Assembly (NCBI GenBank): GCA_002189035.1
Contig: NEEC01000009.1
Span: forward strand, 2,418,001 to 2,482,000
DNA from: Utricularia gibba
Lineage: Eukaryota > Streptophyta > Magnoliopsida > Lamiales > Lentibulariaceae
DNA: 64,000 bases
Direction of reading: 5' to 3'
The notes under the pieces were generated by a model. It saw nothing but the letters and a program-made list of their open reading frames with translations, was not told where the DNA came from and did not search any database. The position numbers and the translations under genes were made by a program. Shown piece by piece: positions 1 through 64,000 of the stretch (its first letter is position 1; every line of letters begins with the position of its first letter).

Positions 1-130
1 GTACTGCCGCTCTCTCCTCGAATCTCCCACGCCGACGCACCAGTCTCTGACCCGGCGGCTGATTTTTCTCCGCCGCACGTCTCGGATTTCGACTGCCGTT
101 GGGCTGGATCTGGTGACGCGCTCTGAGGCG
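1..130 (+). other. 5' leader of KH-domain gene (window edge)
   Basis: This GC-rich, pyrimidine-rich stretch precedes the first ATG of the KH gene at 131. It is consistent with a 5' UTR, and the promoter lies outside the window. No ORF of note is seen. Confidence 0.5.
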
Positions 131-2960
131 ATGTCGTCGGGGAGGTACATGGCGTACTCGCCGTCTCCCTCCGCACCTCAGTCTCCGCATATCGGCTACG
201 CGGGATTCCACGGTTCCTTTGATCGTGTCGATCTTGAGAAGTAAGTCGCTGTGCTTCCTATTGTTTTCGTAGCGATGACAGGGAGTTCATGGCCTGTTGC
301 GGAGTGATTCGGGTGTTGTGTTACCGATCAATCGGCGCTTTTGCTTTCCTCCTGTACTGTTTGTCATTCTTCTCCCTTTTTGAGACTGTGCGTTTCAGTG
401 TGTATCAGAAAACGAAAAGTTTACTAAATAATGGTTTAGAATGCGGAGGAGTCGGTCGTGTATATAGTATGTGTTGCTTCTCCGCCGCTGCACATGTATA
501 TTTCTCGTGTTTGTGATCTCAAGCAGCTAGTAGACAGCTGCCTTTATATCGTACAGAAAATGAGTAAAGGGAGAAACTGTTTCTTTTCATGAAAAGAATA
601 AAGCTGCCATCTTTGATTATTTTCTGAGAGCTTCTAAACCAGCGCATTACAGAATTTCAAATCTACGCTTAATTCTCCCCATAATTCTGGATCTGTTATG
701 ACCTTGCTATTAATGCTTCTGCTCATAATTTTCAGGTATTTGGTGGAGTTGCTAGATGAATGTAAAAAGCTCAATCCCTTTATGCCTGTGCTTCCAAATT
801 GCTATCAGTTGCTGAATAAAGGTGAGCTTTTCTTGTTTTATGCGCAATTCTTAAAGATTCGGCTCCCCTATTGTGATTCAGTGTTCATTTTTCCTTATTC
901 CATCATTTATTTCTGCATTCGGTCCCTGGTAATGTGAATCCGCTGATGAATACTTAAAACAGGGTTATGTAGTCTCTAGAATTATGTCGAAATGTTATTG
1001 TTGTCGTCATCGGTAGAGGTTTCATCATTGCCCGTTAACCTGGTAGCGGTGCACTGTTGTCCCATCAAGCAAAATGTTAATCTGATTTACACGAGATTGT
1101 GCTGATTTATGTCTCTTTCTGACCTGGCTTTTATTTTTGCTCTGCATGTGCCTCAGATATAGGCAGAAAAATCTGCCATTTGTAGTCAATTTCTATTCTG
1201 GGATTAGCACTGGCTCATTTCAACTTCAATGGGGAAAGCTTGAAAACTATTTCCCTTGTGTTGTTGAGCAACATGTGCAGTGACTAACCACTACAGAACC
1301 AGTAGTGTACACATTACGATCTTAACTATCTTTTTGGTGTGCATCTGTAATTTTAGCGCGCATGTTTTTCTAGGGATTTGGACTAACCAATTCACTATTG
1401 GCTAATGTTAAGCAGCCTAACTGGTGTATCTTATTTCAAAATTGACCTTTTTGAAGCAGAAATTTTGGATGTAACTACTCTGTTGAGGAATGCATCAGTT
1501 TTAGAACAAAGTGGGGCTGAACATGCAAGCCCCGTGGCTTCAGGAGGGATGTATTCAAATGCAGGAGCTAAAGTGAACGGATGGGCATCACCATTTCAAT
1601 CAGAAGTATGAATGCCAACCATTAACATAACCTTTATTTGATCTGATTATGCTATGTTTCACGCAATATAAATCCAAAATCTAATTCTAACTTTACTGTA
1701 CTGCATTCATTCTTTGACTCATTAGATTTGGGTTCTCGTAACAGGTCTGCGAAGCTAACAGATGACAAATGATATGCTATTTGCCCTTAGCCCACCTATT
1801 ATCCATCCTTCATTTGGCACAATATGTTCTTATTTGACATCTCTCTTCTGACCTCTGCTAACTGGCTTGTGCTTAAACTTAGATTAACATGTAGATTGCT
1901 TTTCTTTTTTAAATAGTTTCACAAGATCTGTATGATGAATGAATGAAGCATTTAGATAATGATATGCATGGCGTGTTTAGTTCAGTGTCAATACACTCTT
2001 CGAGTTTTAACGTACATTTTGATATATCTCGGTGCTAACCAAGCTTTCAGCCTTGCCTTTGTACATGGATAATTTGGAAATGATCAGTGTGAAAAATTTT
2101 CATATTTCTTGACACAATGCATGGATTTTTAAGGTGCAGATGCCCAGTCTTTTGGAACAGTCATTAGGACAGAATTGGCTAGGCTCTGAAAGCAGTTCTT
2201 CGGGTCTCATAGTCAAGAGAACACTCAGGGTTGACATTCCAGTTGACCAATACCCTACCGTATTCACTCTTTCTATATGCGCTTTTGCAGTGAACGTACT
2301 GGGTTGATTTGTAGTTCAGTTTTTGTTTCTTTTTTTTTTTTACTGCAGTACAATTTCGTTGGACGCCTACTTGGCCCTAGAGGAAATTCATTGAAAAGAG
2401 TTGAAGCAGCAACTGACTGTCGTGTCCTCATTAGAGGCCGTGGCAGTATCAAGGATCCTGCTAAGGTAATTTGAATGCAATATCTTCAGCTTGTGTATCC
2501 TTATTTTTCTACAAAAAAGTTCAATATTTTTATCCTCACCCCACTCACACTCTGACATTTGCTACTCGATTTTGCTATCTTCTTTGAAGGAAGAGATGAT
2601 GAGGGGCAAACCAGGATACGAGCACCTTAACGAACCCCTTCACATACTCGTCGAGGCAGAAATGCCTGTCGAAATAATCGATGAACGTTTGATGCAGGCT
2701 CGGGATATCCTTGAAGGCTTACTCAAGCCAATGGTATGCATACATACATAAGACACTCTCTTCCCTGAGCTGTGAATCCATTCCAAACATCTCCATCCTC
2801 TTTACTGCAGGACGAGTCTCAAGATTTTTACAAGAAGCAGCAGCTAAGGGAACTTGCACTGCTCAATGGCACCTTCCGAGAAGAGGGCTCCCAGATATCA
2901 GGATCAGTATCTCCATTCCACAACAGCCTTGGCATGAAAAGAGCAAAAACCACAGGCTAA
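131..2960 (+). CDS. KH-domain (STAR/quaking-like) RNA-binding protein
   Basis: Seven exons join in phase: 131-240, 736-821, 1460-1605, 2140-2259, 2349-2465, 2590-2733, 2811-2960, giving 290 aa with no internal stop. The single maxi-KH (STAR-type) domain spans roughly residues 130-235. Its GPRG RNA-contact loop (from GRLLGPRG) lies near residues 160-166 and is followed by [10 protein letters not shown] conserved plant N-terminal segment ([17 protein letters not shown]) resembles a STAR dimerisation region. The C-terminus ends in a basic RAKTTG tail after [10 protein letters not shown]. The layout matches the plant family of At4g26480/At5g56140 and rice SPIN1, which bind single-stranded RNA in the nucleus. 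The target RNAs cannot be read from sequence. All introns are GT-AG. The start is the first in-frame ATG, giving [14 protein letters not shown] as in relatives. No frameshift is seen. Confidence 0.93.
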
Positions 2961-3886
2961 TGCTCCCTCGCCGCATCGTTGTTGCTTACAACGAAAATCA
3001 GATACCCTTTTCATGGCAACTGCCATGATCATCAGGGCGAGGCACAGGTCCTACCCAATGCCTCTTCCTGTCTATCTATTTATAAATTTGCAAGGTGTGT
3101 GATTGCGCTTTTGGGGGGAAAATGTCGCTTCAGCAGAAAGACTGTGGGGCTGCACCGGTTGCCTATTTGTGAAACACACTTAGAACATTATTTGTAAAAT
3201 GTCTGTACCTAGTATCCAATAATGACAGGTGTGTAATAATTTTATAAGTATTAATTCTTTTAAGTGTTTTACTATTTTTAATTAATGAAACCCATAATTA
3301 GATGTTTTGGATATTACATTATTTAATACATGAGTTTAAGTAAAACGTAAATCTATATTTGATGTGATTTTTATTAATTTTATATTTGAAAATATTTTAT
3401 TCTAAAAACATTTTTTTGGATTTTTCAGTTTTTATTTATAAATATTATAATTAATAAGAGTATTTTAATATTTGTATATAAATTTATATGATAATTGAAC
3501 TTTTTCAAATAATAATTTATATTAAAAAAATCCAAAGTTTTACCAAATTTTTTGTTCATGAAAACTAGAGGAAGAAGAAAATGGTGTTCCATTGTTGAAA
3601 AATATTGGTCTGCGTCTCCTCCTCATCTTCATACCTTCTAAATACTTCATGACTAGCAGCAGGACACAGCCACAGGTTGTAGTTTTAACATTTCTCAAGT
3701 ATTTTTCATTCACAATTCTAATTTTCTAGAATTTGGATGCATTTCCATGCGTGATGGAATTGGAGAACCGGGGAAAGTTGAATCTTTTTTGGAATTCAAT
3801 GATATTTTTCTTAGAAATTCTTGTTTCAGGGGAAAAGAGTATGCAGGTATGTTTTGATCAATGACCAGGCCGTATAGACTTTGTCT
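2961..3886. other. Intergenic: 3' UTR then AT-rich spacer
   Basis: About 250 bp of probable 3' UTR of the KH gene is followed by a very AT-rich stretch (about 3220-3560). The leader of the WDR53-like gene comes next. No further gene is seen. Confidence 0.6.
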
Positions 3887-6855
3887 ATGGCGAAGCCACG
3901 ATATTTGAGGGGTCACACAGAGGCTGCATCTTGCTGTGTCGCTTCTCGTGCACGGCCCGGCGTTGTAGCCACTGGTGCAGAGGTACCCTATTTGGAAAAC
4001 AACAAACGTCGTAGTTAAGGAAAATTTGATACTATCAACGTCTGGGGCTCGAATCGGGATGTTTCTATCGCTGGTTTGATGGGTTTGGGCGGAAAGATGT
4101 GATCTTGGCTTGCTTCTTGTATGCATTTCATATCCCGGAATGCTCTTTCTTGGTTGCTGACAGTGTTTTATTTTTGTGGAATAGGATGGGTGTGTACGCT
4201 TATATGATCTGCGATGCAAAGACATTTTGCTAACCATGAGCGTGGGCGACGGGAGTCCAGTTTCGTCCTTGTGTTACAAGCCAGGTTTGATTTGTATTCT
4301 AAAGAATTGGTGTGGAGGCTAAAAATTACGCCGTGGGTTACACCTTTTCAACTTTAGTAGTAAAAGGTATTAAGAAGAATTTGTCTTTGATGTGACTTGG
4401 ATTATGTAAGGTGGTTGTAAAATTCATCATTATGTAAGGTGACTTCATTCTGATTCATATCTCACGCCCTTCCCTGACTCAGAGAGTATTTTACAGGAAA
4501 TGAAGATTCTATGTACATTTCCGTGGGGAATGAAGTCAAATGTTTTCATATGCGTATGGTATGATTTGATTTCATAGACATTATTTCTTGTGATGCCCGA
4601 ATTCATGTGTCCATAATTCATTCAAGATCTCCACATGTTCAATGAATGTTTGGGGTGGTAATTTTTCTGGTCTTGTTGGAAATGGTTGCGAACTTGATCT
4701 CTTTATTTTTCATCATTTTTCTTCTTAAACTGAAATTCATCCCCGTAGATACTATTGCATATACTCTACCTCGATTTATTTTAAGTTGGTTATACCGCAG
4801 GTTCATCTGCTATTAGTTGTTTCAATGCAAGTAAAATTTTTTCTCATTGTTTGCTATTTTAGTTGTCATTTTTTAGTGAATGTTGATAGTATCTTTTGTC
4901 TGTACTCTTTTTCAGCCATCATCGTATGAGAAATTGGATGGTTTCAGTTATAACAAAGATGAAATAAATCAGGTATGCCACCGATATATGCTATTGAATT
5001 TTGTGGTTGCTTTCACTGGTAGCGACTTGTCACTCCCTTCGAATTTATCCTTTTTTTTTCACCTTTTGCGGCACCTGTTTGTGACACATAAAGTAAGTTT
5101 TACCATATCTTGCAGATTGTTCACCATCCAAAGTCATCTTTTCTCGCTGCTGCTGATGACACCGGAGATGTGAAGGTAATAACACTTCATTGAAAGATTT
5201 TTATCATTTAGAATGAATTATCTGGTAAATTGCACAAAGTTGTGAGGAAGAAAGCAAACAATTTGGAAGCCTATGGTGAATCTGAGTATATGTTTGGTTG
5301 CAAAGGGGAATATTGAGATCTCAATGTTTTGATCAATGATCAACATGAAATCTTCTTGACAGCAAACAGTTGAAAAGAGGCTCATTAAACTCAATCTAAA
5401 CTTTTGATCTTGCTGGATGCTCTGTACAGTAGGAAAATTTGGAAATGGTGGAAACTTGCTTGTATTATGCTGGCATACTCTGGGTTCTTTGTTTGTGATC
5501 ACAGTATGTCATTGTTGGCAGGCATTAGTTTTATGTCTCTTTGGCGCCTATTTATTCTTGCATGATTACATGATGTTTGCAAATGACAATACAAGTGATC
5601 ATAAAGCATATCCCCATTGCAGGTCATCGATGTTCAACAACGATGCCTATACAAAACGTTAAGAGGTGGCCACGAAAATGTACAATTTTTTACATCTTAT
5701 GTTTTCAGGGAATTATTCACTTTTTGTGGCCTTTTCTGTTCCTTCCAACTCGTTTTCTTGTTTGACTGCCGTAGGTTAGCCTTAGTGTCTGTTCATACTT
5801 TTATATTTTGTGGATTTGGAGTCCTTATTCCAGTTCTGAGCCTTTCATTCTCCCCAGATCTGCAGCAGCGTCCAGTTTCTTCCTTGGAGGTCTTGGAAGG
5901 TTCTGCTACAAACTTCCATTTTTGTGGTGGCCAACACATAATGTCAACGACCATTCAGGTTCTTTTGATGCTTTTCTTTTCTCATGCACAGGCATCACTG
6001 GAGGTTTCGATTCAAGGCTTGTAACGTGGGATTTCTCCACTGGTCACTCAAAGCTAATTATGGACTTTGGTATCCTTTTGCTGTTTTACTTGCAACCGCT
6101 GTTTCGAAACATCGATTTCATGGTAACTTGTGGAGCTCAGTCTAATCACTGCATTGCTTAGGAGCTGCAAGTGATGCTGGCCAGCTCTGTAACCCGCCTT
6201 TTGTCCATGCGTTGGCTGTTCCCGACCTTGACATGGCTGATGAAGTAGGCAAGGTATGTGCAGTGGCCAGGGGAGATGGAGTCATCAGTGTGATGGATAT
6301 CACATCCGAAAATGCCTCTGCCAAATCCAGGCATCCCTCAAAGCCAAAGAGATCTTCCAAATCAACATCAAATTGTAGTTCTCCGAGCGCTGATTCCCAG
6401 CCAGTGGTCCAAAATGTCAGAAATCTGCAGTTAGATTTCTCAATGGGGGGACACCTCTCTGCAGCCTCCTGTGTGTAAGAAATGAAGCTCTACTGCACTC
6501 ACAGTCCCCTCACTTCAGTTCAAGAACTTTTTAACCATCACCCTCCCCCACACAGGGCCTTTTCCCTGTTCGGAAGCAAAGGGAAGCTCATCATTTCCGG
6601 TGGTGATGACAGAACAATCAAGGTATGGGATTGGCGCAAAGCTTATGACTGTGGTGCAACTGATGCTTTGCGGTCCGAGATTCGCCTCCGGCGAAAGGTG
6701 AGTACCATGATCCTGATCTGGGTTTTCAGGTATGGAAGCTTGACCCTTTCCCGTGTTGTGAACAGGTGAACTCAATCTGCACAACTCCATTAGATGCTGA
6801 AAATCTGGTCGTCTGTGACACTTCCAAAGCAGTGAAGGTTTATACCGTCTGCTAA
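3887..6855 (+). CDS. WD40-repeat protein, WDR53-like
   Basis: Eleven exons: 3887-3982, 4185-4284, 4497-4558, 4916-4972, 5116-5175, 5623-5679, 5858-5899, 5992-6069, 6162-6474, 6556-6697, 6766-6855, giving about 365 aa. WD40 blades are visible as GHTEAASCCVAS/DGCVRLYDLR, SSFLAAADDTGDVKVIDV, GGFDSRLVTWDF and SGGDDRTIKVWDW, so a single beta-propeller is expected. Order and spacing fit plant WDR53 (At5g45760 type). Animal WDR53 is a DDB1/CUL4-associated protein; the plant role is inferred only. Two oddities: (1) the exon 7 to exon 8 join (5899/5992) is out of frame by one base with any GT donor, and one extra G at 5899-5900 would give both the correct donor and the conserved ITGG continuation; (2) the intron 6070-6161 starts GTATCCTTTT and looks U12-type. 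The short ATG exon 1 was found by matching the expected MAKPRYLRGH start. Confidence 0.85.
6070..6161 (+). other. Probable U12-type (minor spliceosome) intron
   Basis: The donor reads GTATCCTTTT, a full match to the U12 donor consensus. The acceptor is TTAG. A branch-like TCTAAT places its adenosine at about 6145, 16 nt before the 3' end, within the usual U12 window. The intron splits the WD40 CDS in phase 1, and both flanking exons are in frame. Confidence 0.65.
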
Positions 6856-7284
6856 ACACTCTGTAAAAGGAGAAGAAACATAAATGATTCGCCCCACAAC
6901 GCAAGAAGTGAACCTCCACTGTCTTCAATGGCTGCGGTCCCAGTTCTGCCGAGGACATGATGATTAACTCGAATGTGGAGGGGGGCGTCACCGCATCAGC
7001 CAACAGGGAGACCAAGGCCCTGGTTATGCTGCCGGTTCGAACAGACCGGTGTAAACCGGTTTCCTAGCTACCTGTTCGAAACAGAAAGCATTTTTTGGTT
7101 AAAAAACTCCGGTCCACCGAGATCGTGATTTTGTCCGGCCCACTGAGTGAGGCCCACGGGCATGCCATCGCTTTTGTACCGTAGCGCCTTTAGCTGTAGC
7201 CTGTAGCTGAAGGCCGGTCAGCTTTCCTCCGTTGCTGCTCCGCTTTCCAGTCCCCCACGCTCCTCCTCCACCTTCCTCATTCCG
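6856..7284. other. Intergenic with imperfect inverted repeat
   Basis: This holds the 3' UTR of the WD40 gene and the leader of the receptor-like protein gene. An inverted repeat lies at 7034-7082, with arms GGTTCGAACAG and CTGTTCGAAAC (one mismatch) flanking two ACCGGT boxes. No additional ORF is supported. Confidence 0.5.
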
Positions 7285-8550
7285 ATGCCGTCAATGGGTT
7301 TTGCGGCCTTCCTCATTTTCGTGTTCTTTCTCAGCAAGGAACTCTCCGGCGCTGTCGCCGCCTCTGTCGTTGCGGTTTCCCCTGCTTCTTCTCCACGCGG
7401 TGCTCCCTCGGAGTCCCGGCCTGCACCATCCTTCCCTCTTGACCCCAAACAGCTCCTCGCACTTCATTCCCTCAACATTCCCACCTCCAAAAACCCTTGT
7501 ACTTCGCCGGCCACCGCGTGCGACTCCTCTGCACCCTACAGCCACCTTGTTTCGCTTTCCCTTGCAAACTGTTCCGATGATGTAGCTTTGTCTGTCACTG
7601 CCTTGAAATCCCTTTCCACTCTCAAATCCCTCGCCTTCATAAACTGCCCCATTTCCCCAATTCGATTCCCACCTGAACTTACCTCAAATCTCCATTCTTT
7701 CACTTGTATTAATAGCTTGACTAAGCTTACTGGTGTCTGGTTAAGCAGGTTGCAGAATGTGACTGACTTAACCGTCGCCGGAGTTAGCGTGAATGCCTCC
7801 GGTCCGTCGATTATTCTCTCCGGAATGAAGCTACTCCGCTCCGTTACTCTTTCCCGGTGCGACCTCGGTGGCACTGTTCCTAGACATTGGCATCCCAATC
7901 TTACTTTCATCGATCTGTCGGACAATCATCTGAGAGGGAAGATCCCTAGCTCTCTGACACGTTTAGAGAGCCTCGTTCACCTGAATCTCTCTGCTAATTT
8001 GCTCAATGAATCCATACCTAGCAACATCGGCGACTTGATTTCTCTGCAGAACCTCTCCCTGGCTTTGAATACGATATCTGGGCCGATCCCAGATTCCTTA
8101 GCCGCCCTGCCGGAGCTAACGCACCTCGATCTGCACTCCAACCAGCTCGATGGGACAATCCCAGATTTCCTCAAAGACATGAAGAAACTGAGATACCTGA
8201 ATCTCGAGAGGAACAACTTTCACGGGGTTTTGCCCTTCAACGCGACCTTCATAAGAAACATGGAGGTGTTCAAGGTGGGTGCAAACGCGAATCTCTGCTA
8301 CAACCGCTCGCTCCTGGGACCCAAAGTGAAGCTGGGAATCTACCCCTGCGACAAGCATGGGAAACCCATTTTGCCGCCGCCGTCCAAGGACTCATCGAGC
8401 GAGGACTCAGCAGACGACGATTATAGCAACTTGCAGCAGCCGAAGCACCATAGCGGACCCAGCAAAGTCGTCCTTGGAGTAGCGATTGGGCTCTCCTCCA
8501 TCGTGTTTCTGATTGTTTTCTTGGTCTGCTTATCCAAATGCTGTAGATGA
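7285..8550 (+). CDS. LRR receptor-like protein (RLP51/RLP55-type), no kinase
   Basis: A single uninterrupted 421-codon exon starts at ATG 7285. An N-terminal signal peptide (residues about 1-28, [12 protein letters not shown] core) is followed by a Pro/Ser-rich linker. A capping region starts with [20 protein letters not shown] and is followed by plant-type LRRs (about residues 185-330; for example [19 protein letters not shown] and [16 protein letters not shown]). Next come an acidic juxtamembrane stretch and one transmembrane helix (about 394-415, [20 protein letters not shown]) with a very short basic tail ending CCR. There is no kinase, so signalling would need a partner. This matches the short Arabidopsis RLPs around RLP51 (SNC2) and RLP55, an immunity-related group. 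The assignment to that clade is by memory. The plasma-membrane location is inferred from the signal peptide and TM helix. Confidence 0.88.
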
Positions 8551-9834
8551 GAGACCTTGGACTGCGGGTCGGTGCCGGATTTTGCTGGGAGTGAGATTCC
8601 GCCATTAAAGATTGCTTCACACAACCCTTCTTCTCTCCTCAATTCCTCTCTGGTTCTGCTCGGCGGTTCTATTCGGAATCAACATTCTTCCCCATTTCCA
8701 TTAGGATCCTTTGTCACCCCCATTTTACGTTTCCTTTTGAAATACATGTTCAATTATATTGGATGAATTTAAATTATTTGAATATAAATTATTTAAATTT
8801 ATATGAATTAAAATAATTTTTTATTGGTAGAATAATTATTTATTATCAACTTTTTTGTTTAGATTGTATTATTTGGGTATTGGATATTTTATATTTAAAT
8901 TAATACAATGCCCTTATGAATTAATTTGATATTAATTAAAAGAAAAAATAAGCAAAATTGTCCAATTGACAATGTATATTTATAAATATAGATGTTTTTT
9001 TATTAATCTAATTATATTTAATGATTGTGCATTTCGACCCGTTGGGCCACTTCCTTGTGCTTGCTAGGAGAATGTAATGGGCTGGCCCATGATCACCTCT
9101 TGGGCGCGTCTTCGATTCAAACTTGGGTGAGTGACTCGGGAGCCCGTTCGCTCTTGGTTCTTGGATTCGATTTCTGGGGAAGATGCCTCCTGAAGTTCGA
9201 TCAATTGGAGGATCGTAGAATTTCGCGGAATTTCTGATGATCCAGGTATATTCTTTACTGTTTCTATTGTGCATGATATTAAGCTATAATTGTTGATTTT
9301 CCTGCGTGGTTCTGGTGGTTTGTGGTGTCTGTTAATGTGAATGATGAGATCAAGCATGCATATTAAAGGGGGTAAATTGAAGTCGGACAACTATTGGGGA
9401 GGAAACAAATGATGTTCGGATGAGGGACGGGGTTAGTATGGAGATGTTGATTAATTGTTGTTTCATACTGCTCCACTTCTAATAAGTTATTTCACTAACA
9501 AAAAAAAGTACTTTTGTGTTAGAAATAGATATCTGAAACGCTCCAAAATTTTGGAGCGCTTTAATGCACCCAGCATTTTGCTCTAAAAATTTTAGAACCA
9601 CCTCTAAAATTTATCAATCACTTTATTGGAGCTGGAACTGTCATCAAATTTTCAATAGCAGCGTTGTTATCATGTTGGTGGCATTGTCTCTGTAGTTAGT
9701 TTACCTAGCATGATTACTTTCTTCCCTTATGCTACGTGAGACACGCACTGGGATAATCTCTGATTCACCATTTCAGGTTCGAGGACACTGATCTCATTGT
9801 CGTAAGCTAGAAGTCCTAGTTAGGATCAAAAATT
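8551..9834. other. Intergenic: AT-rich spacer, then 5' UTR with intron
   Basis: The 3' UTR of the receptor-like gene (to about 8760) is followed by an AT-rich spacer (8760-9020). The leader of the small complex I gene follows. A likely 5' UTR intron runs 9246-9775 (donor CCAG|GTATAT, acceptor TTTCAG). It contains a perfect 20-bp palindrome at 9539-9558 and further CTAAAAATTTTAG-like palindromic AT-rich motifs, possibly a decayed MITE. Confidence 0.5.
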
Positions 9835-10471
9835 ATGTTGCCGTTTCCATTGCGATGGGCGTATGATGGCTGGAATGAAATTCTGAAGATCCAGAAGTTC
9901 CGGAGGGTTGTGTCTTATACAGGGTTCTACTGCTTCACGGTTCTCGTTACCTATGCCTACACCAACATCACGTAAGTTACATGCTTGTCATAGATTGTTT
10001 GCTCATCTCGTGATCCAGCTAGATGTACAACACAGAACTAGAGCTGGCCACTCGAGAGCTGATCAATTCTACGCATCTTATCCTGCTGGAACTGCACTTT
10101 TGTCGGACGCTACCAAGGTAATTGGTGTTGAATATCTAGCTTATCGTATCACTGGCAGGATTTTCCTCCATTAACTCGGATTGGGAGAATTGACAAGTCT
10201 GTATTCTTCCAAAGCTGTATAAAGCTGCACTTGGCAATTGCTATGAAATTGAGGAATGGGGACCTGTTGAATGGAGCATTATCGCCAAGCATTTTGAGCG
10301 TCAAGGCAAATCCCCATATGCATACCATGCTGTAAGTTACTGTTTAAACCCATCCTGCACTGTGTGCCATAGGTTGCATAGTATCTTGCTTTCAGATGCT
10401 CTTTTTCATCATGCTTACAGCTATACATGGCTCACCTTGCTTCCATGGGACAACTAGATGCATCTGATTAG
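9835..10471 (+). CDS. Small mitochondrial complex I accessory subunit (P1, At1g67350-type)
   Basis: Four exons: 9835-9971, 10036-10117, 10215-10331, 10421-10471, giving 128 aa in phase. The protein has an aromatic, basic start (RWAYDGWNEILKIQKFRR), one hydrophobic helix (about residues 28-45, YTGFYCFTVLVTYAY), then TRAGHSRADQFYASYPAG and a C-terminal part with WGPVEWSIIAKHFERQGKSP and YMAHLASMGQLDASD. I recognise this as the plant-specific membrane-arm subunit represented by At1g67350 (named P1 in complex I studies). That assignment is from memory and not certain. No cleavable presequence is obvious. Exon 2 begins at CACAG|AACTAG, chosen because it preserves phase and the TTRAGxSRADQFYASYPAG block. 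Confidence 0.72.
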
Positions 10472-11089
10472 CTAATCCATGAAATACCGGTATGATCAAA
10501 ATGGGGGGAGGCATCTCTGAAGCTTTTCATGCCTTCTAGCCTGTATGGAGAGTCAGATGCGAAGATTTTGCTGCCTATGCGTAAAAGTGTTTTTCATTAA
10601 TTCTCATTCTATGTTGAACAATTCATTCCAGAATTTAAGTTCCTATGCACCAATTGGGGTGCGATGCGACTTTACATTCACAATTACATTCACAATATCA
10701 TTCATTCGTAATGAATATAAGTTAGCAAGATGTTGGATACATTTAACACTTTAGAACACGATGATATAACCAGTAAGAAATAATGTGCTCAATAATATGA
10801 CTTCTGTACGTACAAATGTGACAGATTTATTGAACCTTTACAGTCAAAATGAACTGGAGGCTCCAGATTTTGTAACAAAACAGATGGCCCAAATCCTGAC
10901 TCATTCCTTCAAATTTTATTTACTTTGTTGTGCATTTATGCAGTAATTTGGAAGACTTCAACATCTTAAGTGAGAAAAAGCAGGAGGTGAAGAGGGGCAG
11001 CCATAGAAATAAGAGGTGGCCCATGTCTAAAAGGGTGTCATGTAACGAATTCACAGACACTTTAGAGAAAAACTCACTCACATTTCACA
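10472..11089. other. Intergenic spacer
   Basis: This holds the 3' UTR of the complex I subunit gene and the upstream region of the small secreted peptide gene. I see no convincing gene, repeat or clear TATA box close to 11090. Confidence 0.45.
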
Positions 11090-11314
11090 ATGGCTGCTAT
11101 GAGATTCAGATTCATGATCCCGGTGTTGATGATGCTACTTCTAGTGGTGATAAGGAATGAAGGAGTTGAGGGTGCAGAATGCAGCAAGGGCCATACAGTA
11201 GATGAGAGATGCATTGATGCTGAGATGGTTGATAGTGATGATGTCCATGGAATTCGACATCTCCTGATCGATGAAGACGATGATGACACATGGAAGGACA
11301 ACATTCGGTTGTGA
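11090..11314 (+). CDS. Small secreted peptide precursor, unassigned
   Basis: A single 74-codon ORF starts with ATG. It has a clear signal peptide (residues about 1-28, hydrophobic core IPVLMMLLLVVI, cleavage likely after GVEGA). The short remainder is acidic with exactly two cysteines (ECSKGHTVDERC), then AEMVDSDDVHGIRHLL and an Asp-rich tail IDEDDDDTWKDNIRL. The C-x9-C pair followed by an E-M-x-D-S-D and R-H-L-L pattern recalls the propeptide of RALF precursors, which carry a dibasic subtilase site there. No RALF mature peptide (YISY..., four cysteines) follows in any frame nearby. I do not recognise the family. It could be a diverged signalling peptide, a truncated RALF-like gene, or a chance ORF; the signal peptide argues against chance. 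Confidence 0.5.
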   Translation: MAAMRFRFMIPVLMMLLLVVIRNEGVEGAECSKGHTVDERCIDAEMVDSDDVHGIRHLLIDEDDDDTWKDNIRL

Positions 11315-11668
11315 ATACCACCTAAAGGGTGTTGGTAGTTTTCTGAGGTTTGGTTGCTGCCATGATTTGCCCTTCTCAATAAGGTGTTGTTCTTTTCTTG
11401 TCTACTGATCATTTTCCTGTCTCCAGGGTGTTGCAACCCTTTTGCATGTTCACAAGGCTATGTCTTCACTTTCATTACACGTACCACCACCACTAAATCA
11501 AAAGATAAATAAGGTTTAATTTCTGGAACTGAAATTAAATCAGATCGGAAGTGATGTTTGGAGTATAATATAGTTCTATTAGAAATAGAATCTCAGGAAC
11601 TGAAAATAAATGATTCGACACTATGAGAAGGTGATAGGAGAGCAGCCAATACCTCTGCAAGTGCTCTT
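11315..11668. other. Intergenic, convergent 3' ends
   Basis: This lies between the plus-strand peptide ORF and the minus-strand exonuclease stop at 11669. It holds probable 3' UTR only; nothing else is seen. Confidence 0.5.
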
Positions 11669-14600
11669 CTACATTGTTGCAGATGCTTTCACAGTAGGGT
11701 TGTAGACACTGAAGTCCCCGAACTCCCTTTTGCCACTGTCATCAAATGTGCCTTGCTGAAAAAACTTATAAAAAATACTGAAAGATTTGTAAAAGGATGG
11801 TGTATATATTATATACCTGTGCATAACATCCCAGCCAGCAGGCAAGAAACGAGGATGAAGTGCTTCAACGAAAACTTGTCTCCATCTTTGACAGAACTCA
11901 CGAATCCCATCTTCTCCATACTCGTCAAGTAAATGCATCACCATCTTTTTTCCATGTGGTCCATGTCCTAACAAAGATGGCTGCTTGGATACACCAGCAG
12001 TGTCAGGGGTAAAAGTTTCCATCTCGTCACACTTATCTGAATATGATGAATGAGTAGCTTCTCTGGTATCGTCCACTCTGGTAATGGAGCTGCTTTTTTT
12101 CAAATCAGGAATGTTCTTATCGATGGTTTTTGTGAAATCAACTCCTGTCTGTACCAGTGGAAAATATTTAAATGCAAAGCCTCTCTTTTTCTCAAACTTT
12201 CTTTTCTCGTGTGGGCTCATTCCAACAATCATTGCTCTTTCAATATCCCCTTCTTGTAATTCTCTGCCGCCATAGTATGCCTTAATAATCTGCTCACAAC
12301 AGATTATGGAGTTTACAAACTTTGAAACTGAAAACAGATTAGAAATCTAACAACTGCTGTGCTAACCTTCAAAAGTTCTTCCCGACGGTCGGAAGGCATT
12401 TGAGGCCCATGGCGGAGGAGCGCCATGGCAGCCGTGCGTAATTGCAAAGGAGAGACACCAACCTCTTTAAGCTCTGCAAGATTTTGTTCATCATCAAGTT
12501 GTGCTACCCTCTGGATGAACAGAGGTATACCAAATTCAGCTGCTATCTGTCTCTTGTACTTTTCAGCTGCAGCATGTGCTACTTCATGGCAATCAACACA
12601 GAGCAAGACGATATCATGAGAACGGTGACTTTTCAAGTGCTCAGGAAAATGCATTCTGTAACATGATGGTATGATCCTGTATCGCAAGTAGTGCTTCCCT
12701 TCACCACAAGAAACACAAATATTTTTTTTACTCTGAATGTAGAAGACATTATCTTCATCCTCCGGGCGTCCCTTGGGTTCAAAGAGAAGCATGATGGCAG
12801 GAGGGTCATTCTCCACTAGTCTCGCCAGATTACGATTCAAGTACCTGTTCAAGGTGAGGTTAAATGCCATCTGGAATATACAGTGAGAATCAACAGGGAA
12901 GGACGAGCAACAAACCATTCGAGCTTTCTTCGATCGCAATAACATAATAACCGCCCATCATTCGCATATATCTTGCAGTTGTGATATACTGGGGATTTAC
13001 ATGAAAATTTTTGAACAAATAGCTCTCGAGAATTTTTTTTCGCCACAATTTTCGAAGATCTAAATCCATTAGACATTGAAGTGGATCTATTGGTTAGACC
13101 AAGGCCAAGGCCAGCCGTGGACAAAAAGGCACGATTATAAACAGAAAGTGGACAACGACCAGCTGGACTTAGGCAATGCCGCAAACAAAGTTCCAATGCA
13201 TGATCTAGATTAACTGTGTCTCCTTGAAGCAAGTAAAGCAGGTTATCCAAATGAGAGTAAACAACTGGAGAGGGAGACTGTGGAGGCATAAAACTCAGAG
13301 AATCGTCTAACTCAGCTTTTGATATAATTGTGCAAATATCTGCTTCTGTAGAAGGAACCGTATCTGCTAATGCAATGATGGCAGTATCTGATAGTACAAA
13401 TTTCACAGCTTCATCATGGATGCGAGCCTGAAACAATGCAATATTATCAAAGTTGCAACTAATTAGAAGGAATATAGAACTAAGCCGGCTTTAAACACTA
13501 TGCACTAACCATTATATCCCTCCATAGGCATAATCTTCTCACACAGTCCTGAAACTAAAAAAAGTTTATCGTCAGAATCGACAACTCAATGGTAATGGTT
13601 GCTTTTTTCGTTTTTGATAAAGATTCATGCAGCAAGATACCTTGCTGTCACAAAGATTCGATGGCAAGCTTCCCTGAACATTCATAGAACGAGAAATCAG
13701 AGAGGTTGCTGCTACATCTCCAGGGAAAGCTTCAAAATCTTTTAAAAAGAGTTGCATACAACTTGCATTTGAACGTCGGCTAGCCTCAAGAAGGAAGTGG
13801 GATTCGTCACCAGGAGCCTGATTTTCTGATACAGTTACTGTCTCAGAAGTGGCACCACAAAGAATTGAAAAGAAAGCAGTATTGCTGTCTTCATTATGTA
13901 CCAGCGGTAATACAATTTAAAAATGAGTTGGCATTTTCCTAAAAATAAAACGTTGAGATTACATGCAAAAGGAACAAAGTGCAATGCCTATTTTGCATAG
14001 TAAAAAAAAGCAATCTTGAAACAACCAACAACTTTCTCCCTTACGTAACAAGATGGAGAAAAAAAAATAGTCTAATCCAAAATTCCATGCACAAATAAAG
14101 AAGACTTGACAAGGGAACTAATAAAATAGTACATGGTTGAAAACTAGTGTATTCATTTGGCAAGCATCAAGCTAACGAATATGTTGGCATGTATATACAT
14201 TTGAAAAGAATGCCGTACCTGTGTAACACTGTTTAAGCTCCATGCAGAGGCATCTTACTATGTATAGCAAATAATGTGTATCCATTTGAGCATATTCTAA
14301 CATTTCTAATGGTAATGGGCGTTGTCTCCAGTCTTCCCTCTGTAGTTCAATCGGTGGATCAATGACTTGAAGGTGGAAAATGCATGCACATACATATTAA
14401 AGAATCAGATTTATGTTGCATATATTTTAGTTTCCAAACATAGAGCTGCAAGACTTCAAGTTGTCCTCTTCACTTCACTGATTAAAAGAAAGGATACAAG
14501 AAATCTAAGATGAAAAGAAAGCAAAAAGTTCTATCATGAACAGGCAATAATCAGACAGGAATACATAAACTACCATAAACATGTTCTTAATAATTGTGTA

Positions 14601-16262
14601 CTGGCTAAGCAATATGAAAAGATTGTAAATACACAAGGCTGAATACAATAGCCAAACCTGCAAAGACTTGTTCTTGCTGACATTACAGTATGTTTCAAGC
14701 AAATACGCCAGAGATCTCTGCGGTTTAGATAACACATCGCATGCCTGAGATTAGAACATGGAAGCCATTAGCACCAGGATGACTGGCTTATGAACTTACT
14801 AAACAGCTATCACCTAAGAATGCCACCCCTACGGCGCATCATGCATTGGGCTTACTGTCTAAATACGACTTAGCAATTAATCATGACATCGGGTCACATG
14901 CAACAGCCAAAACTGGAGACAATGAATTAAAAGAAAAAAAAATTACGAGTGTTGAAAGAGGGAGAATTTTAATGTCATATGGTGAAACAATTTTTCCCTA
15001 AAACTACACACTATCACGAATAAAGTCATAAATTGATGTAGTAGAGATTTCACGAAGTGAAAATTTCCCTTACACTTTTCTGCAGTTGTTTTTCTATGTA
15101 TTATGTAGTGTTGGTTATCGAGTAAATATCAGACATCCAACTTTAAAAAAACTACGCTAAATAAAAAGAATTATGCAACGGGAGAGAGAGGGAGAGAGAG
15201 AAGCAGATAACCTTAGCCGTGTCAAATAAACTAACAACATATATGTGAAAATCCCTTTGAAGCCAAAGAATATCGTTGTCAGCGCCGTGGAAAACCTGCA
15301 GCATTACCTATTCTCAGTTAAACTTGGCATGCATGCAGATTGAGAAACATAAACCACATCACCTACATCAACTCTATTTGCAGGTAAAACCATGATGAAT
15401 CGCACCTTGCATATACCTGGATCAGAAAACACTGATCTAAGAATTCCCATTTCATCATGCAGTGCAATTGTGTCAACCAAGTAGTCCTTCCGTTTAGTTG
15501 ATATCTGTTCAATTGTTTTCAATACTTAATAGCTGTAAGAAAAACAAAGTTCAACTATCTATATCAATGCAAAAGATGTTGTACATAAGCAGTCACAGCA
15601 TACACGGGAGAATGATTGAATTCACACGCACCTGAACGAGAGCCGTGAAACCTAAGAAGGATCTCAAGCTGTGCTGCTCGGTGTCCACCGCTATTACCCT
15701 TTCTTTTTCTAGTTCCTGAGCCAGTTTGACTAACTGATCACGAGTATCGACCCAAGTATAAAATGATCCCAGATCCAAGCTCAGCTCCTCGGAATCAACA
15801 AGAAACTCAAAAAACTCTAAATTGGGTGTCTTGATCAACTTGGAAATCACTTCTCTATATGGATGCGCGTTTGAGTAATCTGCCAACCGCTGAACAAAAT
15901 CACTAAAATGAATAACAGAGGGAAATTATAAAAGTGTATGCCTTACCGTGAGAGTTTTCTGGCTCTTTATATTTTCGAAGCTGGTAGTGCTTGAACTGCG
16001 AGTAGGAGTTATCCGCCAAGACATGCTTGAAGGCTTGCTGCGGCTTCGATTCAGAATTCAAATAGCATGAACTCTTCCCTCGTGGCGCAGCCAAAAATTT
16101 CTTCAGAATGCTAACAGAGACTACAAATGCTACGAAACAAGTGATTGCGATAGTAAGCACCGCTGGGTTCAGCCCATCCTCGATCACATTCAGTTCCATT
16201 GATGGATACCGCAGACCCGGACACCAATGCAGGACTTTTCTCAAAAAACAAAAAACCTCCAT
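11669..16262 (-). CDS. RRP6L3: 3'-5' exonuclease with HRDC-like and HNH-like zinc domains (RRP6-like 3 / EXD2-like)
   Basis: Twelve exons (minus): 16262-15947, 15879-15632, 15504-15406, 15295-15212, 14744-14658, 14339-14219, 13888-13641, 13548-13510, 13427-12916, 12844-12367, 12289-11817, 11735-11669, giving 923 aa with all phases consistent. An N-terminal membrane helix ([20 protein letters not shown], about residues 33-52) is followed by a DEDDy exonuclease domain. Its catalytic acidic residues lie in [20 protein letters not shown] and [11 protein letters not shown]. An HRDC-like helical region follows (LEASRRSN ... [20 protein letters not shown]). A C-terminal Cys/His module reads [21 protein letters not shown] ... 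[19 protein letters not shown]. It matches Arabidopsis RRP6L3 (At2g32415) and has the order of animal EXD2. RNA or DNA 3' trimming near a membrane is inferred. An alternative start is ATG 16199. The acceptor before 13888 (ATGAAG) is weak but is the only in-phase choice. Confidence 0.88.
15175..15203. repeat. (GA)n-like microsatellite in RRP6L3 intron
   Basis: An interrupted GA-repeat tract lies in the intron just beyond the 15295-15212 exon. It is pyrimidine-rich on the gene's own strand. Confidence 0.8.
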
Positions 16263-16587
16263 TCAATCTATCCAGATTGCGTATTTTAATCTTACAAAAT
16301 CAAACAAGAACGGATAGTGCTTTCAATCGTCATTCTTAGTTCGAGGACAAGGTCGCCATTGAAGCAGCGAGCGGCTTTCGAGGAACGACTCGTCCTTCGG
16401 GCCACGCCTGCTCCCGCGTCCGCAGTGAGCCCAAGTATAGGCCCATGAACACCACCACCCCCGTCGCGTTCTGTCCGGCCCACACACGAAAGGAGTGCCC
16501 AATAACTGCCGAGCCACCCTTCGAACAGGTTCCCGGCCCAGACGATGGAATCATGAATTAGCTTAAATTTAATTGCATATATAAAAT

Positions 16588-16623
<36 letters not shown>

Positions 16624-16695
16624 TTTAAATAGTGGAAATCAATTATACTAGATAATACTAAATGTGTCATTTTCACCGCATGCACCATGTGCTTA
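16263..16695. other. Intergenic: RRP6L3 5' region and AT microsatellite
   Basis: The left half is GC-rich and forms the probable 5' leader and promoter of the minus-strand exonuclease gene. An (AT)n tract follows at about 16587-16624. The 3' end of the pectinesterase gene lies just beyond. Confidence 0.5.
16587..16624. repeat. (AT)n microsatellite
   Basis: A near-perfect alternating AT tract between two minus-strand genes. Confidence 0.85.
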
Positions 16696-18156
16696 TTACA
16701 GTCTTAGCCACGTGTCTCCATCAATGAACTTAGTGGTAAGAAATGGCGTTGCTTCCGTCAAGTTCAATTTTTTGCTCCACTCGACTCGTCGGCTTGTATC
16801 GGCTCCTTCTCCCCTGCAATCGTACTCTGCAAACTCAACAGTTCTGCAGAAAAATCAAAGCTTCATAAGCTCCCATTTCCTTTTTCTTTTGGTCCCCAAG
16901 TTTTTAGGGTAAGGAGATTTGTGTACTTGTGTTTGCATGGATTTTTCCAATCCTCCCATCCTCCCGCCCGGACACGAACGTTGATTTCACAACGGGAATA
17001 CACTATGCGGGAGTAGTTCCCCCATGCCCTGCCCAGATACACCTCCCCGGTTCCAGTGATGGTCGAGTCCACGATCGAGAATCCGGTGTCCTCCGCGGCT
17101 GAGCTCCGACGATGAGCTGCCAAGGCGTACGAGTTATTTCCTATGGCGGAGATGGTGCACTCCTGAACCATGCATCTAAAGCAAAAGTTAATTTGGTTAT
17201 CTGGGTGTTACTCCTGCATTGAGTCTCACCATCCTTACCTTGTACAGAGACCTCCCATTTCCGAAGATGAAGTCAGTTGAGCCTTGAATGAAGCATCGGA
17301 AAAAGTAATGAGAACCCATTTCATCAAGGAGCGTATCCTGTGAGCCCAGAAACCGAACTTTGTAGAACATAGACTTGTCACCTTTGATGCGGAGGGCCAC
17401 CGCCTGGTAGCCCTGGATCCCGCTCCCTTGTTGAACCACCGTGTTCTACTACCATTTGGCATGTATTTCAGTTCGAGAGGCAAGAGGCATTTCCTTGTTT
17501 TTTTTTGGAGTACCTGAAAGGTGATCTCTGATGCACAGAAGTAGTCTGATAGCACTGTGACAGAAGCTGAGTTCCATGTCCCCAAGTGTCTCCCTCCTTC
17601 CTGTACCTCATCCGAAGCCTTGTCGTGCCACGATATTACTGTCTCTGATGCCTGGTTCTTGTTTCCGATCAATGAGATGTAGGGTTTGTTCTTGGGAATG
17701 TGAACCTTTTCTCTACGTTTGCGAATTCTAGTTACCAAGTACTCCAAAATCAACAACAGAAATGAGCAGCAAGTGCAGAAACAGAACGACTCCCATGAAA
17801 AACCCAACTCAGAAACTCAGTTACAAACGAAAAAGACTCCATATCTTGATCTGGGAAGAAAGGAACACCCAAGGAGCGTGCAATAACCTGTACTCGCCAG
17901 GGCGAACGTGAATCTTCACCCTTCTGGTATTATTCTCGGGAACCAAATCGACAGCCCCTTGAATGGTTGCCGAATCTCCGTTCCCCATCCTATCAACCAC
18001 GATCACCCGGCTTCGATCGTCGCCCCAGAACTGGAACCCCCAGCCGTAGTGCACCTTCAGATCCCTCCATGTGATGTAGTCGACGGCCCGAGTAGCGCCT
18101 CCGTCGCCTGCCGCCAACACGACCAACATAAAGAACCCCCAGCCACGCACACTCAT
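16696..18156 (-). CDS. QRT1: Pectinesterase, QRT1-type, without PMEI prodomain
   Basis: Five exons (minus): 18156-17888, 17712-17514, 17445-17239, 17162-16927, 16843-16696, giving 352 aa. A signal peptide (residues about 1-22, GFFMLVVLAAG core) leads directly into the catalytic right-handed beta-helix with no inhibitor prodomain. All pectinesterase signatures are present: PGEYREKV, YQAVALRI, GSQDTLL (catalytic Asp), STDFIFGN (second Asp), YLGRAW (Arg) and a terminal DTWLRL. The protein would demethylesterify homogalacturonan in the cell wall. VHYGWGF...SRVIVVDRMGNGDSATIQGAVD and the overall length resemble Arabidopsis QUARTET1 (At5g55590), needed for pollen tetrad separation. Orthology is supported by the nearby mTERF9-like gene, which also neighbours QRT1 in Arabidopsis (memory). 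The first ATG in frame is 18156; upstream in-frame codons are TTG only. The last exon was found by translating beyond the apparent end (EYDCRGEGADTSRRVEW). Confidence 0.9.
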
Positions 18157-18640
18157 CGACAAGAAAGCACTGCACCTCTGCCCTCACCAGCAACGCAGCC
18201 GGAGTGCGCAGAGGGGTTTAAGAACGGAGGAGGATCTGGAAGCGAACAAAAAGACGGGTTGTTGGGCAACATCTGTTGACACATACACAAACCATATAAC
18301 AAATACGCAGCACAGCTGCTGTTCTTTTCACAAGGAATACGTTGGTTGCTCCATCTATCTCCTATCTACACCTATATGTTACCACAACTTTTGGAGTGTA
18401 TATTTAAAATTTCACGGGGTATTTTGGAAAATTTTTAAAATCTATTTTTATTTTTCAGAAATAAAAATAGTTTTATTCTAAAACATTTTTAATTGTAAAA
18501 GTAATTTTATCAAAAACATTTTTAAAATTATAATTATTTTAATCTGTTGAATATTTGAGGCTCGAAACTAGATTCAAGCTTTTATGGATAAACCCAACGG
18601 ATTGAAAGCAAATTTCGAAATAATATGTTATGGTGTGTTA

Positions 18641-18711
<71 letters not shown>

Positions 18712-19475
18712 AATATAAACATGCAGTCAACAAACACGTAAATTAGATTTAATCCAATTCAAAACTATCTATTAAATACAATTTTAATATTTTTATTATA
18801 ATTATTAATTTTTCACCAGGTGGGGGGGGCCTACCGTAATCCTTTTCCTTCAGGAACGTCATAGGCGCAAATAGCCTGCGGGGGTCCCCCGTGGAATATT
18901 GCAGAAAGTATGATACCATTTTGTAAATAAATAAATACACCCCTGAAAATATTAATTTATTTATTCATATTTTGGTTTTTTTTTTAATGCCATTGTTTTA
19001 ATTGGTAAGGGTCAGATGTATCCAATAAGATGAGTTGACTTGAGGACCAAGGTGTCATTAATTGACACGTGCGATTGTGCACATTAAAGGAGCAATTTTA
19101 GGAAATAAATTTTTTTCTTGTTTTTTTAGGAATTATTTAGAAAAATTACCTTTTAAAAAGACAAAATGTCACTAGAGAGTGTTTGTGGTGACGTGGCAGT
19201 GTCTTGGTCACCACGGTCTCTCCTGCTCAAGGAAACTAAAAGCTCGTCCAATCCCCAGACGACAATTGCTTAGCTGTCCGAGGGGCCTTTTCTTGAAAAG
19301 AAAAAGGAAAAAAAGAGGAGGAAGAAGAAGGGAAAAGAGTGATTGCAGCGCACGGCGCACAGCACTCATCTTTTGACGACTCGAGTTTTTTCAAACTTAA
19401 TATTTTCTATGAATTAAAAATGGTTTTTTCAGGATCAATATAAATATACGTTTCCACACGTTTGATTCCATTATT
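18157..19475. other. Divergent intergenic region (pectinesterase / ABCC)
   Basis: This is the promoter region shared or divided between the minus-strand pectinesterase and the plus-strand ABC transporter. It is AT-rich and contains a TAAA/AT microsatellite and poly-T runs. No further gene is supported. A TATAAATA at 19439-19446 lies only about 30 bp before the ABCC ATG. Confidence 0.5.
18641..18707. repeat. Compound microsatellite (TAAA)n-(AT)n
   Basis: Five or more TAAA units run directly into about 20 AT units. Confidence 0.9.
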
Positions 19476-22400
19476 ATGATGAGTGCACTCCCTTTTGTTG
19501 CTGGGGTTGGCGGTTCTGGGGATATGGGTGGTGATTTCTTTCTCAACCCAGTGCACCTACGTTTCTTGACAGCCTCTCTGCACCTAGTGTTGTTGTTTGT
19601 AGTGTTGTTTTCGTGGCTCTGCAAAAGTTTTTCGAGCCATGAGGAGGATGAGGATCGGAAGATCAAAGTTTTCCGGCCCAGGATTAGTTACTATAAGTCA
19701 ACAATGTTTACATGTTTGGGATTTTCGGTGTTCAATCTTGTTCTCTGTCTCTTAAGTCTTTTTTATTGGTATAAAAATGGCTGGAGTGACGAAAAGATTT
19801 TAATTTTCGTTGAATATGCGGTGAAAGCGGTGGGATGGCTAGCTCTTTATCTCTTCCTGCAAATTCCTTTGTCAAACTCTTTGGAAACCAAGTACCCTGT
19901 TGCTTTGAGGGTTTGGTGGGGGCATTCCTTTGTGTCTCTGGTTACTGTGTAGTGATAGACATTTTTTATTATGGGAGTCATGGGTATTTACCATCTCTGT
20001 TTTGGAGCTCTGATGCTCTTTCATTAGTGATGGGTTCTGGATGCTGTTGTATGGTGTTTTTGGGTAGGAAAAGTTATGAAAGTATCAACCCTGAAGCCGA
20101 GGAGCCACTCCTCATTTCTGCACCTCTTAAAGGTGACGAAACTGTGACACCTTACGCTAAAGCTGGGAGTCTTAGTCTTCTTACTTTCTCTTGGATGGGT
20201 CCCTTAATTGCTCTTGGATACAAGAAAATCTTGGATCTTGAGGATGTTCCTCAACTTGCTGATCCTGATAGTGTTAAGGGGACGTTTCCGATTTTGAATG
20301 GCAAGCTTGAATCTTACCGTGGAGAGAACAACAAAATCACTGCTTTGATGTTAGCCAAGGGCCTAGTGTTCACCGTTTGGCGCCCTATTGCACTCTCTGG
20401 TTTCTGTGCGCTGGTATCTACATTAGCCTCTTATGTAGGTCCTTATCTCATTGAAAACTTTGTTCGGTACTTGAATGGACAAAGGCACTTAAAAAATGAA
20501 GGGTATATGCTAGTTTCTGCATTTGTTGTGGCAAAGTTGTTTGAGTCCTTCGGACAGCGGCACTGGTTCTTTTTGGCGCAGCAGGGTGGATTTAGGGCGA
20601 GATCAGCATTGGTTTCGAAAATTTATAACAAGGGATTGACTCTATCTTGCCAATCAAAGCAAGGCCAGACTACAGGGGAGATTATAAATTTCATGGCTGT
20701 GGACGCAGAAAGGGTAGGAGACTTTTCTTGGTACATGCACGATATATGGATGACGGTTATACAAGTTGTGCTAGCACTAGTAATATTATACAAAGATGTC
20801 GGCCTTGCTTCAGTCACTGGACTTATTGCTACCGTAATCGTAATGCTGTTAAATGTTCCATTGGCCAATTGGCAGGAGAAGTTTCAGGATAATCTTATGA
20901 AAACTAAGGATGAAAGAATGAAGACAACTTCTGAGATACTGAAAAATATGAGAATTCTCAAGCTTCAGGCTTGGGAAACTAAGTTCCTTGATAAAATCAT
21001 GGATATTCGGGGTGTTGAGGCAAGTTGGTTGAAGAAATATCTTTATACTGGTGCAGCAACAACGTTTGTCTTCTGGGTTGCCCCTACATTTGTATCCGTG
21101 GTTACTTTTGGCTCTTGTATTCTAATGGGAATTCCCCTGGAGTCAGGAAAGATTCTTTCTGCCATTGCAACTTTTAGAATTCTTCAAGAGCCTATATACA
21201 ATCTTCCTGACACAATATCCATGGTTGTTCAGACTAAAGTTTCCCTTGATCGAATTGCATCATTTCTTTCTCTTGATGATCTTCAAGTAGATGTTGTTGA
21301 GAAGCTTCCTGCTGGAAGTTCGGACACAGCTGTAGAGGTGATCAGTGGGAACTTCAGTTGGGAGGAATCCTCTACTCCTACGCTGAAGAATATAAATTTT
21401 GAAGTTTCTCATGGCATGAAGGTTGCAGTATGTGGATCAGTTGGTTCAGGCAAGTCAAGCTTGCTTTCTTGTCTTCTAGGAGAAATGCCAAAGATATCTG
21501 GCACCATAAGGCTATGCGGATCAAAGGCATATGTTCCTCAGTCTGCGTGGATTCAAAGTGGAAGGATTGAAGAAAACATACTTTTCGGCAAATCAATGGA
21601 CATCCACAGGTACAACAGGGTCTTGGAAGCATGCGCATTGAAGAAAGACTTGGAAATACTTCCCTATGGAGACAAAACTGTAATTGGTGAAAGGGGAATA
21701 AATATGAGTGGGGGTCAGAAGCAGAGGATACAGATTGCAAGAGCTTTATATCAAGATGCTGATATTTATTTGTTTGATGATCCCTTCAGTGCTGTGGATG
21801 CTCATACAGGAACACATCTTTTCAATGTAAGAATTGTTATAGAATTTTTAGATATCTTGCAATTGCAGCCTAATGTTTTTTCGTCTGTGATTCAGGAATG
21901 CATTCTTGACTTTCTATCCTCTAAAACTGTAATCTATGTCACACATCAAATGGATTTTCTGCCATCTGCTGATCTGATTCTGGTAGGTTGGTCGTTCATC
22001 TCTTGTTTGATGGGATTCAAGAGCCAAACTAAAATTTAATGGCTGTCATCAGGTGATGAAGGATGGAGAAATTAAAGAAGCTGGAAAGTATAATGAACTC
22101 CTCAAATCAGGAAGCAATTTCATCGAGCTTGTTGGGGCACATGAAGAGGCTTTGGCTTCTCTTGAATTAGATACAAAAATTTCTAGTGAGCAAACCACTT
22201 CTGTACAAGGAAAAGCTGCCTCTCTACAGAACCAAGAGTCTCTTAAAGATAGAAATGATGGTAAAGAAGGAAAGAGGCAGCTTGTTGAAGAGGAAGAAAG
22301 AGAGAAAGGAAATGTTGGACTTTCTGTTTACTGGAACTACATCAGAACAACATATGGAGGACTTCTAGTACCTTTTGCTTTGTTGTCACAAATTATGTTT

Positions 22401-24647
22401 CAATGTTTTCAGATTGGAAGCAACTTCTGGATGGCTTGGGCAACTCCTGTATCAAAAGATGTGGCTGCCCCTGTTGGACACTTGACACTTCTTCTCGTTT
22501 ATGTGATTCTCTCCATTGCAAGTGCTATGTGCATATTTAGCAGGGCCCTGCTTGTTGCGACAATAGGCTACAAGACAGCAAACATTCTCTTCCAGAAGAT
22601 GCTTCACTGCATATTTCGTGCTCCAATGGCTTTCTTTGATTCAACTCCCAGTGGCCGAATTTTAAACAGAGTACGTAACTATTTCTGTAGACTTAACTTC
22701 CGGCCTAGTTCTAAGTTTCCCCCCTTTGTGTTTTCACAGGTTTCAACAGATCAGAGTACAGTTGATATGAACATAGCCTCCATTCTTGGGGCTTCTGCTT
22801 TTTCCATGATACAACTTATAGGCATCATTGCTGTTATGTCACAGATTGCATGGCAAATCTTCCTTGTTTTTATTCCTATGATAGCAATTTGCATAATGTT
22901 GCAGGTACATTCTCCCATCCCTGAAGTAGATTCCATCTTTTTTTTCGCCTTGCATTTTTCATGTTCTTGACTCAGTACTCAGAGTCAATCCTTCCTGCCT
23001 TGGCAGAGATATTACATTTCTTGTGCTCGAGAGCTTGCTCGTCTGGTTGGTATATGCAAGGCTCCAGTTATTCAACACTTTTCAGAGTCACTCTTAGGAT
23101 CCACCACAATTCGGAGTTTTGATCAGCAGCTGAGATTCCGTGAGTTAACCATGAAACTGATTGATGCATACGCAAGACCGAAGTTTCACACTGCTGGTGC
23201 CATGGAATGGCTGTGCATTCGTTTGGATATGCTTTCACTTGTTACTTTCACCTTTTCATTGATGTTCCTGGTCTTCGTGCCTGTAGGGACCATAGATACA
23301 AGTGAGTTTTACATACTCATTCGCTGCTTTAATCCTTCATCTGTTTTCTCACTGCTGGTTTCTTCCAATGGTTGATTGTAGGCGTTGCTGGTCTGGCTGT
23401 GACTTATGGCCTTAGTTTGAACATGCTACAAATGTGGGTTGTATGGAACCTGTGCAACATGGAGAATAGAATAATTTCAGTGGAAAGAATACTTCAATAT
23501 TCAAAGATTCCAAGTGAACCACCTCTAGTGGTTGAATCAAATAGACCATCGAGCAACTGGCCAACTCAAGGAGAAGTGAATATACAACAGCTCGAGGTAA
23601 TCTTCTAAAACATCAGTAGAGTGAGCTATGAGCATTCATGAACTTTGGCTAGCTTTATCAGTGAGAAATGTGTCATCAGGTAAGATATGCTCCACATTTG
23701 CCACTAGTTCTCCGGGGCCTCACATGTACCTTCCTTGGAGGAAGGAAAACTGGAATAGTTGGGAGAACAGGAAGTGGTAAATCGACTTTGATTCAGACAC
23801 TCTTCAGATTGGTTGAACCAACTGCTGGAAAGATCTTGATTGATGGTGTTGATATCTTGTCAATTGGGCTCGGTGATTTACGGTCTCGACTAAGCATAAT
23901 CCCACAAGATCCAACAATGTTCGAGGGAACTGTTCGAAGCAACCTTGATCCTCTTGAAGAGTACACAGATGATCAAATATGGGAGGTAAGGGAAGTGGTA
24001 CCTACTTGTGTCTCAGCTGATTAGTCTCACTTATCTATTGTTGCTTTTGCTGCTCCAGGCTCTTGATAAATGCCAACTTGGTGATGAGGTCCGAAAGAAG
24101 CCTGAGAAGCTCGACTCTTCAGGTTTGTGTGCCACTGTCTGGTTACCTTAGTGATAGCACGAGATAGTCTTCTTTTGTCATGGAAAAGTTTGTTTGTTCT
24201 TCAGTGTCTGAAAATGGGGAGAACTGGAGCGTGGGACAAAGGCAGCTTGTTTGTCTAGGGAGGGTGCTGCTGAAGAAGAGCAGAGTTCTGGTTTTAGATG
24301 AAGCAACCGCCTCTGTTGACACATCAACTGATAACTTGATACAGCAAACTCTGAACAGACATTTCTCAAACTCAACTGTCGTTACAATTGCACACAGAAT
24401 AACCTCCGTTGTAGATAGCCACATGGTCTTGCTGTTAGACAACGGTATGTGTGCTTACTTAAAGACAACCTGGCTCCTATATGTAAGATACTGATTCATA
24501 TTGTCTTCTGTTGCAGGCCTTCTCAAGGAATATGGTACACCAGAGAGATTGCTACAAGACAAATCATCTTCATTTGCAAAACTAGTAGCAGAATACAGTA
24601 TGAGATCAAGTAGTAGCTATCAGAACCTTGCAAATGCTACTGTATAA
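19476..24647 (+). CDS. ABC transporter C family (MRP), ABCC3-like
   Basis: Ten exons: 19476-21826, 21896-21982, 22053-22670, 22740-22904, 23007-23301, 23382-23596, 23680-23985, 24059-24122, 24205-24444, 24517-24647, giving about 1490 aa. The architecture is TMD0-TMD1-NBD1-TMD2-NBD2. The hydrophobic N-terminal TMD0 spans residues about 15-190. NBD1 has GSVGSGKSS (Walker A, about 655) and MSGGQKQR, with [17 protein letters not shown]2 has GRTGSGKST (about 1272), SVGQRQLV and [10 protein letters not shown]. It belongs to the plant ABCC3/6/7/8 clade, which transports glutathione and other conjugates, usually at the vacuolar membrane; the substrate here is unknown. The reading frame breaks once: LRVWWG continues in another frame as [12 protein letters not shown] at the five-G run 19918-19922, and one missing G explains it. 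Exon 1 is 2351 nt, one short of a multiple of three. An alternative start is ATG 19522. Confidence 0.92.
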
Positions 24648-25207
24648 CAAGTGTGCCTTTCTAACACAAAGGCATTATGGTGATGAAAACTAACCAAGAT
24701 ACATCATCATTTTCTGGATGTGGAATAAAGAGGGCTTGTACATATTCAATCTAGCAATCAAACGAATTGGTTACAATCCATTTACTCGTTCATATTCAAG
24801 ATGCCCCTGACAAACTTCTCCTTTGGCACTCATTCTGAACTTCAATCTTTAATTGCATCATCTAGCTCAAGATAGGTCTTTCTCTTGAGAGGTTCTGTCA
24901 ATCAATTACGGATAAGACAACAAAGTTACAGCATGGTTCTGATGTAAATTGAATGTGATCATTGAGAGAACCTGGTTTTGAGCAGTCGTGATCACTATGA
25001 CCTGGGTCGTGTACCTCCTGGTGCACCGCACATTTTATGTAGCTAGCAGTATATTGCAAAGTCGTTCTTTATCAATGATGATCAGTTGGTGCCAGAGCAA
25101 AGTTAGCTCTATGACTATTTTTCCGGAAAAAGGTGGAGCTTGTAGTTACAAAGAACTAAGAAAGTATGCATCTATTCAGCAATGGTTCAGAAAGCTAAGA
25201 AGAGACA
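24648..25207. other. Intergenic, convergent 3' ends
   Basis: The ABCC 3' UTR (plus) meets the mTERF 3' UTR (minus). No gene or clear repeat is seen. Confidence 0.55.
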
Positions 25208-26855
25208 TCACGCCCTTTCATATTTCTTTGCAAAATCTTTGAGCAGTAATCTTTGTTTAAAATCAAGGTATTGATCTAAGCTCGTTCCAGCCCATTGCTT
25301 GCAAAAGCACTCATCCGTTGGGACAAAATAACTCAAAGGAAATGGCCCTTTTGGAGTCCTCTTTATGGAAACCAAGAAGCGATGCCGAGGTCTAATCCTT
25401 TGATCCAGTGACAAGCTAAGATAAGTTGGGTACTTTGTTAGAGAGTGGACGTCATTCTGGAGTTCGTTGATCAGGTACATATATTTTGGCTTCAGATTCC
25501 GCTCCAGAGATAGTGAAAAGACCTGCAGCATTGAGCATGTAGCTCTGAATAATTGAAGCATGCCAATAAAACATTAGAGGATTAACTACAAAGGAAGAAG
25601 AAGAAGAAGAAAGCAGACCTGCGTAATGCTGGTTAATACTTTCAGTATGTCATGATTCTTCATCCCAATACTTCTTAAGAAATGAATCCTTGGTTGTAAG
25701 CCATCTTCAATACTGTAATGAAGAATTTGAGGATGTTTTGTGACCATCTTCACTATGTTCTGTCTAGGAGATCCCAACTCATTCGTTAAAAAACTGAGAC
25801 GAGAATTCCATGCAGTTTCTATACGTTGAACTAGAATTTGAGGACTTAGTTGCACCACTTTACCAATATCAGTTTCCTGGATTCCTATTTCATCCTGCAA
25901 ATACTTAACTGTAGGCTTCAACGAACCTTCAACACTATACGAGAAAAGCGAAGGAGTAGCTGCGATTATATTCCCTATTCTGGACTCTGGGATGCCTAAA
26001 CCAACCAAGAAGCAAACATGGGGCTTGAGATTGTTTTCCACACTGTACTCCAGAATTTGAGGCTGCCGCAGTATTATTTTTCTGACATCCCTCTGTTTCA
26101 CACCAACACTTAACAAGTATTCCAGCCTTTCCTTAGCAGAGTCCACATTAATCTGAAGAGATGGCATGTGCCTCTCATACATCTGGATGAAGTGGGATTC
26201 ATCGAGTCCAAACGTGCTGAGATAATCAAGAAGTGCTGAACATCTTCCATCTAAGCCAATTTCGTCCAATAAACTGCAAAACCTGCTCCTAGAAGAGCTT
26301 TTGGGAACCTGAATCAACAGAGAGCCTGAGTCATATCATTCACAACATGGAAGGAAACATAAGCAGTTATCGATCAATAACTAGATGAACAATGCACAAA
26401 ATCAGATCACTTTGAACACAAAAGCAACTAAAAGGAGATATGAAACTGAGCTAATGGATGCAGTAATCATGAGTTCATATCATGAGTTCATATCAAGTAT
26501 TCTGATCGAAAGCATGCCAAATGCAACATATATCGTGGGGAAAAAAATCATGCGACAGAAAGTAAGCAAAGAAACAAACGTCGGAAAACCAATTGTCATC
26601 CTCATCCACGCCATCTTCACCATCAGCATCGTATGTAGAGAGCGGCTGGCCGAACTTGGAGCGGCGTTTTGGGTTCAAAATCCTGTGACTGGACTGCCGC
26701 GACACCACTCTCCCTGTAAGACGACAGTGGCGGCGACCGAGGCAGCTAGATTGAACGGAGTGAATCTGCTGGGTCCTTGAGAAGAAATTGAGACGCGAGG
26801 GAGCAAGCGCGTGGTGGTTCATCGCCGCCGCGGAGATGGAGGAACGGTGAAACAT
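25208..26855 (-). CDS. mTERF9: mTERF-domain protein, mTERF9-like (chloroplast)
   Basis: Three exons (minus): 26855-26580, 26308-25619, 25522-25208, giving 426 aa. The N-terminal ~85 residues are basic, Ser/Arg-rich and lack structure, as in a plastid transit peptide (MFHRSSISAAAMNHHALAPSR). They are followed by at least seven tandem ~35-residue mTERF motifs with the periodic LxxLG(V/I)... PQIL/PSLF pattern (for example IILRQPQILEYSVENNLKPHVCFL and IIAATPSLFSYSVEGSLKPTVKYL). The C-terminus PRHRFLVSIKRTPKGPFPLSYFVPTDECFCKQWAGTS fits the mTERF9 (TWIRT1, At5g55580) group, which acts in plastid gene expression and ribosome assembly; this clade call is from memory. Longer ORF versions start with GTG, so ATG 26855 is preferred. 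A GAA-rich tract at about 25588-25612 (CTT-rich on the gene strand) follows the second donor. Confidence 0.85.
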
Positions 26856-27108
26856 TACATTACATTGACGGCGAATCGCCACATACCACCGTAACCATCT
26901 GTAACCTTATCCAGCTGTTGTCTTCGCTTAAAGAACCATTCCCGTGTTGGGTTGTGTCAAGACGGCATCCACGTGGATTAATCTGAGCTTTGCCGGTCGT
27001 GTGGTTGTAAGTGAACGAGAAGCAGAAGATTCAGCCAGGGTACCCTGAAGTTGCATTACAAGAGGCTGCTCTAGTTCCTTGTCTTCGTTCTTCACAGAAC
27101 AAGCACAA
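26856..27108. promoter_or_regulatory. Short bidirectional promoter region (mTERF9 / DnaJ-like)
   Basis: The two start codons, facing away from each other, are 253 bp apart. Both products look plastid-targeted. No TATA box is obvious on either side. Confidence 0.55.
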
Positions 27109-27839
27109 ATGCATCCTGCTTCAGCCATCTCTTCTTCTCTTCATCTCTTCCCCTGCCTGAGAGCATACCCATCAACCCGTACAACTTTATCAATAAACAA
27201 ACACTCTCAGTTCACCACAAGTTTACCATCAACTACTGCATTTGCAGTGGACAACGTCTCGAATCCCGTTACCTTTGACCCGTCTCAAGCTCAAGTCACT
27301 TGGCAGATCCTCGTAGGGGCTCTAGGTAACAACGAATTCATTCAATTCCGAGTCCCTTTGCTGCTTAATCATCCCTAGCTGGTTCTGATGGATTTGAAAC
27401 ATGTGCAGCTGGTGTTGTTCCTTTTGTGGTTGCCGGAGTTGAGTTCAGCAAGAGAATTGTGGGCAACTCTGTGCTCAAGTTTGTCAGCAGGTATATCTTC
27501 ATGTGAGTCCTGTCCTAAAGTTCAGTTCTTTTCCAACTGCAGGCTGCACAGAGGAACTGCGAAGTGTGTAAGGGGTCAGGACTTGTTTTGGCGGACAACA
27601 AGCAATACTTCCGGTGCCCTGGCTGCGGTAAGATAACTGTAAAGTTCAGCTCTTTTCAGCATGTTTCCAAAACCAGTTCCAATTTTAAAATTCATCTGCA
27701 TGCGAAATCTCAAATCAAAATCTCCTTTGAGCTAGCACACAAAGACAACGATCACAGTTGCTCGTGTTCATAACGGTCGGGTTTGCTTGCAGGCGGGTTT
27801 TTGCCATGGCAATCTTGGAGAAGATTCTTCAGGGGTTAG
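27109..27839 (+). CDS. DnaJ-type CxxCxGxG zinc-finger plastid protein
   Basis: Four exons: 27109-27325, 27379-27458, 27543-27627, 27793-27839, giving 142 aa. The N-terminus resembles a chloroplast transit peptide (Ser/Thr-rich, MHPASAISSSLHLFP). A hydrophobic stretch follows (ETCAAGVVPFVVAGVEFSKRI), then a half-size cysteine-rich module with CEVCKGSG and CPGCGG, ending FLPWQSWRRFFRG. This resembles the BSD2/PSA2-like DnaJ zinc-finger proteins without a J domain, which assist thylakoid or Rubisco assembly. The exact member is not identified. The 27458/27543 join uses a weak GTGGGC donor, chosen because SKRI+AAQRNC matches the spacing I expect in relatives. An alternative pairing (donor 27490, acceptor within GCACAGAG) also stays in frame. 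The longer ORF begins with TTG, so ATG 27109 is used. Confidence 0.75.
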
Positions 27840-28141
27840 GAGAAAAGCTTCAGTGCATCAACTTTGTAATGAGGATTAGCAACACAGTTAAGTTCACAGG
27901 GATTATCTCAATGTATGGAATTATGAGTAACTTGATACAACTTGACCCCAAACAGAGAATCAAGGAAACACAATTATTCATATTGCTATCCAATCCCAGA
28001 AAAACAATAACTGCCTGACAATAAGGAATGGGTACTTGAAACTCCATTGGGCATCAAGCTGCTACTACATGCTCAATAAGAAATGTGTACTTGAAACTCT
28101 ATTGTCAGAGGGCATCAAGCTGCTACATTGCCAAAATCTGT
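27840..28141. other. Convergent 3' spacer with imperfect tandem duplication
   Basis: The 3' ends of the DnaJ-like gene (plus) and mL53 (minus) meet here. A ~55-bp unit is duplicated: copy 1 at 28021-28065, copy 2 at 28076-28126. The copies share GTACTTGAAACT and GGCATCAAGCTGCTAC blocks; copy 2 has a small internal insertion. Confidence 0.65.
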
Positions 28142-28588
28142 TTACTTCTCTTCTGCTTTCCTTGGCTGGAAGCACATGGGAATTATTAGTGACAGTTTAG
28201 GGAAGCTGAAGCATAGTAGCCATGCGTGTACCTTGATCCCTTTAAAGGGCTGATGTAATTCATCTTCTGGGATAATAACAGGCCACTTCTCTCCAGCTTC
28301 CAGAAACATTTGCTCAGTCTCAAGATATTGACCCTTTTCCAGGATTAAGTTGCGAATATGTTGTGCACTGGTGGAAGTTGCATCAAAGGTTTCATCAATG
28401 CCGTTGACAAATGTTACTGTGATACTAGGTACACAATCATCAGTGCGGCGCTTAACATGGACCTGGCAACTCGGATTTGACTCCTTGGCCTTGCGTGCAT
28501 TGCACTGAGCCAAGAATTCCATACATGAAGCTAGTCGAGGGTCCAGTGCATTGAACTCAATTTTGACCTTCGACAAGAACTTTAACAT
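28142..28588 (-). CDS. Mitochondrial large-subunit ribosomal protein mL53
   Basis: Two exons (minus): 28588-28232 and 28165-28142, giving 126 aa. The second exon encodes only PRKAEEK and the stop. The sequence (MLKFLSKVKIEFNALDPRL, FLAQCNARKAKESNPSCQV, VTFVNGIDETFDA, LETEQMFLEAGEKWPVIIPEDELHQ) is what I recall for plant mL53 (39S L53 family, At5g39600 type), a thioredoxin-like-fold protein of the mitoribosome large subunit. A longer unspliced ORF reads on after KGIK with no family resemblance. The splice to PRKAEEK restores the usual basic tail, and GT-AG sites are present (GTACAC ... TTCCAG). No cleavable presequence is apparent. Confidence 0.8.
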   Translation of the reverse strand: MLKFLSKVKIEFNALDPRLASCMEFLAQCNARKAKESNPSCQVHVKRRTDDCVPSITVTFVNGIDETFDATSTSAQHIRNLILEKGQYLETEQMFLEAGEKWPVIIPEDELHQPFKGIKVHAWLLCFSFPKLSLIIPMCFQPRKAEEK

Positions 28589-29757
28589 TCTTCTTCTTTT
28601 TTATTGTTTCTGAATAATACAAAAAAAAAATTGAGACTCACATCAATGCATATAGTGTGATCAAGAAACTACCAACACATCACGCTATGAACACAAATAA
28701 GGCCCAATCATCCGGAAGAACCAACATACAATATTGAGTAAAAAAATGAATATACTGCACTGCGTCTGTCAAATAAAGAACTTGATCAAAACAGCGGTAA
28801 TTAGCAGCTCAGACAACACCAAACCGCTGAAGATGAATAAAAGAAAACGTTTCTTGACGCGCACTACCACCCAACGATTGTTTCCCCAGAGTTCTTACTA
28901 CGATGTATTAGGTTTTCAACTTTGAAACCACAAACATTATCTACCACACAGGGCACAAAACCCTAATCCTCTTTCTCAAAAAAAAAAAAAAAAGACCCAT
29001 CCCTCTGCGACAAACGGAATCGAAAAAGTACAAACTCACACACACGCGCCAACACGGACGCGCCGGAAGGGTGAAAGCGTCGAACGGAATCGAAAAGTAA
29101 TAATCTATCTGCAGCAACGCAACAGGTGTAGAAATTGACAATGCCAGACGAAAAACCTAGCAACCGGAGATGAAAGCAGTGTACCTCAAAAGAACAAGAT
29201 CTGAGACGAAGTCCAACCCAGGCAGTCCAGGCAAACGCGAAGCCACCCACAAGTCACCACAACATTCTGCAAATGACAGACCGGCGAGCAATTTTCATTC
29301 ATTTTTAATTATATCATGCAAATCATTTTGTATGTTTTTTTTCGAAAATATTTTTAAAATAAAATTTTTTTAATCGATAATAAACTATTTTCTAATAGTA
29401 ATAAATTAATATTTTACTTTATCTTATAGCTGGTTAATAATATTATTTTATATCTAATATACTCCCCAAAATTTGATTTGAAGAATATAATAATAATAAA
29501 ATAAAAATGGTCAAACCCCCCAACTTGTCGCTGGAAAAGGAGGAAGAAACGGAACTGCTCTACTTCCTCAGTCAAGTATTCTGCTGTGGCACCACAGACT
29601 TGAAAACAAAATGCTGTGGCTTCTGCAAACCTCCTGAGTTCAGTGGGTAAGTAAAATGTGTACATGCAGTTTTCTCCTGGATTGAGGTGGGAAGATCAAA
29701 TTTTTATGTAGATTTTTCGAGTTTTTTCATCATTCTGTTGCCTGTGCAGCCTGAGAA
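28589..29757. other. Divergent intergenic region (mL53 / LOTUS-RRM)
   Basis: Leaders and probable promoters of two divergent genes. A poly-A run lies at 28980-28994, and an AT-rich stretch at about 29290-29510 separates the two sides. ORFs here are low-complexity and not supported. A CTGTGCAG at 29742-29749 just before the ATG at 29758 may be a 5' UTR acceptor. Confidence 0.5.
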
Positions 29758-31277
29758 ATGGAGCACGACGAGGCGGAGGTGGTGCTGTTCCACAGAATAT
29801 GCAGACTGGAACCAGAACCCATCGTAAAGAGGATCTTTGGATATTTATACTTTCAAGGGGTTTCCAATCAGGAAATGATAAGACTAGCCATAGGCTCTGA
29901 TGCCTCGATCCATAGGTTGATCCGCATTGCGAAGAGTGCGCGGATTCTGGAGCCCGGGACTGCTGGTTTTTGTATGGCGACAGATCTTGCTTCGCCTGTG
30001 GCTCCGGCGAAGTACCATCTCCACGAAGGGGAATTCAATGGTGTGGGGCTGACAGATATGAGGAGTTGGCGGCTGGATTATCGTTCCAGCAACGGATACT
30101 GCGACGATATGTCTCTGGAGAAGCTGGAGTACGAGATCCGGGAGCTGCTGAAGTGCCACAGAGGCAGCCCCGTGTCGATAGCTTCTCTCCCGATGCTGTA
30201 CTTTGAGAAGTATGGCAAGACTCTCCAAGCTGATGGGTACTTGACGGAGAGCCAGAGACATGGGAGGGCTGGTTACAGTTTGACGAGGCTGCTCGCTCGT
30301 CTCAGCAGCAGCATCCGTCTCATCGACAGGGCGCACGGGCAGCATGCTGTCATGCTCGCACAATATGATGATCCTGGGCCATCCCTTGACTCTGCATCTC
30401 GACAAATCTACCTCACTTTTCCTGCTGACAGTGCCTTTCATGAGGAAGATGTAGCCATTTATTTCAGGTCGACTGCATCAACTTTTTGATATTCGTTTCA
30501 TTTTTCAGAACATGCTACTTGTTAAAACTATGCGTATACTCAGATTGAAATGTACTTCGTGTTTGCAGTCTGTTTGGACAAGTGCAGGATGTGAGAATTC
30601 CTAGCCAACAGAGACGGATGTTTGGGTTTGTCACCTTTTTTGATACTGAAACTGTGAAACTTGTGTTATCCAAGAGGAATCCACACTACGTTTGTGATGC
30701 TAGAGTCCTTGTAAAACCTTATAAAGAGAAATCAAAGGTTACTGAGAGGTAAATAGCTATTCACTCTATTGCTATTATTGTTGGTATCTTCCATTTCATG
30801 AATGTTCTTTGCTAAACTGTGCAACTTTCTCTTTGTTATTTTTCATAAAAGGAAGTACATTGAAAAGCTGGATCACCATCATCACAAAATTACTACTAAT
30901 CCCAAGATACATCCAGGTGAGATCCAATTTCTAACAACCGTTGATATTCACAACAACAACAAATTTTCTAATGCTTCCATAGAGTTTGAAGGATGGTTCT
31001 CACCTACATTGATGTCCATGAAAAGTGGCCACCATTTGATGGATGCTAATCATAGCGGCTCAACCAATGATCATGAAGAAAGCAAGGTTTGTAACAACGA
31101 TCATGAAGATGATGAGAGGTACTCATGAAAAACTAATGTTTTTATACTCTCACTTGATGGTTTTGAGTCAGTTATTTGTTTCAATGATGCAGCAGTCTAG
31201 GAATAAAACTTCCGGAAAACCCCTTTGATTGCAGCAATGAGCACACAAATAACGAGGGTTTGGAGTTCAGCATATGA
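29758..31277 (+). CDS. LOTUS (OST-HTH) plus RRM RNA-binding protein, C3H18-like without CCCH finger
   Basis: Four exons: 29758-30467, 30569-30748, 30852-31118, 31193-31277, giving 413 aa. The N-terminal helical module ([24 protein letters not shown]) is the segment typical of plant AtC3H18/46/53/55 proteins. A LOTUS-like winged helix (about residues 120-200, [26 protein letters not shown]) follows, then an RRM (about 214-297). The RRM has RNP2 (IYLTFPA) and RNP1 (MFGFVTFF) and ends in [11 protein letters not shown]. In the family a CCCH zinc finger sits between the first two modules. Here that stretch has only one or two cysteines and no C-C-C-H pattern. After the RRM there is a His/Asn-rich tail and [10 protein letters not shown], like the family's C-terminal LPxxPF motif. 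The fourth exon was inferred from that motif. RNA regulation is likely; the targets are unknown. Confidence 0.82.
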
Positions 31278-31633
31278 GCTTCTATGGATGATAAAGAAGG
31301 GTGCTTGGTTGAGATGTGAATATACTTACCGATCACCTCTGAATAATCCCAGAGCACGACGGCAAAAAAGGGTGCTTCTGGATTGCAACATTCTGACATG
31401 CTCTGTAGCAATGGTTATGGTTTGGATCTCATATGGGTGCAGACCCAGTCCCACTAATGGACAGGTGCCTGCTGCAATGTAGGATCTTGTAGCATGATTC
31501 TAATTTCTCCTATAAAAAGTGTTTCTACAATTACTTCATCTTTTCAGCATCACAACATATGAAACAAGTCAAAATCTTCCATGTCAAACCATAGAGAAGG
31601 TTTAGTTGTAATCAGAAGGCAATACATGGAGAT
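31278..31633. other. Convergent 3' spacer
   Basis: Probable 3' UTRs of the LOTUS-RRM gene (plus) and the LOG-like gene (minus). An ORF fragment here has no family resemblance. Confidence 0.5.
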
Positions 31634-32741
31634 TTACCTTGAAACATTAGGGAATGTGTCTGTTTTCTCACACTCATAGTATTCTGTCAAATAAGCCAAT
31701 GCTTCTGAGTTAGTGTTGCAGACTTTCCACAAGGCGGCAACTTCGTTGTTCGAGACAGTCCCCACCGCTCACATTCATCAATGAATTCCAGTAATTTGGA
31801 GTAAAAGGAATCATAGTTCATCAGCAGAAATGGCACAGGGAGAACTGAACCAATTCTTTGAAGCTGAATCAATGCAAGAACCTCAAATGCTTCATCAAGA
31901 GTCCCGATTCCACCTGGCAACATAACGACAGCAGTCTTATCTGCGCTAGTTGCTCGCATGGCTGCATCAACTAATCCATGCTTCCTCGCGGAAAAGTATC
32001 TGAATGCAGAATAAAGCAATGACATATCGAATGAGAAATGCACAATACCAGTATACTATCATCACATACCTACAAGTTATGTAATTTTGCAATGGAAGAT
32101 ATGGATGAATATTTGTAGCAGTCCATTCTCCAGCTTCTTTGCTGATTTTAAATCCACCAACAGGCTTTCCTGCTTCCAGAGCCCCTTTGGTTACAGCATC
32201 CATAAGCCCTGGTCCAGCACCTGACCATGAAGTACAATTTAACAGATTTGCAATCTGCCAAGAAAAAAAAAAGCATATTGAAAATCAACAGATATTGTTC
32301 TTCAACAAATTTCAAAAACATCATCAAAACTGGATTCAGAATTGCTCACTTCTTTCCCTAATTCAAATGTTTGTTCATAATGGGGATGCCCAGGCCCCAA
32401 CCTTGCAGAACCTAAGTACACCACTCCTCTACCCAGTCTCTGTATAAGCTCATAGCACTTTTCAATCTCTTTCTTCACCTTCAGCAAACAGAAGAAAAAC
32501 TAACATGCTTCAAGATGCAGACGAACACAAGTAATCCCACTTTTAATACCTCAGCAGGGCTTTTTCGCTCCAATTCAACCCCATCAAGATTATAGCAAAA
32601 GGGCTTCAATCGAAAGTTGAGAACTCGCGATATTGCTTTGAATCTTTTGCTTCCTCCCCTCAATACTAGCTCCTTTAATGGGCAAGCCTTAACCCGATGA
32701 AAAATCAATGTAGCGCCCGGACAAAGAATTGAATGGCCCAT
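31634..32741 (-). CDS. LOG-like (TIGR00730) nucleotide-binding protein, At1g50575-type
   Basis: Four exons (minus): 32741-32550, 32478-32350, 32254-32070, 31999-31634, giving about 290 aa. The Rossmann-like 'lysine decarboxylase-like' fold of cytokinin phosphoribohydrolases shows as VVYLGSARL, WSGAGPGLMDAVTKGA, VGGFKI and the signature PGGIGTLDE. The basic N-terminal extension may be a targeting sequence. The closest match recalled is At1g50575, a conserved LOG-family outlier. Cytokinin-activating activity is not proven for that branch. The last exon changes frame once: CERWG continues in another frame as TVSNNEVAALWKVCNTNSEALAYL at a C-run (31760-31763 on the plus strand, G on the coding strand). 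One missing base explains it and moves the stop from 31687 to 31634. Total CDS is 872 nt, one short of a multiple of three. Confidence 0.82.
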
Positions 32742-33045
32742 TTTCCTGAATCACCAATGAAGCAACCTCTAGCAGCAGCACCAATCCTTGGGTTCCATGA
32801 TTTTATCCACAGTACGCCCCAAGTCAAAACTGTACTGGAATTCGGTCATCGGAACAAGAACAGGACTCCGCCACTTCGGGCTAAAATACTGTATTTAATA
32901 TATTTTATTGAGAGAAAGAGAGAGAGAGAGAAAGACCATCAGTTTCTTTGCTTCCAAGCCCAGAAAAAGCAGTTCTTTACTTGGTGTAGGGTTTTGTGGT
33001 CTCAACACATCATGAGCCCTGCATGTGATGAAAACATGAAGAAGA
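32742..33045. promoter_or_regulatory. Bidirectional promoter / 5' UTRs (LOG-like / TRN1) with GA repeat
   Basis: Divergent start codons are 304 bp apart. A (GA)n tract at about 32909-32934 is a potential BPC/GAGA-factor site. Four out-of-frame ATGs (33012, 33023, 33028, 33036) lie just before the TRN1 start. Confidence 0.55.
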
Positions 33046-36000
33046 ATGGTGTTAGAGGGCGATGCCAGGGATCTCAGATGGGCACACGTGGCTGCCTGGC
33101 GCCGCAGTGTTTCGTTCTCGCTGAATCAGCCATCTTCGCGGTGCGATCAACAAGCGGATAATGATGCCATCAAAGTAGATATCAGTAAAGATGATGTTCG
33201 CGAGTTCTCTCGGATTCTGCTCCTCCTTCGAGGAAACTCTGCGCTCAGAAACTTGGACTTTGGTGAGGTGGAATGGGACGAGGAAGGGATTGCGCATTTG
33301 TGCTGGATACTCGAAAACTGTTCCCTGGAGCGGTTGGTTTTTCAGAAGAACAAGTTTGAGGTACATGGGTTGAGGGAGTTGATGTCAAGTCTGGGGAGAA
33401 GCAAATGTGTCAAAGAACTGGTATGGTCTCGATCTGGGATCAGGGGATCAGAAGGAATCGAATTGCTTGCTAATGCTCTCGTGGGAAATACTTCTTTGGA
33501 AGATCTGCAAATACGGCAAGTCTCGATTGGATCAAAGGGAGCAGAGGAGCTATCCAAGATGATACAGGTGAACTCATCTCTAAAGATGCTGAAACTCTAC
33601 GACTTGCGGATCGTAACAGCCACACCGTTGATTTCTGCAGTTTTGGAGAGTAATAGATCATTGGAAATGCATGCATGGAGTAATGGAGAAGGTGGGAATG
33701 ATTCAAAGATGGTTGAATGCGTACCTGAAACCGGCCTTCTCCATGTGTTCAACATGGATTTTTCAGGTGCCCGCAGGGTTGCTTCTTCTTTGGGTGTGAA
33801 CTCTACCATCAGAATTCTTGATTTGAATGGAATCCAGCTGAAACCGCAGTGGGCAAAGGAGTTCGGGAGGGTTCTCGAGCAGAATCTAACACTCAGGGAG
33901 GCGAAGCTTTCCAGAACAGGTCTCACAGACCAGGGAGTTATTTATGTTGCAGCAGGGCTTTTCAAGAACAAGAGCCTAGAAAAGCTGTTCCTTGAAGGGA
34001 ATTCATTTTCAGGAGTTGGTGTAAACCATTTACTCTGCCCTCTGAGCAAGTTTTCCTTGCAGCAAAAACAAGCAAATACCTTCCTCAAAACTGTAACTTT
34101 TGGCGGAGGAAGAACAAAGGTCGGCAGAGATGGGCTAAAGGCTCTACTACATATGTTGAAAACCAACGAAAGCCTCACCTTCCTGGGAATATATGGCGAC
34201 CACAGCTTGAGTCCGGAGAGCATAGCCAAAATCTTCAAGAGCCTGGAAGGAAATGCAACCTTAAAACAATTATCTCTACAAGGGTGCAAAGGTGTGAAGG
34301 GTGAGCCTTTGCTGCAAGCCATAATAGAACTGTTGAATGTAAATTCATCAATAGAAGACATTGACCTTGCAAGGACTCCACTTCACGCTACTGGGAGAGC
34401 ACAAGCTATATGTCAGAGATTAAACCGGACTGAGAGTCTCGAGCCCATTGCCGATAATCTTGATGACATGCCAATGGTGCCGGTCAGGACTTGCCGCGTT
34501 TTCCTCTGTGGTGACGAATTTGCTGGTATGCATCAAATCTTATTACACGAATCTAATGAAGCATGCGTGTATGAAATGTACATATTCTGTGTGCTATATA
34601 GGTAAGAGCACAATATGCAGCTCCATATCACAAAGTATTTTGATTCCAAATCTTGCTGGGTTTGATCAACTGAGAATTTTTGTGAATACTATTAACCGAG
34701 CTATTGAAGCACCAGGCATCAAGATAAGAACAATGAGGGATGCAGAGACGAAGATCATGATGTGGAATCTAGCTGGGCACCATGAGATGTATTCCATGCA
34801 TGATGTTATGTTTCCCGGACCTGGTACTGCATCTCTATTTCTCATCATATGCAGCTTGGTCAGAAAACCAAGCAACACCGAGCCGAAATCCCCGAGTGAG
34901 ATTGAAGAAGATCTAGAGTGTTGGTTAGAGTTCATTCTTTCCAACTCAAGACGAGCAGCACAACAATGCATGTTACCGATGGTCACAACGGTGCTAACTC
35001 ATTGTGACAGAATAAATCAGCTACCTGACTTCCTTCAGACTACAGTAAGTGTAGTCCATAAGATGAGAAACAAATTCTGCGGCTTACTAGATTGCCATCC
35101 CACTATCTTTACAGTTAATGCAAGATTGACAGAATCAGTGAGTGAGCTCAGTCATCATATCAGAAAAACAAGCAGGGCCATTATAGAAAGGGTTCCACAA
35201 GTTTACCAGGATGTCATTGATATGGTGGAATTGCTATCAGGATGGAGGCAGCAAAACCGAAACAAACCTGTGATGAAATGGGAAGAATTCGCTGAGCTAT
35301 GTCAAAACAGGATACCGTCTCTAAGAATTCACTCAAGGCGTGCCAATAAAGACAAGGTAGAGATAAGGAGGAGAACAGTAGCTAAAAACCTTCATCAGAT
35401 AGGAGAGTTAGTTTACTTTGATGATTTGGAGTTCTTGATCTTAGATCACCAGTGGTTTCACAGCAAGCTACTTACTAGGCTCACAGCAATAGACGCTAGA
35501 ACAAAAGGTTCTGGTGAGAATAGTGGATTCATAAGCCAACCGGAACTTGAAAAGATTTTAGCACAAAGCTTGCAGATTCGATTTCCAGGTATGGGATTGA
35601 ATATCATGGAGACCTTCAGGGCAAATGACCTGATACAAATAATGCTGAAAATGGAGCTTTGTTATAAACAATATCCATCAGATCCTTATTCTCCCCTACT
35701 CTTCCCCTCAAACATGGAAGAAAACAAGATGAGAGAACAGAGATGGCCTCTGAACACTCCTGAATGTAAATATGTAGGGCGCCGTCTTCAGTCAGATGAT
35801 ATAAACTACATGTTCTTCAGAACAGGCTTCTTCCCTCGCTTGCAGGCATGTTCGTTAAATGCTAGAAACTATCATCTTTTCTCTTTTCTCTTTTTCGCAC
35901 TTTAAGTCATCTTGGATTAGCAGAGACAGATTCACCTGTTATCTGAAAAAGTTGATCTTATTATTTTCAGGTAGAACTGTACAACAAAATCATGGGGTTA

Positions 36001-37338
36001 ACGAAACATCATGGAGCATTTTTCAGCCTTGAGAAATGCCTTCTCAAAATAAATATAAATGGAATCTATGTCCGTATAGAAGTTGGAAGACAACAAGGCT
36101 ACTGCATCGACTTACTGGCATGTTCAACAAAGAGTCAAACAGAAATGCTTAGGGTTTTGGAACAAGTCATGATACCAGAGATTCATAGGTTCTGCAGTGG
36201 GATCACATTCATGGAGTGTGCCCTTCGTTCAGAATGTGCGAGAATACTGATACCTTTCAAGTACAGAAGAACCCAGTTTGTTCCTCTGCACAACCTGAAG
36301 CAAGCACTCCTTGCTCTTCCGGCAGAAATGATGTATGATTATCAACACTCATGGGATCCTGTTACAGATTCAAGAAAAACTATTATCCTTGGACATGGCT
36401 TTGATTTTGCCAGAGATATGCTTTCAGATGATGGCTTCAAAGAGGTACTCAGTTGTCGATATACTGACATTTATAACCTTGCCATGGAACTTCAAGTCCC
36501 AGAAGAAAGCCGGCAAGATCCTCCTCATGACGACGACAAAATAAAAATATCAGTAGAGCCAACACTATCGGGGTTGGCCAAGGGTGTGGAAGCAATTCTG
36601 CAAAGACTGAATATCATCCAGCAAGAAATAAGAGATATCAAACAAGAAATCCAAGGCATGAGATACTATGAACAGAAACTTCTAATGCAGCTGCATCACA
36701 CAATGAAATTCCTTGTAAACTTCAACGTTCAACTTGAAGAAAGAAAAGTACCAAACATGTTCTATTTTGTCAGAACAGAGAAGCTCTCAAGAAGACTGAT
36801 TACCAGCATTATTTCAGGAATGACAGCCTTGCGACTACACATGATGTGTGAATATAGGCAAGAAATGCATGTCGTGGAAGACCAGATTGGCTGTGAAGTG
36901 ATGCAGATAGACAATAGCACGGTTAAAACCCTAGCCCCATACATGACAAAGTTCATGAAACTTGTCACTTTTGCTCTTAAAATTGGAGCTCATTTGGCTG
37001 CTGGGATGGGAGAAATGATACCAGATCTAAGCCGGCAGGTCGCTCACTTGCTTCAGTCACCGTCAACATCTTTGTATGCCGTCTTGGGTGCTGGCGCTGT
37101 AGCTTCTGCTGCTGCAACAAGACGCAGAGATGGCTCAACTGACATTCGAAGTGACATTGGAAGTGCACAGCAATGGCTGTTGAGTTTTCTAAAGGAAAAC
37201 GGATGCTCAACTGGAAAAGACATAGCTGAGAAGTTTGGATTATGGCGTGTCAGATACAGGAACGATGGTCAAATTGCATGGATTTGCAGGAGGCATATGC
37301 TAACAAGAGGTCATGAGATAATCGAATTGCCCGGCTAA
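33046..37338 (+). CDS. TRN1: TORNADO1-like LRR-ROC-COR protein
   Basis: Three exons: 33046-34525, 34602-35845, 35971-37338, giving 1363 aa, close to Arabidopsis TRN1 (about 1380). The N-terminal ~470 residues hold RNase-inhibitor-type LRRs (NTSLEDLQIRQVSIGSKGAEEL, NKSLEKLFLEGNSFSGVG). A ROC-like GTPase module begins at the exon 1/2 join with P-loop GDEFAGKST. It is followed by MMWNLAGHHEMYSMHD (switch II-like, Gly-His where Ras has Gly-Gln) and VLTHCD (base recognition, NKxD-like). A COR-like region and a C-terminal part with amphipathic segments (LGAGAVASAAATRRR) follow. TRN1 is a plant-specific ROCO-like protein needed for leaf patterning and venation. The second intron uses a GC donor (CAG|GCATGT). 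No frameshift is seen. The start ATG 33046 gives a match to family N-termini (DLRWA ... VSFSL). Confidence 0.92.
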
Positions 37339-37669
37339 GGGCATCATATTCAATGATCTTATATTCTTACAGTTCCATATCATGGCATCATTCAAAATTC
37401 ATTCAATGTAAAGTGAACGAGAGAAGGGATTTCCCCATAACATACAAGAAAAAGTCTTACACGCAGGATTTATTTTTCACAAACCGAAGAATTTGATCTG
37501 ACAGATTACGAGCATGAGTACATAATACAATGGCATGTAAGTTTAAAAGCTTCATTTTGAACATTGAATACTAAAAATGAATACTAATACAGACTAGGAA
37601 AGGGTTAGAACGAAAAAGGGAAGATTGCAGATGTGCATTACATGGAACCAGCTTTCTGGCTTATGTATA
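37339..37669. other. Convergent 3' spacer
   Basis: 3' UTRs of TRN1 (plus) and the 61-aa gene (minus). Nothing else is seen. Confidence 0.5.
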
Positions 37670-37855
37670 TCATTTGCCATGCCTCTTTCTCAATCTCTCT
37701 CGAACGAATTCATTACGAGCTTTGATCCGGGCCTGTTGAGGAGCAATGTTTACGTACCAAAGATGCAAACCATACCCAAACAAGGAGCTCCCCGCAAGAA
37801 ACACCCCGGCTGTTTGCAACAATTTTCTGGGTGTAGCTTCGAAACACACCACCAT
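37670..37855 (-). CDS. 61-aa single-pass membrane protein, unknown
   Basis: An ORF from ATG 37855 encodes MVVCFEATPRKLLQTAG..., one hydrophobic segment (about residues 14-32, LLQTAGVFLAGSSLFGYGLHL) and a strongly basic C-terminal helix (ARIKARNEFVRERLRKRHGK). The layout is typical of small mitochondrial inner-membrane accessory proteins with an N-in single helix, but I do not recognise the family. The longer reading of this frame starts with GTG and is not used. A 5' UTR intron is possible (TGTTAAG at about 37878 on the gene strand). Not a shadow: no other gene overlaps, and the residue pattern is protein-like. Confidence 0.55.
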   Translation of the reverse strand: MVVCFEATPRKLLQTAGVFLAGSSLFGYGLHLWYVNIAPQQARIKARNEFVRERLRKRHGK

Positions 37856-38622
37856 GCCAAGAAGCTCTAAGTCCTTAACAGATGCAAACAACACCTCATT
37901 ACTTCAATAACGAAAAAAAAAAAAAGAATCAGCCAATTGGGATACGACGCCTAGAAACACCTGAAGCCCATTCCTATTCGCCAATCTCAAGAAAACAATC
38001 AAGCGGTACTACATGATGACATCCGCTGCAGAAAAGCGATCAAGAAACACTAACCGGAAACTATTTCAGGGATTCCGTGGTTCCTACTCCTGCGACGGGA
38101 GCGGAAATAGGCCTTCAAAATCAAAACCTCTCTCAAAATATAATAATAATAATAATTAAAAGAACAGGCTTGATACGCAACTGTGCAACCCACGGCCCGT
38201 TAGTCGATAGCCCACGGCCCATATACTAAGTATACAGCATATTGAATAAAGCGGTTTTACTTAAAAGCATGTGATATATTTTTATTTAAGATAATAACAT
38301 ATTCAAAATATTTTTTTTTAACATCATGCTAATTTGCAGTATTTATTTTTTTATAACTATGTAATTCATTATTATAATTGTTACGGCGAATGCGTAAAAA
38401 AATAATTTTTTCATATAAATTAATATAATTTAATGAGTAAAGTAACTATCTAACTCTACAGTTGGTATCTAGCCCTACACTCTTGACTCTCACCCTTTAA
38501 AATTATATGCGGTTTGTGTTTTGTTTTGTGGAAGGGCAGGTAGAGTTGCTTAGTCATGACGCAGGCAGGCAGCCAGCGCTCCTTTTTCTTGTAAAAGTCG
38601 TTGAATTTTCTGCTTCGTTTTG
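37856..38622. other. Divergent intergenic region
   Basis: Leaders and promoters of the 61-aa gene (minus) and the wax synthase gene (plus), with an AT-rich centre (38140-38440). No other gene is seen. Confidence 0.5.
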
Positions 38623-39638
38623 ATGGAATCGGAAGCCGGGAATGTGGGTGTTGTTTGCCTCATTGTCGTCTCCTCTCTTTGCTACTGCTACTTCGTTTCA
38701 GGGGCGCTCCCGCCCGGGAAGAGGCGCCTGCTTTCTCTTCTTCCAGTCCTCTGTATCTTCGCCTTGATCCCTCTTTGCACATCCTCCGTCTTCTTCACCG
38801 GTGTCTCCGCCTTCTTCTTCACATGGATGTCCAACTTCAAGCTTCTGCTGTTCGCTTTCGATCGTGGGCCGATTTCCGCTGCCCCCGGATCCTTCCCCAT
38901 CTTCGTCGCTACGGCTGCTCTGCCGTTCAAGGTGAGGGCGAAGAACCAGCCCCCCAGAAAGCCTAAGAGGTTGCCACTGAATCTTACGGCAGAGATCCCA
39001 ATATCTGCAGTGATTTTGTCGGCTGTGTGTGCTTACAAGGAGCGGATTCATCCCAACGCCTTGTTGATCTTATACTCTTGTCTCATTTTCCTACTGGTCG
39101 AGGTTCTCGTGGGGGTCTCAAGCGCATTCCTCAGCGCCGTCTTTGGGCTTGACCTGGAGCCGCCTTCAGACGAGCCGTATTTGGCGACCACCGTCCGCGA
39201 GTTCTGGGGCAGGCGCTGGAACTTAGCGGTCAACGAAATACTCCGGGAGACGGTGTACCGGCCGGTGCTCTCGGCCGCAAAGGGGAAAGAATGGGGGGCG
39301 CTGGCGGCCGCGATGGCGGTGTTCGTCGTGTCCGGTGTGATGCACGAGGTAATGCTCTGGCACGTGACGAGGGCAACGCCGTCGGGGAAATGAGCATGTT
39401 TTTCGTGGTCCAAGGGGGGTTTGTGGCGGTCGAGTCCTGGGCGAATAGGAAGAAGAAGAAAAAGGCGCCGTGGTTCGTGGGGTGGCCGGTGACGATGGGG
39501 ATCGTGATAGGGACCGCCTTTTGGCTCTTCTTTCCACCGCTGATCAAGAACGACGCTGATGTTCGGCTTCTGGGGGAGTTGGAGGCGGCAGCGCAGAGAT
39601 GCAAGCAAATGGGCCACGTGCTAGGCCTCAACTTTTAG
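38623..39638 (+). CDS. Wax synthase, long-chain-alcohol O-fatty-acyltransferase (MBOAT type)
   Basis: One exon encodes about 338 aa after allowing for a single missing base. Multiple hydrophobic helices span the protein (VGVVCLIVVSSLCYCYF, LLSLLPVLCIFALIPL, ILYSCLIFLLVEVLVGVSSAFL). Family motifs are FFFTWMSNFKLLLFAFDRGPI, EFWGRRWN and VFVVSGVMHE, whose His is the conserved MBOAT catalytic histidine. The enzyme would join fatty acyl-CoA to fatty alcohols in the ER. The frame breaks at the four-G run 39384-39387. Upstream it reads RATPSG and then meets a stop; the other frame continues EMSMFFVVQGGFVAVESW and AFWLFFPPLI, the normal C-terminal half. The length after one added base matches plant wax synthases. 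The start is ATG 38623; a TTG three bases earlier is ignored. Confidence 0.85.
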
Positions 39639-41062
39639 GCCCACCATCTCTCCACCCAAAAGAAACAATAGGTCTAATAATTGCCACGGCAACACCAAAT
39701 TAATTAAATGAATAATTCACTTTTTATATATAAATAAAACCCAATTTTCAGGAAAACCAAAATTAAACTATCTAATTTCTTATAATGAAGTTAAAAACCC
39801 ATGGGATTTTGATCGTAAACAGTTTATGCTATAACTTTTATTAAATTTGAAATGCTTTAAAGTAAAAAAAAATAAATCACGATTCAATCTCAATTGAATC
39901 ATGTTTTGTAGTCACGTTTTTTAATTGACGTCATGTTAATATATATATATGTATATTTATTTATTTATTTATTTTTATTTTTATTTATTTATGATAATTG
40001 ATAAATTTCTCATCTCCCAAATATTGAAATAACCTTGTCAAATTATTATTACTCATATCCAACATTTTCAGAAATTAAATGTTGTTTATGGACTTATTTT
40101 TAAATAATCATATGGATCTCATGATAAATTATAAAAGTGGACATTTGTTATACAATGTATGAAAAAAATGATCATTTATAAAATTTTTGTCAGTGCGTGA
40201 AAATGAAAGTGATTATGGCAAGTTTTCTAAATGAGACTTAATCTCATGATTGATCAAATTAAATAAACTTGCGCCATCCTAGTCACCATGTATTACATGA
40301 GAATATTGTTTTTTTTATTGATGCTAAATTTGTAGTCTATTAGATAGGTTTATTTACAATTTCAAATACACATGTGTTAATAAATATATTTATTTGATAA
40401 ACGTATTTTTTCAATATACATATAATTTGTAAAATATTGGTATAAAATTCAATCATGTTTCAAAAATATTTTTTCACATTAATCTAGCAAAGTTTTTTTT
40501 TCATTTATTGTTTATCAAACATAATATAATTTTAAACATATTTATAAGTTCTGTGTGTTAAATACATTTTCAATTTTTCTGTATAATATAAATATATTAT
40601 TAAATTATCGTACGGATTGAATCGATTGACAAAATGGTTAGATCATTCAGACCATGGTTTAGCGATGTGTGGTTTAGGTGGTTTTGAGTCATCGGGCGGA
40701 CAGATGCAGCAGCAATACGCGTGTAAATTTCATTTATTGCGAAATAATAATAATAAATAAATAAGGGAAAAAAGAATGCGAATTACCCAGCCGCATATCT
40801 ACCCGCCTTTCCTTTCCTCTACAGAATTGTGGAAGAGAGGAGAGAAGAAAAGAAAAGGGAAAATCGGTTTCTGTGGTCTTGTTTTTCGTGTACATATGTT
40901 GGTTTTCCGAGAGGTTCCCCCTTCGCCCTACTTTTCTTCTCGCCGTTGATTTCCTGTAGCGGGAGGCCTTTGATCGGTTTCTTGTTTGGGGGGTTTTTTT
41001 TTTTTCTTGATTTCGGTTTTGATTGTTGTGTTTTTTCCCACCTTCTTTGTGGGTTTACGGTC
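39639..41062. other. AT-rich intergenic region
   Basis: About 1.1 kb of very AT-rich DNA with a low-complexity ATTT tract (39935-39990). It is followed by the GC-richer 5' leader of the ERF gene (about 40800-41062, purine-rich then T-rich). No gene is supported. Confidence 0.6.
39935..39990. repeat. (AT)n / (ATTT)n low-complexity tract
   Basis: An AT dinucleotide run is followed by repeated TATTTATT units. Confidence 0.8.
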
Positions 41063-41733
41063 ATGAGGCGGGGAGAGCGGCGGCGAGGAAATCGGAGGCG
41101 GTGGGCGGGGGATTGGTGGATGGATCTGGGGTTTCCAAGGAGATTAGGTTCAGAGGCGTGAGAAAGAGACCCTGGGGCAGATACGCGGCGGAGATAAGGG
41201 ATCCGTGGAAGAAGACGCGGGTCTGGTTGGGGACCTTTGACTCGGCGGAGGACGCTGCAAGGGCTTATGATTCCGCCGCTCGCTCTCTTCGTGGCCCGAA
41301 AGCGAAGACGAATTTCCCTCTCCCGGCGAACGGCGGAATTTTCCCTGATTTTAACCCTCAAAACCCTAACCAGGCCCCAATCGTTAATTACCACAACGAT
41401 CCATTCACTGGACAGGGGTTTTATACGCAGGATCAACAGACGATTGCCCAACAGAGGCCTACTTCCAGCGGCATGAGCAGCACCGTTGAATCTTTCAGTC
41501 GCCCCCGGCAGCAGGTGCAGCCGCCGCTGCCGCTGCGGAGGTTTCCTCGCTCCCCTCCCATTGCTCCAGATGACTGCCACAGCGACTGTGACTCCTCATC
41601 CTCCGTGATTGATGACGCTGATTGTGATATGGCTTATTCCTCTGGTAAAAAGTTCCTGCCTTTTGACCTCAATGCGATTCCTACGGTGGACGCTGATGCA
41701 GAGGAGCTTGCCTGCACGGCGCTGCGACTTTGA
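41063..41733 (+). CDS. ERF3: ERF3-like AP2/ERF transcriptional repressor with EAR motif
   Basis: One exon encodes about 223 aa once a single missing G is allowed. The AP2/ERF domain (about residues 32-89) reads [31 protein letters not shown] and keeps the Ala and Asp of the ERF subfamily at its usual positions. Group VIII features follow: SSTVESFS, a [16 protein letters not shown] block, the EAR repression motif LPFDLNAIP and a C-terminal CTALRL. This is the ERF3/ERF4-type repressor that binds GCC boxes. ATG 41063 is followed by a four-G run (41070-41073). As printed, the frame from this ATG stops at 41161, whereas the AP2 frame has no ATG. One extra G gives the family start [12 protein letters not shown]. 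The start assignment therefore depends on that correction. Confidence 0.87.
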
Positions 41734-43544
41734 AGAACACACTCTACCAATGATTGCAGCGGTGATCCTATCCTCAAAGCTTCTCTCTTTTTTTGCCGGG
41801 AAAATGAACAACCAAGAAAAAGGATACTGCTTGAGTAGGAGATGAATGACTAAGGCTTGGCGAATGTTTAAGTCTCTCTTCTACGAGTGTGTTGTTTCCA
41901 TGGAAAAGTTGTGTTAAATATACACTTTATTGTTACTGATTGTAATAGCCACCGCCATGATGCCTTAGGTTCCTTAATCTTCTTGCTGAATGTTAATGGA
42001 TCCTATTGCTTGTTAACTGTTTCTCTCTAGAATTCAGGCAGTGTTTGGGTTCCCGGTTCTAACCATCCTCATGACTTACTTTATCTAAATCGCGCCTCAT
42101 AAATCTGGTTTTGTTTGCTGGCTAAACATTGCTGTAGTTGTGAGTATGAATGATACTGCGAGTGATTGTATATGTCCATTGCCATGATCTTTTGCTTCCG
42201 TAGTTTTCCTTGTTATCTGCTTCACTACGTAATTCAATCAGTGTTCTTGTTCCTTTCCTTTGAATAGCTAATCAAAATGCTTGTTGTTATTCTTGTTTAT
42301 GTTTCTGGTATTTGCCTCTTGCAGAAACCATGATTGTATCTGTTACTGATGGTAATGATGTCTTTGCTCCTGAATCTTCATAGATCCCATGGCTTGTCAC
42401 AAGACCTGATGTTATCTTGCCCTCTCCAGTGCTGATGAACTCTTGGTTGTAGCTGTGGTATCTTGTCACTTGCAGAAACTGTAATCCTTTTCTCAAGGTG
42501 GCGGATACAACATACTGTTTGGGCAACACTTTATTTTCAAAATGAGAATAAGAGAGCAAGAATCAGCATCAGAAGATGCTTCTCATTCCTTGCAACTTCC
42601 TTTTGCCCATTTTGACCACTGAGCTACAAGAAGATTCCTGTAATCTTCCTCCAAGGTGCAACTTGTGAAGCCATTCTACTTGAACTTGGTAGGAGCTGCT
42701 GGTTCCTGGTTTGATGACCATTCTCTACAGTGGCTTGTTGTTTAATTTTCATTGGCTTGCGTTTAGCATTTAAAAAACTGGGTTAAAAAGTTCAACGGTC
42801 AAATTTATTAATCCTGTTAAATGTTATTACCAAAATTAAGTTCACGTGGGTTAGATTCCTTTTAACCGGTCTATTCTACCTGTACGTTTCACTGCTTTTT
42901 TACCCCAACCCAAAAACATCTTACACCACAATTCACCCGTTTGTGTATTTTTTTACCGCGTGTGACTCGTTTTTGGCGAAAGGGGAGTACAGTGAATTGT
43001 TTAATTAATCTATTACACGGATGCACAGTTTCCATATTTGCCCCGGGTCCACGGTCTAAATCAGTCTACGGTCAAAGTCTCTGTCTACTCTTTACTCTTT
43101 CTCCTCCTCAGTTACGTTACCCAGAGGGCCTCACCTCAGCTTTCTTACTCGCGCCAGTTGCCGCTTACCTGTAGTTACCACCAGTGCTCAGCGCTGCAGA
43201 TCTGCGCCCGAATCCCGAAAAACCCTAATCGTTTTAGGGTCACCAGGTAAAGCTTTTATCGGCATTGCTGTTTCTCTATGGAGTTTAAGACAAACAATGG
43301 GTAATGCCGGTAGAGGGATTGCTAAAAATGGCTTCCGAGTCGCTGTTGCGTTTAAATTTTTGCCTTTTTATTCTTGTCATGGGTTGAGTTGGAAGTCGAT
43401 GTTTCTTCATAGGTTGTTGTCTGTGGGATTCGGGGGTTTTTTTTTGTTTCGCTTCCTTTATAAGAAGCGCATTTAGAGTTTGATAAATAGTCATTGGGAG
43501 TGTGAATTTGATGCGTTCACCTGTTCGCCTTGAGCCAGAGATAT
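41734..43544. other. Intergenic and MAP65 5' leader
   Basis: About 1.4 kb of spacer without a supported gene, then a pyrimidine-rich leader (43040-43246). A likely 5' UTR intron (43247-43538, CCAG|GTAAAG ... GAGCCAG) precedes the MAP65 ATG. Confidence 0.5.
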
Positions 43545-46250
43545 ATGGCAGCAAGGGAAGCTGATAATCCTGCTCTTGGGCAAATTAGTTGTGGTACATT
43601 GCTGCAACAATTACAGGTAATTCTGCAGTGCTCATCTCATTTGTATCCGTGTTCTGCTGACGCTAGAGACTGAGACGTGTTGTGTAATCTCTTAAAATCA
43701 GAAAATTTGGGATGAAGTAGGTGAATGTGATGATGAACGCAACAGAATGCTTGTTCAATTAGAACAGGAATGCTTGGATGTGTATAAGAGAAAAGTTGAT
43801 CAGGCTGTGAAATCCAGAGCCCATCTTCTCCAGACATTGGCTGATGCTAGAGTTGAGCTCACAAATCTCCAATCCGCACTTGGAGAGAAAACTTATGGTG
43901 GAATAGTAAGTAATTAAGACTGAAATACAATGAGGAAGATCTCCGGGAAAAAACTGTAATCTCTCAAAATTTCCCTCAATGACTTCTTTAACAGCCGGAG
44001 AAGACATCAGGGACGATCAAGGAACATCTTGCTGCTATAGCTCCTGCACTGGAAAAACTATGGAAACAGAAGGATGAAAGAATGAATGAGTTTTCTGATG
44101 TTCAGTCTCAGATACAGAAGATCAATGCTGAAATTTCAGGAACTAATGGTGTAGTTCCGAGTCCAGTAGTTGACGAGACTGATTTATCCCTGAAGAAGTT
44201 AAATATATTTCGTACGCAGCTCCAAGAATTGCAGAAAGAAAAGGTTAGGTCCTTTCTACTAATGCACCTTCAGTTTCTTCTTTCATTCTGTGAAGGCTTA
44301 CTCCTTTATACATTCAATTGTTTTAGAGTGATAGGCTGCACAGAGTTCTTGAATTTGTCAGCACAGTTCATGATCTTTGCGCCGTTCTGGGCTTGAACTT
44401 CCTCACAACTATCGCAGACGTGCATCCAACCCTGAATGACTGTAGTGAGTTGCAGTCAAAAAGCATAAGCAATGACACATTATCTAGATTGGCTAGGACG
44501 GTTTTGGGTCTTAAGGAAGAGAAGAACCAGAGATTAAAAAAGGTAGTGCCATCAGCTTGTCCCTCTTTCTTTATAAGCTTTGTTGTCAATTTTATTTTAT
44601 ATTTTTATCCTCTGAATCCTGCAATGATTCTTATTTCGTATGGCTCTCCGCGCAGCTCCAAGACTTGGCGACTCAGTTGACTGATCTCTGGAACTTAATG
44701 GACACTTCTTCAGAAGAACGCAGCCTTTTTGACCATGTAACTTGTAACATTTCAGCTTCAGTTGATAAAGTTACTATGCCTGGGGCACTTGCTTTGGAAC
44801 TAATTGAACAGGTAGCAGGGATATTCAATTGAATCATTATCTTGTCCCTTTCTTCTATTCAATCGTTCATGAAATGTTGTTTCCTAAATTTCTGAAGGCT
44901 GAAGTGGAAGTGGATAGGCTCGATCAGCTGAAGGCTAGCAGGATGAAGGAAATAGCTCTCAAAAAGCAATCTGAGCTTGAGATAATCTACGCTCTTGCAC
45001 ACATAGAGATTGACACTGATGCTGCTCGGGAAAAAATTCTATCGCTCATAGATTCAGGAAACATTGAACCCACAGAACTCTTGATGGACATGGATGATCA
45101 GATATTCAAAGCAAAAGAAGAGGCTTTCAGCAGAAAAGAGATATTGGATAAAGTTGAGAAATGGATGTCAGCTACTGAAGAGGAAAATTGGCTTGATGAT
45201 TATAATAGGGTAAGAAGTGAACTTTCTGTTGCTCTACTTGAAGTGATTAAGTGTTCAGAGATGAGGGATGCAAGCATTTTCTTATTCAAGCATAGCTTGG
45301 GAGGGGCATTTATTACAAGGGAAAATAAATGGATAAAAATGCATTACCCATAGAATCCTTCAATTTTCATCATTATTAGTAACTTTATTTTGATTTGATG
45401 GAGAGCCATGAAACAATGTCGTTTATATCTCCACCTTTCTGATCGGTGAAGTCCTGGTTTTTGTTCAATAATTCAGACACTAGCTCAGAATGTTGTATGG
45501 CACAACAGGATCACAACAGGTATAATGCCAGCAGAGGTGCACATTTGAATCTTAAGAGGGCAGAAAAGGCAAGAGTACTGGTCAACAAAATTCCAGGTAC
45601 TTATCAAACATGTGACATATCTCCTGCATTATAACTTGTTTCCCATGAATCATAGATACTTTATCTGGGCCAATATTTGAATCTCAGTTGAAATTCCTTT
45701 TTCATGATCCCTTTTCAGCTCTAGTTGATAGCTTAATTTTCAAAACTCGTTCCTGGGAGCAAGATCATGGAGTTACATTCACCTACGATGGTGTTCCTCT
45801 TCTTGCAATGCTAGAAGAATACACGTTTTTAAGGCAAGAGAGAGAAGAGGAGAGGAAGAGAATGAAGGTTATACTTATTTCTCTATACGGGATTCCTCTG
45901 TCACTGTGCATATTTTGGTCAGACCAAAATATAAAGTCTGTCGACTGCCAATTTCAGGACCATAAAAAGTTCAATGAGCAGATGAGCAAGGAACAAGAAG
46001 CCATATTTGGCTCACCTTCTAGCCCAGCCAAACAGCTTAGCACGAGGAAATTGGCTGGACCACGAACCAATGGTGCAGGCTCTGTTGGTAGCTCCACCCG
46101 GCGGCTTTCCTCTCAGAACGGTTCTAGATCCGTGAACCGCGATGGGAGGAGGACAGCAGGCCTGCTGCTCCTGTTAACTACGTAGCCATCTCGAAAGAGG
46201 ATACCTCATCTCATGCTACTGGCACAGACCCCCTTCCTAGTACACCATAG
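43545..46250 (+). CDS. MAP65: Microtubule-associated protein MAP65-1/2-like
   Basis: Nine exons: 43545-43616, 43702-43905, 43995-44243, 44327-44542, 44656-44811, 44898-45209, 45509-45596, 45719-45867, 45958-46250, giving about 579 aa. The protein is largely coiled coil, with leucine-rich heptads in [25 protein letters not shown] and [24 protein letters not shown]. The Ase1/PRC1/MAP65 microtubule-binding block is [27 protein letters not shown] ... LVDSL. The Ser/Arg-rich tail ends [13 protein letters not shown]...PSTP as in MAP65-1. It cross-links antiparallel cortical and phragmoplast microtubules. The last exon loses frame within GATGGGAGGAGGAC (46144-46152): as printed it ends 46185 with a leucine-rich tail, while one added G restores the conserved [14 protein letters not shown] tail and the stop at 46250. 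Confidence 0.92.
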
Positions 46251-47444
46251 TGCATGCTTTGAATTTTTTAATGTTCATTTGAAATTTCTTTTTGTAGTAG
46301 GTAGTTGTGGTCTGATATTTATTATATGAGCAAGTTGATTCCTCGCTAGATGTTTGTGTGTTCTTTAAGGAGGCTAACTTGTCCTTGTCAGCTCAGAAAT
46401 TGCTCCCCAACCATATTTGGTTATTTAGTTACAAGGTAGAGCTCTTTCAGGATTGTTAAATCCTTTCCCATGTGTAATAACTAAATATTCATTAGTGGTA
46501 TGGAAATTGTTACTCTCCAATGCTCATTGTAGTCCATAATACTTGGCCTTTTCTAATGCTATGATTCCAAATCAGCTTTTTGTTTCATGAAGCCATCCGC
46601 ATTTAATCAAATGAATGACTGCTTGAACTACATGTGCTCGTTTTGGAGAAGCAGCTGATTTTGCAAGATTGCACTTTGTCGACAGCCCTGAAAATGTACA
46701 CTAAGGCTGCAAGGTTTGCAGTTTCACTGGAGATATTCTCTGTTGCAGCTGGTTCCTGTGTGATTCATTGGTGTAAATCCATCAACTAGTGCGTACTTAA
46801 CCGCAGTTTCATCGTGAATCGTGATTGGTAGTTTATATTTTTCTGTGGACGAGAGCCCTGTACAGGTTCTGCATTCCAGCATAAAGCTTTGAAGCTTTCA
46901 ATGCAGAATGCTTTTACAAGGTACATGTTGTGTGAATTGATTACTTGTTTGTCTTCCTGTCCTGGTTGTTATGATATTGGAATTGAATCTTGTTGTTTCA
47001 GCGATGAGCCTGGCGTGGAGAATTATTGTGTCCCTTCATTCCCCTTTTGTTTGAAGATATGGAGGGACAGGAGCAGGACCACCACTCATGAACGCAGTCA
47101 ACCTTGCAGACACAAAAGACATTGAACCTAAAGTGGAAAGTGGACTTGTTGCCCCCTAAAATATTCAAATTCCATCATCCTCCTACAAAAAGACAGCAGC
47201 GGTTATTGATGTTGGTTCTAATTCCCTGGACAGGCAATCATGGGATCGGTATGCCTGCCTGTTCCTCTCTGGGCTAGTTTGCTTTGCGCCTTTGAAAAAG
47301 TGTTTGCTGCGTGATGAAACTTAAAACTAAATTTTAGTTCTAAGCATAGCATTCTCTTCTGTTATATGTTGCAAGTTAGATGGAAAAAACGGATTGAAAT
47401 GTTTCTTGGCAAAGTAAGCACTACATGGAACCAGAAGCAGTGGT
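46251..47444. other. Convergent 3' spacer
   Basis: A long 3' flank between MAP65 (plus) and IAMT1 (minus). A 78-codon ORF at 46889 begins MKLSMQNAF but has no family resemblance and no support. Confidence 0.5.
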
Positions 47445-48838
47445 CTAAAGTGGACAGAGTGATGCAACAATGTGCGAGAACTGAAGCTGATCCATGAGCT
47501 CCTTGGCATGAGCTGTGGCTCGACTCATGACACGGAGAAAAGCTCATTGCTAAGATGATCGCCGATGTGTGCATCGACTAGGACGCCGGTGACACTCCGG
47601 CAGCTGTTCGCAAGAGCTTGCCCAATCTCAGCCATGTCTTCAGGGTGACTGACCACCAAAGGGCTCCCTCCCCTGAAGAGCTCCAACCTTTTGATCATGA
47701 AGGAGCCATTTGCCTCTACCACCTCCTTGAAATCCTCCACACTTGGAGCATAAACAGGGATATTGAAACTATCCCTTTTTCCACTGGTTATCAGTCCCTG
47801 TAAGATGGACAAATGATGGATGAACACTGTACAGTTGCTTACAGGAAGCATCATATGAAAAAACACAAATAGATGCATGTACCTCTTGCACAAGGTCATC
47901 CCATGCATCTTGGAAGTGAGTTCCGAAGAGAACTCCGGCGCCGCCCTGATCAGATGGGTCGGAGGAGGCCCGACCCAAGCATACCAGGAACATGGAGCCT
48001 CCCTTTTTCACTTCTTTGGCCCTTGCAGAGAGGAATCCTGCCAGGTCTGTCTGAAACTGTTTCTTGTATGCATTAGCTGTGCTTTCACTTGCACCGTGGA
48101 TGAACACTTTTCCCCTGTTGTAAGCCGTTGATCTCTTGTCCGTAACCGCATCAGGAACCTTACATACCGTACCGTACAGAAAGAAAGAAGTTATAACCTG
48201 CTTACAAAACAAGTTTTTGACAGGAAATAATTTACGAGTCACCTGAGAAAGCCAGTGGAGTGAGAAGGCAGAGTAGAAGAAATCAACGGATTTGGCCGGA
48301 AAAAGGCGCCTGTAGAAGGAGCCAGGGACTCCGGCCGCGAAGTACGAGCGGTGGCTGTCCGAAGCCAGACACTCCTCCATGCTACAGCCGTCATAGGGAG
48401 GGAGGAGCTGAAACAGGACATTGAAGTCATTCGACGGCAGATCGGAGAAAAAAGCGGAAAACTCCGGCGTGTCGTCCCCGGCATCCTGGTACCGCTTAGT
48501 GATATGCTTCACGATAAAATCCACCATGAATATGGTGTTGCTCCCACAGGAGCAGCCGAGATCCGCCACCACGAAGGCGACATCCGCCGTGCTCAGCCGC
48601 ACGCCATCCAGCGCTTCTCTCAGCAAATGCAGCATTGATCGAGCATGCTGAGCCTAAACATTTCAGTCCAGTCACATACTTCTCCCATTCAAACAAAAAG
48701 AAACATCCTTTCTTCATAAACAACACTGAAAAAAACCTGAGCTTGGGAGTTGTTGAGGTAGCTGTCTTCTCCTTTGCCTCCTTTCATGCTCAGCATCCTT
48801 TCGAGCTTCATCTTGGAAACGACGACGTTCTCAGCCAT
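47445..48838 (-). CDS. IAMT1: Indole-3-acetate O-methyltransferase (SABATH)
   Basis: Four exons (minus): 48838-48737, 48653-48243, 48158-47883, 47797-47445, giving about 380 aa. The start MAENVVVSKMKLERMLSMKGGKGEDSYLNNS is the SABATH N-terminus. The SAM-binding motif is VADLGCSCGSNT. Substrate-site residues include the conserved SYFAAGVPGSFYRRLFP and FSLHWLSQVPD segments. FIHGASESTANAYKKQFQTDL and GTHFQDAWDDLV complete a very close resemblance to Arabidopsis IAMT1 (At5g55250), which methylates auxin. The printed frame stops at 47525 after NELFSVS, but the other frame continues RVMSRATAHAKELMDQLQFSHIVASL, the family's C-terminus. One missing base at 47534-47535 explains it. A TATA box sits upstream at 48915-48922. 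The longer N-terminal reading through the TATA region is not used. Confidence 0.93.
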
Positions 48839-49694
48839 ATGCAGTTGCAGAAGGAACCCAAAATGAGAAGCTCCAGGGAATGGCCAATGAGTCCCTTCTC
48901 CTCTCCACTCTCTATATTTATACATCTTCGGCCTGCAGCCTATCCACTCTTTCTAGACTATAGATTATAATTTTTTATAATATGGTGGAAATAATATTAC
49001 TAGTATTTGTTGTTTTATACGCAAATCGTGATTCAATCATGAATCCCATTCCAATTGACGTATAATACAAGGTACGCCATGTTAAAAATTAATTTTTTTA
49101 AAAATAAATCTTTCCTCATTTTTTACATCAAGATTCTTCATTGACTTTAATATTCAAATATTTAATAATGCAATATTTTTTTAATTTAATAAAATTATAG
49201 AATTCTTCTTAGATTTTACAAATTTCAAATCTTTCTAATTTGAGTAATAATCGAAGTGGACAATATCATACAAAAAGATGATATACATTTGATACTAGAA
49301 TTAAACTATAATCAATGGTAGGGCAAATCATAATAAAGATGTTGAGTTTATAAGGATGGGTAAAAGAACTCAACTCAATAAAGAATATAAAGATTTTAGA
49401 AGAATTTTACATCAATTATATACGAAGTAAATGAATAATTTATATGAATATATGTTTTTTAATTTTACATGTTATCTTTTTTTCAAAAGAAAAAAAATTA
49501 TAAAAATTAAATACATGAAACAAACAATATCACATAAAAAAGTATAAATAGTTACATAGAAAATAATCTAATTTAATTTAATTTATGTATACTTCAAAAA
49601 AAAATCCAATAGGAACATGAAGAATTGTATGTACTGCATTGCATTGAAACACAGAGATGCTTGGAGATAAATCCATGGCGACCTTGATCTTTGA
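48839..49694. other. Intergenic: IAMT1 promoter and AT-rich spacer
   Basis: The IAMT1 promoter side (48839-49000) is followed by a strongly AT-rich spacer (48965-49600). The PLP-protein 3' UTR comes next. No other gene is seen. Confidence 0.55.
48915..48922 (-). promoter_or_regulatory. TATA box for IAMT1
   Basis: TATAAATA on the minus strand lies about 77 bp before the ATG, leaving room for a short 5' UTR. Confidence 0.6.
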
Positions 49695-51309
49695 TCATTT
49701 CTTCTTTGCATACTCTCTCGGTCCGAAGATGGTCGATCCGATTCGCACGTTCGTGCTGCCCATTTCGATCTGTAAATGGATCGTGCATCAGCAGGATGTT
49801 GGTGAGTGCTGTGTATGGTTCAAAAAAGGATCTATATAATCCTACCGCTTGCTCGAAGTCCCCTGACATGCCCATTGATAGCTCACACTGGGACTCAGGG
49901 ATCCCTATTGCACTGCACACCTCTGCTCTGCAGTTCACAAGAGTCTGTGACATTGAAGATGAAGTTCGTCAGTGGGGAGGCATGACAGGGTTTGGTTCAG
50001 AAGGAAAGACGGGGAAGGTTTAGAAATGACTGTATGTTCATGCCAAAATCTAAAGAACCCGGAACAAGGATTCCAGCAAATGCAAGTTCTGGCAAAAAAA
50101 ATGGAATACGAGAATGTCGAGCTCTACATGGAAATGGACTGAACAATGATGGTGAATATTGAACGAAAAATGGCATGTTTTGTCTACAGCTAGAGTCCAG
50201 TATATCAAAATCCATGAAATAGAGATTCGGAGGGAAACCAAAGGCCTCTGCCTTCCACCCATCAGCAGTTAGCGGTTGAGGGCAAAGGTCTTGGTGTTTT
50301 CATGTCTTCTAAGATTTGAAAAATGGAAAAAACTTTACTTTTTCGATCTAATAACAAGGTGAAGATAGCACCTTGAAGTTCTCTGGAGTTGATGTGTAGT
50401 CAGGCATCCCAATAGTCATCAAACCAGAAAATTCCAGATTTTGGCACCGTAGCTTCACATGCTTTACAAGATCAACACATTCAATGGGATCAACGCCGGA
50501 TTTAGCTGCAAATCTCATTTGGGGACGCAGTCCCAAGAAAATGCATCTTCAGTAAAACTCATTCGCCATAAAATTGAACTAAGACTGCTCACATTTTAGG
50601 AAGAAATACTGAACCGGATTCGAAACTCACATGCCTCGCCGCTTGTATTCACTTGAACAAAAACCTTCAGAGGCTGCCTCCCAATACTTGAAGCTACACG
50701 ATCAAGAGCGGTTGCAATCTACAAAATTACAACAAGCTCATATTCAAATCATATGCTTTCTAACATATTTTCACATCATCGCTAACAAACATTAACTTAA
50801 CTACTTACCCTTTCATTATCAACACCTTCGACGAATGTTAGGTTTGGGACAGCAGCTGCACAAAAGCCACAATTTTGTCAAATCAAAGCCTGGGAGTAGG
50901 ACAATTTCAGAAAAATCGCATCCGGCATACTCAGCAGCGGTTTCACTTTATTGCTCTGCAGATGCCCGACGAAATGCCACCGGATGTCGCTTGGAAGCTG
51001 AATTCATAACCATAACCACGAACGCCAACAAAACTAATTAAAACGAAACAACAAAAAACATTCTCAATAAAATTCACCCTAAGGAACCTGAGGCGCCTTT
51101 TCGATTATCTCCTGAACATAATTTTCCCCAAAACATCTATGACCCGCGTCGTAGACTTGCTGTATGAGGGAGACCGGCTTCGTTTTGCTCACTGCCACGG
51201 TCCTTACATCATCGGCGGTTCGGCCAGAGTTTTCCGCCGCTAGACGCACTCGTCGGAGCACGGCACGAAGTGCCGCAACCGCAGCGCCTTCCATCGCCGG
51301 AGCAGCCAT
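49695..51309 (-). CDS. PLP-homeostasis protein (YggS/PROSC family)
   Basis: Seven exons (minus): 51309-51088, 50997-50931, 50855-50809, 50718-50631, 50505-50372, 49944-49846, 49769-49695, giving 243 aa with every phase consistent. The family landmarks are VAVSKTKP (PLP Schiff-base lysine, about residue 42), [57 protein letters not shown] and the C-terminal [17 protein letters not shown]. This is the single-domain TIM-barrel protein that binds PLP and buffers vitamin B6; no enzymatic reaction is established. No transit peptide is clear. The start is ATG 51309; a longer frame starts with a non-ATG codon. Several very short exons (47, 67 and 75 nt) were placed by motif and phase. Confidence 0.92.
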
Positions 51310-51651
51310 CCAGGAATCCAGGCTCCATCCCCAGCAAATAATATCATGCTTTGAATTATAGGCTCTTCCTCTCAAAAATAGTTGGCGTGGGAATTTTGGA
51401 AAACAGAAAGGATAAGGTTACGATTATTTTTTTATAAGCAAATATGGGCCGATGGTCCAGCCCAATTAGTGATAGGCCTCCTAGATTTATTGGGCTTTAT
51501 GGGCCCATACTTAATCGGGTCCATTCACGCAGGGGAACTGACGCAACGGTAATCTAGTCATTGATATAGATAGCTAGGGCTCTGAATTGTCTTTCTGTTT
51601 CTTCGCGAAATCGGACGACGATTTGGTAGATTGTTGACGGTCGCCGTGGAT
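51310..51651. promoter_or_regulatory. Bidirectional promoter region (PLP protein / SWAP protein)
   Basis: Divergent start codons are 342 bp apart. GGGCC-type elements (TGGGCC, GGCCC) lie around 51447-51506 on both strands. These are common in promoters of housekeeping plant genes. Confidence 0.5.
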
Positions 51652-54600
51652 ATGGATCTCGAGGTGGTTGGGCGCCATGCGATGCTCTTCGACGATGATG
51701 CTATGGCGGCCTTCTGTAATTCGAGCGACGCCCTTGTGGAATGGAACTCTCTGAGTATCGACCGCTACGATGTTCGACACCTTCTTTCTTCGCCACTACC
51801 GCAGCGCCGACGTAACCGCAAGTTTGACCCCTCACTCGCCGATGAGTTGTCGCTTGAAGCTGAACTTGATCACCAGCGATATCTTGATCTACCCGTGGTT
51901 TCCGATGAAACAGGTAAATATATGCATTTATTTTGAAATAATTTTTTTATGAGAAGCAGTTCGATTTTTTGTAGTTTGGCATGCGGGAGAATCAAATTCT
52001 CAACTTTCACGATTGAGCCATCAGTTTCTGTCTTTGATGTGTTTCTGTATACTCTGGACTGTATTTCTTTATGGTTTGCCGTATTCCTTGTCGAGTAACC
52101 ACGATTTGAAAGTTTCGTCGACCTGGAGAACCTAGCTGTTATAGTATTCTGTTCAGGAGCTTATTTTTACCCATGCTTGTGACCTCTGGATACTCATGTG
52201 AATGGAATGTTGAATGTGCTCGAACTTAGTGGGTGGGCTGAGAAACTATTTTGATTCACGGAGTGGTTCTTGAAAAAAAGTTTCCATAGGCGATAGGGCA
52301 CAATGTTTATAGCGCGTGCTTTTTATTTGGTAGAATCTTTTTGTGCCGTATCTCTGGAATTTGCAGGAGGGAAGTAAATTAAGCCTTCGACAATTTACAA
52401 GTAAGGTTTCTGTGATCCTTTTACTGGAAAACTATTATAATGTTCCTTTTAATTGGATAGGACTAAATTTTACATAGATTATAGTATCTTTATATCTGTG
52501 GATTATTTGACGCTTATGCATTGCCAAATATTTTGATTATTCAGATCTGGAGAAGGATGGGTGTGGATTATCGGCTGACTATCAAGCTGTTGCCTTTTCA
52601 TATGGGAATGCTGATGATACTGCTGTACCAAAGGATGGTGGTGCAACAATTGGATCTTCTGAATTTCACCCCCCCTTTTCTGTTCCACCAGATATCCACT
52701 CCTTGGTAAGATGCTACTTTTTTAAGTGAAATTCTGGTTTGGTTTGGAATGGTTACTCTCTAACGCTAATTCACCAGTATGGCCTGTAACTATAGTGAAA
52801 GGTGAAGTTGTATTATAAATCTCTCACCGTCAAGTTTTCAGATGCTTGGAGCAGGATTGGGCTACTTGTGATATGTTTCCATACCGTGCCACCTTGTTTC
52901 CTTTTGATGCCATGACTAGGCATTGCAGGTGGGATTAGGAAACCAGGAATTCTGAAAATTTGCCAAACATGGCACCAATTGCGTAAAAGTTTCTTACGTT
53001 TCATTCTATCTGTATGATTTGAGATTCATGTTTGCACAAGTTCTGAGATTACAATATAGGAGTAGAGTTTTGTATGATTCAACTCATGAAGGGTTCTCGT
53101 CCTTTTCCATTTCTTTCTGCAGCCTGAATCAGAAAAAGCCCATCAGATTATTGCAAAGACTGCATTGTTTGTCAGAAAACATGGTGGGCAGTCAGAGATC
53201 ATTCTTCGGGTCAAACAGGGTGATAATCCAACGTTCGGATTTCTGATGCCTGGTCATGAACTCCATGCATACTTCCGGTATATTGTTGAGCATCCACAAT
53301 TGGTATCTGAGTCTGAAGACAGCTCTGGGTACAATAAGCCAAAAGATGGCGTTCTGAAGCAAAATGCTTCTAATATACATAGCAGCATTGGAGCTTTGTC
53401 CTTGCTTGGATCTGTGTATGGCAATGAAGAGGAAGATGTTGATAACAGTGCAGGCTTAGAGAAGGAGGTCTCAATGAGAATCAGTGAACCTGACGACAAC
53501 AGCAGTTCTCATAATTCAAGGAAAATTGAAATAAAGGCAGATACGGATAAGAGTGAGTCTGTGTCTACAAATTTAGTACTAACCAATAAGGAAAAGTTTC
53601 ACCATGTGAAGAACTCCTCTGTCACTGCACCTAAATCTGGTAATGTTAAAGGTTTGGGTGATAAGACCAATTCTGGATACATATATGCATCTAAATCAGA
53701 TGCAGGGAAGCAGTCAAAGATCAAACCTTTATTGTTGGAGCCTCCACCTGAACTGCAAAGGTTGATAGCAAAGGTCGTTGAATACATTATTAGAAATGGT
53801 AAGCAGTTTGAGGCAATGCTTATTGAGCAAGACCGGGAGCATGGAAGGTTTCCATTTCTTCTCCCATCCAATCAGTTTCATGCATACTACTTGAAGATCC
53901 TACAAGATAGTCACGAGGTATGTTCTCCTCCACACTAAACAGTGCACTTTAAAGTGGCTCCTGAGTAGATTGAAATTTCTGTTGTAGAGTGTAACTCTTG
54001 TTTGTTGCTTTTTTTCTTCTCAGTTTTAGTAACCTTTCTGAGTCACAATGTCACCCTATTTTAGACATGATTTCCGCGTAATGCTGGCTTGGGTTGGAAG
54101 GGTTTATCTAGAATATTATGCTAATACTTAGGGGTCATTTATGTCTTCGTGTAGCTAATTCGCGTGCAACATTTTGGATTAGGATTCAGTTCATTGTTCT
54201 CCAATCTTTGAGGTTTTTTTTTCATCACGTGATCCTCGTTTATGATCTGGCTGAGTTGTTTCTATGCTAATATGCCACCATGTCAGTTAGTTTTTTATTT
54301 TCCCAATGATGGTATCTAGTATCTGTAACTTGGATTAATGGTGGGGTTCTTTTTACCCATGTTTTGCAGTTAAAAATTATGGGTAAAGATTCATCCTCTC
54401 ATGACGATAATTATGCGAGTGCCCAAGACAAATATGGTTTTTTGAGGAAGGAAAGTGATTTTTCACCCTTGGAATCTGGCGTTGATGATATTCTGTTTGA
54501 GTCCGAGAAGAAGGAGAAGTTTAAAATGGTAATAAACAAGCCAAAAAAGGAAACAACAGAGACTGAGCCGAGTGGTTCTCGTGTAGAGCCTGAATTTACT

Positions 54601-55782
54601 GTAGACGCTGCATCTGCAGCTGCCATTCTTGAAGCTGCCACTAGAGGCATTAAAAGATCTATCTCAATAGCCTCTCCAGTTGATCACGATGTGCCTGGCA
54701 CTGCAGCCTTCATTGCCACTGAAGCTTCTGGTGAACACAGTGCTTTAGAGATGCGCATGACCAAGGAGCGGAAACTAAAAGCCGAGAGACTGAAAAGGGC
54801 AAAGAATTTTGTGGCGATGTTGAAAAATCAGGAATTGCCTTTTAAAACAGGGGAATCACGCTGCTCATCTTTAGAACCTGCAACTTCTGGAGGATTGAGG
54901 TCTGCTGATGAGAAAGATCATCATGGAAAAGATAAGAAAAGTACTGGTCCTACAGATGCATTTAGTCTCGATTCTGGCCTAAAGGTGGTTGGTGGAGAAC
55001 ATAATGAACGGATCATATCAAGGAAGCATCGCTCAAGACCAAAAGGATATGAGGATGGTGTTATTGATGATGATGGGGTTATCAAGGAGGATAGTGGGCG
55101 ATCGGAATCCAGACATACGGGCGTCGATCATGGATGTGGGCATGCTGCAGGGCCAGCACAAAAGCATAACACGAGAAGGCAACGGGATCGATATTCCAGT
55201 GAAGAAGAGCATGGTGGAGGGAGTGGAGACCATAAGCACGACAGATCGAAGCATCGGTCGCATGATTCACATCAAGAAGATGAATACAAAGATAAAAAGG
55301 ATGCCAAACGTTCCAGGAAGAAGAGTCATTCTCACCATTCCCGTCATGAGCATTCAAAGAAAAGGCCTTCATCTTCATCTAAAGGCCATGATTGGGAAGG
55401 GTATGAAAATGACGATGACCATGGAGATAAAAAGAGATCCAGGAGAAAACATAATCTGCATGGCGACAGGGAAAGGCAGGAGCACAAAAGGAGACATTCT
55501 CGGAGAGACAAGGAGCCTAGACAGCATTCCAAGCACTACACCAGTTCAGATGATGAACACCAGAGCTTGCACGAGCATAAAAAGAAACGGCATCGCCATG
55601 TAGATCCTCCAGAAGATGGAGTCTACTCGGAGTCTAAACATCGTAACACTATCCAAGAAGCCTCTGCGGACGCACCAGCATTCCCTGAACGAGCCCCCTC
55701 TCAGCCGTCAGATACTAATACTGAGGTCCCCGATGATCTCAGAGCCAAGATCCGTGCGCTGCTGATCGCAACTCGGTTATAG
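51652..55782 (+). CDS. SWAP/surp-domain splicing regulator (SFSWAP-like)
   Basis: Four exons: 51652-51913, 52545-52705, 53123-53917, 54370-55782, giving 876 aa without interruption. The N-terminal domain (RHAMLFDDDAMAAFCNSSDALVEW ... IDRYDVRHLL) is the DRY_EERY domain of SFSWAP proteins. Two SURP modules follow: SEKAHQIIAKTALFVRKHGG ... HELHAYFRYIVEH (about 145-205) and LQRLIAKVVEYIIRNGKQFEAMLIEQ ... NQFHAYYLKIL (about 345-400). An Ala-rich helix (VDAASAAAILEAATRGIK) comes next. The long His/Lys/Arg/Ser/Asp-rich tail (about 620-850) resembles an RS-like region. It probably acts in pre-mRNA splicing in nuclear speckles. I recall a similar Arabidopsis protein at At5g55100. Long ORFs in other frames of the last exon are shadows of its repetitive composition. 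Confidence 0.9.
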
Positions 55783-56394
55783 TCATATTCCAAATGGTTG
55801 TTTTGATAACCATCTCTACTCTGCACTCCCTGCAGATAGCCCCATGTTTCATCAAAGTTCACGTATGGCACATGCTCATGAACAATGCTTGCTTTTTGAA
55901 GTTCCCCAGGGCGTATCACTAAAAACTGGAATTGGGACTACATTTCAGAGGCAAGGATTGCAAGATCAGAAGCTGTTGCAGCTCAACGGCTTGTTCCTTC
56001 GCAGTTGCAGATGCGTTTTTTGTATGCAAGTGTCATTTTTTTGGACCTGCACAAGGCCATCAAGTAAACAGCCCTCTTTATTGTGTTGATGTGGTACGAA
56101 AATCTGAGGTTTGTGGGGTTGTGAAATCACGTGCAGTTATTGAAATATTTAGAAACAGAGAATAAGAGAAGCGAAATGTTAAATGAAGCTTTAAAAAAGA
56201 TGGTCCATTTGAGCCTACCCTCCACCGTAGCTTGGAGACAAGTAGGCAAAACCGGGAAATCTATCTGGGGGTGAGGCACCTCAAGGATTCCAATGGCTTA
56301 TCTTCACCAGTCCCAGAACCGTAAACCGCTGGGATCGGTTCTAGGAAGAGAGTGAAAGTACCCGGTAGTAGCTGACTTTCTTTCTTCTTTCACC
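55783..56394. other. Intergenic spacer
   Basis: 3' UTR of the SWAP gene and leader of CYP97B. No convincing ORF is seen. Confidence 0.5.
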
Positions 56395-59300
56395 ATGGCG
56401 ACTTCTGTAGTCAGTTGCTGCGGAGCTTGTTCCGGCCTCTTGCATCAGAATTCCGAATTTCCCACAACCCGTTTGTCGTCTTATTCTTCTTCCAGTTCTG
56501 CAGCTCCTCCAGTCGCGGCGTGGAAGCGAAATGGGTGTTCTATCAGGTATTAGTTCGGTTCAACGACTGTTGTTTAGAATACCCACCTCGTAAAACTGGC
56601 CGAACACTAGAGATATGTGGTGGAAGTTTATTTTCGGTTAGGAGTTCGGAGTTTTCGTTCGAGTTCTTAGAGTTTGAACTACACTGTTATTGCGACTCTT
56701 TCTTGTATATTTTCAAATGTTCATTCTAGTCCGGATTCCGGTGTTGTTGAACCGTGAAGCATTTCATTGCATTATAATGGGATTGGCGTTTGAGATGGTT
56801 ACTTTTGAAAAAAAAAAAACATCATGCAGGTGTAAGTTGACTTCGGCTTCTGAAGAAACTAAAGGGCCTAAGTCAATCGTACTTGACAATGCAAGCAAGC
56901 TCCTTACCAGATTCTTGAGTGGAGGAAGTATTGGATCTATGCCTGTTGCTGAAGGAGCCCTCTCTGACCTGTTTGGCCGACCTTTTTTCTTTCCTTTGTA
57001 TGAATGGTTCATAGAGGTGCTTACTGTGTTATCCAAAGGATTCATTAAAGGAAATATCCATGAACTAGCTCGATTAACCTGAAACAAGATATTAGCTGAT
57101 AGCTTGTGAAGTGCTCTTATCTGTTTTTGAAAATTCATTTTGGTTTGGATTGTTCTTGTTTTCAATATTCATACTGTGTAAGTATACTGATTGCATTTGT
57201 TGGAATTTGCAGCATGGCTCGGTGTACAAGCTTGCCTTTGGACCAAAATCTTTTGTGGTGGTCTCAGATCCCATTATTGCGAAGCATATCCTCCGTGAAA
57301 ATGCATTTTCATATGACAAGGTTTGGCATTTCAAGACAGAACCCTGCATCCTCCAGCATCTTCCTAGCCAACACATGAGATTATATTTTTTTTATAACAA
57401 TCACTTGTATGGAGATAATCGAATAAGCCTTTGGAACAACTTTAACAGAATCGCTTTAGCATTCTCTTTATTTTATAAGTCCTGAACTCTCTGTTTCTGC
57501 TGAATTTTGTGTAGGGTGTTCTTGCTGACATACTGGAACCAATCATGGGAAAGGGCTTGATACCTGCTGATCTCGAAACTTGGAAGCAGAGAAGAAGAGG
57601 TTAGATTCTGCTTCATTAAATTGATTTTCTTTCTTCTTTTAAGTTGTTTTTTCAGTATCCTAAGCTTGCATTATATTTGTTACAGTTATTGCTCCTGGTT
57701 TTCACTCGCTTTACTTGGAAGCAATGGCCAAAGTTTTCACTGACTGCTCGGACAGAATGACCACAAAATTCGAAAAACTTTTAGAATCTTCTATTGGCAA
57801 GGATAACATTGAGCTAGATCTGGAAGCTGAATTCTCTAGCTTGGCTCTTGATATCATTGGTCTTGGTGTATTTAATTATGACTTTGGCTCTATTACCAAG
57901 GAATCCCCAGTGATTAAGGTGACGTTTCAATCCCATTTATTCTTCAGTGGCCTTTGATTTCTTAAATCCCTGTCACTCATAAACAGTTTTGGTGGTGAAT
58001 GTCCCTTCTATTTTCTTATAAAATCTCTGTTTTTCACATGCAGGCTGTATATGGTACACTCCTTGAGGCGGAGCATCGTTCCACATTCTACTTTCCTTAC
58101 TGGAAAATCCCTCTAGCCAACTTGCTTGTCCCTCGGCAACGAAAATTCCATGATGATCTGAAAGTGATCAATGATTGCCTGGATGGTCTGATTAAGAATG
58201 CGAAAGAGACAAGAGAGGTGAGAGCAAATGTAACCATATGGCCTGAATTGATGGGGAAAACCATTCTTCTATTTCATATAAGAAGCTTTTTGTTTAGGAT
58301 CTTATGTTTCATCGACTTTATGTTGACAACAGGAATCTGATGTTGAAAAATTGCAGCAGAGAGACTACTCAAATCTCAAGGTATGTTCCATTCTACACCC
58401 ACAGTTGTGGCTTTTTTTCAAACAATTCTGGTCATTGATGAGCAGACAAGCATATGTCGCACAAGTTTCTGAATGCATGATCCAGCAATGAACTGAACTG
58501 TTTGCAGGATGCAAGTCTATTACGCTTTCTGGTTGACATGCGGGGGTAGATGCCGATGACCGTCAGGTAATATATGATTCCATAAGCTGAATGATAAACA
58601 CTGCCTGTTTATCCTAGTTAAATAATACAACTGTAACCCTTGAAGATACTTATGAATGCATCCAATCATAGCTTCTCGTTCTTATAGTAGCCATGTTTGG
58701 TTCGGTAAATTCAGTGTTTTCTTTCCTTTCCTCCACAGCTAAGGGATGATCTGATGACAATGCTTATCGCGGGACATGAAACAACTGCTGCTGTTCTTAC
58801 CTGGTCTATTTACCTTCTTGCACAAGTACATACTATTTTTTTGTGCATTGACTGATCTCAAATATTGGGTTTATGGGTGCCTGGAAATTGATCAATCTAT
58901 CAATGCAGAATCCTTCCAAGATGAAGAAAGCTCAGGCTCAAATTGACTCTGTACTTGGACTGGAAACACCAACATTTGAGTCAATTAAAAAATTAGAGTA
59001 GGTTCTCCAAATCTCTCAGGATCTTTTGCTATCATTTACCACAAAGCAGTCTTAGTTTTGCATGTCCATATCCTCAGTTATGTGCGTCTCATTATTGCGG
59101 AATCTCTACGTTTATACCCACAACCACCATTGCTGATCAGACGTGCCCTTAAACCAGATAGGTTACCAGGTATTTTTTTTCCCAAGGTTTTCAGATGAAC
59201 TAGGAAAAATGCTGCTGATTCTGCTGGATCCTTTCTCCTATTTATTCCATCATAATACTTAATCACTACTCATGAACCATTCCTTCAATTGTTGACATTT

Positions 59301-59957
59301 GATGTGCCAGGTGGCTACAATGCTGAAGAGACAGGATATTCAATTCCTGCAGGCACAGATATCTTCGTTTCGGTATACCATGGCCCTTCATCGATAATAA
59401 TTACATGTATAAAAATAGACATGACTCTGTATTCAAATTCATTTTGTCATTCAGGTCTATAATCTGCACAGATCTCCCTACTTGTGGGACAATCCCAATG
59501 AGTTTGAGCCTGAGAGGTTTCAAAAACCTAAGGCAGCACAAACTGATGATGGCTGGGCTGGTTTTGATCCTTCTAGGAGTCCAGGGGCCCTCTATCCCAA
59601 TGAGGTAACCTCCATAACCAAAGCTACACTTCATCAAATCTCCAACGCTGCTCGTACTATTAGATCATCCACCTCATGCTGTCCTTCCAACACTTGGTCC
59701 CTAATACTTTCTTGTGTTGTGGACTTGTAGAGTATGGCAGATTTCGCTTTCTTGCCCTTCGGAGGGGGGCAAAGAAAATGCGTCGGGACCAGTTTGCGCT
59801 TATGGAATCAACTATTGGGCTGGCTCGGTTGCTCCAAAAATTCGATGTGAGCTTGAGGGGATCACCAGAATCAGTTGAACTGGTTACAGGAGCAACCATT
59901 CACACCAAGAACGGGCTGTGGTGTACACTCAAGAAGAGAGCACCATTAGACCAGTAG
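56395..59957 (+). CDS. CYP97B: Cytochrome P450 CYP97B (CYP97B3-like), plastid
   Basis: Fourteen exons: 56395-56546, 56830-57016, 57213-57320, 57515-57599, 57686-57918, 58044-58217, 58333-58380, 58508-58566, 58739-58825, 58909-58997, 59078-59169, 59311-59372, 59455-59604, 59731-59957, giving about 584 aa. The N-terminus is Ser-rich and transit-peptide-like. P450 landmarks are AGHETT (I helix), ESLR (K helix ExxR), PERF, and [10 protein letters not shown] with the heme-binding Cys. [24 protein letters not shown] and [17 protein letters not shown] are CYP97B-specific. CYP97 enzymes hydroxylate carotenoid rings; the role of CYP97B is less settled. Two single-base losses occur at G runs. At 58542-58546, exon 8 reads MRG then TAG instead of [10 protein letters not shown]. 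At 59785-59787, just after KCVG, the frame must shift to reach DQFALMEST. With both restored, the CDS is 1755 nt. Every other join is in phase. Confidence 0.9.
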
Positions 59958-60173
59958 TTCATCCCATATACGAACGAAAGCCATCTTGTCAACTTCATTG
60001 TTCCAACACAACTGCTACATAAAAGCATGAATACTTAGAGCTCCACTATTCTTTGATGGATATTCATTTTATACGCAATGCAAAGTGTCGCACAGCGAGG
60101 TACTCATGGGACTTTTCCAACAGGCAATAGGGAGGTATTGTACTCTTCATACAACAAACGTAATGCACGAAGC

Positions 60174-60475
60174 TTAGTTACTTCGGCTTCGTTTGCCCTT
60201 CTTTTCATTTGATTTCGGGGTCCCAAATCCACGAACCCCATCGGAATCCTCATCCTTCCAGCCATCATCCATCTCCTTCAGGGATTTCTGAAACACGCAA
60301 CACAGATAGTAAAGCAATACAGCTGTGTTAGTTTCACGAATCGATGGCGCAGACTGAGCTCCACCAATCTAAACGTTACCTCCCGGAGCTCGTTGAAGCT
60401 GACTGCATAGAAGGTTAGAGCTGCGGCGGCGAGAATTCCCACGACCGGAAGTCCGATTTGCTGTAGTCCTTCCAT
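60174..60475 (-). CDS. 69-aa single-pass membrane protein, unknown
   Basis: Two exons (minus): 60475-60380 and 60287-60174, 69 aa, in phase. One hydrophobic helix (about residues 8-26, LPVVGILAAAALTFYAVSF) is followed by ELREKSLKEMDDGWKDEDSDGVRGFGTPKS and a basic tail KKGKRSRSN. I do not recognise the family. A TATA box (TATAAATA) at 60522-60529 on the minus strand lies about 47 bp upstream of the ATG and supports a real gene. The likely topology is a short N-terminal tail, one TM and a charged C-terminal tail. Confidence 0.65.
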
Positions 60476-60802
60476 TTCCTATCTACTGCAACTTGCTCCC
60501 ACTTCCTCCTCACGTCAGTTATATTTATAGCATATGCTGTTGAAGCAGTCGAAGTCTAAGTAGTGGACTAGTTTCATAATACCGGGAACTCTGGGGACTA
60601 CAATTCCAAATTGCAAAAGTATTTTCAAAGGCTAGATGCGATTTTGAAGGAATAGAAGGACCAAAATGCAAACATTGGAAATGACTAACTGAGTTATCCA
60701 ATTGTCTTGTAGAAATATCTTTCTCAGTTGGCTCGAAGAAGCACACGCCGGCGTAAGGAGCTTCCACGGAAACGGCGCCGTGGAAGCTGAAGTGAACTGA
60801 GG
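60476..60802. promoter_or_regulatory. Bidirectional promoter region (69-aa protein / PPR)
   Basis: Divergent ATGs are 327 bp apart. A minus-strand TATAAATA lies at 60522-60529, with a CACGTCA (ACGT-core) element at 60511-60517. No TATA box is seen on the PPR side. Confidence 0.55.
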
Positions 60803-63724
60803 ATGCCCGTACTACTGAAGCCCTTCATTTCTGCTCCTTCTACTTCTCTATCAAGGTAAATTCTTCTCTATTGACCTTCATTGTTGAAGGTCTGTACGTT
60901 TGTCGAATTGGTCGCTGTAATAAGTTGGCGGTTGAAAGTGCTTTGTTTTTGGATGAATTTTTATGTGGAGTAATATGAGCTTGTCTTTTTCCCTAGTGTT
61001 CTGTGGTTCACGACTTTGCGTCTTGTTTTCAGCATATCTCATGGTTGCAAAGGTTCCGGTGGTTTGAATATTATATGCAGAAGGGAAAATGTTGTATGCC
61101 TTGGCATGTTGGCCCCTAGGAAGTTTATGCAGAAGAGAAAAAAAGTAGAGGTTTTTAGGGATGCCGAGGATGAGGAAGATCAGAAAAACTGGAGGAAGAT
61201 AATGCTTGAAATAGAAGAAGCTGATTCTGCTGTGGATGTACTCAGAAGCAGGAGGGTCAAGAACCAGGCTCTGCCCAAGGATTTGATTGTTGGGACTCTG
61301 ATCAGATTGAAGCAACTCAAAAAATGGGACGTTGTTAGCCAGGTTTGTGGAAAGTTTGTTGATATGTATCTTTTTATATTGTGGGAATTGTAAGCCATAT
61401 TTATCTAACTATCATCTGTGTTGATGTCACAATATGTGCCTAGATTCTTGAGTGGCTGAGGACTCAGCATTGGTGGGACTTCAAGGAGTTGGATTTTTTG
61501 ATGCTTATTACTGCTTACGGAAAAAAAGGGGACTTCATTAAGGCTGAGAGGATTCTAAGTTGCATTAACAGCAAAGGTTACCCACCGCATGTTGTATCTT
61601 ATACAGCACTTATGGAAGCATATGGAAGAGGGGGTCAATACAATAAAGCAGAATCTACATTTCGCAGGATGCAGTCTTCAGGTCCTGAGCCATCTGCTTT
61701 GACCTATCAAATAATTTTCAAGATATTTGTCGAGGTGAGAGATAAATGCAACTTTCACCTAATACAATCTTTGTTAAATCATAATCTTCATTGGGGGTGT
61801 AAAATGCTTCACTGCTCAACAGCGGTGGATACTTTGGTCAATTTTCCTACGTAGTCTCAAGCATCGAAGACAGTGGTTTGAGTGTAGTGAATCTATTGAA
61901 TACTAGAAAAAACAACCATGTCCATTTAGGCATTGCAAGAGATTTGGTCTAAGGTTTCAATGAACATATGCGATATTCATAAGGTGGAAAACATGTTAAA
62001 ATTTATCGTCCCTGAGTGTTTGACAGTGTTAGTATTGAAGTTGGAGTCAGGTCTTCAATCTCCTATGAAGCACAATTTTACATAAAAGAGGGTATTTTTT
62101 TTATAGATTCTCTAGATTCTTTTTGTTTATTAACATGTTGCATTTACTTGAATGCATTGCAATTTTTCAGTCTCAATTCAAACTCTTCACAAGCATATGA
62201 TGTTTCAGGGAGGAAAATTTACAGAAGCTGAAGAATTGTTTGAAAAACTTCTGAACGGGGAGATTTCAACCTTGAAAGTAGACCAGAAAATGTTTCACAT
62301 GATGATTTATATGTACAAGAAAAAGGGGTCTTATGACAAAGCTCGTAAACTGTTTGCAATGATGGCAGATAGAGGCGTGCCACAAACAACAGTTACTTAC
62401 AACAGCTTGATGTCCTTTGAAACTAACTACAAGGAGGTTTCGAATGTATTCGACCAGGTATAAATAAACATTTTTGAAACGTGTTTATGTGTTCAAATCC
62501 TGCCATGGTTGTACCTCTTCACTGAATGAATATGAATCAACTACAAACTATAACAAAAAAATTAGATGGGTTTCGCACTTGTTATAGCCAAGGTCACTGA
62601 TGATGTTAGCATGAATCAAGTTGGAAAGATGCTTTGCATGATAAGGCTAACATACCACAATTTTTGTTTATGAGGTTTTGTCAATGGAATACCTAGGATA
62701 TAATTAGGTATATTTTTTCCCCTGCAGCTTGTGCTTATGATAACTAAAGTGCTTTCATCAGATGCAAAAAGCGGGTCTTCAACCGGATGTTGTGAGCTAC
62801 GCACTTCTTGTTAATGCCTATGGGAAAGCTAGGAGGGAAGAAGAGGCGTTAGCTGTTTTTGAAGAGATGCTTGATGCTGAAGTCAGGTTTGACATTTAAA
62901 TAGAAACCTCTTAACACTTCATCTGCAAAAGAATTGTTTTCAGTAGGGTTATCTTCACCAAATGGTTGCATAATATAAAAAAACGGTACTTCAGACCTAC
63001 AGGGAAAGCATATAACATCCTACTTGATGCATTTGCAATCTCTGGAATGGTGGAACAGGCCCGAACCGTCTTTAAGAGCATGCGAAGAGACAGGTCAGCA
63101 ATTTCAACACCTTTTTTCTTCTCGTTTTCCCCATAATCATACCCCCCTTCACCATGTACCAAATATTTGCTGTTATCGTGTGGCAGATGTACCCCTGATC
63201 TTTTCTCCTACACCACCATGCTATCAGCATACGTCAATGCATCCGATATGGATGGTGCTGAAAAGTTCTTCAAGAGGATACAACAAGATGGTCTTGAACC
63301 AAACGTAGTCACTCATGGAACTCTAATAAAAGGGTACGCTAGAGCCAACAACATTGAGAAAATGATGGAAAAATATGAGGCCATGCGTGCCCTCGGCATT
63401 AAAGCCAATGCAACCATCTTCACCACAATCATGGAAGCTTTTGGTAGAAACAAAGGCTTCAGCAGCGGAGCCGAATGGTTCAACGAGATGATTTCCAGTG
63501 GTGTAGCACCTGATCAGAAAGCCAAGAACATCCTCTTGTCCTTAGCAAAAACTGCACAGGAGTTACAGGAAGCTAAGGAGATCATAGACAGCCATTCTCC
63601 CAATGAGCTATTGAACACCGATGGTGGTGATGATGATGATGATGATGATGATGAGAATGCCAATGTGGATGAATTTGATGAGCTTATGAGCATTAGTGGC
63701 CAGCCAGGAGCCTATGATTTGTGA
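60803..63724 (+). CDS. P-type pentatricopeptide repeat protein (At3g59040 / PPR53-like)
   Basis: Seven exons: 60803-60855, 61033-61342, 61444-61734, 62209-62457, 62762-62886, 62995-63093, 63187-63724, giving 554 aa with all phases consistent. A short organelle-targeting start (MPVLLKPFISAPSTSLSR) precedes the basic, acidic-flanked RKKVEVFRDAEDEEDQKNW. About ten P-type PPR motifs of 35 residues follow (for example VSYTALMEAYGRGGQYNKAESTFRRM, VSYALLVNAYGKARREEEALAVFEEM, FSYTTMLSAYVNASDMDGAEKFFKRI). The tail is Asp-rich (DDDDDDDD coded by GAT repeats at about 63625-63650). Such proteins bind specific organellar RNAs. The Arabidopsis/maize relatives act in chloroplasts (memory). No SMR, E or DYW domain is present. 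Confidence 0.9.
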
Positions 63725-64000
63725 CCTGTGCTTCTTTTTTTTGGCGCCCTCTTCACATATATAGTGTCATCAGTTGGTAGCTTGAGAATTCCAAGTGGTG
63801 AGCAGCATGCCTGGTGCCACCTGTTTCACAAAAAAAAAATGTTTATTTAAGAATCAATTATTTGACCCTATTTTTCAAGGAAACAAAGGGATACAGAAAG
63901 AAAACCCTATCGTCATGAAAGCTACTCCCTATTCCGTTGACTCCTCTTCTCTCTAATTAAAATACTAATAAATGTATATTCCTTAATCGCTGTCTTATGA
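63725..64000. other. 3' flank of PPR gene, window edge
   Basis: Probable 3' UTR followed by AT-rich sequence. No gene is seen before the window ends. Confidence 0.5.

Follow-up and report, generated by a model that had tools for sequence, protein, structure and literature searches.

One-base losses in eight conserved genes of a Utricularia gibba genome assembly are almost certainly an assembly artefact

Results

Nine one-base shortfalls in eight genes

The window analysed here, a stretch of 64,000 nucleotides, is part of a 3.45-Mb contig in the Utricularia gibba assembly (100.09 Mb in 516 contigs of up to 8.5 Mb), which is probably the one produced from PacBio data with HGAP and described as having 88x coverage and a contig N50 of 3.4 Mb (PMC5793159). 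The original prediction had listed nine sites in eight otherwise intact genes of the window, each requiring one extra base to restore the reading frame (Table 1). When the letters of the window were read back, the printed bases at all nine sites were as it had given them. Pfam scans in all frames identified a conserved gene around each site, and the Pfam matches, ORF frames, paralogs and homologs together bore out the count of nine sites and eight genes, each site with a net need for one additional base. This tally covers the sites that the prediction listed; parts of the remaining sequence were also scanned, and the window may hold further losses, or a gain.

Table 1. Sites in the window at which a conserved gene is one base short of an open frame (window coordinates).
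Gene	Position	Strand	Observation
WDR53-like WD40 gene	5899-5900	+	One-base shortfall at exon/intron junction; base and exact place uncertain
ABCC transporter, N-terminal membrane region	19918-19922	+	GGGGG one base short; overlapping ORFs change frame
LOG/lysine-decarboxylase-like gene	31760-31763	-	CCCC (GGGG on coding strand) one base short
MBOAT_2 (wax-synthase-like) gene	39384-39387	+	GGGG one base short
AP2/ERF gene, MRRGR... N-terminus	41070-41073	+	GGGG just past start codon, one base short
MAP65 gene, C-terminal tail	46144-46152	+	One base short at last GG of GGGAGGAGG
IAMT1-like SABATH methyltransferase, C-terminus	47534-47535	-	GG (CC on coding strand) one base short
CYP97 P450	58542-58546	+	GGGGG one base short; both splice sites of exon present
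Same CYP97 P450, haem motif	59785-59787	+	GGG one base short

Outside evidence for a one-base shortfall was obtained at all nine sites. At three of them, paralogs from the same genome carry exactly one extra base: the ABCC paralog on contig C480, an ERF paralog that is 83% identical (C411:438980-440190), and a MAP65 paralog (C480:501526-504086) in which the additional base, at the missing position, is an A. For the IAMT1-like, CYP97, LOG-like and MBOAT genes, homologs were queried with an unknown residue placed at the break. The LOG structure 9us2_A aligned on both sides of its break, the SABATH methyltransferase structure 3b5i aligned gap-free over 96 residues across the break at 47534, and alignments to CYP97-type structures covered the two P450 sites along with the haem motif. 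In addition, at least four MBOAT paralogs in this genome span the position of 39384 in uninterrupted frames. Protein sequence was conserved on both flanks of the ABCC, ERF, MAP65, SABATH, CYP97, LOG-like and MBOAT breaks. The remaining site, 5899, lies at a junction (AAG/GT ... AG/GC) whose splice phase is one base short, and one WD repeat aligned continuously across the exon join. Judged from the sequence, the support for this shortfall appears good but weaker than that for the other eight.

Programmed ribosomal frameshifting or unusual splicing would also restore these frames, and site 5899 does sit at a splice junction. At the other eight sites, however, the frame changes between ORFs that abut or overlap, leaving no space for an intron. 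The sites have no slippery motif or position in common, and paralogs in the same genome, with the additional base present, require no frameshift. We regard this as the least probable of the explanations considered here.

Contig C480 carries, besides the MAP65 paralog, two tandem ABCC genes (C480:534604-547524) that are 97% identical to one another over 4.6 kb and paralogous to the ABCC gene of the window. The presence of both paralogs on one contig suggests a duplicated segment.

Several other candidate frame changes in the window were rejected. An ab initio frame model, in which gains and losses had equal cost, was of low power, as introns absorbed frame changes and the strands were contradictory. 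The only gain that it placed on a coding strand (8525) merely extended an LRR gene past its stop, and the match to a paralog does not continue beyond the printed stop. In a TORNADO1-like gene (33-37.3 kb), one suspected frame change was an ordinary short intron within the P-loop, and a second in this gene fits a GC-AG intron. The apparent GC-AG intron of this LRR-Roc-COR gene lies at 35800-35990 of the window (CAG/GCATGT ... TTTTCAG/GTAGAA).

Direction and identity of the lost bases

All nine sites showed a net loss and none a gain, as the original prediction had claimed (p = 0.004 under equal odds). Its further claim, that the lost base was always a G or C in a run, held in part. The protein evidence fixes the frame and not the letter, so that it establishes nine losses, with G or C being the simplest reading of their identity. 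Against a uniform rule, the MAP65 paralog has an A, and the stretch at 46144-46152 (GGGAGGAGG) is not a single run. The corresponding codon of the ERF paralog is GGC, so the base lost at 41070 could be any of the four. The runs at 5899, 46144 and 47534 consist of GG only, and the printed run has three bases or fewer at four of the nine sites. For at least three sites in the window, the lost base cannot be proved to be G or C. If the lost base is taken to extend the adjacent run, five of the nine sites fall in G/C runs of at least five bases, a class that holds 0.45% of coding bases.

One-base losses across the assembly

The GRAS family, whose genes are usually intronless, was used for a census beyond the window. 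Forty-three copies from many contigs were aligned to relatives with intact frames, gained and lost bases being given the same cost, and events were retained where flank identity was at least 45% on both sides. Twenty-two single-base losses passed this filter, distributed over 18 of the 43 gene copies. The sole +1 event that passed mirrored a base missing from the reference copy itself, leaving zero independent gains. Half of the losses (11 of 22) fitted a G/C run of at least four bases, versus 7 of 87 (8%) simulated random deletions (Fisher p = 2.7e-5); at a looser tolerance the enrichment had p = 1.0e-3. The lost base was placed with a tolerance that was identical for real and simulated deletions; strict best-score placement had been dropped as it was biased towards codons that copy the reference. 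One conserved run of C or G, of the Gly-Gly-Pro-Pro type, was a base short in each of several GRAS genes, DELLA-like or related, that lie on separate contigs.

Split gene pairs of the BAHD and UGT families comprised eight that were one base short and one that was ambiguous (BAHD, six plus the ambiguous pair; UGT, two). Although A/T runs are commoner in the sequence, G/C runs of approximately 4-7 bases dominated the losses; losses of T and of several bases also occurred, near a contig end. Net loss, enrichment in homopolymers and spread across the assembly, the features by which long-read deletion errors are recognized, were all found. These counts would correspond to roughly one error per 2-3 kb of coding sequence, a rate that is high for a polished PacBio assembly of 88x coverage and counts against the long-read explanation.

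The genome-wide pattern bears on whether the eight genes, or some among them, are true recent pseudogenes that arose by one-base deletions. In Utricularia gibba, genome duplication is known to have been followed by gene fractionation, and truly decayed genes are present in the assembly. Two of these, a psaA copy on C515 and a GRAS copy (C244:2105347-2106219), have broken frames like the window sites, but carry nonsense substitutions as well. By contrast, near the nine sites we saw no disabling changes other than the frame shift, and the nine changes all go in one direction. The loss is shared by conserved genes throughout the genome, several DELLA-like GRAS genes at once among them, and copies of one locus (C414, C416 and C422, described below) differ by missing bases only. 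The statement in the original prediction that eight separate pseudogenes are unlikely was therefore upheld, in that the further disabling changes of a pseudogene were not seen, and we consider pseudogenes a very improbable account of these sites.

The psaA break had itself been a candidate for the same one-base error and was excluded, its nonsense substitutions marking real decay. This copy (C515:70174-72322) adjoins a psaB gene that is intact; the contig is organelle-like, and the pair probably represents plastid DNA present in a different genome. The GRAS copy within C244:2105200-2106400 has two TGA codons plus frame changes and is pseudogene-like.

Copies of the same DNA on redundant contigs

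The nearest stand-in for a second assembly was DNA that had been assembled more than once. A search of this genome found no near-identical second copy of window 5-60 kb. The assembly does include duplicate or haplotype contigs, and one GRAS locus was present on three: intact on C422, at the end of C414 and at the start of C416. Compared to C422, the end of C414 lacked C, CGAGC, T and C with 0 mismatches over 1.36 kb, and the start of C416 lacked one G with 0 mismatches over 1.0 kb. In a second GRAS region, C316 and C412 differed by 1 mismatch and by 10 stretches absent from C316, two of which were losses in C runs; the GRAS frame was split in C316 and intact in C412. This pair is weaker evidence since the two contigs represent two haplotypes and show genuine differences beyond this region. 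In both cases, independently assembled copies of the same DNA differed by indels and not by substitutions, apart from the single mismatch between C316 and C412. The density of errors may be higher towards the ends of contigs.

These comparisons also bear on the possibility that the runs are truly short in the plant, as a consequence of deletion-biased slippage that affected short G/C runs in a clonal lineage and broke many genes at once, perhaps with weak mismatch repair and possibly with run lengths that are specific to one allele. Such slippage would leave a similar signature, biased to deletions and associated with runs, and the haplotype difference between C316 and C412 makes allelic indels conceivable. 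However, C414, C416 and C422 are free of substitutions and yet differ by losses, and two of these copies lie at contig ends. Moreover, 18 of 43 GRAS copies are broken, including most of the DELLA-like genes, which could not plausibly be tolerated. We judge slippage, in either form, to be less likely still than pseudogenes.

Discussion

Based on these findings, we consider the nine frameshifts to be errors left in the consensus of a long-read assembly, with a probability of about 96%. The losses occur without gains, are concentrated in G/C runs and recur across unrelated families, and redundant contigs of one GRAS locus differ without any substitution; the original prediction of under-calling during sequencing agrees with this. 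The proposed mechanism is that reads would disagree on the length of a run, so that the consensus would print one base too few, with G/C runs the worst hit. The genes of the plant would then be intact and only the assembled sequence one base short. PacBio continuous long reads would underlie the assembly, with no accurate short reads used in its polishing, and each lost base would presumably be a base of the adjacent run. That every lost base was a G or C, and which technology was the cause, are claims beyond the evidence. As the same losses were found across the whole assembly, they are a matter of data quality rather than new biology, almost certainly an assembly artefact that is ordinary in kind.

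The pattern resembles the errors that remain in PacBio HGAP/Quiver assemblies, and also in Nanopore assemblies, in which indels are far more frequent than substitutions, consist mostly of deletions and occur chiefly in homopolymers (PMC5964635; PMC12007338). Before short-read correction, a PacBio assembly of a known reference made with HGAP and Quiver contained 25,352 indels versus 1,798 substitutions, a 14-fold excess (PMC5964635), and in another long-read assembly false deletions were most of the indel errors (PMC12007338). There are also differences. Of the homopolymer errors in the published PacBio Plasmodium case, 98% fell within tracks of more than 14 bp, whereas the runs here are of approximately 4-7 bases, and A/T runs were dominant in the study of PMC12007338, unlike the G/C runs here. 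The preference for G/C in the Utricularia gibba assembly is stronger than in both published long-read cases, and methylation, chemistry or coverage could contribute to it.

The expectation that automated annotation of this assembly will split genes was supported by the census, in which approximately four in ten assembled GRAS copies needed a frame shift to be read through. With such a proportion of frame-broken copies, short reads or RNA are needed to check any gene model, count of pseudogenes, or claim of truncation or loss that is based on the assembly alone. An example of a claim confirmed by transcripts is the reported DCL3 truncation in U. gibba, for which RNA-seq and 5' RACE provided the check (PMC8333044); such claims about the genes of this plant are unaffected.
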